A DNA stretch of 64,000 bases, taken from the NCBI RefSeq assembly GCF_963675165.1, contig NC_087384.1, forward strand, positions 341,001 to 405,000, read 5' to 3'. The number at the start of each line of letters is the position of its first letter. Positions within the stretch are counted from its first letter, which is position 1. Shown here in pieces: positions 1-64,000 of this stretch. A program made the position numbers and the translations under genes. The notes beneath the pieces were generated by a model. That model was not told where the DNA came from. It searched no databases and worked only from the letters and a program-made list of their open reading frames with translations. Source of the stretch: Halichondria panicea. Lineage: Eukaryota > Porifera > Demospongiae > Suberitida > Halichondriidae.

Positions 1-137
1 AAAAAGTCAACATTTGGGTTGTAGATCAGAATCATACTTTTAGGGTTCACAATACGCGAAATTGTTGTCTGAAGAATGTTTGCAGAGTATTCCTCAACAT
101 CAGAACTTGGAAGAACTATCTTTGAGCCTTGTATCAT
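1..137 (-). CDS. L4: 5' end of a poly-NRF1-like-domain gene, cut by window edge
   Basis: Only the first exon (137-38) is in the window. It starts with ATG at 137-135 and codes [12 protein letters not shown] followed by the usual EY...L...I..I.NPK pattern, then ends in phase 1 at a GT donor (37-36). The family leader box lies directly upstream at about 166-212. The start is chosen by alignment with the MMPGSK starts of its sister genes. The rest of the gene lies beyond base 1, so intactness cannot be judged. Confidence 0.6.
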   Translation of the reverse strand, partial: MIQGSKIVLPSSDVEEYSANILQTTISRIVNPKSMILIYNPNVDF

Positions 138-371
138 CTTATCTTCTACTTTTCAAAGCCATATGGACTTGGTACTAATCGTTACAGGGAAAAGCTTTGA
201 ATAGGCAACAGCAAGCCTCACTTGATAGCTAGCCATGGCAGTTAAAGACTGCACAATTCAGCCCAGACCACCCTAGTGGCAGCAAATAAGCATACACACC
301 AAGTTGAATACTGTAAAGGAATACTATACACAAAAGAAAGTGAACAAACTATCAAGTTCAATTTGTTGGTA
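138..371 (-). promoter_or_regulatory. Leader/promoter region of L4
   Basis: This spacer holds the conserved leader (minus strand, about 212-166: TTCAAAGCTTTTCCCTGTAA followed by CGATTAGTACCAAGTCC) seen 40-60 bases before the start codon of every gene in both arrays. The rest is A/T-rich spacer shared with the copy at 4795-5069. It is the best candidate core promoter or 5' UTR; no TATA box is evident. Confidence 0.4.
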
Positions 372-1618
372 TGAGGGACTAAACTAGTGATGGAGTCGTG
401 ATCGTTTCACAATAGAACCTATACTCTTCATTTCTTTTCTGAGACGTTTGTTTTCCGGCTTCCGTCAGCTCCTCAATTTCCTCTCAGCCTCGAGCCTTCT
501 TTTCCTAGAATCCAGAAGGTGCTGCTCTAGACTATTTAACAGTCTTCAGGGTCAATTGGTATGCTAGCATTTTCTTCAATATCTTCATTTGGACTATCTT
601 CATTCGTTTCGACGTCAACGATGGTGTCTTCTGGTTGGTCAGTTTCAACCGTCGAGGCAGAGTTTCAGGGTCTCTATCTTGAGTCAGTGTAGAATATTTG
701 TACTCTTTAAGTAAAACAGTGTGACATTTTAACACATCAGTTATGTTATACTGTACCTACAAACAAACTGTACATTCCGCCCTAATGAATGTCCCATCAG
801 TCGGTCACCAGCTGGGACAATTAGCACTGGAGTATATGAAGAAGTGTCGTCCTGCAAAAGAATTCTGTCAGTGGTTATAGGACAACACAAACAACTTAAG
901 TTGGGGATTTAAAATTGTTTGAATTAGCAAAATGAGATGATGTTGATAATACAAGAGCTGGGTAGTTGGGCTTGCATGTTGTGCAGCAGTGCTGATTGTG
1001 GCTCCAACTGATTGAGTACGATTAGCTCCAGTAGGTGGTGTTTGGTTCATTCCTACAGGCTCTTCTTGATCACTTTCAGAGGAACTTTGTGGGCTGACTT
1101 CTCTTACTGGTTGCTTATCACCAACAAGTGGGGAAGAGGTGGGATTGAGTAGCCGTTTCCTGGGAGATCTGTGAGGAAAAGGGTATAATCAAATACATCA
1201 ATTTGCATAAAACTTACATTGTGTACTGCTCAGGACATTTCTCCAAGAAAGTTGCCAATACCTTTCTCTGTTGTACAGCAGTGATACCATTCATGACAGC
1301 CTTGGGTCCTAAAGAAAACAACAACACAATGTAATGACACGCGTGATAATGCATGCGTATCTACTGTTAGCCTTTGTGCTTCTGACCATATACCTTGCAA
1401 AGGGGAAAACACCACATCATTTGGCCATCAATTTTCTCACTCCTGTAGGCCGTCCTAGCTACCTACTAAAAATGTTCAGCTTATATCTGCAAAATATAAT
1501 CATACCTTTAGGGTTCACAATAAAAATTATGTGAAAATTAATGATGGTATAAACAGTGCTTATAATTATAATATTCCTCAACATCAGAGCTTGGAACTAT
1601 CTTTGAGCCTGGCATCAT
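372..1618 (-). pseudogene. L3: decayed poly-NRF1-like-domain gene
   Basis: A degraded member of the array family. The first exon (ATGATG at 1618) is interrupted by an A/T-rich insertion with a stop. Exon B (about 1477-1391) has lost the bases coding SWWP, with a frameshift. Exon C (1308-1217) is intact. The A' exon (from 1168) has a small deletion that shifts frame before LILPSS, and its GT donor reads TT. A B' remnant lies at about 780-865. The terminal coiled-coil exon has lost its acceptor: its 5' end is fused to sequence normally found in the B'-C' intron near 660. Several independent lesions and no complete module make this a pseudogene by ordinary standards. It is the most eroded unit and lies next to the window edge. 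Confidence 0.75.
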
Positions 1619-1930
1619 CTTGTTCAAGCCATGTGGACTTGGTATTAATTGTTATAGGGAAAAGATTTGACAACAAGAGAGGAGGATTCTCATTATTATG
1701 CCATATGGCCATAGGACTTTCCCTTATTGCAGCCATACTTCTTGTACCAGCCACACAATTTACATTGCACAAGTTGAATCATGAGTGAACGTACATGTAA
1801 CATAAGAATGACAGAAAAGATGAACACAATGAGAGATATAATTATAAATGAGATTATGAATACAATGACATCATACGAATCATAAACACAAATAACAATG
1901 GGGAGATAGCTACACATTAGTATAGAGTCA
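1619..1930 (-). promoter_or_regulatory. Spacer between L2 and L3 with leader box of L3
   Basis: Contains a diverged copy of the family leader (about 1690-1634: TTTTCCCTATAACAATTAAT then ACCAAGTCCACATGG on the minus strand). The remainder is A/T-rich spacer with no gene-like signal. Its downstream gene is decayed, so it may be inactive. Confidence 0.35.
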
Positions 1931-2277
1931 TTATTCATTGTTTCCCTTCATTTCTTTTCTGAGACGTTCGTTTTCTTTCGTCAGCTCCTCAACTTTCCTC
2001 TCAGCCTCGAGCATTCTTTTCCTAGAATCCAGAAAGTGCTGCTCTAGACTATTCAACAGGTCTTCGGGGTCACTTGGTATGCTAACATTTTCTTCAATAT
2101 CTTCATTTAAACTTTCTTCATAATATGTTTCGACATCAACGATGGTGGTGTCTTCTGGTTGGTCAGTTTCACCTGTCGAGGCCGAGTTTTGCTGATCAAC
2201 TGCAGGTGATCTGTGAGCAATGATGCAACATATAATTATTATACCTCGGTTTACACATGCGCAAGCAAGGTATGCGG

Positions 2278-2344
<67 letters not shown>

Positions 2345-4794
2345 TGTCTGTCTAGGCTGCTACAGCTGCTCACTGATCAATAAAGTGCAAGTAAGAGTTT
2401 TTATAGGCTTCTAGTAATGTTTTCTTGAATATCAATTTGTGGATTTGCAAAATAAAGCTTTGTTCTCGAGTTATAGCTATTTACTTTGAAGGCCATTGCA
2501 GTTTCTTCAGACTCGTGCGTAGCAACATCTGTGGGCTATACTACCCTAGTAGGTAGCTCTGTAACTAGAACGCTAGCTGCAAGAGTGAGAAAAGAGACTG
2601 AACCACATTAACTATGGACACAGCCATTAATTATGGACTTTGAACTTTTGGTATCTTTTTTTAGCAACTGTCATGGTCGATCATTTCCCACTCGTTTGCA
2701 CCAGATTCCTCATATGCAAATGTTTAAGTGTCTCTACTGAGGCACCAGCACCTGCGGTGCTTTCATTAATATCTATCTGTAAGAGTGAGGCTATATTGAC
2801 ACTTACATTGTGTACTGTTCAGGACATTTCTCCAAGAAAGCTGCCAAAATCTTTCTCCGTTGTACAGTAGTGATACCATTCGCGACAGCCTTGGGCCCTT
2901 CAAGATGACATGCATTATAATCAGCCAAGTAAAAAATGTTGCAAGCACTATACTGTTAGGCTGTGCACTTCTGACTACATATACCTGTCACAGGAGAAAA
3001 CGCTACATCTTTTGGCCACCAACTTGGACAATTGAAACGCGAAAAATTTTTTCTGCTACTACTTCGACCCTTCATACCTGCAAGTAGCCAGGAGAATTGT
3101 TCTGTAGCTAGTATGAAATAGATTCAGAAACTTACGTGTAGGGTTCACAATACGTGAAATGGTTCTAACAAGAATGCTTCCAGTGTATTCATTGACATCA
3201 GAACTTGACAGAACTATCTTTTCACCAGAATGTTGCTGATCAACTGGAGGTGATCTGTGAGCAACACACAATAATATCTGTAAGAGTGTGGCTATATCCA
3301 CACTTACATTGTGTACTGCTCAGGACACTTCTCCAAGAAAGCTGCCACAATCATTCTCTGGTGTACAGCTGAGATACTTGCTTTGGGCCCTAAAACCAAT
3401 GACACACATAATAATTAGCCTAGCAACAACTTTTGCACGTATGAACTCTTAAACTGTTTGCTTCTATACTATATACCTGTAACAGTAGAGAACGCCACAT
3501 CTTTTGGCCACCAACTGGGACGATTATCACTCCTGTAGATGTTTCTGCTCCTCCTACCTACAAAGAAATATCATCCTGTAGCTAAATATAATCATACCTT
3601 TAGGGTTTGCAATACATCCAATTGTTCTACGAAGAGTGATTCCAAAATAATCCTCAGCATCAGAGCTTGGAAGAACTATCTTTGAGCCTGACATCATCCT
3701 GGCTCTCTTTGTACCAACTGCAGGGTCTTCTGGTTGGTCAGTTTCAACTGGAGGTGATCTGTGAGCAATGATGCAACACACATTAATATCTTTAACCTGA
3801 TGGGCATTACTTACATTGTGTACTGCTCAGGACATTTCTCCAAGAAAACTGCTAAAATCTTTCTCAGATTTAGAGCAGTGATACCATCTTTGGGCCCCAA
3901 AAAAACAACCATAATTATGACATGTATAATAATTAGACGAGCAACAAAATAATTTTGAGACTATCTCTACTGTTAGGCTGCTTGCTTACTGTAATATACA
4001 TGTACCTGACACAGGAGTAAACGCCACATCTTTTGGCCACCAACTTGGACAATTATCACTCGTGTAGAAGTTTCTGGCACTCTTACCTATAAGAAAGTCA
4101 ACGTGCAGCTAAACACAATCACATGTACCTTCAGGGTTCACAATACGTGAAATAGTGCTGCAAAGAATTGCTCTACAATAATAATCCTCAGCATCAGAGC
4201 TTGGAAGAATTATCTTTGAGCCTGGCATCCTCCTCAGTCTTTTTGAGCCTGGTTTCATCTTGATGACTCTGTTTGTACCAACTGCAGGATGGTCAGTTTT
4301 ATCGTCCGAGGCAGAGTTTTGCTGATCAACTGGAGGTGATCTGTGAAATACACTTAATATCTGTACTCTGATGGGCATTACTTACATTGTGTACTGCTCA
4401 GGACATTTCTCCAAGAAAGCTGCCAATACTTTTTTCTTGTGATCAGCAGTGATACCATTCATGACAGCCTTAGGCCCTAAAGAAAACAACAACACAATGT
4501 AATGACACGCGTGATAATGCGTATCTACTGTTAGCCTTTGTGCTTCTGACCATATACCTTGCAAAGGGGAAAACACCACATCATTTGGCCACCAACTTGG
4601 ACAATTTTCACTCTTGTAGGCTGTCCTAGATGATCTACCTGCAAGAAACCCCAGAGATATTTTTAGCTTATGCAAAATAGAAAAATACCTTCAGGGTTCA
4701 TAATACGTGAGATGATGCTACAAATAGTGATTAAACAATATTTCTGAACATCAGAGCTTGGAAGAACTATCTTTGAGCCTTGCATCGACATCAT
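1931..4794 (-). CDS. L2: poly-NRF1-like-domain protein, 4 modules + acidic coiled-coil tail
   Basis: Predicted exons: 4794-4689, 4638-4558, 4476-4386; 4340-4129, 4086-4006, 3887-3815; 3758-3598, 3557-3477, 3389-3308; 3254-3136, 3077-2985, 2897-2807; 2210-1931. Together they give 516 codons without a stop. Each triplet of exons codes one module: SKIVLPSS..., then PSWWP[KN]DV.F, then [KR][KRM][IV][14 protein letters not shown]. Module 2 carries a partly duplicated linker (two GSK-like segments). Module 2 exon C uses the displaced acceptor after CCCAAAG. Unlike its sisters, the protein has no Ser/Glu-rich A' module, and its last exon ends KGNNE rather than the basic RSRLHH. The intron before the last exon holds a repeat with a (GT)n tract. 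Similarity to the NRF1 DNA-binding domain is inferred from motif order; a nuclear DNA-binding role follows only from that. Confidence 0.62.
2241..2765 (-). repeat. Interspersed repeat 'X' copy in the last intron of L2
   Basis: Reverse-complement copy of a repeat also seen at 38060-38470, 39353-39915, 42312-42540, 45170-45560, 46588-46960, 56628-57020, 58932-59160, 62043-62415 and 63711-64000. Shared landmarks are AAAGTCCATAATTAATGGCT, TTTGTAAATCCAC and AGAAGCCTATAAAAGCTCTT. One end has the TATACCTCGGT...GGTATGCGGTAGTGTG hairpin-like terminus, followed by an expanded (GT)n. It is probably a non-autonomous DNA transposon with a TGCCTCGGTG inverted terminus; the superfamily is not resolved. Confidence 0.55.
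2281..2344. repeat. (GT)n microsatellite
   Basis: About 30 GT units, grown from the GTGTGTTTGTGTGT end of repeat X. Poly(VC) reading frames through it are not genes. Confidence 0.95.
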
Positions 4795-5069
4795 CTTATC
4801 TTCTACATTTGTACTTTTCAAAGCCATATGGACTTGGTACTAATCGTTACAGGGAAAAGCTTTGAATAGGCAACAGCAAGCCTCATTTGATAGCTAGCAT
4901 GGCAGTTAAAGACTGCACAATTCAGCCCAGACCACCCTAGTGGCAGCAAATAAGCATACACACCAAGTTGAATACTGTAAAGAAATACTATACATAAAAG
5001 AAAGTGAACAAACTATCAAGTTCAATTTGTTGTTGTTGGTATGATAGTATATAGGTATGAGGGACTAAA
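4795..5069 (-). promoter_or_regulatory. Leader/promoter region of L2
   Basis: Spacer between the stop of L1 and the start of L2. It contains the conserved leader (minus strand, about 4880-4830) followed by a short AAGTACAAATGTAGAAGATA stretch and ATGATG. It is nearly identical to 138-371, showing that the spacer is duplicated together with the gene. Confidence 0.45.
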
Positions 5070-7543
5070 CTAGTGATGGAGTCGTGATCGTTTCACAATA
5101 GAACCTATACTCTTCATTTCTTCTTTGAGACGTTTGTTTTCTTCTGTCAGCTCCTCAACTTTCCTCTCAGCCTCGAGACTTCTTTTCCTAGAATCCAGAA
5201 GGTGCTGCTCTAGACTATTCAACAGGTCTTCAGGGTCAATTGGTATGCTAGCTTTTCCTTCAATATCTTCGTCTGTACTATCTTCATTCGTTTCGACATC
5301 AATGATGGTGTCTTCTGGTTGGTTAGTTTCAACGGTCGAGGGAGAGTTTCGCTGATCAACAGGAGGTGATCTGTGAGCAATGATGCAACACACATTAATA
5401 TCTGTAAACTGATGGGCATTACTTACATTGTGTACTGCTCAGGACATTTCTTCAGAAAAGCTGTCAGTACTTTTCTCCTGTCTTTAGCTTTCATATCTGT
5501 AAAATAGAAAATGAACTTGAGGCAGTTCTATAGACCTCTCAGGGTCTCTATCTTGAGTCAATGTAGAATATTGTTTCTTCAGTAAAACAGTGGTGTTTAA
5601 AAAAATGATATAAATACTCTACGTATAATTATACTGACTACTGTGTATACCTTCTGCCCTAATGAATGGTACATCAGTCGGCCACCAGCTGGGACAATTA
5701 GCACTGGAGTATATGAAGTTCCGCCCTGCAAAAAACATTCATGTTAGTATTTGTATATAGGACAACACAAACAACTTACTTTGGGGATTTAAATTCTTTC
5801 GAATTAGCCACATGAGACTAGGTTGAGAGTAGTCATTTGCACAAGAGCTGGGTAGAATAAGCTTTGGGCTTGCATGTTGTGCAGCAGTGCTGATTGTGGC
5901 TCCAACTGATCGAGTACGATTAGCTCCAGTAGGTGGTGTTTGGTTCATTCCTACAGGCTCTTCTTGATCACTTTCAGAGGAACTTTCAGAGGAACTTTCA
6001 GAGGAACTTTGTGGGCTAACTTCTCTTACTGGTTGATTATCACCAACGAGTGGGGAAGAGGTGGGATTGAGTAGCCGTTTCCTGGGAGTTCTGTGAGGGA
6101 AAGGGTACAATCAAATACATCAATTTGCATCAAACCTTACATTGTGTACTGCTCAGGACATTTCTCCAAAAAAGATGCTAAAATCATTCTCATGTTTCCA
6201 ACAGTGATACCATTTGCGATAGCCTTGGGCCCTAAAACACACAATGACACGATTATGATTAGCCTATAGCAATGAATTTGCTGTTAGGCTGTGCACTTCT
6301 GACCATACCTGACACAGAAGAAAATGCCACATCTTTTGGCCACCAACTTGGACGATTATCATTGATGTAGATGTATCTGCCCTTCCGACCTACAAGAAAC
6401 TCACATAAATTTCTGCCTGTAACTTAAACAATTATACACATGTACCTTTAGGGTTCGCAATGCGTGAAATTATGCCACGGAGAATGATTCCAGAATATTC
6501 CTCAGCATTAGAGCTTGGAAGAACTATCTTTGAGCGTGGCTTCCTCCTGGCTCTCTTTGTACCAATGAGTTGGTCTTTCAGATCTGTCGAGGCAGAGTTT
6601 TGCTGATCAACTGGAGGTGATCTGTGAGCAACACACATTAATATCTGTAGCCTGATGGGCATTACTTACATTGTGTACTGCTCAGGACATTTCTCCAGAA
6701 AAGCTGCCAAAATCTTTCTCAGGTGTCCAACAGTGATAGCCTTTCGCCCTGAAGAAAATAACATAAGAACACGCGCATTACGTGTATCTAAGCACATGTA
6801 TCTATAATAACTATTGTTAGCTAGGCCCTAACTTTTATTATACATGTACCTAAAACAGGAGAAAACACCACATCATTTGGCCACCATTTTGGACAATTTT
6901 CACTCATGTAGACTTTTTTGCTAGAAATTCCCGTAAGACCTACAAAAAAGAAAATGTGTACTTGTTGCCAAATAGAAATGATTTACATCACCTTCAGGGT
7001 TCACAATACGTGAAATTGTTCTACGAAGAGGTAACTCTATATATTCATCAACATCAGAGCTTGGAAGAACTATCTTTGAGGCAACTTCATCTGGAGGTGA
7101 TCTGTGAGCAACACACATTAATATCTGTAAGAGCGATCCACACTTACATTGTATACTGGTCCGGACATTTCTCCAAGAAAGCTGCCAAAATCTTTTTCAG
7201 GTGTATATGAGTGATGCCATTTGACGGCGCTTTTTGCCCTGAAGAATGACACGTACAACACACTTCACTGTTAGGTTCCGACTGTTAATATAAGTGTACC
7301 TATAACAGGAACAAACGCCACATCTTTTGGCCACCAACTTGGACAATTGTCACTCGCGTAGACTTTTTTGCTCGCGAGTCCACTCAGACCTGCAAACGAA
7401 GTCAAAGAAATGTTTGTACTGTAGCCAAAGAGTATACTACCTTGAGGATTCACAATACGTGAAATTACTTGACGAAGATTGACTTCAAAATATTCCTCAA
7501 CATCAGAGCTTGGAAGAACTATCTTTGAGCCTGCCATCATCAT
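5070..7543 (-). CDS. L1: poly-NRF1-like-domain protein, 4 modules + coiled coil
   Basis: Predicted exons: 7543-7441, 7389-7300, 7238-7148; 7101-6992, 6939-6850, 6748-6670; 6621-6446, 6389-6309, 6231-6141; A'B'C' 6090-5780, 5725-5651, 5496-5427; last exon 5370-5070. They give 555 codons with no stop. The start is the first of three consecutive ATGs ([13 protein letters not shown]), just behind the leader box. Modules 1-3 are type 1. Module 4 is the type-2 module with a linker containing repeated SSES units and [13 protein letters not shown], ending [11 protein letters not shown]. The last exon codes an acidic Asp/Glu stretch, a heptad-like [11 protein letters not shown]...[13 protein letters not shown] helix and a basic VKRSRLHH tail, possibly a nuclear localisation signal. 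Introns are mostly about 50-150 bases. It is the shortest complete modular layout here. Confidence 0.68.
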
Positions 7544-7741
7544 AGTATAAAATCTCCGTCAAAGCGTACAGTAAAAAGCCATGTGGACCAGGTACTAATC
7601 GTTGTAGGAAAAAGCTTTGAATAAGCAATCATTATTATTTTGTGTAAGATTTATGACATTAGAATTAGAATAATTATGTTGAATGCACAGTGGAGTATAT
7701 AATTATTAGGGAGGAATAATACAAAAAAATAAGAAAAGTGA
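7544..7741 (-). promoter_or_regulatory. Leader/promoter region of L1
   Basis: A diverged family leader occurs at about 7640-7594 (minus strand TTCAAAGCTTTTTCCTACAA, then CGATTAGTACC), about 50-90 bases upstream of the ATG triplet. The region also separates L1 from the 3' end of the neighbouring gene on the same strand. Confidence 0.4.
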
Positions 7742-9523
7742 TTAAAATGTTTTTAAACATCTAGTACAAGTTCCTTTCTTGCAATTTTCACATCTCTTCA
7801 AGCTTTTCTGTTTGCTGAACTTGAGGATAGCAGGCCTCGGGTTAGTGTGAGGAAACTCACTATGACCATGGGAGACCTCCACACAGGCAGCAGAGAGCTC
7901 TGCACTGGGTTTAGTTTTGTTCGTAGCCAGAGTGTTCGTAGCCAGAGTGTTCTGTACAGAGGAAGGCCTTGAAAGATGTGACATCAATTTCTTACATTCA
8001 AATTGCTTTGCCTTTACATAATCGCCTTTCTTTATATTTTTTTCACAAGCAATCACTTCTGAAGGTTTCAATTCCTTGATCTCCTGCTCAATACTTTGCT
8101 GTGAGGTGGGAATTATAAGCATCTTCTCTTTGGGTAGAGCCAGTACAAGACGTGAGTAGAGCGGTAGAGAGTGAACTCTTCCCAGTAGAAGATGGACACA
8201 CGAGGGAGGGAGGGAGTTACACAGTGCTAAGAGTTCATCGGGGAGGTCAACACACACTGCACCACACAGGTAGAGCAGAGCACACACTGAGTCCAGTCTG
8301 AGCAGCTGTAGGCAAATAGGAACTTGTTCATTGCAGTACTGTACATGTACAACCAGTGCACTTTCAACAGAGAATTGACAAACAGCAAAACTTGCCCTAA
8401 TTAAATATCTATCTTTTAAGGTAGGTAGAATCAAAAGCAGCCAAAATATTCAATTACCTAAGTTTGGCCCAAAATCCCCTAATAATTATTGTTATGATAA
8501 TTGTACACTAATACTCCAGTGTACACAGTGGGACTACACTATAGGCTCTGTACACAACTTTACACACTTGAGGGCAAATTAGAGTATATAGCTTTTTTGC
8601 TTTAGTTCAAGTGACTATTGTACATTGTAGTAAGATTAATACAGTTGAGGAAAGTGGGGGACCAGTACACAGAACTAACGTTTTCTCTGGAGGTAGTAAA
8701 GGTCTGGAGGAGGTTGGCCAGCTCTTTGAGTAGCTCCCTGACGGAGGGGTTGATGCGAGGGCTCTCTTTACACGCCCAGAACACTCTCAAGAATAACGGG
8801 GTCTCACCACTACAGAAAGTAGTGAGATTTATCACTAGAGGGCTACATACATTAACCAAGGCTTATAGAAAAAAAGCCCTCAAATTGTGATTACCAGAAA
8901 ATAATAACTGTAACAGTATGCTAATAAAGGTTTTAAGCTGTTGCATGATGTACCTGTCAGTGTGCAGAGTAGCCCAGTAGTCTGAGAGAAGGAGGTCTAC
9001 TAGAAAGGAGAGCAGCTGGGAGCCATGGCCAGTAAACCTGCATGGGAGGGAGGATGTGTAAAAAGTAAACACTTTTAGCAAGTTTATTCGCTATTAAAAT
9101 GAAAGCAAACTTTAAGAGAAATGTTTACTCTCCATAAACAACAACCAACTCACCTTACTAGCAATAGCAGTAGCTCCCAGAGTGAGAACACCTTCCCCTT
9201 CTCCACCAGTGCAGTCAGGAAGACCCTGTACTGTGCGTCCACGGCCTTGTGTGAACCAGGGGGGTGGACTAGAAGTAGCCGGGGGAAGTACCGCACAAGA
9301 GCAGTCCGCACGGTAGGATGAATGCGACTGGCAGATACCTGTATTACAGTGTATATATAGGCACAGTGGGATTGGTGTGATGATGATGTCTAGAATGTAC
9401 TCAACTGTACTGATAAGATTGAGAGGTACATAAACTACAAGCAAATGTTATTGGAATGTATACATGTACACGATAAGGAAAATTAAAGCCACCATAATTA
9501 TCTTCACACCCACACACACACAC

Positions 9524-9579
<56 letters not shown>

Positions 9580-10978
9580 GTGAGGATCACAGATGAGTAG
9601 AAAGAGGGCTGCCAGATTCTCTCCACGAGGTATGCTAGTACAGGATGTAACAGTGGCCAGATAGCCAGACAGAGTGGCCAGCTTGTCGGAGAGAAACCTA
9701 CAGTCACAGTCAAGGTAGGTCTCCACACGAGTGCGCTGTGCTCTATTGAACAAGAACACTTTAGCAGTGCTGGAAACACACTGCAGAGAAGAGAGATTGT
9801 ACTAGACTATGGGGCTTGCACCTGCTTATCACATGGATTTGCCACTATAACTGTGGCTTGACACCTATTGACAAAGCTAAGCTGTTACAACTCACCTTGG
9901 TCATATGAGGAGTGCCTCTTTTCCACAGCAAAGCAGCCACCTCAGAGAGCCTATCAACAGGAGCAGTGTCCTGTTTCTCTAGGAGACAACGAGGAAGTTT
10001 GAGCAGCTTTTGTTTCTTAAGTGTAGGTTCGAGGCTTTTAGAGGCAGGCTTTGAATGTTGACTTTTTGGTGGCTTCAATGTAATTAGTTTTGAATTTCCA
10101 GCATTTTTCTCCAGCTGTTGTGTTGGAGAGGAGTGATGGGTTGAGGGTTTACTGGCAACTGAAATGATTTTTGGAGCGTTTGATACACTAGTACAAGTTT
10201 TGATCTGAAGAGGACGTGTGCTGGATGTATTTTGTGATACACTCTCAATAGATACTTTTTTCCTTCTCTTTGAAATTGGAATTTCCAGATCTTCAGATTC
10301 GCTGGAATTGATCACAATCGCGATATCTCTATTAGCAGACATCTTTCTTGGTCTCTGACAACAAACAACTTCCATTTCCGAATCAGATGAGATAACAATC
10401 ACTTTATGTCTAATGTTTTCCGGCGGCCTTTCCTTTTTCTCAGGAGTATTACATCTTGACGGTGTCTTTGGAGGTGGTAATGGTGTCTCAACCGAATACT
10501 TTAGAGCCTCTAGTGTTTCTGGTGAGAGTGGTTCGATTGGAGAGAATGGTGGCGCCTGTGTCGACGAGGGTGGAGATGATTGATGTGAGGCTTGTGACTT
10601 TGGTGTGGAGGGACTGGGACTGCGTGAGAGGGGTGGAGTGGGCAGACACACAGAGGGGGGGTTAGCGGGAGATTTTTTAGGCGTTACGGGTGGAATTTTA
10701 GTAGTGAAGTCGAACTGAAAGCCAAGTTTAACTGGAGTGAGTTTGCCACGCCGCTTGACTGGAGACGGTCTTGATGCAGGGGACCGTCGTGTGTTCGATG
10801 AGGTGGGTGTTTTAGGGGGGGACTTTACTGGAGAACTGACACGTTTCGTGACATTCAACGGCTTAAAGAAACTGGAGATAGGAGTGACACAGAGACCAGC
10901 AATTTTTTTCAATTTCTTTGGTTTCTTCTGTTTCACAATTTCACTGGTTGAGGAAGACTTCCCGACCTTTGGTTTCAT
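7742..10978 (-). CDS. Unidentified Ser/Pro-rich nuclear-type protein with helical C-terminal half
   Basis: Predicted exons: 10978-9896, 9780-9580, 9338-9154, 9037-8954, 8809-8680 (3' limit uncertain) and about 8430-7742; phases agree across the first five. The product is about 780 residues. The first ~360 residues are Ser/Pro/Lys-rich and probably disordered, with a PIP-box-like PISSFFKPL near residue 36, SPVK/TPxK motifs and two acidic VISSDSE / VINSSESED patches typical of SUMO-interacting sequences. From about residue 345 the protein becomes Leu-rich and helical, like HEAT-type repeats, and it ends with a Cys cluster, CENCKKGTCTRCLKTF. The layout recalls genome-maintenance scaffolds such as SLF2/FAM178, but I do not recognise the C-terminal half, so that name is only a guess. 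The junction into the last exon is unresolved: no acceptor of matching phase is obvious. A TG..GT tract borders the donor of exon 2. The gene is divergent from RAD9. Confidence 0.6.
9512..9576. repeat. (CA)n microsatellite
   Basis: A long CA tract immediately intronic of the exon-2 donor of the minus-strand gene (9580). On the transcript it reads (GU)n starting a few bases after the 5' splice site, where it could affect splicing. Confidence 0.95.
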
Positions 10979-11522
10979 TTTGTCCCTGCACAGAGCAGAT
11001 ATAATAGCTTACTTATAGGCAATATGCTTTAATAGCTAGCTAGAGGTACGTCTAAATTAATAACATAATAACTATAATTACATTAAAATGGCAATACTAA
11101 GCCTGGTGGAAGCCTTTTGACTGACCTTGGGCGGTATAACTTTAAGTAGAGAGAGGTCTTTGCCTTAGCTACACGCACGTACATAGAAACTGTTGCTTTA
11201 CTAGGCTTCACTTCAATAACTCTGCCAAGCTTGCAAAAAAAAAAAGAGCTGACCTTGCTTTCAAAAAACAACAACGCGCTCTGAGCAACGCGCATGTGCC
11301 ATATTAAGTCTAAGAGTTGCTATGAATATTGATTGTAAAAGAAGGCGGGGCTCACTTCCTTATTGAGGGCGTGGCTTGGTTAATCTCTCTTTTTTTTCTC
11401 TCTCTCTCTCTCTAGCTCTGGCAGAAGCACACTTTTCTCTTTGGATTTGGTTTATGGGGGTTGCTGTGTTATAAAGAAATCCTGCTCTTGGTACATGGTG
11501 GTGGTAGTGGATTGAAGAGAAG
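10979..11522. promoter_or_regulatory. Divergent promoter region between RAD9 and the minus-strand gene
   Basis: 544 bases separate the two start codons. On the minus strand an acceptor-like TCTGTGCAG lies just 5' of the ATG at 10978, so a non-coding first exon further upstream (within about 11083-11295) is possible. A CGCGCATGTGCC at 11289-11300 matches the NRF1 consensus YGCGCAYGCGCR at 10 of 12 positions. A CT-rich run (about 11386-11414) lies close to RAD9. No TATA box is evident, consistent with a housekeeping bidirectional promoter. Confidence 0.5.
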
Positions 11523-12990
11523 ATGAAGTGTGTTATACCAGGTGCAGGCATCAAGGGTGAGGAATCATGTAACCAGCTAGACTAGCTACACTGCACTATA
11601 TATCTCACATGATTGCAGCTTTTGGCAAGGCCATATTCTGCCTATCGAAGATTGGAGAAGAGCTCTACATAGAGGGACTAGAGGATGGAGTAAGTGTGGG
11701 ATGTAAACACAATATTTCATTGTTCTAACATTTTACAGTTGGCTTTGAAGACGGTGAACACAGCAAGATCGGCATTTGCTTGCTTCCTATTTGAGAAGAA
11801 GTTCTTTCACTCGTACAGAGACTCGACATGTGGGCGTGGCAGTGGGCGTGGCTCTGACAGTGAGGAGGAGGGTGGCTTCAAGTGCAAGATATCGGCTCGG
11901 GTGAGTGTGTGTGATGGATTGTAGCGCTGTAGTGTAATGTAATGCAGCTACCAGCTACCAGCTCACATGACTAGAGTTCTGGTGATCTAAATTCAACTGA
12001 TTTTCTGAAAGCTTAGAAGTAGCCCGTTCCGATGGTATGCACTCAAAAAATGCTTATTTAATTTTAATTTTCTGAAAGCTGAAAGCTTAGATGGAGATTC
12101 CTGGCATTTGAGGCTCCGCTATTCATAATAATTATGTATAATGTCTGGTGACCTCTTTCAGTCTGTACTGTCTGTGTTCCGAGCTCTACACACACTGGAG
12201 AGGACTGTGGATCGGTGCAATGTGAACCTTGACCTCAAGGAGAACAAGCTCGTCTTTATCTTCCATTGCAAACACGGTATGTGAGGCATTTGTACTCATA
12301 GAAATTGTGTATCCGAATGCTATTAATGGTAAACCAGTACTAGTTGCTTTTGCTCCTGGTGTTTTTACTGGACCCCCCAGTCTCAAAGAACACCAGTGAA
12401 GGTCTTGTCATAATACACCTCCATTCATTAATCCCTCACCCCCGTGATGCAGGAGTGGTCAAGACGCACAGCCTTGGCTACCAAGAATGTGAAGCCCTAC
12501 AAGCTGTATTCTCAAAGGACCTCTGTCCCAACCACCTCTCAGCACCAGCCAAGTTAGTCACATTAGCACCATTTAGCCAATCCCCTAGGCCATGTGTTTA
12601 CAGTGGGATTTCTACTCTATTCGAGAAAAAGTGCCTTATGGACGAAGCTAATGAGGAATATCTGCATCACTATAAATTATACTGAAGGATACTTGTGTTT
12701 GCGTATATTCATAGTGTAATTAGGTTGTGCATTCCAACATGGCTGTGTGCTCTTGGGAATTGTTTACGTGTGTTTATTCTTGCCCAGAGTACTGAGCGAG
12801 GTGGTGACCCACTTCCCTAGTTCTCTGGAGGAGGTTACTCTCACTGCCCTGCCCACTTCCATCACTCTACGAAACTACGTGGAGGACGATGGTAAGAGTG
12901 TGCTCAGTGGCTGAACACACACGTTGTAGACTGGGGTAGATCAATTGTACACAGTAGCTACTACAAAGCTTAAGAAGATGCTTGTGTGTG

Positions 12991-13028
<38 letters not shown>

Positions 13029-16000
13029 CGTGTGTGTGTGTGCGTGCGTGCGTGTGTGTGTGCGTGTGCGTGTGCGTGTGCGTGTGTGTGTGTGTGTGCG
13101 TATTGCATAGGCCTTTGGGGAGTCTTTGATACCTATTTCAACTAGACCAGATAAACAATTACTACTATTAGCATTGTAAAATCATATAGCTACTACAAGC
13201 AAATTATCACCCGTCCCTTGCACAGGAGAGGGTAGCCGGCCATCACTGACAGAGATTTGTCTGGCCCCAGATGAGTTCGACCATTACCAGGTCGGGGTGG
13301 ATGCAGCCATCACGTTCTGTCTCAAAGAACTTCGAGTGAGCACACGAGTGTTGAGAGTGAAGTGGATCCGCTGTATATTTATATACAAATGCTATGTATT
13401 CCCCAAATTATACGATAAGTAACTCTAACAAAAATGGCTCTTTATTGCTCTATCATCTGCATGTAATAAGGTTCGTGTTACCTGATAACCTACTTACAAG
13501 TCCTGCTTTTTAGGGGAAACCCCACTAACTCAGTATTTCATTGACTGTATTAGTTCCCTGTGTGTGTCTTCCTGCTGCAGGCTATCCTGGCGTTCACTGA
13601 TGCCATTAACCAATCATTATCTCTGAGGTTCGAAGAACCAGGGAGGTATGTTGGTAATGTTTTATCAGTGCCCTTACTTACTAGAAAATTTAGGAGCTTT
13701 TTTCCTTCACTATTTTTTTTATTTACAATGATCTGCTTAGAACATTGATGATATACCATTTGAAAGGTCTCTTTCTAAGCTTTCAGAAAATAATACATGG
13801 AGAACTTTTCACAAAAGTTATGACAGCTGAAAGAGTCCCCGAACAATTGATTACATTTTGGGGGGGTTGTAGTTGAACATCTTTCAACAGCCATAACTTG
13901 AGTACAGTTGATCCAATGTCAAAAATTTCAGGATTTTCTGAAAGCTTAGAAAAATACCTTTCAAATTATATGTTTCTATCTAAAATTTCATCCGGGCCCT
14001 AATTTGTCATTTTTCGGCCTCGGACCATGGGCTATAATCCATGGTACGACTAAATTGGCAAATACTTTTATCTCTCAAATATGAACTTTGATGACACCAT
14101 TTGAAAGGTATTTTTCCAAGCTTTCAGGAAATCCAAAATGTTTTTACTTTGGATCCACAGAATTCAAGTTATGGCTGAAAGAGATTGATAAAACGGAGGG
14201 GGGTGGGGGTGTAGTTGAACATCTTTCAACAGCCATAACTTGAGTACAGTTGATCTAATGTCAACAATTTCAGGATTTTTTGAAAGCTTAGAAAAATACC
14301 TTTCAAATAATGTGTTTCAATCCAAAATTTCGTCCGGGCCCTAATTTGTCATTTTTCGGCCTCGGACCATGGGCTATAATCCATGGTACGGCTAAATTGG
14401 CAAATACTTTTATCTCTCAAATATGAACTTTGATGACACCATTTGAAAGGTATATTTCCAAGCTTTCAGGAAATCCAAAAATTTTTTACTTTGGATCCAC
14501 AGAATTCAAGTTATGGCAGCTGAAAGAAAACGGAGGGTGTGAGGGTGTAGTTGAACATCTTTCAACAGCCATAACTTGAGTACAGTTGATCTAATGTCAA
14601 AAATTTCAGGATTTTCTGAAAGCTTAGAAAAATACCTTTCAAATTATATGTTTCTATCTAAAATTTCATCCGGGCCCTAATTTGTCATTTTTCGGCCTCG
14701 GACCATGGGCTATAATCCATGGTACGACTAAATTGGCAAATACTTTTATCTCTCAAATATGAACTTTGATGACACCATTTGAAAGGTATTTTTCCAAGCT
14801 TTCAGGAAATCCAAAATGTTTTTACTTTGGATCCACAGAATTCAAGTTATGGCAGCTGAAAGAGATTGATAAAACGGAGGGGGTGGGGGTGTAGTTGAAC
14901 ATCTTTCAACAGCCATAACTTGAGTACAGTTGATCTAATGTCAACAATTTCAGGATTTTTTGAAAGCTTAGAAAAATACCTTTCAAATAATGTGTTTCAA
15001 TCCAAAATTTCGTCCGGGCCCTAATTTGTCATTTTTCGGCCTCGGACCATGGGCTATAATCCATGGTACGGCTAAATTGGCAAATACTTTTATCTCTCAA
15101 ATATGAACTTTGATGACACCATTTGAAAGGTATATTTCCAAGCTTTCAGGAAATCCAAAAATTTTTTACTTTGGATCCACAGAATTCAAGTTATGGCAGC
15201 TGAAAGAAAACGGAGGGTGTGAGGGTGTAGTTGAACATCTTTCAACAGCCATAACTTGAGTACAGTTGATCTAATGTCAAAAATTTCAGGATTTTCTGAA
15301 AGCTTAGAAAAATACCTTTCAAATTAATTCAAAATTTCGTCCGGGCCCTAATTTGTCATTTTTCGGTCTCGGACCATGGGCTATAATCCATGGTACGGCT
15401 AAATTGGCAAATACTTTTATCTCTCAAATATGAACTTTGATGACACCATTTGAAAGTTTTCCAAGCTTTCAAAAATTTTAACTTTGGATCCACAGAATTC
15501 AAGTTATGGTAGCTGAAAGAGATTGATAAAACGGAGGGGGGGGGGGGGGGGGATTCAGAAAATCATTGAAATTGTTGAAGTTGGATCCACAGAATTCAAG
15601 TTATGGCAGCTGAAAGAGTCCCATAAACGAAGGGGGGTTGTAGTTGAATATCTTTCATTAGCCGTAACTTGATCCAATTTCAATGATTTTCTGAACCTTT
15701 TAAATCGGTGTTTAAACCCTGAATTGCATTCCTTCCATATTTCATTCCATTCTCCTTTTACAACATTCCTTTGTACTTGTATATGCTGTCTAGTTGGGTA
15801 ACGATGATTTGGACCTCTATAATTATTAGCACAATCCTGTTACTATGGCAATTTAACCCCTCCCCCCCCGTCTCCAGACCTATCGTGTTGAGCATTGAGA
15901 ATGCTCGTTTGTACAAGGCTGACTTTGTGATGGCTACTCTACTGGACGGAAACTCCTCCCATCAGCACACCACCTCAATCGGTCACAATAGGACCGCAAC

Positions 16001-16978
16001 AACTGCCAACAGTACGATCCCTCAAAACCAGGCAAACGAGTTTGAGTCATTTCATAACGAGACTACAATGCAACACTCACAAAATGAGAACAGTGAAATG
16101 CTACCGGAAACAATTCCTAAAAGAACTAGACCAATTCGAACTCTCTCCGCAAGTGCTGACATTGACTTTCCGTCCGGCTCTCAGTTTGGTCGCCCTGGTA
16201 ACGTAACACCAGCTACCACAAGTGCAAAGGTCCCCCCTCCCCCAAGTGATCTGGACTTTATGGATATTGAATACAATCATAATGAGATTGAGGAGCAAGG
16301 ACAGAGTAATGCTCCGAGTGAAAACAGTCATTTAAAAAAGAGTGTCGATTCTTCGGTACCTAGAAAAATAGATTCTGTTACTTCTAAGAACTCTACTGAG
16401 AAACAATTAGTTAGCGCTATAGGAAGCCATGGAGATACTATGGAGGACGATTTCGATGTAATGGATGCCATTTTTGGTGTTGAGAATCGCAACGATGTGG
16501 CTGAAGAAGGCAATCAGTTTGGATTTGGTGTTGAGAGGCAAGACTCTGCCTCAGTACGGAGACATGAGAAAGAAAATGTGAGGATTTTACCCAAAGTGTC
16601 TTTGACTCAGGATGGGGTTGAGGAAGTAATGGGCAGTACGCTGGGCAACGTTATTGATGACTCAGGGTTCATACCAAGATCACCCCCCGCTAAGAAGGTG
16701 ACTATAGTTCATGTTCTAGTACTAGCTGGCACAGGACTTATTTGTACATTTGTAGAGTTTTTTTTTTAATGGCCATGGCCTGCCCAATTTTCAGCAGCTG
16801 CTTTATTAAAGCAATTAGTAGCCTTTACGTATGTACTGCAAGCAGCATTTTGATGTTAACTCTTCTGTATCTGCAGGCCAAGCCGCTGTCATATACAGCT
16901 CTCTTGGGGTTAACCATGTTCTCCAGTGAGCACAACAGGTCGGACGTACTAGCACCTGACTCTGATGATGAACAATGA
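11523..16978 (+). CDS. RAD9: RAD9, subunit of the 9-1-1 DNA-damage checkpoint clamp
   Basis: Ten exons: 11523-11556, 11619-11689, 11739-11900, 12162-12276, 12453-12552, 12788-12891, 13226-13335, 13581-13645, 15878-16697, 16877-16978. They give 560 codons without a stop and with matching phases. RAD9 joins RAD1 and HUS1 in the PCNA-like ring that is loaded at damaged DNA and, through its tail, recruits TopBP1 to activate ATR. Support is residue-by-residue similarity to vertebrate RAD9A: MKC at the start, [49 protein letters not shown] and [10 protein letters not shown]. The clamp domain (about 1-275) contains a small Gly/Ser/Glu-rich insertion in exon 3. Exon 9 codes a long Asn/Ser-rich disordered tail, longer than in human (391 residues in total). 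The last exon ends LAPDSDDEQ, an acidic CK2-type serine site in the same place as the human TopBP1-binding phosphosite. Intron 8 (13646-15877) is inflated by a satellite. Confidence 0.93.
12985..13102. repeat. (GT)n / (GC)(GT) microsatellite in RAD9 intron 6
   Basis: A GT-rich simple repeat with interspersed GTGC units, intronic. The cysteine/valine reading frame through it is meaningless. Confidence 0.92.
13745..15710. repeat. ~340-bp satellite with dimeric higher-order structure, in RAD9 intron 8
   Basis: Five tandem units can be phased on TTGAACATCTTTCAACAGCC, at about 13873, 14215, 14551, 14896 and 15231 (spacing ~336-345). Units 1 and 3 share CTATCTAAAATTTCATCC, whereas units 2 and 4 share TTTCAATCCAAAATTTCGTC, so the array repeats as a ~681-bp dimer. 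Each unit contains an imperfect palindrome, CCATGGGCTATAATCCATGG. The edges are degraded. A run of about 16 G lies near 15536-15552. The same family occurs at 30780-31515 and 39977-41277. Confidence 0.9.
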
Positions 16979-17246
16979 TTGTTTCTGTGGTTGCAAGTAC
17001 ATTTTATCACTCCTTTTTATGTTAGCACTTTCATTCTTATATACTCCGAGTCCCCCTGTATTCATGATCATGCTAGCTGCCAGTAAATTGATATTGAATC
17101 ATCATGTATGATGAATTGTAAATGACATAATTTCAAAGACATCATACATCTACCTATACCAGGCTATAGAGTTGTTGTTGCCTGTTCAAAGCTTTTCTCT
17201 GTAACGATTACTACCAAGTCACGTGGCTTTTGACAGCTAGACAAAG
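16979..17246 (+). promoter_or_regulatory. RAD9 3' flank and leader/promoter of R1
   Basis: Begins with the RAD9 3' untranslated region. It ends with the array leader (about 17173-17225: TTGCCTGTTCAAAGC, TGTAACGATTACTACC) followed by an E-box-like CACGTGG at 17221-17227, about 20 bases before the R1 ATG. The shift from a single-copy gene to the array happens within these 268 bases. Confidence 0.45.
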
Positions 17247-20200
17247 ATGATGCCAGGTTCAAAAATAGTTCTTCCAAGCTCTAATGTTGATGATTATACT
17301 GCAACAGCTCTTCGTAGCACCATTTCAAGTATTTTGAACCCTACAAGTAAGCCATCCCCTTCTCGCTAGCGGTGCTGTATGTAGCTGACTGTACTGCACA
17401 TGGCTGGCTGGTAATTACGTAAACACTCAACTCACGAATGCATTGATAACTCATCAGAATGGAGGGGATCGGGTTGATTGGTTCTATGTATAAGCTTTAT
17501 ATTCATATAGTAGCCAGAGAAACACAAATGTTTCCTGCAGTCACAGAGCTAAACATTCTCTTGACTACCTGCAGGTGTGAAGGGTGGAAGCAGCAAAGAA
17601 ATCTACAAGATTGAGAATTGTCCGAGTTGGTGGCCAAAAGATGTGCTGTTTTCTCCTGTGTTAGGTATAATTAGATCATAGATTATCTATGGGTACGTAA
17701 GCACAGCATCTTCCACGGTAGATCTATGTCCAATATTCGTTCGTTGTTTTTCTGTAGTGCCCAAGGCTGTCACGAATGGTATCACTGCTGTACACCGAAG
17801 AAAGATTTTGGCAGCTTTCCTGGAGAAATGTCCTGACCAGTACACAATGTAAGTAATGCCCATCAGGTTACAGATATTAATGTGTGTTTCACAGATTATC
17901 TCCAATTGATCAGCAAAACTCTGCCTCGGCAGTTGAAACTGACCAACCAGAAGACCCTGCAGTTGGTACAAGGATGACAAAGATAGTTCTTCCAAGCTCT
18001 GATGCTGAAGAATATTCTGGAAATATTCTCCGTGACACATTTTCACGTATTGTGAACCCTAAAGGTATATATAACCTACGTGTATAGACATGTCTTTGAG
18101 TTTCTCTTGTAGGTTTGAAAGGCGTAAGCTTCCACAGTAGTGAAAATTGTCCAAGTTGGTGGCCAAAAGATGTGGCTTTTTGTATTCTGTCAGGTATGGT
18201 CAGAAGTGCACAGCCTAACAGTAGATATGTGCAAAATTTGTTACTAAGCTGATTACAATGCGGTCATTGTGTGTTTTTAGGGCCCAAGGCCACCATGAAT
18301 GGTATCACTGCTGAACACCAGAAAAAAGTATTGGCAGCTTTCTTGGAGAAATGTCCTGAGCAGTACACAATGTAAGTTTTTTATGCAAATTGATGTACGT
18401 ATTTCATTATACCCGTGGATTTCCTCACAGATCACTCGGGACTTGGCTACTCAATCCCCCCTCTTCTCCACTCGTTGGTGATAAGCAACCAGTAAGAGAA
18501 GTCAACCCACAAAGTTCCTCTGAAAGTGATCAAGAAGAGCCTGTAGGAATGAACCAAACACCACCTACTGGAGATAACCGTACTCGATCAGTTGGAGCCA
18601 CAATCAGCACTGCTGCACAACATGCAAGCCCAAAGCTTATCCTACCCAGCTCTTGTGCAAATTACTATCATCAATCTCCTCTCATTTTGCTAATTCGAAA
18701 GATTTTGAATCCCCTGCAGCGTAAGTTGTTTGTGTTGTCCTATATCCACTAACATGAATGTTTTTTTGCAGGAATGACGTACTCCAGTGCTAATTGTCCC
18801 AGCTGGTGGCCGACTGATGTACCATTCACTAGGGCGGAAGGTTCATAGCATTCAGTATAATTTTTTGTATGATTACTAATGAGTACAAACGTTTTATACT
18901 GATCAGAAATAGAGACCCTGGGTATATATAGAACTGCCTCAGGTACATTTCTCTTTTACAGATATGAAAGCTGAAGACAGGAGAAAAGTACTGGCAGCTT
19001 TCCTGGAGAATTGTCCTGACCAGTACACAATGTAAGTAATGCCCATCAGTTTACAGATATTAATGTGTTTTGCTCACAGATCACCTCCAGTTGATCAGCA
19101 AAACTCTGCCTCAACAGTTGAAACTGACCAACCAGAAGACCCTGCAGTTGGTACAAAGACAGCCAGGATGATGCCAGGCTCAAAGATAGTTCTTCCAAGC
19201 TCTAATGTTGACAATTATTCTGGAGTCATGCTTCGTGGCATCATTTCCCGTATTGTGAACCCTAAAGGTACATGTATATGATTGTTGTTGAGCTAAAGGA
19301 CGACTTTTTTTTATAGGTTGGACTAGCAGAAATATCTACACAGATGAAAATCGTCCAAGTTGGTGGCCAAAAGATGTGGTGTTTACCCCTGCGACAGGTA
19401 TGGTCTAAAGAACATGCACAGCCAGTAAAAGTGATTGTGCACAAAGTTCGTTGCTAGGCTAATCATAATCAGTTGAGTAAGAAAAGGGGGTCCCCCTCCC
19501 AACTTTGATGTTCTAAAAGTAAAAACATGGGTAAAATGTATACTCCCTTCTCCAAAATAATTATGTGTTTTACAAGTCTAGAGAATGGGCGAACCTAAGA
19601 ATAAGCTCTAAAGATATGTATTTTCAGAATGCAGTGTGTGCATATTAAGTCAGTTTACTGGCCCCTTACACTACTCAAAAAATGTCTACTCCACTGATGA
19701 TGCTTGTCATTGTGTGTGTGTTTTTAGGGCGCAAGGCTATCGAAAATGGCATCACTACTGCACCCCTGAGAAAGGTATTGGGAGCTTTCTTGGAGAAATG
19801 TCCTGAGCAGTACACAATGTAAGTTTTATGCAATTGTACCACACTTACGTCACCACTAATTGATCTCATTGGTCAACAGCTGTAGGATATATAGTATTAG
19901 CATACAACCCCAGGTATGCACAGTTTTCAATTTAGTTTTTTCATTTGTTCTCAAGAAAGTAAGCAAAGAGAAAAGAGCCATGCTTGACAGTACTAAGACT
20001 CAAAGCGACGGCAGGAACACGGAAGGTGCTCTCCAACAAGATGGCTATGCTTCCATGGGTCCATGGACGTGGTTTAGATACATTTTATCCAAGAAGAGCT
20101 TGCAACTCCATAAGGGACGTCGAATGGTCAACGCTTGGACCAAGGAAGCTCTTGAGAATCTGTAGGAGTCAACATGTTGCTCAACTAGCTTTTTGACGGC

Positions 20201-22741
20201 TGCAAAATCCGGCATAGCCTTGTTCTTTTTTGCAGTCTACATCGTGGATTGCTAGGGGGAGGTTCTTTTATAGTGCTGCGGTCACGTGGTATAAGTCAGA
20301 TATGCCACACCTACTCGGAGGATATGCACCCATATATCCTCCGCTACTGTGGTTACTCCGAGGCGGAGTCGAGGGGTATGTAACCATGGTAGCGGAGGAT
20401 ATATAGGGTGAATATCCTCCTCTTAGGTGTGGTATATCCTATACATAATGAAAGGTTGATGGAAAGCTAACTGCACATGAAAGCTAGTTATTATATATTT
20501 TGCATGCTAAGTAACAGGAAACACGAATCTTAAGAGGCTGTAATAGTCTATACTTAACCACAACCCTATAGTCTACCGTATGTTTCACTGCTGATTGGCA
20601 CACCAAAGCATAATACGTGGTGTATTGTATTGTGTTGTGTCATTGCTCACAGATCACCTCCAGTTGATCAGCAAAACTCTGCCTCGACAGTTGAAACTAA
20701 CCGACCAAAAGTCCCTGCAGTTCGCACAAGGAGAGCCAGGATGATGCCAGGCTCAAAGATAGTTCTTCCAAGCTCTGATGTTTATGAATATTCTGGAAAC
20801 ATTCTTCAGAGCTTAATGCCACGTATTGCAAACTCTAAAGGTGGGATTCTATTTAGCTACAGTCAGAAATTCTGAGTTTCTTGTAGGTTGTAAGGGCAGA
20901 ACCGTCTACACAAGTGGTAATCGTCCAAACTGGTGGCCAAAAGATGTGGCGTTTGCTTCTATGACAGGTATAATTATAGTGACAAGTACACACGTGTGTG
21001 CAGAGTTTGTTGCTTGGTAACTATATAATGCATGTCCATTGTGTTGCTGGTATGGATCTTTAGGGAGCAGAACTATCGGTATTGCCACTGCTGTACACCG
21101 GAGAAAGGTACTGGCAGCTTTCCTGGAGAAATGTCCTGAGCAGTACACAATGTAAGTTTTATGCAAATTGGTGTACGTATTTCATTATACCCATGGATTT
21201 CCTCACAGATCACCCGGGGCGTGGCTACTCAATCCCACCTCTTCCCCACTCGTTGGTAATAAGCAACCAGTAAGAGAAGTCAGCCCACAAAGTTTCTCTG
21301 AAAGTTCCTCTGAAAGTTTCTCTGAAAGTGATCAAGAAGAGCCTGTAAGAATGAACCAAACACCACCTACTGGAGCTTATCGTACCCGATCAGTTGGAGC
21401 CGCCACAATCAGCACTGCTGCACAACATGCAAACCCAAAGCTTATCCTACCCAGCTTGTGTGCAAATGACTATTATCAACCTGCTCTCATTTCGCTACTT
21501 CAAAATATTTTAAATCCCCAACGTAAGTCGTTTGTATCGTCTTATAAACCACGTACATGAATATTTTTTGCAGGGCGACAATTCATATACTCCAGTGCTA
21601 ATTGTCCCAGCTGGTGGCCGACTGATGTACCATTCATTAGGGCGGAAGGTTCATAGCAATACATAATTATGCGTAAACGTCAAAGGAAAACATTGTTTTA
21701 GTTCAAATATTTTACACTGATCAGAAATAGAGACCCTAAGTTCTAAAGAAGTGCCTCGGGTACAAATCTAATAGTTTTTCTTGTACAGATATAGAAGCTA
21801 AGGACAGGACAAAAGTACTGACAGCTTTCCTGGAGAAATGTTCTGACCAGTACACAATGTAAGTAATGCCCATCAGGTTACAGATATTAATGTGTGTTGC
21901 ATCATTGCTCACAGATCACCTCCAGTTGATCAGCAAAACTCTGCCTCGACAGTTGAAACTGACCAACCAGAAGACCCTGCAGTTGGTACAAAGAGAGCCA
22001 GGAGGATGTCAGGCTCAAAGATAGTTCTTCCAAGCTCTAATCTTGAGGAATATACTGGAAACATTCTTCGTGACACAATTTCACATATTGCGAACCCTAA
22101 AGGTGTGAACTACGTACTAGTCTCGAAATCCAGCCGATTCTCATTGTAGAGCGTGGGAGGGAGAGAACCGTCTGGTGATAGCATTCAGTATACATATACT
22201 TATATGATGTGTGTAAACGTCAAAGGAAAACATTGTTTTAGTTCAAATATTTTACACTGATCAGAAATAGAGACCCTAAGTTCTATAGAAGTGCCTCAGG
22301 TACAAATCTAATAGTTTTTCTTGTACAGATATGAAAGCTAAGGACAGGACAAAAGTACTGACAGCTGTCCTGGAGAAATGTCCTGAGCAGTACACAATGT
22401 AAGTAATGCCCATCAGGTTACAGATATTAATGTGTGTTGCTCACAGATCACCTCCAGTTGATCAGCAAAACTCTGCCTCGATAGTTGAAACTGACCAACC
22501 AGAAGACACCATCTTTGATGTACAAATGAATGGAAATGAATCCGATGCTGAATCTGATGCTAGCATACCAAGTGACCCCGAAGATCTGGTGAATAGTCTA
22601 GAGCAGCACCTTCTGGATTCTAGGAAAAGAAGGCTCGAGGCTGAGAGGAAAGTTGAGGAGCTGACGGAAGAAGTCAAACGTCTCAGAGAAGAAAGAAAGT
22701 ATATAGGTTCTATTGTGAAACGATCACGACTGCATCACTAG
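17247..22741 (+). CDS. R1: poly-NRF1-like-domain protein, 7 modules + coiled coil
   Basis: Predicted exons: 17247-17346, 17575-17664, 17758-17848; 17895-18064, 18113-18193, 18281-18371; A'B'C' 18431-18720, 18772-18840, 18962-19031; 19080-19267, 19317-19397, 19728-19818; 20653-20840, 20887-20967, 21064-21151; A'B'C' 21209-21522, 21574-21648, 21789-21858; A + C' only 21915-22102, 22329-22398; last exon 22447-22741. The total is 926 codons with no stop. It begins [12 protein letters not shown] directly, with no linker. Modules 3 and 6 are type 2 (SSES repeats, [23 protein letters not shown]). Module 7 lacks exon B, so it has no WWP core: a deletion joined a MITE remnant in the A-B intron to the B'-C' intron, and the frame survives because exon B is 1-1. 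The last exon codes an acidic stretch, the [17 protein letters not shown] coiled coil and the basic tail. A nuclear DNA-binding role is inferred. Confidence 0.7.
19835..20440. mobile_element. ~600-bp non-autonomous DNA transposon in R1 intron
   Basis: Sister introns (25238-25438, 53189-53424) run directly from ATGCAA into TAATGAAA, so the ~600 bases between are an insertion. The ends are approximate inverted repeats of TATACCACACCTAAGAGG (left GTACCACACTTACG). The right third folds into a long hairpin, with arms at about 20301-20355 and 20383-20438 (GGAGGATATGCACCCATATA against its complement). Two overlapping frames of about 70-100 codons run through 19860-20196. They match no family I know and are not supported as a gene. 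The superfamily is unresolved. Confidence 0.6.
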
Positions 22742-22962
22742 CACTTGTGTTTAGTCCCTCATACCTAACTGATTTTGTAAAATCAAAGATCACATTTTGG
22801 TCACCTTCCTGGTCATTCATTCACGGTGGATTAAGTTTTCTAATTTATATCACATTTCTTTATCTTTTTGTGTTCTGTATATAATATTACTGCCATGCAT
22901 GGCTATCAAGTGAGACTTGTTGTTGCCTGTTCAAAGCTTTTAACTATAACGATTAGTACCAA
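22742..22962 (+). promoter_or_regulatory. R1 3' flank and leader box upstream of R2
   Basis: Shared array spacer (AGTCCCTCATACCTAACTG ... TTTGGTCACCTTCCTGG) followed by the leader at about 22918-22966 (TTGCCTGTTCAAAGCTTTTA, ACGATTAGTACC). Here the leader runs straight into a first exon that has lost its ATG. Confidence 0.4.
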
Positions 22963-23610
22963 AAAACTAGTTCTTCCAAGCTCTGAGATTATACTGCAAC
23001 AGCTCTTTGTAGCATCGTGTCACATATTGTGAACCCTACAAGTAAGCTTCTGATTCCATCCCCTTCTCGCTACAGAGCTAAAAATTATCTTGACCCATTT
23101 GCAGGTGCAAAGGGTGGCAAATAAATCTACAAGATTGAGAATTGCCCAAGTTGGTGGCCGAATGATGTGCTGTTTTCTCCTGTGTTAGGTATAATTAGAT
23201 CATACATTATCTATATGGATACGTATTTTAATATACCTTAAGGTGACATATTTTCGCGTGTATTAATTTTCCGCTATTTCTGCGAATGGAGTAAAATCGC
23301 AAAAATTAGTACTCGCAAATAATTGGCCGCCCTCTTGTTTAATGTATCCAGATCGACATTCGCAAACAATTATACCAGCAAAATGTACAAAACTGTTAAA
23401 ACGCAAACAAATCTACCTGTGAAAATATGTCACCTTAAGGTAGTCGAAGCACAGTGCTACCAGTAGATCTTCCACGGCAGATATTATTATGTGCAATATT
23501 CCTTTTTCTATAGTGCCCAAGGCCGGCTGTCACATGGTATCACTGCTGTACACCGAAGAAAGATTTTGGTAACTTTCTTTGAGAAATGTCCTGAGCAGTA
23601 CACAATTTAA
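22963..23610 (+). pseudogene. Relic first module of R2
   Basis: The first exon lacks the ATGATGCCAGGTTCA start and has an internal deletion (TCTGAGATTATACTG in place of TCTAATGTTGATGATTATAC). Exon B (from 23105) has a stop codon before IYK. Exon C (from 23514) carries a 2-base length change and ends AATTTAAGT instead of AATGTAAGT, which destroys the donor. This module cannot contribute a frame, so R2 must begin later. The same damaged first exon recurs near 37450, so the lesion predates a block duplication. Confidence 0.75.
23236..23440. mobile_element. TA-target MITE (Tc1/mariner type), 205 bp
   Basis: Perfect outer inverted repeats CCTTAAGGTGACATATTTTC, flanked by TA on both sides (23234-23235, 23441-23442). 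The paralogous introns at 27650 and 52375 lack the element and have a single TA, which proves insertion and TA duplication. It has no coding capacity. It is specific to the R2 relic module, so it is younger than the intron duplication. Confidence 0.88.
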
Positions 23611-23758
23611 GTGTGGATATAGCCTCACTCTTACAGATATTAATGTGTGTTGCATCATTTCTCCGCACAGATTACCTCCAGTTGATCAGCAAAACTCTGC
23701 CTCGGCAGTTGAAACTGACCAACCAGAAGACCCTGCAGTTGGTACAAAGAGAGCCAGG

Positions 23759-26700
23759 ATGATGTCAGGTTCAAAGATAGTTCTTCCAAGCTCTGATATT
23801 GAGGAGTATACTGGAAACATTCTTGTGAACACAGCTTCACGTATTTCGAAACCTAAAGGTATGATTCTATTTAGCTACAAAGTTATGTGAGTTTCTTGTA
23901 GGTTGGAGTGGCGGCAGGAACGCCTATACGAGTGATAATCGTCCAAGTTGGTGGCCAAAAGATGTGGTGTTTTGCTGTTTGAAAGGTATATAGCACACAG
24001 TAGATATGACTGTGCAAAATTCGTTTCTAGGTTACATCTAGTATCATTGTGTGTTTTTAGGGCCCAAGGCTGTCGCGAATGATATCACTAGTGTACACCG
24101 GAGAAAGGTATTGGCAGCTTTCTTGGAGAAATGTCCTGAGCAGTACACAATGTAAGTAATGCCCATCAGTTTACAGATATTAATGTGTGTTGCATCATTG
24201 CTCACAGATCACCTCCAGTTGATCAGCAAAACTCTGCCTCGACAGTTGAAACTGACAAACCAAAAGACCCTGCAGTTGGTACAAAGAGAGCCAGGATGGG
24301 CCCAAAGATAGTTCTTCCAAGCTCTAATGTTGAGGAATATACTGGAAACATTCTTCAGAGCACAGTTTCAAGTATTGTGAAGCCTAAAGGTACGATTCTA
24401 TTTAGCTACAAGTTTAGCCTCGATTCCAGGCCGAGTTGTTTCTAGCTAGGCCGACAATTAGGCCTGGTGTTAATTGTATCTGGGCGTGTATCTGGGCGTG
24501 GTTAGGAACCAAAAACAAGAAGCAGAGATATTTACATGAACAATTTACACACCTGTCAACAAGGGCCGGCAGTGTTGGTCCTACGTACTAATTTGTAGTC
24601 CATCACAAAGGGCAATGAGTGAAAGCAAGATATTTGCCATACCATGTTGAAAACCATGGCAAAGACGTTTCTTCCTTCTGACAAGAGCTGGGCCTGTTCT
24701 GCAATGAGAGTGGGGCCTTCTTGTGAAGCAGACAATGTATACGTTAATCTGAACAACTTAAACTTTCAGTAGCTAGCTAGCTAGATAATCTATCGCTAGA
24801 TTTCAGTTAGCATACACTTATACGGGGAAATATGACAGGAAACAAAGTGTGAAGAATCTCTGCTTTGGTTTCCGGTTCCTGCCACTCCCAGATACAATCA
24901 ATACCAGGCCGTATTTTTCAACTTGTTCTATTAAAAAAAATCGGCCTGGGACCGAGGCTACTACGTACAAGTTATGAGTTTCTTGTAGGTCGGAGTGGCG
25001 GTAGGAACGCCTATATGAGTGATACTCGTCCAAGTTGGTGGCCAAAAGATGTGGTGTTTTCCTGTTTGAAAGGTATATATAGCACACAGTAGATATGACT
25101 GTGCAAGATTCGTTGCTAGGTTACATGTCATTGTGTGTGTTTTTAGGGCCCACGGCTACCATGAATGGTATCACTACAGTACACCGGAGAAAGGTATTGG
25201 CAGCTTTCTTGGAGAAATGTCCTGAACAGTACACAATGTAAGTTTATGCAAATAATGAAAAGTTAAAAGCTAGGTATTATATATTTTGCATGCTAAGTAA
25301 CAGGAAACACGAATCTTAAGAGGCTGTAATAGTCTATACTTAACCACAACCCTATAGTCTACCGTATATTTCACTACTGATTGGCACACCGAAGCATAAT
25401 ACGTGGTGTATTGTGTTGTGTTGTGTCATTGCTCACAGATCACCTCCAGTTGATCAGCAAAACTCTACCGTGGCAGTTGAAACTAACCGACCAGAATACC
25501 CTGCAGTTAGTACAAAGAGAGGCAGGATGATGCCAGGCTCAAAGATAGTTCTTCCAAGCTCTGATGTTGATGAATATGCTGGAAACATTCTTCAGAGCTT
25601 AGTATCACATATTGCAACCTCTAAAGGTGGGATTCTATTTGGCTACAGTCCGAAATTCTAAGTTTCTTGTAGGTTGTAAGGGCAAAAACATCTACACAAG
25701 TGACAATTGCCCAAATTGGTGGCCAAAAGATGTGGCGTTTGCTTCTATGACAGGTATAATTATAGTGACAAGTACACACGTGTGTGCAGAGTTTGTTGCT
25801 TGGTAACTATATAATGCATGTCCATTGTGTTGTTATTGGTATGGATCTTTAGGGTACAGAGCTACTGGTATTGTCACTGCTGTACACCGGAGAAAGGTAT
25901 TGGCAGCTTTCCTGGAGAAATGTCCTGAGCAGTACACAATGTAAGTTTTATGCAAATTGGTGTACGTATTTCATTATACCCATGAATTTCCTCACAGATC
26001 ACCCGGGGTGCGGCTACTCAATCCCCCCTCTTCCCGACTTGCTCGTGTTAAGCAACCAGTAAGAGAAGTCAGCCCACAAAGTTCCTCTGAAAGTTCCTCT
26101 GAAAGTTTCTCTGAAAGTGATCAAGAAGAGCCTGTAGGAATGAACCAAACACCACCTACTGGAGCTTATCGTACCCGATCAGTTGGAGCCGCCACAATCA
26201 GCACTGCTGCACAACATGCAAGCCCAAAGCTTATCCTACCCAGCTTGTGTGCAAATGACTATTATCAACCTGCTCTCATTTCGCTACTTCAAAATATTTT
26301 AAATCCCCAACGTAAGTCATTTGTATTGTCTTATAAACCACTAAAATGAATATTTTTTGCAGGGCGACACTTCATATACTCCAGTGCTAATTGTCCCAGC
26401 TGGTGGCCGACTGATATACCATTCATTAGGGCGGAAGGTTCATAGCAATGCATAATTATGCGTAAACGTCAAAGGAAAACATGTTTTAGTTCAAATATTT
26501 TACACTGATCAGAAATAGAGACCCTAAGTTCTATAGAAGTGCCTCAGGTACAAATCTAATAGTTTATCTTGTACAGATATGAAAGCTAAAGACAGGACAA
26601 AAGTACTGACAGCTTTCCTGGAGAAATGTCCTGACCAGTACGCAATGTAAGTATAATGCCCATCAGGTTACAGATATTAATGTGTGTTGCATCATTGCTC

Positions 26701-26999
26701 ACAGATCACCTCCAGTTGATCAGCAAAACTCTGCCTCGATAGTTGAAACTGACCAACCAGATGACACCATCGTTGATGTACAAATGAATGTAAATGAATC
26801 TGATGCTGAATCTGATGCTAGCATACCAAGTGACCCCGAAGATCTGGTGAATAGTCTAGAGCAGCATCTTCTGGATTCTAGGAAAAGAAGGCTCGAGGCT
26901 GAGAGGAAAGTTAAGGAGCTGACAGAAGAAGTCAAACGTCTCAGAGAAGAAAGGAAGTATATAGGTTCTATTGTGAAACGATCACGACTCCATCACTAG
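23759..26999 (+). CDS. R2: poly-NRF1-like-domain protein, 4 modules + coiled coil, start recruited from exon A
   Basis: Predicted exons: 23759-23858 (exon A itself opens at 23671), 23902-23985, 24061-24151; 24208-24389, 24989-25072, 25147-25237; 25439-25626, 25673-25753, 25853-25940; A'B'C' 25998-26311, 26363-26437, 26577-26646; last exon 26705-26999. From ATGATG at 23759 this gives 580 codons without a stop. Because the annotated first module upstream is dead, I place the start at the internal [12 protein letters not shown], which aligns with the first-exon starts of the sisters. Whether a transcript reaches it from the leader at 22918 by skipping the relic is unknown. The intron 24390-24988 contains a DNA transposon. 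Module and tail features are as for R1. Confidence 0.6.
24415..24965. mobile_element. ~550-bp hAT-like non-autonomous transposon in R2 intron
   Basis: Inverted termini TAGCCTCGATTCCAGGCCGA (24415) and the complement TCGGCCTGGGACCGAGGCTA (to 24960). The intron sequence TACAAGTT occurs on both sides (24407-24414 and 24966-24973) but once in paralogous introns such as 56357-56364, giving an 8-bp target duplication typical of hAT elements. Five extra bases (CTACG) separate the right inverted repeat from the duplication. No transposase frame is seen. Confidence 0.72.
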
Positions 27000-27362
27000 C
27001 ACTAGTGTTTAGTCCCTCATACCTAACTGTCCATTTATTTTGTAAAATCAAAAATCACATTTTGGTCACCTTCCTGGTCATTCATCCACGGTGGATTAAG
27101 TTTTCTTCACATTTCTTTATCTAAAATAGTTTGTTGTATTCTCCAGCATTTCTTAGCTTCGCTCACTCTCATTCTTGTATGTAGATCTACTCCCTCTATT
27201 CATGATCATGCTGCCAGAACATTTGACATTGATAAATTGCAAATGACATATAATTAGTAATAAAGAGCATGCATGACTATCAAGTGAGATTGTTGTTGCC
27301 TGTTCAAAGCTTTTCCCTGTAACGATTAGTACCAAATCCACATGGTGTGACAGCTAAACAAA
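27000..27362 (+). promoter_or_regulatory. R2 3' flank and leader/promoter of R3
   Basis: Shared spacer followed by the conserved leader (27291-27343, TTGCCTGTTCAAAGCTTTTC, CTGTAACGATTAGTACC, CCACATGG) and GACAGCTAAACAAA before ATGATGCC. It is among the best-preserved promoter copies. No other feature is seen in the 363 bases. Confidence 0.5.
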
Positions 27363-30300
27363 ATGATGCCAGGTTCAAAGATAGTTCTTCCAAGCTCTAA
27401 TGTTGATGATTATACTGCAATAGATCTTCATAGCACGGTGTCACGTATTTTAAACCCTACAAGTAAGCTTCTGATTACTTCCCCTTCTTGCTACAGAGCT
27501 AAAAATTATCTTGACTCACTTGCAGATGCAAAGGGTGGCAAAGAAATCTACAAGAGTGAGAATTGTCCGAGTTGGTGGCCGAATGATGTGCTGTTTTCTC
27601 CTGTGTTAGGTATAATTAGATCATACATTATCTATGGGTACGTATTTTAATATAATCGAAGCACAGTGCTACCAGTAGATCTTTCACGGCAGATCTATGT
27701 CCAATATTTATTTTGTCTGTAGTGCCAGTTGTACACCTGAGAAAGATTTTGGCAGCTTTTCTGGAGAAATGTCCTGAGCAGTACACAATGTAAGTAATGC
27801 CCATCAGGTTACAGATATTAATGTGTGTTGCATCATTGCTCACAGATTATCTCTAGTTGATCAGCAAAACTCTGCCTCGGCAGTTGAAACTGATCAACCA
27901 GAAGACCCTGCAGTTGGTACAAGGATGACAAAGATGGTTCTTCCAAGCTCTGATGCTGAAGAATATTCTGGAAATATTCTCCGTGACACATTTTCACGTA
28001 TTGTGAACCCTAAAGGTATATATAACCTACGTGTATAGACATGTCTTTGAGTTTCTCTTGTAGGTTTGAAAAGCGTAAGCTTCCACAGTAGTGAAAATTG
28101 TCCAAGTTGGTGGCCAAAAGATGTGGCGTTTTGTATTCTGTCAGGTATGGTCAGAAGTGCACAGCCTAACAGTAGATATGTGCAAATTCGTTACTAAGCT
28201 GATTACGATGCGGTCATTGTGTGTGTTTTTAGGGCCAAAGGCTACCATGAATGGTATCACTGCTGAACACCAGAAAAAAGTATTGGCAGCTTTCCTGGAG
28301 AAATGTCCGGAGCAGTACACAATGTAAGTCAAATTGATGTATTTCATTATACCCATGGATTTCCTCACAGATCACCTGGGAAATTGTTACTCAATCCCCC
28401 CTCTTCCCCACTCGTTGGTGATAATCAACCAGTAAGAGAAGTCAGCCCACAAAGTTCCTCTGAAAGTGATCAAGAAGAGCCTGTAGGAATGAACCAAACA
28501 CCACCTACTGGAACTAATCGTACCCGATCAGTTGGAGCTACAATCAGCACTGCTGCACAACATGCAAGCCCAAAGCTTATCCTACCCAGCTCTTGTGCAA
28601 ATTACTATGATCAACCTGCTCTCATTTTGCTAATTCGAAAGATTTTGAATCCCCTGCAGCTGCAGGGTAAGTCGTTTGTGTTGTCCTATATCCACTGACA
28701 TGAATGTTTTTGCAGGAAGAAAATTCACGTACTTCCATGCTAATTGTCCCAGCTGGTGGCCGACTGATGTACCATTCATTAAGGCGGAAGGTTCATAGCA
28801 TTCAGTATAATTATTACTAAGGAGTACAAATGTTTTATACTGATCAGAAATAGAGACCCTGGGTATATATAGAACTGCCTCAGGTACATTTCTCTTTTAC
28901 AGATATGAAATCTGAAATCAGGAGAAAAGTACTGACAGCTTTTATGAAGAAATGCCCTGACCAGTACACAATGTAAGTGATGCCCATCAGTTTACAGATA
29001 TTAATGTGTTTTGCTCACAGATCACCTCCAGTTGATGAGCAAAACTCTGCCTCAACAGTTGAAACTGACCAACCAGAAGACCCTGCAGTTGGTACAAAGA
29101 GAGCCACGATGATGTCGGCATGCTCAAAGATAGTTCTTCCAAGCTCTAATGCTGAGGAATATTCTACAATCATTATTCGTGGCATCATTTCGCGTATTGT
29201 GAACCCTAAAGGTACATGTGTATCATTGATTGTTGTTGAGCTAAAGGACGAACGTTTTTATAGGTTGGGTTAGCAGAAATATCTACGCGAGTGACAATCG
29301 ACCAAGTTGGTGGCCAAAAGATGTGGCGTTTACTTCTCCAACAGGTATGATCTAAAGAACATGCACAGCCAGTAAAAGTGATTATACACAAAGTTCGTTG
29401 CTAGGCTAATCATAATCAGTGGAGTAATTAAGAAAAGGGGGTCCCCCTCCTAACTTTGATGTCTAAAAGTAAAAACATGGGCAAAATGTATACTCCTTTC
29501 TCCAACATTATCATCTATATGTGTTTTACAAGTCTAGAGAATGGGCAAACCTATCCGAACTAAGAATAAGCTCTTGAGTAAAGTTGTTGAAAAAATATAT
29601 TTTCCATATCAGATGCTACTAGAATGCACCACATGCAGTGTGTCCCATATTTACTGGCCCCTCACACTACTCAAAAAATGTCTACTCCACTGATGATGCT
29701 TGTCATTGTCTGTGTGTTTTTAGGGCCCAAGGCTGTCGCCAATGGCATCACTACTGCACCCCTGAGAAAGGTATTGGCAGCTTTCTTTGAGAAATGTCCT
29801 GAGCAGTACACAATGTAAGTTTTATGCAAATTGATGCAAGGTTGAAGGAAAGCTAGCTGCACATGAAAGCTAGGTATTATATATTTGCATACTAAGTAAC
29901 AGATTTTGTGCTCACAGATCACCTCCAGTTGATCAACAAAACTCTTCCTCGACAGTTGAAACTGACCAACCGGAATTCCCTGCAGTTGGTAGAAAGAGAC
30001 CCAGGATAATGCCAGGCTCAAAGATAGTTCTTCCAAGCTCTAATGTTTATGAATATTCTGGAAACATTCTTCAGAGCTTAATATCACGTATTGCAAACTC
30101 TAAAGGTGTGATTCTATTTAGCTACAGTCTGAATTCTGAATTTCTTGTAGGTTGGACGGGCAGAAATGTCTACACAAGTGGTAATCGTCCAAGTTGGTGG
30201 CCAAAAGATGTGGCGTTTGCTTCTATGACAGGTATAATTTATAGTGACAAGTACACAGATTTGTGCAGAGTTTGTGGCTTGCATGATAACTATCGTATTG

Positions 30301-33300
30301 TTACTACGGGTACTAATTTTAGCGATTCTTGTAATTAACGCTAAATTAATTACGTGCCAATAATAAAACGCAATTAAAAAAATTATGATAAAAAAAATTT
30401 TTTTTTCTTTTTTCTAATGTACCGTATAGCGTGTAATTTTCGTGGGGCAAAATATTCGTGGTTTTCGTGGTTGGAGGTCTGACCACGAATATTTTACCCA
30501 CGAATGAAGCAACCTTGCCTACGTTTACCTGCAGTGCAAGCAAGCAACCACGAAAATATTACCCACGAAATGTCTCAATACTGCTGAACCACGAATATTT
30601 TGTCCCCCGAAATTTACCCGCTATACGGTACTTTTATATAATGTAATGTACTTTTGAGAGTATGCTAAGCAAGCTAGCCCTTTCTTCATCTGTATCTGAC
30701 TCCAAACTTTCCATTTAACCTTAAAACTCATACTTGTACATTTTGTACATCTTTTGAGGTAAGGAATTTTTTACAAATCCGCCAAAATTGTGTGGAGGGG
30801 GAACATCTTTCAACAGCCATTAACTTGAGTACCGTTCATCCAATGTCAAAAATATTGTAATTTTGAAAGCTTAGAAAGAGACCTTTCAAATGATGTGTTT
30901 CAATCCAAAACTTCTTCGGAGCCTAAATTTGACATTTTTCGGCCTCGGACCATGGGCTATATATAATCCATGGTATCGCCAAATTGGCAAATACTTTTAT
31001 CTCTCAAATACGAAGTTTGATGACACCATTTGAAAGGTCTTTTTCTGAGCTTTCAGAAAATCAGAAAATATTTGACATTGGATCCACAGAATTCAAGTTA
31101 TAGCAGCTGAAAGAGTCCCCGAACCATTGATTAAATTGTGGAGGGGGAACGTCTTTCAACAGCCAGTAACTTGAGTACCGTTCATCCAATGTCAAAAATA
31201 TTCTAATTTTCTGAAAGCTTAGAAAGAGACCTTTCAAATGATGTGTTTCAATCCAAAACTTCTTCGGAGCCTAAATTTGACATTTTTCGGCCTCGGACCA
31301 TGGGCTATATATAATCCATGGTATCGCCAAATTGGCAAATACTTTTATCTCTCAAATACGAAGTTTGATGACACCATTTGAAAGGTCTTTTTCTGAGCTT
31401 TCAGAAAATCATAAAATTTTTGACATTGGATCCACAGAATACAAGTTATAGCAGCTGAAAGAGTCCCCGAACCATTGATTAAATTGTGGAGGGGGAACAT
31501 CTTTCAACAGCCATTAACTACAGACTGAAAACGCTAAAATTACTACCCGTCTATAATAGTAACATTAAGGCATATCGATTGTGTTGCTGTTATGGATCTT
31601 TAGGGCGCAGATCTATTGCCACTGCTATACACCAGAGAAAGGTATTGGCAGCTTTCCTGGAGAAATGTCCTGAGCAGTACACAATGTAAGTTTTATGCAA
31701 ATTGATGCAAGGTCGAAGGAAAGCTAGCTGCACATGAAAGCTAGCTATTATATATTTGCATGCTAAGTAACAGATTTTGTGCTCACAGATCACCTCCAGT
31801 TGATCAACAAAACTCTGCCTCGACAGTTGAAACTGACCAACCGGAATACCCTGCAGTTGGTACAAAGAGACCCAGGATAATGCCAGGCTCAAAGATAGTT
31901 CTTCCAAGCTCTGATGTTTATGAATATTCTGGAAACATTCTTCAGAGCTTAATGTCACGTATTGCAAACTCTAAAGGTGGGATTCTATTTAGCTACAGTC
32001 CGAAATTCTGAGTTTCTTGTAGGTTGGACGGGCAGAAATGTCTACACAAGTGGTAATCGTCCAAGTTGGTGGCCAAAAGATGTGGCGTTTGCTTCTATGA
32101 CAGGTATAATTTTGACAAGTACACAGATTTGTGCAGAGTTTGTGGCTTGCATGATAACTACCGTATTGTTACTACGGGTACTAATTTTAGCGATTTTGTA
32201 ATTAACGCTAAATTAACTACGCGCTAATAATAAAACGCAATTAAAAAAATTATGAGATTAAAAAAAAAATTTTTTTCTTTTTTTAATGTACTTTTATATT
32301 ATGTAATGTACTTTTGAGAGTATGCTAGGCAAGCTAGCCCTTTCTTCATCTGTATCTGACTCCAAACTTTCCATTTAACCTTAAAACTCATACTTGTACA
32401 TTTTTGAGATATATTGTGGTAATGAATTTTCTACAAATCCGGCAAAATTAGTACCCTAAAAACAGACTGAAAACGCTAAAATTACTACCCGTCTATAATA
32501 GTAACATTAAGGCATATCGATTGTGTTGCTGTTATGGATATTTAGGGCACAGACCTATTGCCACTGCTATACACCAGAGAAAGGTACTGGCAGCTTTCCT
32601 GGAGAAATGTCCTGAGCGGTACACAATGTAAGTTTTATAAATTGATGTACGTATTTCATTATACCCATGGATTTCCTTACAGATCACCCGGGGCCTGGCT
32701 ACTCAATCCCACCTCTTCCCCACTCGTTGGTGATAAGCAACCAGTAAGAGAAGTCGTCAGCCCACAAAGTTTCTCCGAAAGTGATCAAGAAGAGCCTGTA
32801 GGAATGAACCAAACACCACCTACTGGAGCTAATCGTACTCAATCAGTTGGAGCCACAATCAGCACTGCTGCACAACATGCAAGCCTAAAGCTTATCCTAC
32901 CCAGCTCGTGTGCAAATGACTACTCTCAACCTAGTCTCATTTCGCTAATTCGAAAGATTTTAAACCCCCAACGTAAGTCGTTTATATTGTCTTATAAACT
33001 ACTAACATGAAGATTTTTTGCAGGGCGACACTTCATATACTCTAGTGCTAATTGTCCCAGCTGGTGGCCGACTGATATACCATTCATTAGGGCGGAAGGT
33101 TCATAGCAATGCATAATTATGCGTAACCGTCAAAGGAAAACCATTGTTTTAGTTCAAATATTTTACACTGATCAGAAATAGATCTATAGAAGTGCCTCAG
33201 GTACAAATCTAATAGTTTTTCTTGTACAGATATGGAAGCTAAGGACAGGACAAAAGTACTGACAGCTTTCCTGGAGAAATGTCCTGACCAGTACACAATG

Positions 33301-33650
33301 TAAGTAATGCCCATCAGTTTAAAGATATTAATGTGTGTTGCATCATTGCTCACAGATCACCTGCAGTTGATCAGCAAAACTCTGCCTCGATAGTTGAAAC
33401 TTACCAATCTGAAGACACCATCGTTGATGTACAAATGAATGCAAATGAATCTGATGTTGAATCTGATGCTAGCATACCAAGTGACCCCGAAGACCTGGTG
33501 AATAGTCTAGAGCAGCACCTTCTGGATTCTAGGAAAAGAAGGCTCGAGGCTGAGAGGAAAGTTGAGGAGCTGACGGAAGAAGTCAAACATCTCAGAGAAG
33601 AAAGGAAGTATATAGGTTCTATTGTGAAACGATCACGACTCCATCACTAG
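27363..33650 (+). CDS. R3: poly-NRF1-like-domain protein, 7 modules + coiled coil
   Basis: Predicted exons: 27363-27462, 27526-27609, 27723-27789; 27846-28015, 28064-28144, 28233-28323; A'B'C' 28371-28666, 28716-28790, 28903-28972; 29021-29211, 29264-29344, 29724-29814; 29918-30105, 30151-30231, 31604-31685; 31789-31976, 32023-32103, 32546-32627; A'B'C' 32683-32972, 33024-33098, 33230-33299; last exon 33356-33650. The total is 942 codons with no stop. All seven modules keep exon B. Module 1 exon C has an in-frame deletion of about 8 codons (VPVVHLRKIL). Module 4 has an extra Cys near [11 protein letters not shown]. The introns before exon C of modules 5 and 6 hold related MITEs, the first enlarged by nested insertions. 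The order of modules follows R1 apart from the last. Confidence 0.7.
30422..30628. mobile_element. TA-target MITE with CCGTATAGCG ends, 207 bp
   Basis: Inverted ends CCGTATAGCGTGTAA / CGCTATACGG flanked by TA. The sister element at 32285 reads AATGTACTTTTATA with one TA and no insertion. Internal short repeats CACGAATATTTT and CACGAAAATATT occur in both orientations. Confidence 0.85.
30780..31515. repeat. Two-unit copy of the ~345-bp satellite inside a MITE
   Basis: Phased on GAACATCTTTCAACAGCC at about 30801, 31147 and 31490. About two full units and a stub, more diverged from the RAD9 intron array than the units there are from one another (CTTCTTCGGAGCCTAAATTT in place of TTCATCCGGGCCCTAATTTG). 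The two units are nearly identical to each other, indicating local amplification. Confidence 0.85.
32168..32515. mobile_element. MITE 'Y', uninterrupted copy
   Basis: Inverted ends with GTTACTA..CGGGTA.TAATTTTAGCG on both sides, A/T-rich interior, no frame. It lies in the B-C intron of R3 module 6. A third copy at about 50290-50642 in R6 is part of the larger block duplication. Confidence 0.7.
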
Positions 33651-33954
33651 CACTAGTGTTTAGTCCCTCATACCTAACTGTCCATTAATTTTGTAACATC
33701 AAGATCACATTTTGGTCACCTTCCTGGTCATTCATCCATGGTGGATTAAGTTTTCACATTTCTAGCTAAAATAGTTTGTTGTATTCTCCAGCATTGCTCA
33801 CTCTCATTCTTGTATGTACATTTGACATCGATAAATTGCAAATGACATATAATTAGCAATAACTGTCATGCATGGCTATCAAGTGAGATTTGTTGTTGCC
33901 TGTTCTAAGCTTTTCCCTATAACGATTAGTACCAAATCCACACGGCAGACAAAG
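33651..33954 (+). promoter_or_regulatory. R3 3' flank and leader/promoter of R4
   Basis: Shared spacer and leader (33891-33944) followed by CACACGGCAGACAAAG before ATGATG. Nearly identical to 51744-52065, its block-duplicate partner. Confidence 0.45.
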
Positions 33955-36900
33955 ATGATGCCAGGTTCAAAAATAGTTCTTCCAAGCTCTAATGTTGATG
34001 ATTATACTGCAACAGCTCTTCGTAGCACAATTTCACATATTGTGAACCCTACAAGTAAGCTTCTGAGTCCATCCCCTTCTCGCTACAGAGCTAAAAATTC
34101 TCTTGACTACCTGCAGGTGTGAAGGGTGGAAGCAGCAAAGAAATCTACAAGATTGAGAATTGCCCAAGTTGGTGGCCAAAAGATGTGCTGTTTTCTTCTG
34201 TGTTAGGTATAATTAGATCATAGATTATCTATGGGTACGTATTATAGTCGGAGCACAGTGCTACCAGTAGATCTTTCACGATAGATCTATGTGCAATATT
34301 CGTTTTGTTGTTTTCTGTAGTGCCCAAGGCTGTCACAAATGGTATCACTGCTGTACACCGAAGAAAGATTTTGGCAGCTTTCTTGGAGAAATGTCCAGAG
34401 CAGTACACAATGTAAGTAATGCCCATCAGTTTACAGATATTAATGTGTGTTGCATCATTGCTCACAGATCACCTCCAGTTGATCAGCAAAACTCTGCCTC
34501 GATAGTTGAAACTGACCAACCAGAAGACCCTGCAGTTGGTACAAAGAAAGCCTGGATGCCAGGCTCAAAGATAATTCTTCCAAGCTCTGATGCTGAGCAA
34601 TATACTGGAAACGTTCTTCTGAACACAGTTTCAAGTATTGCCAAGCCTAAAGGTATGATTCTATTTAGCTACAAGTTATGAGTTTCTTGTAGGTCAGAGT
34701 GGCGACAGGAACGCCTATACGAATGATAATCGTCCAAGTTGGTGGCCAAAGGATGTGGTGTTTTCCTGTTTGAAAGGTATATAGCACACATGCAGTAGAT
34801 ATGACTGTGCAAAAATCGTTGCTAGGTTACATGTCATTGTGTGTGTTTTTAGGGCCCACGGCTGTCACGAATGGTATCACTATAGTACACCAGAGAAAGG
34901 TATTGGCAGCTTTCTTGGAGAAATGTCCGGAGCAGTACACAATGTAAGTTTTATAGAAAGGTTGATGGAAAGCTAACTGCACATGAAAGCTAGTTATTAT
35001 ATATTTTGCATGCTAAGTAACAGGAAACACGAATCTTAAGAGACTGCATGTAATAGTATAGTCAGTCTATACTTAACCACAACCCTATAGTCTACCGTAT
35101 ATTTCACTGCTGATTGGCACACCGAAGCATAATACGTGGTGTATTGTGTTGTGTTGTGTCATTACTCACAGATCACCTCCAGTTGATCAGCAAAACTCTG
35201 CCTCGACAGTTGAAACTGACCAACCGGAATACCCTGCAGTTGGTACAAAGAGAGCCAGGACGATGCCAGGCTCAAAGATAGTTTTTCCAAGCTCTGATGT
35301 TGAGAAATATACTGGAAACATTCTTCAGAGATTAATGCCACGTATTGCAAACTCTAAAGGTGGGATTCTATTTAGCTACAGTCCGAAATTCTGAGTTTCT
35401 TGTAGGTTGGGGAAGAAACTTCTACACAAGTGATAATCGTCCATATTGGTGGCCAAAAGATGTGGCGTTTGCTCCTATGACAGGTATACAATGACAAGTA
35501 CACACAGTCTAACAATAGAGTTTGTTGCTTGGTAACTATATAATGTATATTGATTATGTTGCTCTTGTTATTGATCTTTAGGGAACACAGCTACTGGTAT
35601 TGTCACTACTGCACACCGGAGAAAGGTATTGGCAGCTTTCCTGGAGAAATGTCCTGAGCAGTACACAATGTAAGTTTTATGTAAATTGATGTACGTATTT
35701 CATTATACCCATGGATTTCCTCGCAGATCACCCGGGGCGCGGCTACCCTCTTCCCGACGCGTTCGTGTTAAGCGACCAGTAAGAGAAGTCAGCCCACAAA
35801 GTTCCTCTGAAAGTTTCTCTGAAAGTGATCAAGAAGAGCCTGTAGGAATGAACCAAACACCACCTACTGGAGCTTATCGTACCCGATCAGTTGGAGCCGC
35901 CACAATCAGCACTGCTGCACAACATGCAAACCCAAAGCTTATCCTACCCAGCTTGTGTGCAAATGACTATTATCAACCTGCTCTCATTTCGCTACTTCAA
36001 AATATTTTAAATCCCCAACGTAAGTCGTTTGTATTGTCTTATCAACCACTAACATGAATATTTTTTGCAGGGCGACAATTCATATACTCCAGTGCTAATT
36101 GTCCCAGCTGGTGGCCGACTGATGTACCATTCATTAGGGCGGAAGGTTCATAGCAATGCATAATTATGCGTAAACGTCAAAGGAAAACATTGTTTTAGTT
36201 CAAATATTTTACACTGATCAGAACCTAAGTTCTAAAGAAGTGCCTCAGGTACAAATCTAATAGTTTTTCTTGTACAGATATGGAAGCTAAGGACAGGACA
36301 AAAGTACTGACAGCTTTCCTGGAGAAATGTCCTGACCAGTACACAATGTAAGTAATGCCCATCAGGTTACAGATATTAATGTGTGTTGCTCACAGATCAC
36401 CTCCTGTTGATCAGCAAAACTCTGCCTCGATAGTTGAAACTGACCAACCAGAAGACCCTGCAGTTGGTACAAAGAGAGCCAGGAGGATGTCAGGCTCAAA
36501 GATAGTTCTTCCAAGCTCTGATGTTGAGGAATATACTGGAAACATTCTTCGTGACACAATTTCACATATTGCGAACCCTAAAGGTGTAAACTACGTACTA
36601 GTCTCGAAATCCAGCCGGTTCTCATTGTAGAGCGTGGGAGGGAGAGAACCGTCTGGTGATAGCATTCAGTATACATATAATTATATGATGTGTGCATGTA
36701 AATGTCAAAGGAAAACATTGTTTTAGTTCAACACTGATCAGAAATAGAGACCCTAAGTTCTATAGAAGTGCCTCAGGTACAAATCTAGGAGTTTTTCTTG
36801 TACAGATATGGAAGCTAAGGACAGGACAAAAGTACTGACAGCTATCCTGGAGAAATGTCCTGAGCAGTACACAATGTAAGTAATGCCCATCAGGTTACAG

Positions 36901-37226
36901 ATATTAATGTGTGTTGCATCATTGCTCACAGATCACCTCCTGTTGATCAGCAAAACTCTGTCTCGACAGTTGAAACTGACCAACCAGATGACACCATCGT
37001 TGATGTACAAATGAATGCAAATGAATCTGATGCTGAATCTGATGCTAGCATACCAAGTGACCCCGAAGACCTGGTGAATAGTCTAGAGCAGCACCTTTTA
37101 GATTCTAGGAAAAGAAGGCTTGAGGCTGAGAGGAAAGTTGAGGAGCTGACGGAAGAAGTCAAACGTCTCAGAGAAGAAAGGAAGTATATAGGTTCTATTG
37201 TGAAACGATCACGACTCCATCACTAG
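33955..37226 (+). CDS. R4: poly-NRF1-like-domain protein, 5 modules + coiled coil
   Basis: Predicted exons: 33955-34054, 34117-34206, 34321-34411; 34468-34652, 34693-34776, 34853-34943; 35172-35359, 35406-35483, 35582-35669; A'B'C' 35727-36019, 36071-36145, 36278-36347; A + C' only 36396-36583, 36806-36875; last exon 36932-37226. The total is 661 codons with no stop. Module 3 exon B reads RPYWWPKDV, a rare change next to the Trp pair. Module 5 lacks exon B, like R1 module 7 and R7 module 5, and has the same MITE remnant at about 36598-36659. The architecture equals R7. Confidence 0.7.
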
Positions 37227-37680
37227 CACTAGTGTTTAGTCCCTCATACCTAACTGTCCATTAATTTTGTAAAATCAAAGATCACATTTTGGTCACCTTC
37301 CTGGTCATTCATCCACAGTGGATTAAGTTTTCTAATTTATATCACATTTCTTTATCTTGTTGTGTTCTGTATATAATATTACTGCCATGTCAAGTGAGAC
37401 TTGTTGTTGCCTGTTCAAAGCTTTTAATTAACTATAACGATTAGTACCCAAAAAAATAGTTCTTCCAAGCTCTGAGATTATACTGCATGCAACAGCTCTT
37501 GGTAGCATCGTGTCACGTATTTTGAACCCTACAAGTAAGCTTCTGATTCCACCATAAGTAATTCCCATCAGTTTGAAGAGTGTTGCATCATTGCTCACAG
37601 TTGTTGATCAGCAAAACTCTGCCTCGACAGTTGAAACTGACCAACCAGAAAACCCTGCAGTTGGTACAAAGAGAGCCTGG
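37227..37680 (+). promoter_or_regulatory. R4 3' flank, leader, dead first exon and fused 5' part of R5
   Basis: Leader at about 37399-37447, then a damaged first exon without ATG (37448-37535, as in the R2 relic). It is fused near 37548 to an intron end (TAATTCCCATCAGTTTGAAG) and to an exon A whose first 11 bases after the acceptor are missing. The sequence from 37601 is still open into R5, but the only ATG is at 37681. Confidence 0.5.
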
Positions 37681-40600
37681 ATGTCAGGCTCAAAGATAGT
37701 TCTTCCAAGCTCTGATGCTGAGCAATATAATGGAAACATTCTTCTGAACACAGTTTCAAGTATTGCCAAGCCTAAAGGTATGATTCTATTTAGCTACAAG
37801 CTGTGTGAGTTTCTTGTAGGTCTGAGTGGCAGGAACGCCTATACGAGTGATAATCGTCCAAGTTGGTGGCCAAAAGATGTGGTGTTTTGCTGTTTGAAAG
37901 GTATATAGCACACAATAGATATGTGCAAAATTCATTGCTAGGTTACATGTCATTGTGCGTGTTTTTAGGGTCCACGGCTGCCACGAATGGTATCACTACA
38001 GTACACCGGAGAAAGGTATTGGCAGCTTTCTTGGAGAAATGTCCGGAGCAGTACACAATGTAAGTTTTTAAGGAAAGCACTGCAACCTCAGTGCACATCA
38101 TAACACTTTTGATTTGCATGCAGAAATAGTACAAGAGAGTGGGAAAACCTTAAAAAGTGTGCCAAAAGTTCAAAGTCCATAATTAATGGCTGCAGTTCTT
38201 CCTCACTCTTGCAGCTACCGTTCTAGTGCAGAGCTAACTCCTAAGTAGAATAGAACGAGGCTTCAACATATGCATAACTCAAGAGAATGAAGCATTATTT
38301 TGTAAATCCACTAATTGCAATGTAGAAAACGTGACTAGAAGCCTATAAAAGCTCTTAGTTGCCTTCATTTATCATTGAGCAGCTGCAGTAGTCTATACAC
38401 ACACAAACACACTACTGTACACCTTGCTGCCAGGCATATTAATACAGTATAATAATTATAATTATGTGTTGCTCACAGTTCACCTCCAGTTTATCAAGTT
38501 GGTACAAAGAGAGCCAGGATAACGGCAGACTCAAAGATAGTTCTTCCAAGCTCTAATGTTGAGGAATATTCTGGAAGTATTCTTCGTGGCATCATTTCCC
38601 ATATTGTGAACCCTAAAGGTACATGTGTATGATTGTTTGGCTACAGAACGAAATTTATTGACAATCTTGTACGTAGGTCAGAGTAGCAGAAACTTCTTTA
38701 CAAGGGACAATTCTCCAAGTTGGTGGCCAAAAGATGTGGCATTTTCTCATATAGGTATATTTTATAGCCATGGCAGATAGTTTCAAAATGTGTTGCTAGT
38801 TTATAATTGTTATGTATAATTATGTCATTTTGTTGTTTTTTGGGGGCCCAAAGATGGTATCACTGCTGCAAACCAGAGAAAGATTTTGGCAACTTTCTTT
38901 GAGAAATGTCCTGAGCAGTACACAGTGTAAGTAATGCCCATCAGGTTACAGATATTAATGTGTGTTGCATCATTGCTCACAGATCACCTCCAGTTGATCA
39001 GCAAAACTCTGCTTCGATAGTTGAAACTGACCAGCCAGAAGTCCCTGCAGTTGGTACAAAGAGAGCCAAGATGATGCCAGGCTCAAAGATAGTTCTTCCA
39101 AGCTCTGATGCTGAGGAATATTCTGGAAACATTCTTCAGACCGCAATGATACGTATTGCAAACTCTAAAGGTATGATTCTATTTAGCTGCAGTCCGAAAT
39201 TTCTTAGAGTTTCTTGTAGGTTGGGGCAAAAACTTCTACACAAGTGACAATTGCCCAAGTTGGTGGCCAAAAGATATGGTGTTTGCTCCTATGACAGGTA
39301 TATACTTAGAAGTACACACGTGTGTGCAGAGTTTGTTGCTTGGGTAATGAAAGCACCGCGGGTGCTGATGCCTCGGTGGAGATGCCAAAGCTACATAACA
39401 TAAAGCTACTAATAGCTTTTATGCACATGATAAACAATTTAATTTTGCTGCATGCAAAAACTCAGAGATTGGGTAATGATCGACCATGATTGTTGTTAAA
39501 AACGATCGATGCCAAAAGTTCAAGTCTAAAATTAATGGCTGCATTAGCAGAGCCTTTCAGCTCTCTTCTCACTCTTGCAGCTACCAATAGCTATCGTTGT
39601 TATGTAGAGTTAGCTACTAAGTACAGTAGCAACATTCGGTGAACAAGTTTTGCTACGGACTCTTCTGAAAAGGCTGCAATGGCATTCCAAGTAAGCAAAA
39701 CTAGGCATAACTCGAGAACGAAGCTTTATTTTGCAAATCCACGAATTAAAATCCAAGAAAACATGACTAGAAGCCTATAGAAACTCTTACTTGCACTTCA
39801 TTGATCCTTGTGCAGCTGTAGCAGTCTACACACACACACACACAGACACACACACAGATAGACACACAAACACACTACCGTATACCTCGCTTGCGCATGC
39901 GCACCGAGGCATAACTACCGTATTTATTTGATTAAACGCCCGGGCGTTTATTTCATATCGAAGTCTGTAGAGGGGATATTGATCCAATGTCAAAAATTTC
40001 AGGATTTTCTGAAAGCTTAGAAAGAGACCTTTCAAATGATGTGTTGCAATTCAAAATTTTTTCAGGACCCTAATTTGTCATTTTTCGGCCTTGGACCATG
40101 GGCTATTATTATTCATGGTTATCGCCAAATTGGCAAATACTTTATCTCTCAAATATGATTTTTGATGACACCATTTGACCTATTTTTTTCTAAGCTTTCA
40201 GAAAATCCGAAAATTTTTGACATTGGATCCACAGACTTCAAGTTATGGCAGCCGAAAGAATCGCCGAACTATTGAATTGAACCAAGGGCGTATACAGAGA
40301 AGAGGGCATGCAACTCGCCCTATTCTCAGAATCATCCGACTTCGTATTGAGCTATTTTTAGAACTGCCTACAAAAACGCCCACGTGTAACCTTTGACCGC
40401 ACAAGGTAAATCAAAGTTTTTTTATATCTATGCTAGCTAGCTCGATTGCAGTATAGTAAAACTAGTTCTCAGCAGCAGTATGGCTCGTACTAGCAGTGTC
40501 AAAGGCAAAGGCAAGCCATCCAACAGTTGCAACTCCAAGAAGATGAAACCTAGGTACAATAAACCTGTCTTCCTGAGTCTTCTTAACAATACGCCCAGCA

Positions 40601-43600
40601 CCACTTAACTTCCCTCTCGAAGGGGTTGTCTTGGACCTGGCTGGACTAGGACTGGTCATGACACTTCTCCAAAATAATACTGCACTGTTAGCTAGCTAGC
40701 TAGCTAGCAAAGGCAGCTCTGATGTACACGCCCATAATTATAACTCCGTAAACAACACCGCCCACTTGTTCACATCCGTATACTGGATTCTATTTTTAGC
40801 ATATCCGGTCTCTGATACGAAGTCGGATGAGTACGTAGGGTACATAGTGAGTTGCATGCCCTCTTCTCTGTATACGCCCTTGATTGAACGGAGTGTAGTT
40901 GAACATCTTTCAACAGCCTTAACTTGAGTATCATTGATCCAATGTCAAAAATTTCAGGATTTTCTGAAAGCTTAGAAAGAGACCTTTCAAATGATGTGTT
41001 GCAATTCAAAATTTCAGGACCCTAATTTGTCGTTTTTCGGCCTCGGACCATGGGCAATTCATGGTATCGCCAAATTGGCAAATACTTTATCTCTCAAATA
41101 TGATTTTTGATGACACCATTTGACCTATTTTTTTCTAAGCTTTCAGAAAATCCAAAAATTTTTGACATTGGATCCACAAACTTCAAGTTATGGCAGCCGA
41201 AAGAATCGCCGAACTATTGAATTAAACGGAGTGTAGTTGAATTAACATCTTTCAACAGCCTTAACTTGAGTATCATATGCGTTTAAACGAGATGGGCGCT
41301 TATTCGAAACGGGCGTTTATTGTTGAGTCTACTCCAAACTCTTGCACAGCAGCAGTTGTTTATGCTCTTTTTGGCTGCTGCCACAGCTCTCAGCTTATAT
41401 CTTAAGTCATAGGAGTGGTGTTTCTCCCTCTGTGCTGCTATCTCTCTCTCTCTCTCTGCCATCATAAAAAGTATACTATATTCTATGCTGCCATGCTTGC
41501 AACTGCATGGTTCCACGTGCTAATTCAGCTCCACCTACAGTGCCACGCCCATACATGGGCGTTTACAGAGCTTTTACCCTGGGTGTTTAAACGAGATCAG
41601 AATCTTTGCAACAAGACAACAGTAAAAGCATAGAGCGTTACCCTTCCTTATATGGAATTTGTGTACACACTGTGGTCGGGGTTTAATCAAGGAGGGCGTT
41701 TAATCAAGTAAATACGGTACATAATGCATATCGATTATTGTTATTGGTATTGATCTTTAGGGCTCAGATCTATTGGTATTGTCACTAGTGTACACTGGAG
41801 AAAGGTATTGGCAGCTTTCCTGGAGAAATGTCCTGAGCAGTACACAATGTAAGTGTGAATCGCTCTTTCAGATATTAATGTGTGTTGCATCATTGCTCAC
41901 AGATCACCTCCAGTTGATACAAAGAGAGCCAGGATGATGCCAGGCTCAAAGATAGTTCTTCCAAGCTCTGATGTTGAAGAATATATTGGAAACATTCTTC
42001 AGAGCACAGTTTCACGTATTGCGAAGCCTAAAGGTATGATTCTATTTAGCTACAAGCTGTGTGAGTTTCTTGTAGGTCAGAGTGGCGGCAGGAATGCCTA
42101 TACGAGTGATAATCGTCCAAGTTGGTGGCCAAAAGATGTGGTGTTTTGCTGTTTGAAAGGTATACAGTAGATATGTGCAAAATTCGCTGCTAGGTTACAT
42201 GTCATTGTGCGTGTTTTTAGGGCCCAAGGCTGCCACAAATGGTATCACTACAGTACACCGGAGAAAGGTATTGGCAGCTTTCTTGGAGAAATGTCCGGAG
42301 CAGTACACAATGTAAGTTTTTATGAAAGCACAGCAAACTCCTCGGTGCACACGCTAAAACTTTTGATTTGCATTTTGAATGAAGAAATGGTGCAAGAGAG
42401 TGGGAAAACCTTAAGAAGTGTGCCAAAAGTTCAAAGTCCATAATTAATGGCTGCAGCTCTTTCCTCACTGTTGCAGCTACCGTTCTATTGCAGAGCTTAC
42501 AAACACACTACTGTACACCTTGCTTCCAGACATAATTAATACAGATATTATAATATGTTGTATCATCACTCACAGATCACGTCCAGTTGATCAGCAAAAC
42601 TCTGCCTCGGCTGATCTACTAAAACACCCACTCACTGGTACAAAGAAAACCAGGATAATGGCAGACTCAAAGATAGTTCTTCCAAGCTCTAATGCTGAGG
42701 AATATTCTGGAATAGATCTCCGTACCATAATTTCCCGTATTGTGAACCCTAAAGGTGCATGTGTGTATCATTGTAGTTTAGCTGCAGGACGACGTTTATT
42801 TGAATTTCTTGTAGGTAAAAGAAACTTCTACACGAGTGATAACTGTCCAAGTTGGTGGCCAAAAGATGTGGCGTTTACTGCTCCAACAGGTATGGTCAGA
42901 AGTGCACAGCCTAACAGCAGATGTTTGCAAAATTCTTGTCTATAGGCTAATCAAAATCGTTTCATTGTGTGTTTTAGGGGGGAGCAAAGCTATCGCAAAT
43001 AATATCACTGTTGGAAACATGAGAATGATTTTAGCATCTTTCTTGGAGAAATGTCCTGAGCAGTACACAATGTAAGTCAAATTGATGTATTTCATTATAC
43101 CTGTGGATTTCTTCACAGATCACCCGGGGCACAGCTACTCAGTCCCACCTCTTCCCCACATGTTGGTGATAAGCAACCAGTAAGAGAAGTCAGCCCACGA
43201 AGTTCCTCTGAAAGTGATCAAGAAGAGCCTGTAGGAATGAACCAAACACCACCTACTGGAGCTTATCGTACCCGATCAGTTGGAGCCACAATCAGCACTG
43301 CTGCACAACATGCAAGCCCAAAGCTTATCCTACCCAGCTCTTGTGCAAATGACTACTCTCAACCTAGTCTCATTTCGCTAATTCGAAACATCTTAAATCC
43401 CAAAAGTAAGTCGTTTGTGTTGTCTTATAATTATAACAACTATATACTAACATGAATATTTTTTGCAGGGCGACACTTCATATACTCCAGTGCTAATTGT
43501 CCCAGCTGGTGGCCGACTGATGTACCATTCATTAGGGCGGAAGGTTCATAGCAATGCATAATTATGCGTAAACGTCAAAGGAAAACATTGTTTTAGTTCA

Positions 43601-44104
43601 AATATTTTACACTGATCAGAAATAGAGACCCTAAGTTCTATAGAAGTGCCTCGGGTACAAATCTAATAGTTTTTCTTGTACAGATATGGAAGCTAAGGAC
43701 AGGACAAAAGTACTGACAGCTTTTCTAAAGAAATGCCCTGACCAGTACACAATGTAAGTAATGCCCATCAGTTTACAGATATTAATGTGTGTTGCATCAT
43801 TGCTCACAGATCACCTCCAGTTGATCAGCAAAACTCTGCCTCGATAGTTGAAACTGACCAACCAGAAGACACCATCGTTGATGTACAAATGAATGTGAAT
43901 GAATCTGATGCTGAATTTGATGCTAGCATACCAAGTGACCCTGAAGATCTGGTGAATAGTCTAGAGCAGCACCTTCTAGATTCTAGGAAAAGAAGGCTCG
44001 AGGCTGAGAGGAAAGTTGAAGAGCTGACGGAAGAAGTCAAACGTCTCAGAGAAGAAAGGAAGTATATAGGTTCTATTGTGAAACGATCACGACTCCATCA
44101 CTAG
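37681..44104 (+). CDS. R5: poly-NRF1-like-domain protein, 6 modules + coiled coil, rewired 5' end
   Basis: Predicted exons: 37681-37777, 37820-37900, 37969-38059; 38479-38618, 38677-38754, 38854-38926; 38983-39170, 39220-39297, 41761-41848; 41903-42033, 42076-42159, 42221-42311; 42576-42754, 42815-42889, 42978-43071; A'B'C' 43119-43405, 43469-43543, 43684-43753; last exon 43810-44104. From ATG at 37681 ([11 protein letters not shown]) this gives 764 codons without a stop. Modules 2 and 4 have strongly shortened linkers. Module 2 exon C uses the displaced acceptor CCCAAAG. Module 5 has a distinct linker (SADLLKHPLTGTK) and a diverged exon C (NMRMILASFLEKC). The 2.46-kb intron 39298-41760 holds nested repeats. 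The architecture equals R8. Confidence 0.63.
38060..38470 (+). repeat. Repeat X copy in R5 intron
   Basis: Runs from GAAAGCACTGCAACCTC to the ACACACAAACACACTACTGT-type end, between exon C of module 1 and exon A of module 2. The GCGCATGCGC palindrome of the fuller copy at 39353-39915 is missing. Equivalent copy at 56628-57020. Confidence 0.55.
39353..39915 (+). mobile_element. Repeat X, fullest copy, with terminal palindrome
   Basis: The left end carries ACCGCGGGTGCTGATGCCTCGGTG. The right end is TATACCTCGCTTGCGCATGC followed by GCACCGAGGCATA, which is itself an inverted repeat and includes TGCGCATGCGCA at 39892-39903. TGCCTCGGTG therefore occurs inverted at both ends. It is absent from the equivalent R8 intron (57870-57922), so it inserted after, or was lost since, the block duplication. 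A non-autonomous DNA transposon; no frame. Confidence 0.62.
39977..41277. repeat. Satellite units nested in MITE 'Z'
   Basis: Diverged ~320-340-bp satellite units (TTGATCCAATGTCAAAAATT, CGGCCTTGGACCATGGGC) flank the element at 40282-40883. Same family as in RAD9 intron 8 and R3. Confidence 0.82.
40282..40883. mobile_element. ~600-bp CCAAGGGCG-ended transposon inside the satellite
   Basis: Inverted ends CCAAGGGCGTATACAGAGAA..GAGGGCATGCAACTC, flanked by TTGAA on both sides (40277-40281, 40884 onward with one offset base). The unoccupied satellite unit near 41215 has one copy. It shares termini with the 233-bp element at 53766-53998, so the small one is a deletion derivative. On the minus strand at 40659-40462 lies a 65-codon frame (MTSPSPARSK...) with one hydrophobic stretch (LLGVATVGWLAFAF). 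It could be captured host sequence but is not supported as a gene. Confidence 0.72.
42312..42540 (+). repeat. Repeat X, shortened copy in R5 intron
   Basis: Carries AAAGCACAGCAAACTCCTCG and CAAAGTCCATAATTAATGGC but lacks the 3' half. The same shortened form occurs at 58932-59160, as expected from block duplication. Confidence 0.5.
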
Positions 44105-44518
44105 CACTAGTGTTTAGTCCCTCATACCTAACTGTCCATTTATTTTATAAAATCAAAGATCACATTTTGGAATTTATATCACATTTCTTTATCTAAAATA
44201 GTTTGTTGTATTCTCCAGCATTGCTCACTCTCATTCTTGTATGTAGATCTACTCCCTCTATTCATGATCATGCTGCCAGAACATTTGACATCCATGAATT
44301 GCAAATGACATGTAATTAGAATTAGCAATAACTGCCATGCATGGCTATCAAGTGAGATTTGTTGTTGCCTGTTCTAAGCTTTTCCCTATAACGATTAGTA
44401 CCAAATCCACACGGCAGACAAAGGCTCACAGATCACCTCCAGTTGATCAGCAAAACTCTGCCTAGACAGTTGAAACTGACCGACCAGAAGACCCTGTAGT
44501 TGGTACAAGAGAGCCAGG
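44105..44518 (+). promoter_or_regulatory. R5 3' flank and leader fused to exon A of R6
   Basis: The leader (44361-44415) is intact through CACACGGCAGACAAAG and then joins directly to GCTCACAGATCACCTCCAG, i.e. an intron end plus exon A. The exon A part before 44519 has a TAG and a one-base loss, harmless if translation starts at ATGATG (44519). This is a clean promoter-to-internal-module fusion. Confidence 0.6.
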
Positions 44519-47500
44519 ATGATGTCAGGCTCAAAGATAGTTCTTCCAAGCTCTGATGCTGAGCAATATACTGGAAACATTCTTCTTAACACAATAAGAA
44601 TTATTTCCAAGCCTAAAGGTATGATTCTATTTAGGCCACTCCAAGTGATACTCTGGTTTCTGGTCCTGAAGTTTTTCTAATTGCATGCGGGCGGGCGGCT
44701 TTTCTCATTATGTCATTATCAATTTCACCTTATGAATCTCATTATTTTGCAAATGAATATCATTATCACACTATTTTGTACCGCATGGACCATCCTGCGC
44801 ATGCGTAGTAGAAATAATGAGATAGAAATCCAATAATGAGATAGAAATCCAAGAATAAAATCTGATGCGGGCGGTGGACCAGAAACCAGAATATCACTTG
44901 GAGTGGCCTTAGCTACAAGTTATGAGTTTCTTGTAGGTGTGCATGGCAGGAACGCCTATGCGACTTATAATCGTCCAAGTTGGTGGCCAAAAGATGTGGT
45001 GTTTTGCTGTTTGAAAGGTATTTACAGTAGATGTGTAAAATTCATTGCTAGGTTACATGTCATTGTGTGTGTTTTTAGGGCCCATAGCTGTCACGAATGG
45101 TATCACTACAGTACACCGGAGAAAGGTATTGGCAGCTTTCTTGGAGAAATGTCCTGAGCAGTACACAATGTAAGTTTTTATGAAAGCACCGCAACCTTAG
45201 TACACATGATAAAACTTTTGATTTGCATTTTGAAATGGTGCAAGAGAGTGGGAAAACCTTAAGAAGTGTGCCAAAGGTTCAAAGTCCATAATTAATGCAG
45301 CTCTTTCCTCACTCTTGCAGCTACCGTTCTAGTGCAGAGCTAACTCCTAAGTAGAATAGAACGAGGCTTCAACATATGCAAAATTAGCCATAACTCAAGA
45401 GAATGAAGCATTATTTTGTAAATCCACTAATTGCAATGTAGAAAACGTGACTAGAAGCCTATAAAAGCTCTTACTTGCCCTTCATTTATCATTGAGCAGC
45501 TACAGTAGTCTATACACACACAAACACACTACTGTACACCTTGCTGCCAGGCATAATTATTACAGCATCATCGCTCACAGATCACGTCCAGTTGATCAGC
45601 AAAACTCTGCCTCGGCTGATCTACTAAAACACCCACTCACTGGTACAAAGAGAGCCAGGATGATGCCAGGCTCAAAGATAGTTCTTCCAAGCTCTAATGC
45701 TGAGGAATATTCTGGAGGTATTCTTCGTGGCACCATTTCCCGTATTGTGAACCCTAAAGGTACGTGTGTATATGATTGTTTAGCTATGTATAGAACAAAA
45801 TTTATTGACAATCTTGTAGGTCAGAGTAACAGAAACTTCTTTACAAGGGACAATTCTCCAAGTTGGTGGCCAAAAGATGTGGCATTTTCTAATTTAGGTA
45901 TATTTATAGCCAGATAGTTTCAAAATGTGTTGCTAGTCTATAATTGTTATGTATAATTATGTCATTTCGTTGTTTTTTGGGGGCCCAAAGATAGTATCAC
46001 TGCTGTAAACCAGAGAAAGATTTTGGCAACTTTCTTTGAGAAATGTCCTCAGCAGTACACAATGTAAGTGTGGATCGCTCTTTCAGATATTAATGTGTGT
46101 TACATCATTGCTCACAGATCACCTCGAGTTGATCAGCAAAACTCTGCTTCGGAAGATGAAACTGACCAACCAGAAGACCCTGCAGTTGGTACAAAGAGAG
46201 CCAGGATGATGCCAGGCTCAAAGATAGTTCTTCCAAGCTCTGATGTTGAGGAATACTCTGGAAACATTCTTCAGACAATAATTTCGCATATTGGGAACCC
46301 TAAAGGTATGATTCTATTTAGCTACAAGCTGTGTGAGTTTCTTGTAGGTCAGAGTGGCGGCAGGAACGCCTATGCGTCTTATAATCGTCCAAGTTGGTGG
46401 CCAAAAGATGTGGTGTTTTCCTGTTTGAAAGGTATACAGTAGATACGACTGTGCAAAATTCGTTGCTAGGTTACATGTCATTGTGCGTGTTTTTAGGACC
46501 CACGGGTGCCACAAATAGTATCACTGCTGTACACCAGAGAAAGATATTGGCAGCTTTCCTGGAGAAATGCCCTGAGCAGTACACAATGTAAGTTTTATGC
46601 AAGCACAGCAACCTCAGTGCATATGCTAAAACTTTGATATAATTATATGTATGCAGAAATGGTGCAAGAGAAACCTTATAAGAAGTGTGCCAAAAGTTCA
46701 AAGTCCATAATTAATGGCTGCATTCTCATAAACATCTTTCCTCACTCTTGTCTAACTATTAAGTGGAATAGCACGAGTCTTAAGAAGTTCAACATATTCA
46801 AAATTAGCCATAACTCGAGAATGAAGCATTATTTTGTAAATTCATGTCGTAACTAGAAGCCTATAAAAGCTCTTACTTGCCCTTCATTTATCATTGAGCA
46901 GCTGCAGTAGTCTATACACACACAAACACACTACTGTACACCTTGCTGCCAGGCATAATTATTAATGTGTGTTGCATCATTGCTCACAGATCACCTCCAG
47001 TTGGTCAGCAAAACTCTGCTATACTAAAAGGTGTTCGTACAAAGAGCTCAAAGATAGTTCTTCCAAGCTCTAATGCTGACAAATACTGTGGACTCTATCT
47101 TCGTAGAACCGTTTCCCATATTGCGAACCCTAAAGGTACATGTGTAATATGATGTTTATACTACAGAACGAAATGTATTGACAATCTTGTAGGTCGGAAG
47201 GGGAAGGGCGGCTTCTACACGAGTGATAATCATCCAAGTTGGTGGCCAAAAGATGTGGCGTTTGTTCCTTCAGGTATATTTTATAGTCATGGCAGATAGT
47301 TTCAAAATGTGTTGCTAGTTTATAATTGTTATGTATAATTATGTCATTTTGTTGTTTTTTGGGGGCCCAAAGATTATATCAGTGCTGTAAACCAGAGAAA
47401 GGTTGTGGCAGCTTTCTTGGAGAAATGCTCTGAGCAGTACACTATGTAAGTAATGCCCATCAGGTTACAGATATTAATGTGTGTTACATCATTGCTCACA

Positions 47501-50500
47501 GATCACCTCGAGTTGATCAGCAAAACTCTGCTTCGGAAGATGAAACTGACCAACCAGAAGACCCTGCAGTTGGTACAAAGAGAGCCAGGATAATGCCAGG
47601 CTCAAAGATAGTTCTTCCAAGCTCTAATGTTGAGGAATATTCTGGAAAAATTCTTCGTGACACAATTTCACATATTGTGAACCCTAAAGGTATGAACTAC
47701 GTACTAGTCTCGAAATCCAGCCGGTTCTCATTAGTAGCGTGGGAGGGAGAGAACCGTCTGGTGGCTCTGGGCATACTTTTCTGTCGTCGGACGGAATGTT
47801 GGTAGAGTATATACATTGGAGCCTTATCCACAAGAATGTAAGATAGCTTTCAAGAATAACACAGCTAGTTCTTTTTAGTGCGCATTAAATTGTGGTTATT
47901 ATCCACGTGGTTAACACATTCCTGGCTGACAGAACAGAACGCCCAGAGTGAGAACTAATGAGAACCGGCTAGAATTCGAGACTAATGGCATGTACATAGA
48001 AATTTCTTTGAGTTTCTTGTAGGTTTGATGGTCAGAGACTTCTACAGTAGTGAAAATTGTCCCAGTTGGTGGCCAAAAGATGTGGCTTTTTGTATTCTGT
48101 CAGGTATGGTCAGAAGTGCACAGCCTAACAGTAGATATGTGTAAAATTCATTACTAAGCTGATTACAATGCGGTCATTGTGTGTGTTTTTAGGGCCCAAG
48201 GCTACCATGAATGGTATCACTGCTGAACACCAGAAAAAGGTATTGGCAGCTTTCTTGGAGAAATGTCCGGAGCAGTACACAATGTAAGTTTTATGCAAAT
48301 TGATGTATTTCATTATACCTATGGATTTCCTCACAGATCACCTAGGAAACAGCTACTCAATCCCACCTCTTCCCCACACGTTGGTGATAAGCAACCAGTA
48401 AGAGAAGTCAGCCCACAAAGTTCCTCTGAAAGTTCCTCTGAAAGTGATCAAGAAGAGCCTGTAGGAATGAACCAAACACCACCTACTGGAGCTAATCGTA
48501 CCCAATCAGTTGGAGCCACAATCAGCACTGCTGCACAACATGCAAGCCCAAAGCTTATCCTACCCAGCTCTTGTGCAAATGACTACTCTCAACCTGCTCT
48601 CATTTTGCTAATTCAAAAGATTTTGAATCCCCTGCAGCTGCAAGGTAAGTCGTTTGTGTTGTCCTATATCCACTGACATGAATGTTTTTGCAGGAAGAAA
48701 ATTCACGTACTTCTGTGCTAATTGTCCCAGCTGGTGGCCGACTGATGTACCATTCATTAATGCAGAAGGTTCATAGCATTCAGTATAATTATTTGTATGA
48801 TTACTAATGAGTACAAACGTTTTATACTGATCAGAAATAGAGACCCTGGGTATATATAGGATCTATATAGAACTGCCTCAGGTACATTTCTCTTTTACAG
48901 ATATGAAATCTGAAATCAGGAGAAAAGTACTGACAGCTTTCCTGGAGAAATGTCCTGACCAGTACACAATGTAAGTAATGCCCATCAGTTTACAGATATT
49001 AATGTGTGTTGCTCACAGATCACCTCCAGTTGATGAGCAAAACTCTGCCTCAACAGCTGAAACTGACCAACCAGAAGACCCTGCAGTTGGTACAAAGAGA
49101 GCCAGGATGATGCCAGGCTCAAAGATAGTTCTTCCAAGCTCTAATGTTGAGGAATATTCTGGAATCATTCTTCGTGGCATCATTTCGCGTATTCTGAACC
49201 CTAAAGGTACATGTGTATATGATTGTTGTTGAGCTAAAGGACGAACTTTTTTATAGGTTGGGTTAGCAGAAATATCTACGCGAGTGACAATCGACCAAGT
49301 TGGTGGCCAAAAGATGTGGCGTTTACTGCTCCAACAGGTATGATCTAAAGAACATGCACAGCCAGTAAAAGTGATTGTGCACAATTAAAGTTCGTTGCTA
49401 GGCTAATCATAATCAGTGGAGTAATTAAGAAAAGGGGGTCCTCCCAACTTTGATGTTCTAAAAGTAAAAACATGGGCAAAATGTATACTCCTTTCTCCAA
49501 AATTATCATCTATATGTGTTTTACAAGTCTAGAGAATGGGCGAACCTATCCGAAATAAGAATAACTCTTGAGTAAAGTTGTTGAAAAAATATATTTTCCA
49601 TATCAGATGCTACTAGAATGCACCACATGCAGTGTGTCCCATATTTACTGGCCCCTCACACTACTCAAAAATGTCTACTCCACTGATGATGCTTGTCATT
49701 GTGTGTGTGTTTTTAGGGCCCAAGGCTATCGCCAATGGCATCACTACTGCACCCCTGAGAAAGGTATTGGCAGCTTTCTTGGAGAAATGTCCTGAGCAGT
49801 ACACAATGTAAGTTTTATGCAAATTGATGCAAGGTCGAAGGAAAGCTAGCTGCACATGAAAGCTAGGTATTATATATTTGCATGCTAAGTAACAGATTTT
49901 GTGCTCACAGATCACCTCCAGTTGATCAACAAAACTCTTCCTCGACAGTTGAAACTGACCAACCGGAATACCCTGCAGTTGGTACAAAGAGACCCAGGAT
50001 AATGCCAAGCTCAAAGATAGTTCTTCCAAGCTCTGATGTTTATGAATATTCTGGAAACATTCTTCAGAGCTTAATGTCATGTATTGCAAACTCTAAAGGT
50101 GGGATTCTATTTAGCTACAGTCCGAAATTCTGAATTTCTTGTAGGTTGGACGGGCAGAAATGTCTACACAAGTGGTAATCGTCCAAGTTGGTGGCCAAAA
50201 GATGTGGCGTTTGCTTCTATGACAGGTATAATTTATAGTGACAAGTACACAGATTTGTGCAGAGTTTGTGGCTTGCATGATAACTACCGTATTGTTACTA
50301 TACGGGTACTAATTTTAGCGATTTTGTAATTAACGCTAAATTAACTACACGCTAATAATAAAACGCAATTAAAAAAATTATGAGATTAAAAAAAAAATTT
50401 TTTTCTTTTTTTAATGTACTTTTATATTATGTAATGTACTTTTGAGAGTATGCTAAGCAAGCTAGCCCTTTCTTCATCTGTATCTGACTCCAAACTTTCC

Positions 50501-51743
50501 ATTTAACCTTAAAACTCATACTTGTACATTTTTTATATTATTGTGGTAATGAATTTTCTACAAATCCGGCAAAATTAGTACCCTAAAAACAGACTGAAAA
50601 CGCTAAAATTACTACCCGTCTATAATAGTAACATTAAGGCATATCGATTGTGTTGCTGTTATGGATATTTAGGGCGCAAAAGTACTGGTATTGTCACTGC
50701 TGTACACCAAAGAAAGGTATTGGCAGCTTTCTTGGAGAAATGCCCTGAGCAGTACACAATGTAAGTTTATAAATTGATGTACGTATTTCATTATACCCAT
50801 GGATTTCCTTACAGATCACCCGGGGCTTGGATACTCAATACCACCTCTTCCCCACTCGTTGGTGATAAGCAACCAGTAAGAGAAGTCGTCAGCCCACAAA
50901 GTTTCTCTGAAAGTGATCAAGAAGAGCCTGTAGGAATGAACCAAACACCACCTACTGGAGCTTATCGTACTCAATCAGTTGGAGCCACAATCAGCATTGC
51001 TGCACAGCATGCAAGCCCAAAGCTTATCCTACCCAGCTCTTGTGCAAATGACTACTCTCAACCTAGTCTCATTTCGCTAATTCGAAAGATTTTAAATCCC
51101 CAACGTAAGTCGTTTATATTGTCTTATAAACCACTAACATGAAGATTTTTTGCAGGGCGACACTTCATATACTCCAGTGCTAATTGTCCCAGCTGGTGGC
51201 CGACTGATGTACCATTCATTAGGACGGAAGGTTCATAGCAATACATAATTATGCGTAAATGTCAAAGGAAAACATTGTTTTAGTTCAAATATTTTACACT
51301 GATCAGAAATAGTCTTGTACAGATATGGAAGCTAAGGACAGGACAAAAGTACTGACAGCTTTTCTGGAGAAATGCCCTGAGCAGTACACAATGTAAGTAA
51401 TGCCTATCAGTTTAAAGATATTAATGTGTGTTGCATCATTGCTCACAGATCACCTGCAGTTGATCAGCAAAACTCTGCCTCGATAGTTGAAACTGACCAA
51501 CCAGAAGACACCATCGTTGATGTACAAATGAATGCAAGTGAATCTGATGCTGAATCTGATGCTAGCATAACAAGTGACCCCGAAGATCTGGTGAATAGTC
51601 TAGAGCAACACCTTCTGGATTCTAGGAAAAGAAGGCTCGAGGCTGAGAGGAAAGTTGAGGAGCTGACGAAAGAAGTCAAACGTCTCAGAGAAGAAAGGAA
51701 GTTCATAGGTTCTATTGTGAAACGATCACGACTCCATCACTAG
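44519..51743 (+). CDS. R6: poly-NRF1-like-domain protein, 9 modules + coiled coil (largest)
   Basis: Predicted exons: 44519-44618, 44937-45017, 45079-45169; 45581-45759, 45820-45897, 45991-46063; 46118-46305, 46348-46431, 46497-46587; 46990-47135, 47193-47273, 47373-47445; 47502-47689, 48023-48103, 48193-48283; A'B'C' 48337-48644, 48694-48768, 48901-48970; 49019-49206, 49257-49337, 49717-49807; 49911-50098, 50145-50225, 50673-50760; A'B'C' 50815-51104, 51156-51230, 51323-51392; last exon 51449-51743. The total is 1174 codons with no stop. It starts [12 protein letters not shown], an exon-A methionine pair placed behind the leader by fusion. Modules 2 and 4 use the displaced exon-C acceptor. 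Module 4 reads HPSWWPKDV and a Lys/Gly-rich loop. Modules 5-9 match R3 modules 2-7, with one fewer type-1 module. Confidence 0.67.
44634..44908. mobile_element. PIF/Harbinger-type MITE, 275 bp, in first intron of R6
   Basis: Long inverted ends GGCCACTCCAAGTGATA..CTGGTTTCTGGTCC, flanked by TTA on both sides (44631-44633, 44909-44911). Sister introns read ATTTAGCTACAAG with one TTA, so a 3-base target duplication is shown, typical of PIF/Harbinger. The interior carries CTGCGCATGCGTA at 44795-44807. Confidence 0.88.
45170..45560 (+). repeat. Repeat X copy in R6 intron
   Basis: Near full-length apart from the terminal hairpin, ending CACACACAAACACACTACTG then TACACCTTGCTGCCAGGCAT. It lies between module 1 exon C and module 2 exon A. 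Confidence 0.55.
46588..46960 (+). repeat. Repeat X copy in R6 intron
   Basis: Same landmarks, with a private deletion around the AAGAAGTGTGCC segment. Paired with 62043-62415 in R9, which supports common descent of R6 module 4 and R9 module 3. Confidence 0.55.
47705..47984. mobile_element. TAGTCTCGAA-ended MITE in R6 module 5 A-B intron
   Basis: Inverted ends TAGTCTCGAAATCCAGCCGG and the complement of CCGGCTAGAATTCGAGACTA, about 280 bp. The same intron in R1 (18065-18112) is short and lacks it. A full copy is also at 63165-63434. About 60-70 bases of its left end remain at 22117, 36598 and 55096, exactly where exon B has been lost. Confidence 0.8.
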
Positions 51744-52065
51744 CACTAGTGTTTAGTCCCTCATACCTAACTGTCCATTAATTTTGTAAAATCAAAGATC
51801 ACATTTTGGTCACCTTCCTGGTCATTCATCCACTAAGTTGTTGTTCACATTTCTAGCTAAAATAGTTTGTTGTATTCTCCAGCATTGCTTAGCTTCGCTC
51901 ACTCTCATTCTTGTATGTACATTTGACATCGATAAATTGCAAATGACATATAATTAGTAATACAGAGCAATAACTGCCATGCATGGCTATCAAGTGAGAT
52001 TTGTTGTTGCCTGTTCTAAGCTTTTCCCTGTAACGATTAGTACCAAATCCACACGGCAGACAAAG
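51744..52065 (+). promoter_or_regulatory. R6 3' flank and leader/promoter of R7
   Basis: Shared spacer and leader (52001-52056) before ATGATG at 52066. Near-identical to 33651-33954. Confidence 0.45.
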
Positions 52066-55000
52066 ATGATGCCAGGTTCAAAAATAGTTCTTCCAAGCTC
52101 TAATGTTGATGATTATACTGCAACAGCTCTTCGTAGCATAATTTCACATATTGTGAACCCTACCCGTAAGCTTCTGATTCCATCCCCTTCTCGCTACAGA
52201 GCTAAAAATTCTCTTGACTACCTGCAGGTGTGAAGGGTAGAAGCAGCGGCAAAGAAATCTACAAGATTGAGAATTGTCCGAGTTGGTGGCCAAAAGATGT
52301 GCTGTTTTCTTCTGTGTTAGGTATAATTAGGTATAATTAGATCATAGATTATCTATGGGTACGTATTTTAATATAGTCGGAGCACAGTGCTACCAGTAGA
52401 TCTTTTACGATAGATCTACGTGCAATATTCGTTTTGTTGCTTTCTGTAGTGCCCAAGGCTGTCACAAATGGTGTCACTGCTGTACACCGAAGAAAGATTT
52501 TGGCAGCTTTCTTGGAGAATTGTCCGGACCAGTACACAATGTAAGTAATGCCCGTCTTTTGTCCACTTTCCCGTACCCTCTCTTGTAGATTAGCTCTCGC
52601 ACTGTCTTCAGGTTAGGGTACCTGTGTGTGTGTGTGTGTGTGTGTAGAGCACTTGGTCACTGGCATGCATTTTGGGCATGGTTGATCAGGTTACAGATAT
52701 TAATGTGTGTTGCATCATTGCTCACAGATCACCTCCAGTTGATCAGCGAAACTCTGCCTCGACCATTAGAACTGACCAACCAGCAGTTGGTACAAAGAGA
52801 GCCTGGATGCCAGGCTCAAAGATAATTCTTCCAAGCTCTGATGCTGAGCAATATACTGGAAACGTTCTTCTGAACACAGTTTCAAGTATTGCCAAGCGTA
52901 AAGGTATGATTCTATTTAGCTACAAGTTATGAGTTTCTTGTAGGTCAGAGTGGCGGCAGGAACGCCTATACGAGTGATAATCGTCCAAGTTGGTGGCCAA
53001 AAGATGTGGTGTTTTCCTGTTTGAAAGGTATATAGCACACAGTAGATATGACTGTGCAAAATTCATTGCTAGGTTACATGTCATTGTGTGTTTTTAGGGT
53101 CCAAGGCTACCATGAATGGTATCACTACAGTACACCAGAGAAAAGTATTGGCAGCTTTCTTGGAGAAATGTCCGGAGCAGTACACAATGTAAGTTTTATG
53201 CAAATAATGAAAGGTTGATGGAAAGCTAACTGCACATGAAAGCTAGGTATTATATATTTTGCATGCTAAGTAACAGGAAACACGAATCTTAAGAGACTGC
53301 ATGTAATAGTATAGTCAGTCTATACTTAACCACAACCCTATAGTCTACCGTATATTTCACTGCTGATTGGCACACCGAAGCATAATACGTGGTGTATTGT
53401 GTTGTGTTGTGTCATTGCTCACAGATCACCTCCAGTTGATCAGCAAAACTCTGCCTCGACAGTTGAAACTGACCAACCGGAATACCCTGCAGTTGGTACA
53501 AAGAGAGCCAGGATGATGCCAGGCTCAAAGATAGTTTTTCCAAGCTCTAATGTTTATGAATATTCTGGAAACATTCTTCAGAGCTTAATATCACGTATTG
53601 CAAGCTCTGAAGGTGGGATTCTATTTAGCTACAATCCGAAATTCTGAGTTTCTTGTAGGTTGGGGCAGAAACTTCTACACAAGTGATAATCGTCCAAATT
53701 GGTGGCCAAAAGATGTGGCGTTTACTCCTATGACCGGTATATAGTGACAAGTACACACAGTCTAACCAAGGGCGTATAAAAGAAGAGAGGGCATGCAACT
53801 CCACTATCAGTACATGTAGCTAGCAGAGTTCAAACGTGGGCGGAGGAATGTGTGCATTTGCATGAAGTGCTAAAAATAGAAATGAAAATGAAATGAATAT
53901 TTTTAGCATTTCATGCAAATGCACACATTCATCCGCCCACGTTTGAACTCTGCTCATATTAGGAATTGCATGCCCCCTCTTCTTTTATACATCCTTGGTC
54001 TAACAATAGAGTTTGTTGCTTGGTAACTATATTATGCATATCGATTATGTTGCTCTTGTTATTGATCTTTAGGGCACAAAACTACTGGTATTGTCACTAC
54101 TGTACATCGGAGAAAGGTATTGGCAGCTTTCCTGGAGAAATGTCCTGAGCAGTACACAATGTAAGTTTTATGTAAATTGATGTACGTATTTCATTGTACC
54201 CATGGATTTCCTCACAGATCACCTGCGGCGTGGCTACCCTCTTCCCGACTCGTTCGTGTTAAGAAACCAGTAAGAGAAGTCAGCCCACAAAGTTCCTCTG
54301 AAAGTTTCTCTGAAAGTGATCAAGAAGAGCCTGTAGGAATGAACCAAACACCACCTACTGGAGCTTATCGTACCCAATCAGTTGGAGCCGCCACAATCAA
54401 CACTGCTGCACAACATGTAAACCCAAAGCTTATCCTACCCAGCTTGTGTGCAAATGACTATTATCAACCTGCTCTCATTTCGCTACTTCAAAATATTTTA
54501 AATCCCCAACGTAAGTCGTTTGTATTGTCTTATAAACCACGAACATGAATATTTTTGCAGGGCGACAATTCATATACTCCAGTGCTAATTGTCCCAGCTG
54601 GTGGCCGACTGATGTACCATTCATTAGGGCGGAAGGTTCATAGCAATACATAATTATGCATAAACTTCAATGGAAAACATTGTTTTAGTTCAAATATTTT
54701 ACACTGATCAGAAATAGAGAACCTAAGTTCTATAGAAGTGCCTCGGGTACAAATCTAATAGTTTTTCTTGTACAGATATGGAAGCTAAGGACAGGACAAA
54801 AGTACTGACAGCTTTCCTGGAGAAATGCCCTGAGCAGTACACAATGTAAGTAATGCCCATCAGGTTACAGATATTAATGTGTGTTGCTCACAGATCACCT
54901 CGAGTTGATCAGCAAAACTCTGCCTCGATAGTTGAAACTGACCAACCAGAAGACCCTGCAGTTGGTACAAAGAGAGCCAGGATGATGCCAAGCTCAAAGA

Positions 55001-55720
55001 TAGTTCTTCCAAGCTCTGATGCTGAGGAATATTCTGGAAACTTTCTTCGTGACACAATTTCACATAGTGTGAACCCTAGAGGTATGAACTACGTACTAGT
55101 CTCGAAATCCAGCCTGTTCTCATTAGTAGCGTTGGAGGGAGAGAACCGTCTGGTGGCTCTGGGCATTCATAGCATAATTATATGATGTGTGTAAATGTCA
55201 AAGGAAAACCATTGTTTTAGTTCAACACTGATCAGAAATAGAGACCCTAAGTTCTATAGAAGTGCCTCAGGTACAAATCTAATAGTTTTTCTTGTACAGA
55301 TATGGAAGCTAAGGACAGGACAAAAGCACTTTCAGCTTTCCTGGAGAAATGTCCTGACCAGTACACAATGTAAGTAATGCCCATCAGTTTACAGATACTA
55401 ATGTGTGTTGCATCATTGCTCACAGATCACCTCCAGTTGATCAACAAAACTCTGTCTCGATAGTTGAAACTGACCAACCAGATGACACCATCGCTGATGT
55501 ACAAACGAATGCAAATGAATCTGATGCTGAATCTGATGCTAGCATAACAAGTGACCCCGAAGACCTGGTGAATACTCTAGAGCAGCACCTTCTGGATTCT
55601 AGGAAAAGAAGGCTTGAGGCTGAGAGGAAAGTTGAGGAGCTGACGAAAGAAGTCAAACGTCTCAGAGAAGAAAGGAAGTTCATAGGTTCTATTGTGAAAC
55701 GATCACGACTCCATCACTAG
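52066..55720 (+). CDS. R7: poly-NRF1-like-domain protein, 5 modules + coiled coil
   Basis: Predicted exons: 52066-52165, 52228-52320, 52450-52540; 52728-52903, 52944-53027, 53098-53188; 53425-53612, 53659-53736, 54073-54160; A'B'C' 54218-54510, 54561-54635, 54776-54845; A + C' only 54894-55081, 55300-55369; last exon 55426-55720. The total is 659 codons with no stop. It is the block-duplicate partner of R4, with the same module order and the same exon-B loss. Differences include a [10 protein letters not shown] core in module 3, a GSG insertion in module 1 exon B and a shorter module 2 linker. A ~140-base insertion with a short (GT)n lies in the module 1-2 intron (about 52545-52690), and a MITE in the B-C intron of module 3. 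Confidence 0.7.
53766..53998. mobile_element. CCAAGGGCG-ended MITE, 233 bp
   Basis: Near-complete hairpin: CCAAGGGCGTATAAAAGAAG...CTTCTTTTATACATCCTTGG, with inner arms GAGTTCAAACGTGGGCGGA also inverted. TCTAA flanks both sides (53761-53765, 53999-54003), and R4 has one TCTAA at the same place (35508-35512). It therefore inserted after the R4/R7 duplication and is one of the youngest events here. Confidence 0.9.
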
Positions 55721-56240
55721 TACCAGTGTTTAGTCCCTCATACCTAACTGTCCATTTACTTTGTAAAATCAAAGATCACATTTTGGTTACCTTCCTGGTC
55801 ATTCATCCACGGTGGATTAAGTTTTCTAATTTATATCACATTTCTTTATCTAAAATAGTTTGTTGTATTCTCCAGCATTGCTTAGCTTCTCTCACTCTCA
55901 TTCTTGTATGTAGATCTACTCCCTCTATTCATGATCATGCTGCCAGAACATTTGACATCCATGAATTGCAAATGACATATAATTAGTTAGAATGAGAGCA
56001 ATAACTGCCATGCATGGCTATCAAGTGAGATTTGTTGTTGCCTGTTCTAAGCTTTTCCCTATAACGATTAGTACCAAATCCACACAAGTGATTCCACCAT
56101 AAGTAATGCCCATCAGTTTGAAGAGTGTTGCATCATTGCTCACAGATCACCTCCAGTTGTTGATCAGCAAAACTAGCTCTGCCTCGACAGTTGAAACTGA
56201 CCAACCAGAAAACCCTGCAGTTGGTACAAAGAGAGCCTGG
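55721..56240 (+). promoter_or_regulatory. R7 3' flank, leader and fused 5' part of R8
   Basis: Leader at 56035-56086, then a fusion (CACACAAGTGATTCCACCATAAGTAATGCCC) to an intron end and exon A. The normal splice frame of exon A (from 56146) meets a TAG because of a CTAG insertion. A different frame is open from ATG at 56106 straight through the intron end into the module. Either 56106 or 56241 could be the start. Confidence 0.5.
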
Positions 56241-59200
56241 ATGTCAGGCTCAAAGATAGTTCTTCCAAGCTCTGATGCTGAGCAATATACTGGAAACATT
56301 CTTCTTAACACAGTTTCAATTATTTCCAGGCCTAAAGGTATGATTCTATTTAGCTACAAGTTATGAGTTTCTTTTAGGTCAGAGTGGCCGCAGGAACGCC
56401 TATACGAGTGATAATCGTCCAAGTTGGTGGCCAAAAGATGTGGTGTTTTGCTGTTTGAAAGGTATATAGCACACAGTAGATATGACTGTGCAAAATTCAT
56501 TGCTAGGTTACATGTCATTGTGTGTGTTTTTAGGGTCCAAGGCTGCCGCCACGAATGGTATCACTACAGTACACCGGAGAAAGGTATTGGCAGCTTTCTT
56601 GGAGAAATGTCCGGAGCAGTACACAATGTAAGTTTTTAAGGAAAGCACTGCAACCTCAGTACACATGATAACACTTTTGATTTGCATGCAGAAATAGTAC
56701 AAGAGAGTGGGAAAACCTTATAAGAAGTGTGCCAAAGGTTCAAAGTCCATAATTAATGCAGCTCTTTCCTCACACTTGCAGCTACCATTCTAGTGCAGAG
56801 CTAACTCCTAAGTAGAATAGAACGAGGCTTCAACATATGCAAAATTAGCCATAACTCGAATGAAGCATTATTTTGTAAATCACTAATTGCAATGTAGAAA
56901 ACGTGACTAGAAGCCTATAAAAGCTCTTACTTGCCCTTCATTTATCATTGAGCAGCTGCAGTAGTCTATACACACACAAACACACTACTGTACACCTTGC
57001 TGCCAGGCATATTAATACAGTATGATAATGTGTTGCTCACAGTTCACCTCCAGTTTATCAAGTTGGTACAAAGAGAGCCAGGATGATGGCAGACTCAAAG
57101 ATAGTTCTTCCAAGCTCTAATACTGAGGAATATTCTGGAAGTATTCTTCGTGGCATCATTTCCCGTATTGTGAACCCTAAAGGTGCCATATGTCTGTTTG
57201 TTTGGCTACAGAACGAAATTTATTGACAATCTTGTACGTAGGTCAGAGTCACAGAAACTTCTTTACAAGGGATAATTCTCCAAGTTGGTGGCCAAAAGAT
57301 GTGGCATTTTCTCATATAGGTATATTTTATAGCCAGATAGTTTCAAAATGTGTTGCTAGTTTATAATTGTTATGTATAATTATGTCATTTTGTTGTTTTT
57401 TGGGGGCCCAAAGATTATATCACTGCTGTAAGCCAGAGAAAGATTTTGGCAGCTTTCTTTGAGAAATGTCCTGACCAGTACACAATGTAAGTAATGCCCA
57501 TCAGGTTACAGATATTAATGTGTGTTGCATCATTGCTCACAGATCACATCCAGTTGATCAGCAAAACTCTGCTTCGATAGTTGAAACTGACCAGCCAGAA
57601 GTCCCTGCTCTGAAGAATGCAGTTGGTACAAAGAGAGCCAGGATGATGCCAGGCTCAAAGATAGTTCTTCCAAGCTCTGATGCTGAGGAATATTCTGGAA
57701 ACATTCTTCAGAGCGTAATGATACGTATTGCAAACTCTAAAGGTATGATTCTATTTAACTGCAGTCCGAAATTTCTTAGAGTTTCTTGTAGGTTGGGGCA
57801 AAAATTTCTACACAAGTGACAATTGCCCAAGTTGGTGGCCAAAAGATGTGGTGTTTGCTCCAATGACAGGTATGTACTCAGAAGTACACACGTGTGTGCA
57901 GAGTTTGTTGCTTGGGTAACTACTGTATTTACTTGATTAAACGCCCGGACGTTTATTTCATATCGAAGTCTGTAGAGGGGGCGTTTAAACGAGATGGGCA
58001 CTTATTCGAAACGGGCGTTTATTGTTGAATCTACTCCAAACTCTTGCACAGCAGTTGTTGTTTATGCTCTTTTTGGCTGCTGCCACAGCTCTCAGCTTAT
58101 ATCTTAAGTCATAGGAGTGGTGTTTCTCCCTCTGTGCTGGTATCTCTCTCTCTGCCATCATAAAAAGTATCTATATTCTATGCTGCCATGCTTGCAACTG
58201 CATGGTTCTACGTGCTAATTCAGCTCCACCCACAGTGCCACGCCCATACATGGGCATTTACAGAGCTTTTACCCTGGGCGTTTAAACGAGATGGGCGTTT
58301 AATCAAGGAGGGCGTTTAATCAAGTAAATACGGTATATAATGCATATCGATTATATTGTTATTGGTATTGATCTTTAGGGCTCAGAGCTATTGGTATTGT
58401 CACTAGTGTACACTGGAGAAAGGTATTGGCAGCTTTCCTGGAGAAATGTCCTGAGCAGTACACAATGTAAGTGTGAATCGCTCTTTCAGATATTAATGTG
58501 TGTTGCATCATTGCTCACAGATCACCTCCAGTTGGTACAAAGAGAGCCAGGATGCCAAGCTCAAAGATAGTTCTTCCAAGCTCTGATGTTGAGGAATATA
58601 CTGGAAACATTCTTCAGAGGACAGTTTCACGTATTGCGAAGCCTAAAGGTATGATTCTATTTAGCTACAAGTTATGAGTTTCTTGTAGGTCGGAGTGGCC
58701 GCAGGAATGCCTATACGACTTATAATCGTCCAAGTTGGTGGCCAAAAGATGTGGTATTTTCCTGTTTGAAAGGTATATAGTACACAATAGATATGTGCAA
58801 AATTTGTTGCTAGGTTACATGTCATTGTGTGTGTTTTTAGGGCCCAAGGCTGCCATGAATGGTATCGCTACTGTACACCGGAGAAAGGTATTGGCAGCTT
58901 TCTTGGAGAAATGTCCGGAGCAGTACACAATGTAAGTTTTTATGAAAGCACCGCAACCTCCTCGGTGCACACGCTAAAACTTTTGATTTGCATTTTGAAC
59001 GAAGAAATGGTGCAAGAGAGTGGGAAAACCTTAAGAAGTGTGCCAAAAGTTCAAAGTCCATAATTAATGACTGCAGCTCTTTCCTCACTGTTGCAGCTAC
59101 CGTTCTATTGCAGAGCTTACAAACACACTACTGTACACCTTGCTTCCAGACATAATTAATACAGATATTATAATATGTTGTATCATCACTCACAGATCAC

Positions 59201-60694
59201 GTCCAGTTGATCAGCAAAACTCTGCCTCGGCTGATCTACTAAAACACCCACTCACTGGTACAAAGAAAACCAGGATAATGGCAGACTCAAAGATAGTTCT
59301 TCCAAGCTCTAATGCTGAGGAATATTCTGGAATAGATCTCCGTACCATAATTTCCCGTATTGTGAAGCCTAAAGGTACATGTGTGTATCATTGTAGTTTA
59401 GCTGCAGGACGACGTTTATTTGAATTTCTTGTAGGTAAAAGAAAGTTCTACACAAGTGATAACTGTCCAAGTTGGTGGCCAAAAGATGTGGCGTTTACTG
59501 CTCCAACAGGTATGGTCAGAAGTGCACAGCCTAACAGCAGATGTTTGCAAAATTCTTGTCTATAGGCTAATCAAAATCGTTTCATTGTGTGTTTTAGGGG
59601 GGAGCAAAGCTATCGCAAATAATATCACTGTTGGAAACATGAGAATGATTTTAGCATCTTTCTTGGAGAAATGTCCTGAGCAGTACACAATGTAAGTCAA
59701 ATTGATGTATTTCATTATACCCGTGGATTTCCTCCAGATCACCTGGGAAATTGCTACTCAATCCCCCCTCTTCCCCACTCGTTGGTGATAAGCAACCAGT
59801 GAGAGAAGTCAGCCCACAAAGTTCCTCTGAAAGTGATCAAGAAGAGCCTGTAGGAATGAACCAAATACCACCTACTGGAGCTAATCGTACCCGATCAGTT
59901 GGAGCCGCCACAATCAGCACTGCTGCACAACATGCAAGCCCAAAGCTTATCCTACCCAGCTCTTGTGCAAATGACTACTCTCAACCTAGTCTCATTTCGC
60001 TAATTCGAAAGATTTTAAATCCCAAAAGTAAGTCGTTTGTGTTGTCCTATATAACAACTATATACTAACATGAATATTTTTTGCAGGGCGACACTTCATA
60101 TACTCCAATGCTAATTGTCCCAGCTGGTGGCCGACTGATGTACCATTCATTAGGGCGGAAGGTTCATAGCAATGCATAATTATGCGTAAACGTCAAAGGA
60201 AAACATTGTTTTAGTTCAAATATTTTACACTGATCAGAAATAGAGACCCTAAGTTCTACTTTTTCTTGTACAGATATGGAAGCTAAGGACAGGACAAAAG
60301 TACTGACAGCTTTCCTGGGGAAATGTCCTGACCAGTACACAATGTAAGTAATGCCCATCAGGTTACAGATATTAATGTGTGTTGCATCATTGCTCACAGA
60401 TTACCTCCAGTTAATCAGCAAAACTCTGCCTCGATAGTTGAAACTGACCAACCAGATGACACCATCGCTGATGTACAAATGAATGCAAATGAATCTGATG
60501 CTGAATCTGATGCTAGCATAACAAGTGACCCCGAAGACCTGGTGAATAGTCTAGAGCAGCACCTTCTGGATTCTAGGAAAAGAAGGCTCGACGCTGAGAG
60601 GAAAGTTGAGGAGCTGACGGAAGAAGTCAAACGTCTCAGAGAAGAAAGGAAGTATATAGGTTCTATTGTGAAACGATCACGACTCCATCACTAG
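56241..60694 (+). CDS. R8: poly-NRF1-like-domain protein, 6 modules + coiled coil, rewired 5' end
   Basis: Predicted exons: 56241-56337, 56378-56461, 56534-56627; 57043-57182, 57242-57319, 57414-57486; 57543-57742, 57792-57869, 58379-58466; 58521-58648, 58689-58772, 58841-58931; 59196-59374, 59435-59509, 59598-59691; A'B'C' 59738-60027, 60087-60161, 60274-60343; last exon 60400-60694. From ATG 56241 ([11 protein letters not shown]) this gives 770 codons without a stop; from 56106 it gives 45 more. It is the block-duplicate partner of R5. Module 3 has a 4-codon linker insertion. Module 2 exon C uses the displaced acceptor. The acceptor of the type-2 exon has lost TCACAG (CCTCCAG). Confidence 0.63.
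56628..57020 (+). repeat. Repeat X copy in R8 intron
   Basis: Partner of 38060-38470, in the same intron position of the duplicated block. Confidence 0.55.
57923..58335. mobile_element. MITE 'Z', uninterrupted copy
   Basis: Inverted ends TGTATTTACTTGATTAAACG / CGTTTAATCAAGTAAATACG with a TA boundary; ~410 bp, no frame. It serves as the empty-site control for the nested insertions at 39916-41719. Confidence 0.82.
58932..59160 (+). repeat. Repeat X, shortened copy in R8 intron
   Basis: Partner of 42312-42540. It has the same 3' truncation, so the truncation is older than the block duplication. Confidence 0.5.
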
Positions 60695-61070
60695 TGTTTA
60701 GTCCCTCATTATCCTCATACTTAACTGTCCATTAATTATGTTGTAAAATCAAAGATGGTCATTCATCCACGGTGGATTCAGTTTTCAACTTGTTCTAATT
60801 TATATCACATTTCTAGTTTGTTGTATTCTCCAGCATTGCTCACTCTCATTCTTGTATGTAGATCTACTCCCTCTATTCATGATAATGCTACCAGAACATT
60901 TGACATCCATGGAATTGCAAATGACATGATTTCAATGCTATAATTATAATTAGTAATACAGAGCAATAACTGCCATGCATGGCTATCAAGTGAGATTTGT
61001 TGTTGCCTGTTCAAAGCTTTTCCCTGTAACGATTAGTACCCAATCCACGTGGTTTGACAGCTAAACAAAG
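60695..61070 (+). promoter_or_regulatory. R8 3' flank and leader/promoter of R9
   Basis: Shared spacer, then the leader (61001-61052) ending CCACGTGGTTTGACAG, with an E-box CACGTG as in R1. It closely resembles 27000-27362. Confidence 0.5.
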
Positions 61071-64000
61071 ATGATGCCAGGTTCAAAGATAGTTCTTCCA
61101 AGCTCTAATGTTGATGATTATACTGCAACAGCTCTTCATAGCACAATTACTCGTATTGTGAACCCTACAAGTAAGCTTCTGATTACATCCCCTTCTCGCT
61201 ACAGAGCTAAAAATTCTCTTGACTACCTGCAGGTGTGAAGGATGCAAGCAGCAAAGAAATCTACAAGATTGAGAATTGTCCGAGTTGGTGGCCAAAAGAT
61301 GTGCTGTTTTCTTCTGTGTTAGGTATAATTAGATCATAGATTATCTATGGGTACGTATTTTAATATAGTCGGAGCACAGTGCTACCAGTAGATCTTCCAC
61401 GGTAGATCTATGTCCAATATTCGTTTGTTGTTTGTCTGTAGTGCCCAAGGCTGTCACGAATGGTATCACAGTTGTACACCTAAGAAAGATTTTAGCAGAT
61501 TTCTTGGAGAAATGTCCTGAGCAGTACATAATGTAAGTAATGCCCATCAGGTTACAGATATTAATGTGTGTTTCACAGATCACCTCCAGTTGATCAGCAA
61601 AATTCTGACTCGACAGTTGAAACTGACCAACCAGAAGACCCTGCAGTTGGTACAAAGAGAGCCTGTATGGGCCCAAAGATAGTTCTTCCAAGCTCTGATG
61701 TTGAGGAATATACTGGAAACGTTCTTCAGAACATAGTTTCAAGTATTTCGAAGCCTAAAGGTATGATTCTATTTAGCTACAAGTTATGAGTTTTTTGTAG
61801 GTTGGAGTGGCGGCAGGAACGCCTATACGAGTACTGATCGTCCAAGTTGGTGGCCAAAAGATGTGGTGTTTTGCTGTTTGAAAGGTATTTACAGTAGATA
61901 TGTGGACAATTCGTTGCTAGGTTACATGTCATTGTGCGTGTCATTCTTCAGGGTCAAAGGCGATGTCAAATGGTATCACAGTTGTACACCGGAGAAAGGT
62001 ATTGGCAGCTTTCTTGGAGAAATGCCCTGAGCAGTACACAATGTAAGTTTTATGCAAGCACCGCAACCTCGGTGCATATGCTAAAACTTTGATATATATG
62101 TATGCAGAAACGGTGCAAGAGAAACCTTATAAGAAAGTTCAAAGTCCATAATTAATGGCTGCATTCTCATAAACAGTGCATCTCTTTCCTCACTCTTGTT
62201 CTAGTGCAGAGCTAACTATTAAGTGGAATAGCACGAGTCTTAAGAAGTTCAACGTATTCAAAATTAGCCATAACTCGAGAATGAAGCATTATTTTATAAA
62301 TCCATGTCGTGACTAGAACCCTATAAAAACTCTTACTTGCCCTTCATTTATCATTGAGCAGCTACAGTAGTCTATACACACACAAACACACTACTGTACA
62401 CCTTGCTGCCAGGTATAATTATTAATGTGTGTTGCATCATTGCTCACAGATCACGTCCAGTTGGTCAGCAAAAAAACTCTGCTATACAAAAAAGTTTTGG
62501 TACAAACAGCTCAAAAATAATTCTTCCAAGCTCTAATGCTGAGGAATACATTGGACTCTTTCTTCGTAGCACCGTTTCCCATATTGCGAACCCTAAAGGT
62601 ACATGTGTCATATTATGTTTATACTACAGAACAAAATGTATTGACAATCTTGTAGGTCGGAAGGGCGGCAGCTTCTACAGGAATAATAATTGTCCAAGTT
62701 GGTGGCCAAAAGATGTGGCGTTTGTTCCTTCAGGTATATTTTATAGTCATGGCAGATAGTTTCAAAATGTGTTGCTAGTTTATAATTGTTATGTATAATT
62801 ATGTCATTTTGTTGTTTTTTGGGGGCCCAAAGATTATATCAATGCTGTAAACCAGAGAAAGATTGTGGCAGCTTTCTTGGAGAAATGTCCTGAGCAGTAC
62901 ACAATGTAAGTAATGCCCATCAGGTTACAGATATTAATGTGTGTTGCATCATTGCTCACAGATTATCTCCAGTTGATCAGCAAAACTCTGCCTCGGCATT
63001 TGAAACTGACCAACCAGAAGACCCTGCGGTTGGTACAAAGAGAGTCAGGAGGATGCCAGGCTCAAAGATAGTTCTTCCAAGCTCTGATGTTAAGGAATAT
63101 TCTGGAAACTTTCTTCGTGACACAATTTCAAATATTGCGAACCCTAAAGGTATAAACTACGTACTAGTCTCGAAATCCAGCCGGTTCTCATTAGTAGCGT
63201 GGGAGGGAGAGAACCGTCTGGTGACTCTGGGCATACTTTTCTATCATCGGACGGAATGTTGGTAGAGTATATACATTGGAGCCTTATCCACAAGAATGTA
63301 AGATAGCTTTCACAGTTCTTTTAATTTAGTGCGCATTAAATTGTGGTTATTATCCACGCGGTTAACACATTCCTGGCTGGCAGAACAGAACGCCCAGAGT
63401 GAGAACTAATGAGAACTGGCTGGAATTCGAGACTGATGAACTGCATGCATGTCATAGAAATTTCTTTGAGTTTCTTGTAGATTTGATGATCAGAAAGTGC
63501 TACAGTAGTGAAAATTGTCCAAGTTGGTGGCCAAAAGATGTGCCTTTTTGTATTCTGTCAGGTATGGTCAGAAGTGCACAGCCTAACAGTAGATATGTGC
63601 AAAATTCGTTACTACTAAGTTATTGTGTGTGTTTTAGGGCCCACAGTTTCCGACCAGAGAAGAAAGGTATTGGCAGCTTTCTTGGAGAAATGTCCGGAGC
63701 AATACACAATGTAAGTTTTTATGAAAGCACTGCAACCTCAGTACACATGATAACACTTCTGATTTGCATGCAGAAATAGTACAAGAGAGTGGGAAAACGT
63801 TATAAGAAGTGTGCCAAAGGTTCAAAGTCCGTGGCTGCATTCTCATAAAACAGTGCAGCTCTTTCCTCACTCTTGCAGCTACCGTTCTAGTGCAGAGAAA
63901 ATCTCAAAATATGACTTTTTTAGCAGAATCTCACTGAAAAAATGTATTAAAACGTGATCGACTAGAAGCCTATAAAAGCTCTTACTTGCCCTTCATTTAT
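61071..64000 (+). CDS. R9: poly-NRF1-like-domain gene, first 4 modules, cut by window edge
   Basis: Predicted exons: 61071-61170, 61233-61322, 61442-61532; 61579-61760, 61801-61884, 61952-62042; 62450-62598, 62656-62733, 62833-62905; 62962-63149, 63481-63561, 63638-63710; the gene continues beyond 64000. It begins [12 protein letters not shown]. Module 3 has a short Gln/Lys linker and the displaced exon-C acceptor. Module 4 carries the full TAGTCTCGAA MITE in its A-B intron. Its exon C is shortened in frame ([15 protein letters not shown]). Modules 2-4 correspond to R6 modules 3-5. No stop was found in the visible part. Confidence 0.63.
62043..62415 (+). repeat. Repeat X copy in R9 intron
   Basis: Same deletion form as 46588-46960. 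Ends CACACACAAACACACTACTG then TACACCTTGCTGCCAGGTAT. Confidence 0.55.
63165..63434. mobile_element. TAGTCTCGAA-ended MITE in R9 module 4 A-B intron
   Basis: About 270 bp, inverted ends as at 47705-47984, same insertion point after GAAACTACGTAC-like sequence, so inherited by duplication rather than inserted twice. Confidence 0.78.
63711..64000 (+). repeat. Repeat X copy, cut by window edge
   Basis: Begins after exon C of R9 module 4 with TATGAAAGCACTGCAACCTC and reaches AGAAGCCTATAAAAGCTCTT before the end of the window. Confidence 0.55.

Follow-up and report, generated by a model that had tools for sequence, protein, structure and literature searches.

Polydactyl zinc-finger clusters of the KRAB-ZNF type consist of tandem genes that encode several modules per chain, combining a constant core with variable positions. 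The YDR124W-like family is known from fungi by name, and we know of neither a solved YDR124W structure nor a protein with serial copies of the YDR124W-like domain. NRF1 is usually low-copy, with counts of 0, 1 or 3 across nine columns of one published table (PMC8122590). Human NRF1 is described as contacting bases through R206, N242 and R244, with backbone contacts that include T201, Q202, W224, W258 and T259 (PMC10810270). Drosophila SU(VAR)2-1/Ova (CG5694) is reported to act in the silencing of heterochromatin and transposons (PMC7021753, PMC6335052).

Here we describe a constrained gene array in Halichondria panicea whose architecture was nowhere found described in the literature searched; serial NRF1-type domains were likewise not found in that literature, sponge expansions included. 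The window, meaning the whole stretch of DNA analyzed, covers 64,000 nt of C8 (contig NC_087384.1, 341001-405000; assembly GCF_963675165.1) and displays eukaryotic gene structure. On the plus strand, module motifs occur from 17.2 kb up to the window end, and on the minus strand from 7.5 kb down to the window start. Over 17.2-64 kb, protein motifs of 23 and 15 letters recur in fixed order, as the original prediction had reported. Conceptual splicing resolves each module into three short exons, A-B-C, bounded by recurrent GT-AG splice sites and exemplified by the following features (a slash in a donor or acceptor marks the exon border).

57543..57742, plus strand: example exon A, with a KRAR-containing linker, SKIVLPSS and the first helix region; donor AAAG/GTATGA
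57792..57869, plus strand: example exon B, with the WWP core
58379..58466, plus strand: example exon C, with a stretch of 16 protein letters; donor ACAAT/GTAAGT
22447..22741, plus strand: example last exon, with an acidic linker and a likely coiled coil, ending VKRSRLHH
17168..17246, plus strand: stretch just 5' of an ATG, largely common to P1, P3, P4, P7 and P9; 5' UTR, promoter or upstream exon

Exon A ends mostly in NPK at an AAAG/GT donor; the WWP-bearing exon B ends at GTAT or GTTC; and exon C ends in CPEQYT at an ACAAT/GTAAGT donor, with the next exon A starting mostly after CACAG/ATC. Intron phases are 1 at A/B, 1 at B/C and 2 between C and the next A. Both ends of the A-B-C block are thus in phase 2, and exon B is flanked by phase 1 on either side (1-1 symmetric), so that gain or loss of a whole block, or skipping of exon B, keeps the frame. 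A first assembly yielded 54 complete stop-free modules (47 on the plus strand, seven on the minus strand), and after missed exons were added the plus-strand gene models hold 50 complete modules plus three that lack exon B, the exon C acceptor of g-type, j-type and some N2 modules being a predicted position only. At a 13% nucleotide cut, the plus-strand modules fall into 11 types. Many of the linkers, which are acidic or rich in serine, contain a GTKRAR-like stretch whose basic residues may serve as a signal for nuclear location. A similar last exon closes all ten complete genes and likely forms a coiled coil, as suggested by a heptad-like pattern seen by eye and by sub-threshold Pfam matches, several of them to coiled-coil families.

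Of the 11 gene units contained entirely in the window, ten (eight on the plus strand, two on the minus strand) give an uninterrupted ATG-to-stop reading frame when spliced conceptually, an outcome partly conditioned on the choice of exon ends, which favored open frames. The ten complete predicted proteins span 516-1174 residues with 4-9 modules, matching the 4-9 modules per polypeptide first proposed. Starts of P2, P5, P6 and P8 were set at the first intact exon A, with decayed or out-of-phase pieces present upstream of P2, P5 and P6. The gene models, with module types given in order as letters, are as follows.

17247..22741, plus strand: P1, 21 exons, 926 aa, six WWP modules plus one without exon B, likely coiled coil in the last exon; a-b-c-d-e-c-x
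23759..26999, plus strand: P2, 13 exons, 580 aa, four modules, f-f-e-c; starts downstream of a decayed first module (22972-23606) that has stops and a lost donor
27363..33650, plus strand: P3, 22 exons, 942 aa, seven modules, a-b-c-d-e-e-c
33955..37226, plus strand: P4, 15 exons, 661 aa, four WWP modules and a further one lacking exon B; a-f-e-c-x
37681..44104, plus strand: P5, 19 exons, 764 aa, six modules, f-g-e-f-h-c; starts after a degenerate a-type exon at 37453
44519..51743, plus strand: P6, 28 exons, 1174 aa, nine modules, f-g-i-j-b-c-d-e-c; a stop lies in a linker-like stretch just upstream
52066..55720, plus strand: P7, 15 exons, 659 aa, four WWP cores; architecture of P4 (a-f-e-c-x)
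56241..60694, plus strand: P8, 19 exons, 770 aa, six WWP cores; architecture of P5 (f-g-e-f-h-c)
61071..64000, plus strand: P9, 12 exons that stay open as far as the window end, four modules so far, beginning a-f-j-k
5070..7543, minus strand: N1, 13 exons, 555 aa, four modules, last exon likely coiled coil
1931..4794, minus strand: N2, 13 exons, 516 aa, four modules, last exon likely coiled coil
387..1615, minus strand: N3 remnant, decayed exons with stops and lost pieces

Three details of the original prediction need revision. Nine copies do occur in one predicted protein (P6, 44519-51743), but they share no reading frame, being split over exons. Modules as one continuous frame are ruled out, since each copy comprises three exons and the longest start-to-stop open reading frame within the array (32558-33010) encodes 150 residues. 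Where at least 13 genes had been claimed, nine are counted in 17247-64000, eight complete and one cut by the window end; the array itself exceeds this interval, with two further complete genes on the minus strand (7543-5070 and 4794-1931).

Genome-wide searches of the 131.5-Mb assembly (39 contigs) place the whole array at about C8:336.2-433.0 kb, past both window ends. A search with a single exon B produced 101 matches, each of which was scored; 98 lie within 96 kb (C8:336.6-432.2 kb), arguing that the module repetition is not due to chance, and the other three, at 1.78, 2.35 and 2.50 Mb, are weak and each contain a stop. Within the array the last exon is matched 17 times on the plus strand and five times on the minus strand, two of the five matches containing stops. 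Decayed relatives of the array are found elsewhere on C8 and also on C5 and C3. A profile search of viral contigs and of genome contigs with the module, in sets that may omit the window's own genome, gave 54 and 21 pattern stretches, respectively, and 0 confirmed relatives, and a PHROGs search with the module returned only unknown-function matches (E 0.08-0.095). A COX1-like fragment was found in the assembly, in which a mitochondrial contig was not seen.

We read these genes, with a probability of roughly 0.56, as encoding polydactyl DNA-binding proteins of the NRF1/YDR124W-like kind, in which NRF1-related domains would read DNA in series. Searched at E ≤ 10 against 177,635 distinct PDB sequences, a 24-module profile matched only human NRF1, in entries 8k3d (E 3.2e-4) and 8k4l (E 1.3e-3), with module positions 8-82 aligned onto residues 21-97 of the 109-residue 8k3d chain. 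Two further, overlapping queries, a nine-row profile led by a one-module gene on C1 (E 4.4e-3) and a single module (E 5.3e-3), returned the same two NRF1 entries only. Neither an EIN3 chain nor a YDR124W structure is among the PDB matches, and because the latter is absent, the PDB result cannot weigh NRF1 against the YDR124W-like family. The match covers only the ~80-residue C-terminal DNA-binding part of NRF1. The N-terminal dimerization domain is absent from P6, N1, P4 and module 1, whose best stretches begin at profile position 148 or later, compared with coverage of 1-212 by the canonical NRF1 of the same genome, present separately on C13 (306.7 bits).

Pfam places the module differently. 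At E ≤ 1, 19 of 24 modules match the YDR124W-like helical bundle (PF11001; best 8.2e-6), six match NRF1 (PF10491; best 0.003, 17.8 bits) and three match EIN3 (PF04873; best 0.024), the last below its cut-off wherever scored. A single module peptide scores 25.4 bits against PF11001, under the cut-off of 31.3. Full-length P6, N1 and P4, the three of ten proteins covered by these scans, reach 112.2, 45.6 and 47.6 bits for the YDR124W-like family (cut-off 31.3) and 47.2, 20.8 and 28.6 bits for NRF1 (cut-off 23.5), all scores being sums over repeats and inflated accordingly. The original prediction named a Pfam search of the NRF1 DNA-binding family as its check: single modules attain at most 17.8 of 23.5 bits, and the summed score passes in two of the three full-length proteins (P6 and P4). 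Since these full-length scans fit the YDR124W-like family best, they slightly reduce our confidence in serial reading by NRF1-related domains and raise the standing of the YDR124W-like alternative. The genome's own canonical NRF1 matches PF10491 alone, with no YDR124W match, and PF11001 and PF04873, run exon by exon against the genome ignoring introns, each give one weak match (E 0.27 and 0.44).

The best-surviving alternative, which we regard as unlikely, takes the module as a YDR124W-like (or EIN3-like) WWP-plus-helix family related to NRF1 distantly or not at all, with a function following that of the uncharacterized YDR124W-like family. The Pfam counts and full-length scores above favor it, as does the concentration of the pairwise NRF1 signal in WWP, whose masking drops the median z from 5.6 to 0.6 (54 modules against the genome's own NRF1). 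The profile scores 14.8 bits against the whole of that NRF1, best among 2000 shuffles yet equivalent to E 0.27 at PDB size, and masking WWP leaves a weak profile score that 126-318 of 4000 shuffles equal. If WWP is left in place and only the remaining residues of the NRF1 segment are shuffled, however, only 2/4000 (human) and 1/4000 (own NRF1) reach the true score, so the NRF1 flanks contribute in register, which counts against this alternative together with the summed NRF1 scores of P6 and P4. The YDR124W-like and NRF1 matches moreover overlap around the same WWP; NRF1, YDR124W-like and EIN3 may form one WWP superfamily, in which case the alternative merges with serial reading by NRF1-related domains. 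Judged by its sequence, the module is NRF1-related and is not assigned as an NRF1 member, its best-fitting Pfam family being YDR124W-like and its sole solved relative found being NRF1. The NRF1-like identity first proposed is upheld by PDB matches that are solely NRF1 and is qualified by the restriction to the C-terminal, DNA-binding part of NRF1 and by the higher YDR124W-like scores, a kinship that the original prediction had left out of account.

To map DNA contacts, the 24-module PDB alignment was used, with residue numbering fitted to the residues named in PMC10810270. R206, N242 and R244 fall on module columns 18, 52 and 54, W224 on column 35 and T259 on column 68. The human base contacts are not kept in the modules, with R at the R206 position in 19/54, N at N242 in 2/54 and R at R244 in 0/51. 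Column 35 holds Y, H or F in 54/54 modules and column 68 holds R or K in 47/54, and P41, WWP, D47, F50 and C78 are invariant over the 54 modules. The R206, N242 and R244 columns rank 9, 1 and 6 in variability among the 76 columns in which 48 or more modules have a residue, and only 42 of 70,300 column triples are as variable. In 18 representatives, columns 52, 54 and 18 rank 4, 5 and 21 of 77 (568 of 73,150 triples, or 568 of 17,296 among non-core columns), with columns 15, 16, 19 and 30 near the contacts equally variable. Family-wide pN at columns 52, 18 and 54 is 0.67, 0.59 and 0.54, above pS there, and a diversification of contact positions is plausible from these alignments. An AlphaFold model of one in-frame module (17980-18371), built from a translation that runs through the introns and from a 27-row alignment, reached pLDDT 46 and pTM 0.35 and is not usable; its helices at 15-25 and 111-124 occupy the expected places of two helices, and Foldseek with this read-through model gave 0 matches.

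A second alternative, slightly less probable again, holds that the module is a relative of the NRF1 DNA-binding domain that has lost DNA binding and now acts as a serial protein-protein interaction repeat. The replacement of most base-contact residues fits this view, as does a mean net charge of +3.8 (n=50 modules) versus +9 for the DNA-binding domain of the genome's own NRF1. According to the published account of Ova in Drosophila, a fragment lacking the NRF1-like domain was enough to rescue (PMC7021753, PMC6335052), pointing the same way. Against it stand the aromatic or histidine residue retained at the W224 position in every module, the basic residue at T259 in 47/54, and the placement of the predicted DNA-facing columns among the most variable.

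The reading frames are kept under constraint while the amino acids change fast. We compared four duplicate pairs of open models (15, 19, 16 and 15 exons; P3 in two pairs; decayed units left out), in which frame-shifting indels make up 0/17 in exons versus 49/61 in introns. Among 417 exon substitutions in these pairs, 16.4 nonsense changes are expected under neutrality and 0 were observed, a count partly conditioned because the pairs come from open models, the indel contrast being less so. dN/dS ranges from 0.49 to 1.01 over eight matched gene pairs, computed on 10-16 automatically matched exons per pair rather than all exons. Divergence is slightly higher in exons (417/8184) than in trimmed introns (115/2914; p = 0.013), which we do not read as positive selection because Ks exceeds intron divergence in 7/8 pairs. 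Across 19 recent pairs, pN is 0.057 at contact positions versus 0.049 elsewhere. With that dN/dS range and no recent excess at contact positions, the rapid adaptive turnover suggested at the outset is not supported. That the locus is mostly decaying duplicated DNA with young open frames, as the dN/dS values, the dead first modules near P2 and P5, the N3 remnant and the decayed copies on C8, C5 and C3 might suggest, is highly improbable given the ten open units of 11, the frame-keeping indels and the lack of nonsense changes over 417 exon substitutions.

A possible source of the array is found on C1, where a diverged one-module gene comprises exon A, a WFP-bearing exon B, exon C, a linker and an array-like last exon. 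With splice sites read by eye, its phases at three module junctions match those of the array, and its module is 38-45% identical to eight array modules. We infer that the array grew from a gene like this one. Recombination could add, drop or swap phase-symmetric three-exon modules in frame, a process that fits the differing orders of the ~11 module types.

Under serial reading by NRF1-related domains, the locus would be a tandem multigene family whose predicted products carry 4-9 WWP domains; between the domains lie linkers that are acidic or rich in serine and bear KRAR-like basic motifs, and the likely coiled coil comes last. A module would grip DNA in the manner of a single NRF1 DNA-binding domain, inserting its first helix and its WWP loop into the groove. 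The part of the NRF1 dimerization domain, which is missing here, would be taken over by the continuous chain and the coiled coil, allowing one protein to read several short subsites as a composite site. A bolder proposal, which we put forward only tentatively and think doubtful, is a new polydactyl class in which NRF1-related WWP arrays, built from reshuffled phase-symmetric three-exon cassettes, would recognize long DNA sites through a combinatorial code, perhaps directed against mobile DNA as are zinc-finger clusters and Ova. If serial reading is correct, an NRF1-related half-domain used as a repeating cassette would constitute another route to modular DNA readers besides zinc fingers and would illustrate how a dimeric factor could turn into a covalent multimer. 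It would also supply dozens of natural variants from which the recognition code of a poorly known fold could be learned, and tie animal NRF1 to the uncharacterized YDR124W-like family.

Compared with NRF1/Erect wing/P3A2 (PF10491; human 8k3d and 8k4l), the array modules share the WWP core and ~75 residues in register, with an aromatic residue or His at W224, Leu or a similar residue at L205 and L262, and Cys at C269. They differ in lacking the dimerization domain, in not conserving R206, N242 and R244, and in occurring as 4-9 domain copies per predicted array protein. The YDR124W-like helical bundle resembles them in WWP and the following helix, giving the best Pfam score and a summed score above the cut-off in P6, N1 and P4, and the EIN3 DNA-binding domain matches weakly around WWP in three of the 24 modules. 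SU(VAR)2-1/Ova differs in combining one NRF1-like domain, corresponding to the NRF1 C-terminal half, with a C2HC zinc finger, the descriptions cited here mentioning no array. Zinc-finger families are absent among the Pfam matches of P6 and N1 (E ≤ 1) and P4 (E ≤ 10). Polydactyl zinc-finger clusters of the KRAB-ZNF type have an unrelated fold, and the modules here are three-exon blocks with putative DNA binding; the array resembles those clusters in its tandem genes, its predicted multi-module chains and its constant core with variable positions.

The following exon variants of array genes are located on the plus strand:

22103-22328 (gene P1), 36584-36805 (P4) and 55082-55299 (P7): last module without the WWP exon (exon B)
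38854-38926, 45991-46063, 47373-47445, 57414-57486 and 62833-62905: exon C copies lacking AG at the usual acceptor

Despite the absent WWP exon, conceptual splicing of the last modules of P1, P4 and P7 keeps the join from exon A to exon C in frame. The usual-acceptor sequence of the AG-less exon C copies, in those printed, reads TTTTTTGGGGGCCC, and a predicted AAAG acceptor further downstream preserves the frame. Introns also differ in length: the B-C intron of one P5 module (39298-41760) measures 2463 nt, ~2 kb longer than the 509 nt found in the duplicate gene P8.

The two orientations of the array are separated by a gene island (7745-16766), and a tandem repeat with a 336-348 bp unit occurs both between the gene groups and within P3:

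7745-8449, minus strand: weak B-box-like match
9848-11008, minus strand: ORF without a Pfam match
12344-12682: weak Rad9 match
13863-15546: tandem repeat, five copies between the gene groups
15771-16766, plus strand: ORF without a Pfam match
30791-31519: tandem repeat as at 13863-15546, two copies in a P3 intron

Elsewhere on the same contig (C8), repeated segments near 1.78, 2.12, 2.35, 2.37 and 2.50-2.51 Mb (L041-L046), up to ~7 kb long and 80-99% identical, contain decayed array-exon pieces with numerous stops. The sole COX1 match found, a COX1-like fragment with two in-frame TGA codons (L034, C1:5280527-5280718), is located on a large contig; its residues have a sponge-like look, which falls short of an identification.

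A diverged relative with one module lies on contig C1 (C1:5176260-5178130; L049 2260-4130). This gene carries WFP in place of the WWP of array modules, ends in a last exon resembling that of the array and has identical module-junction phases; it possibly represents an ancestor-like gene.
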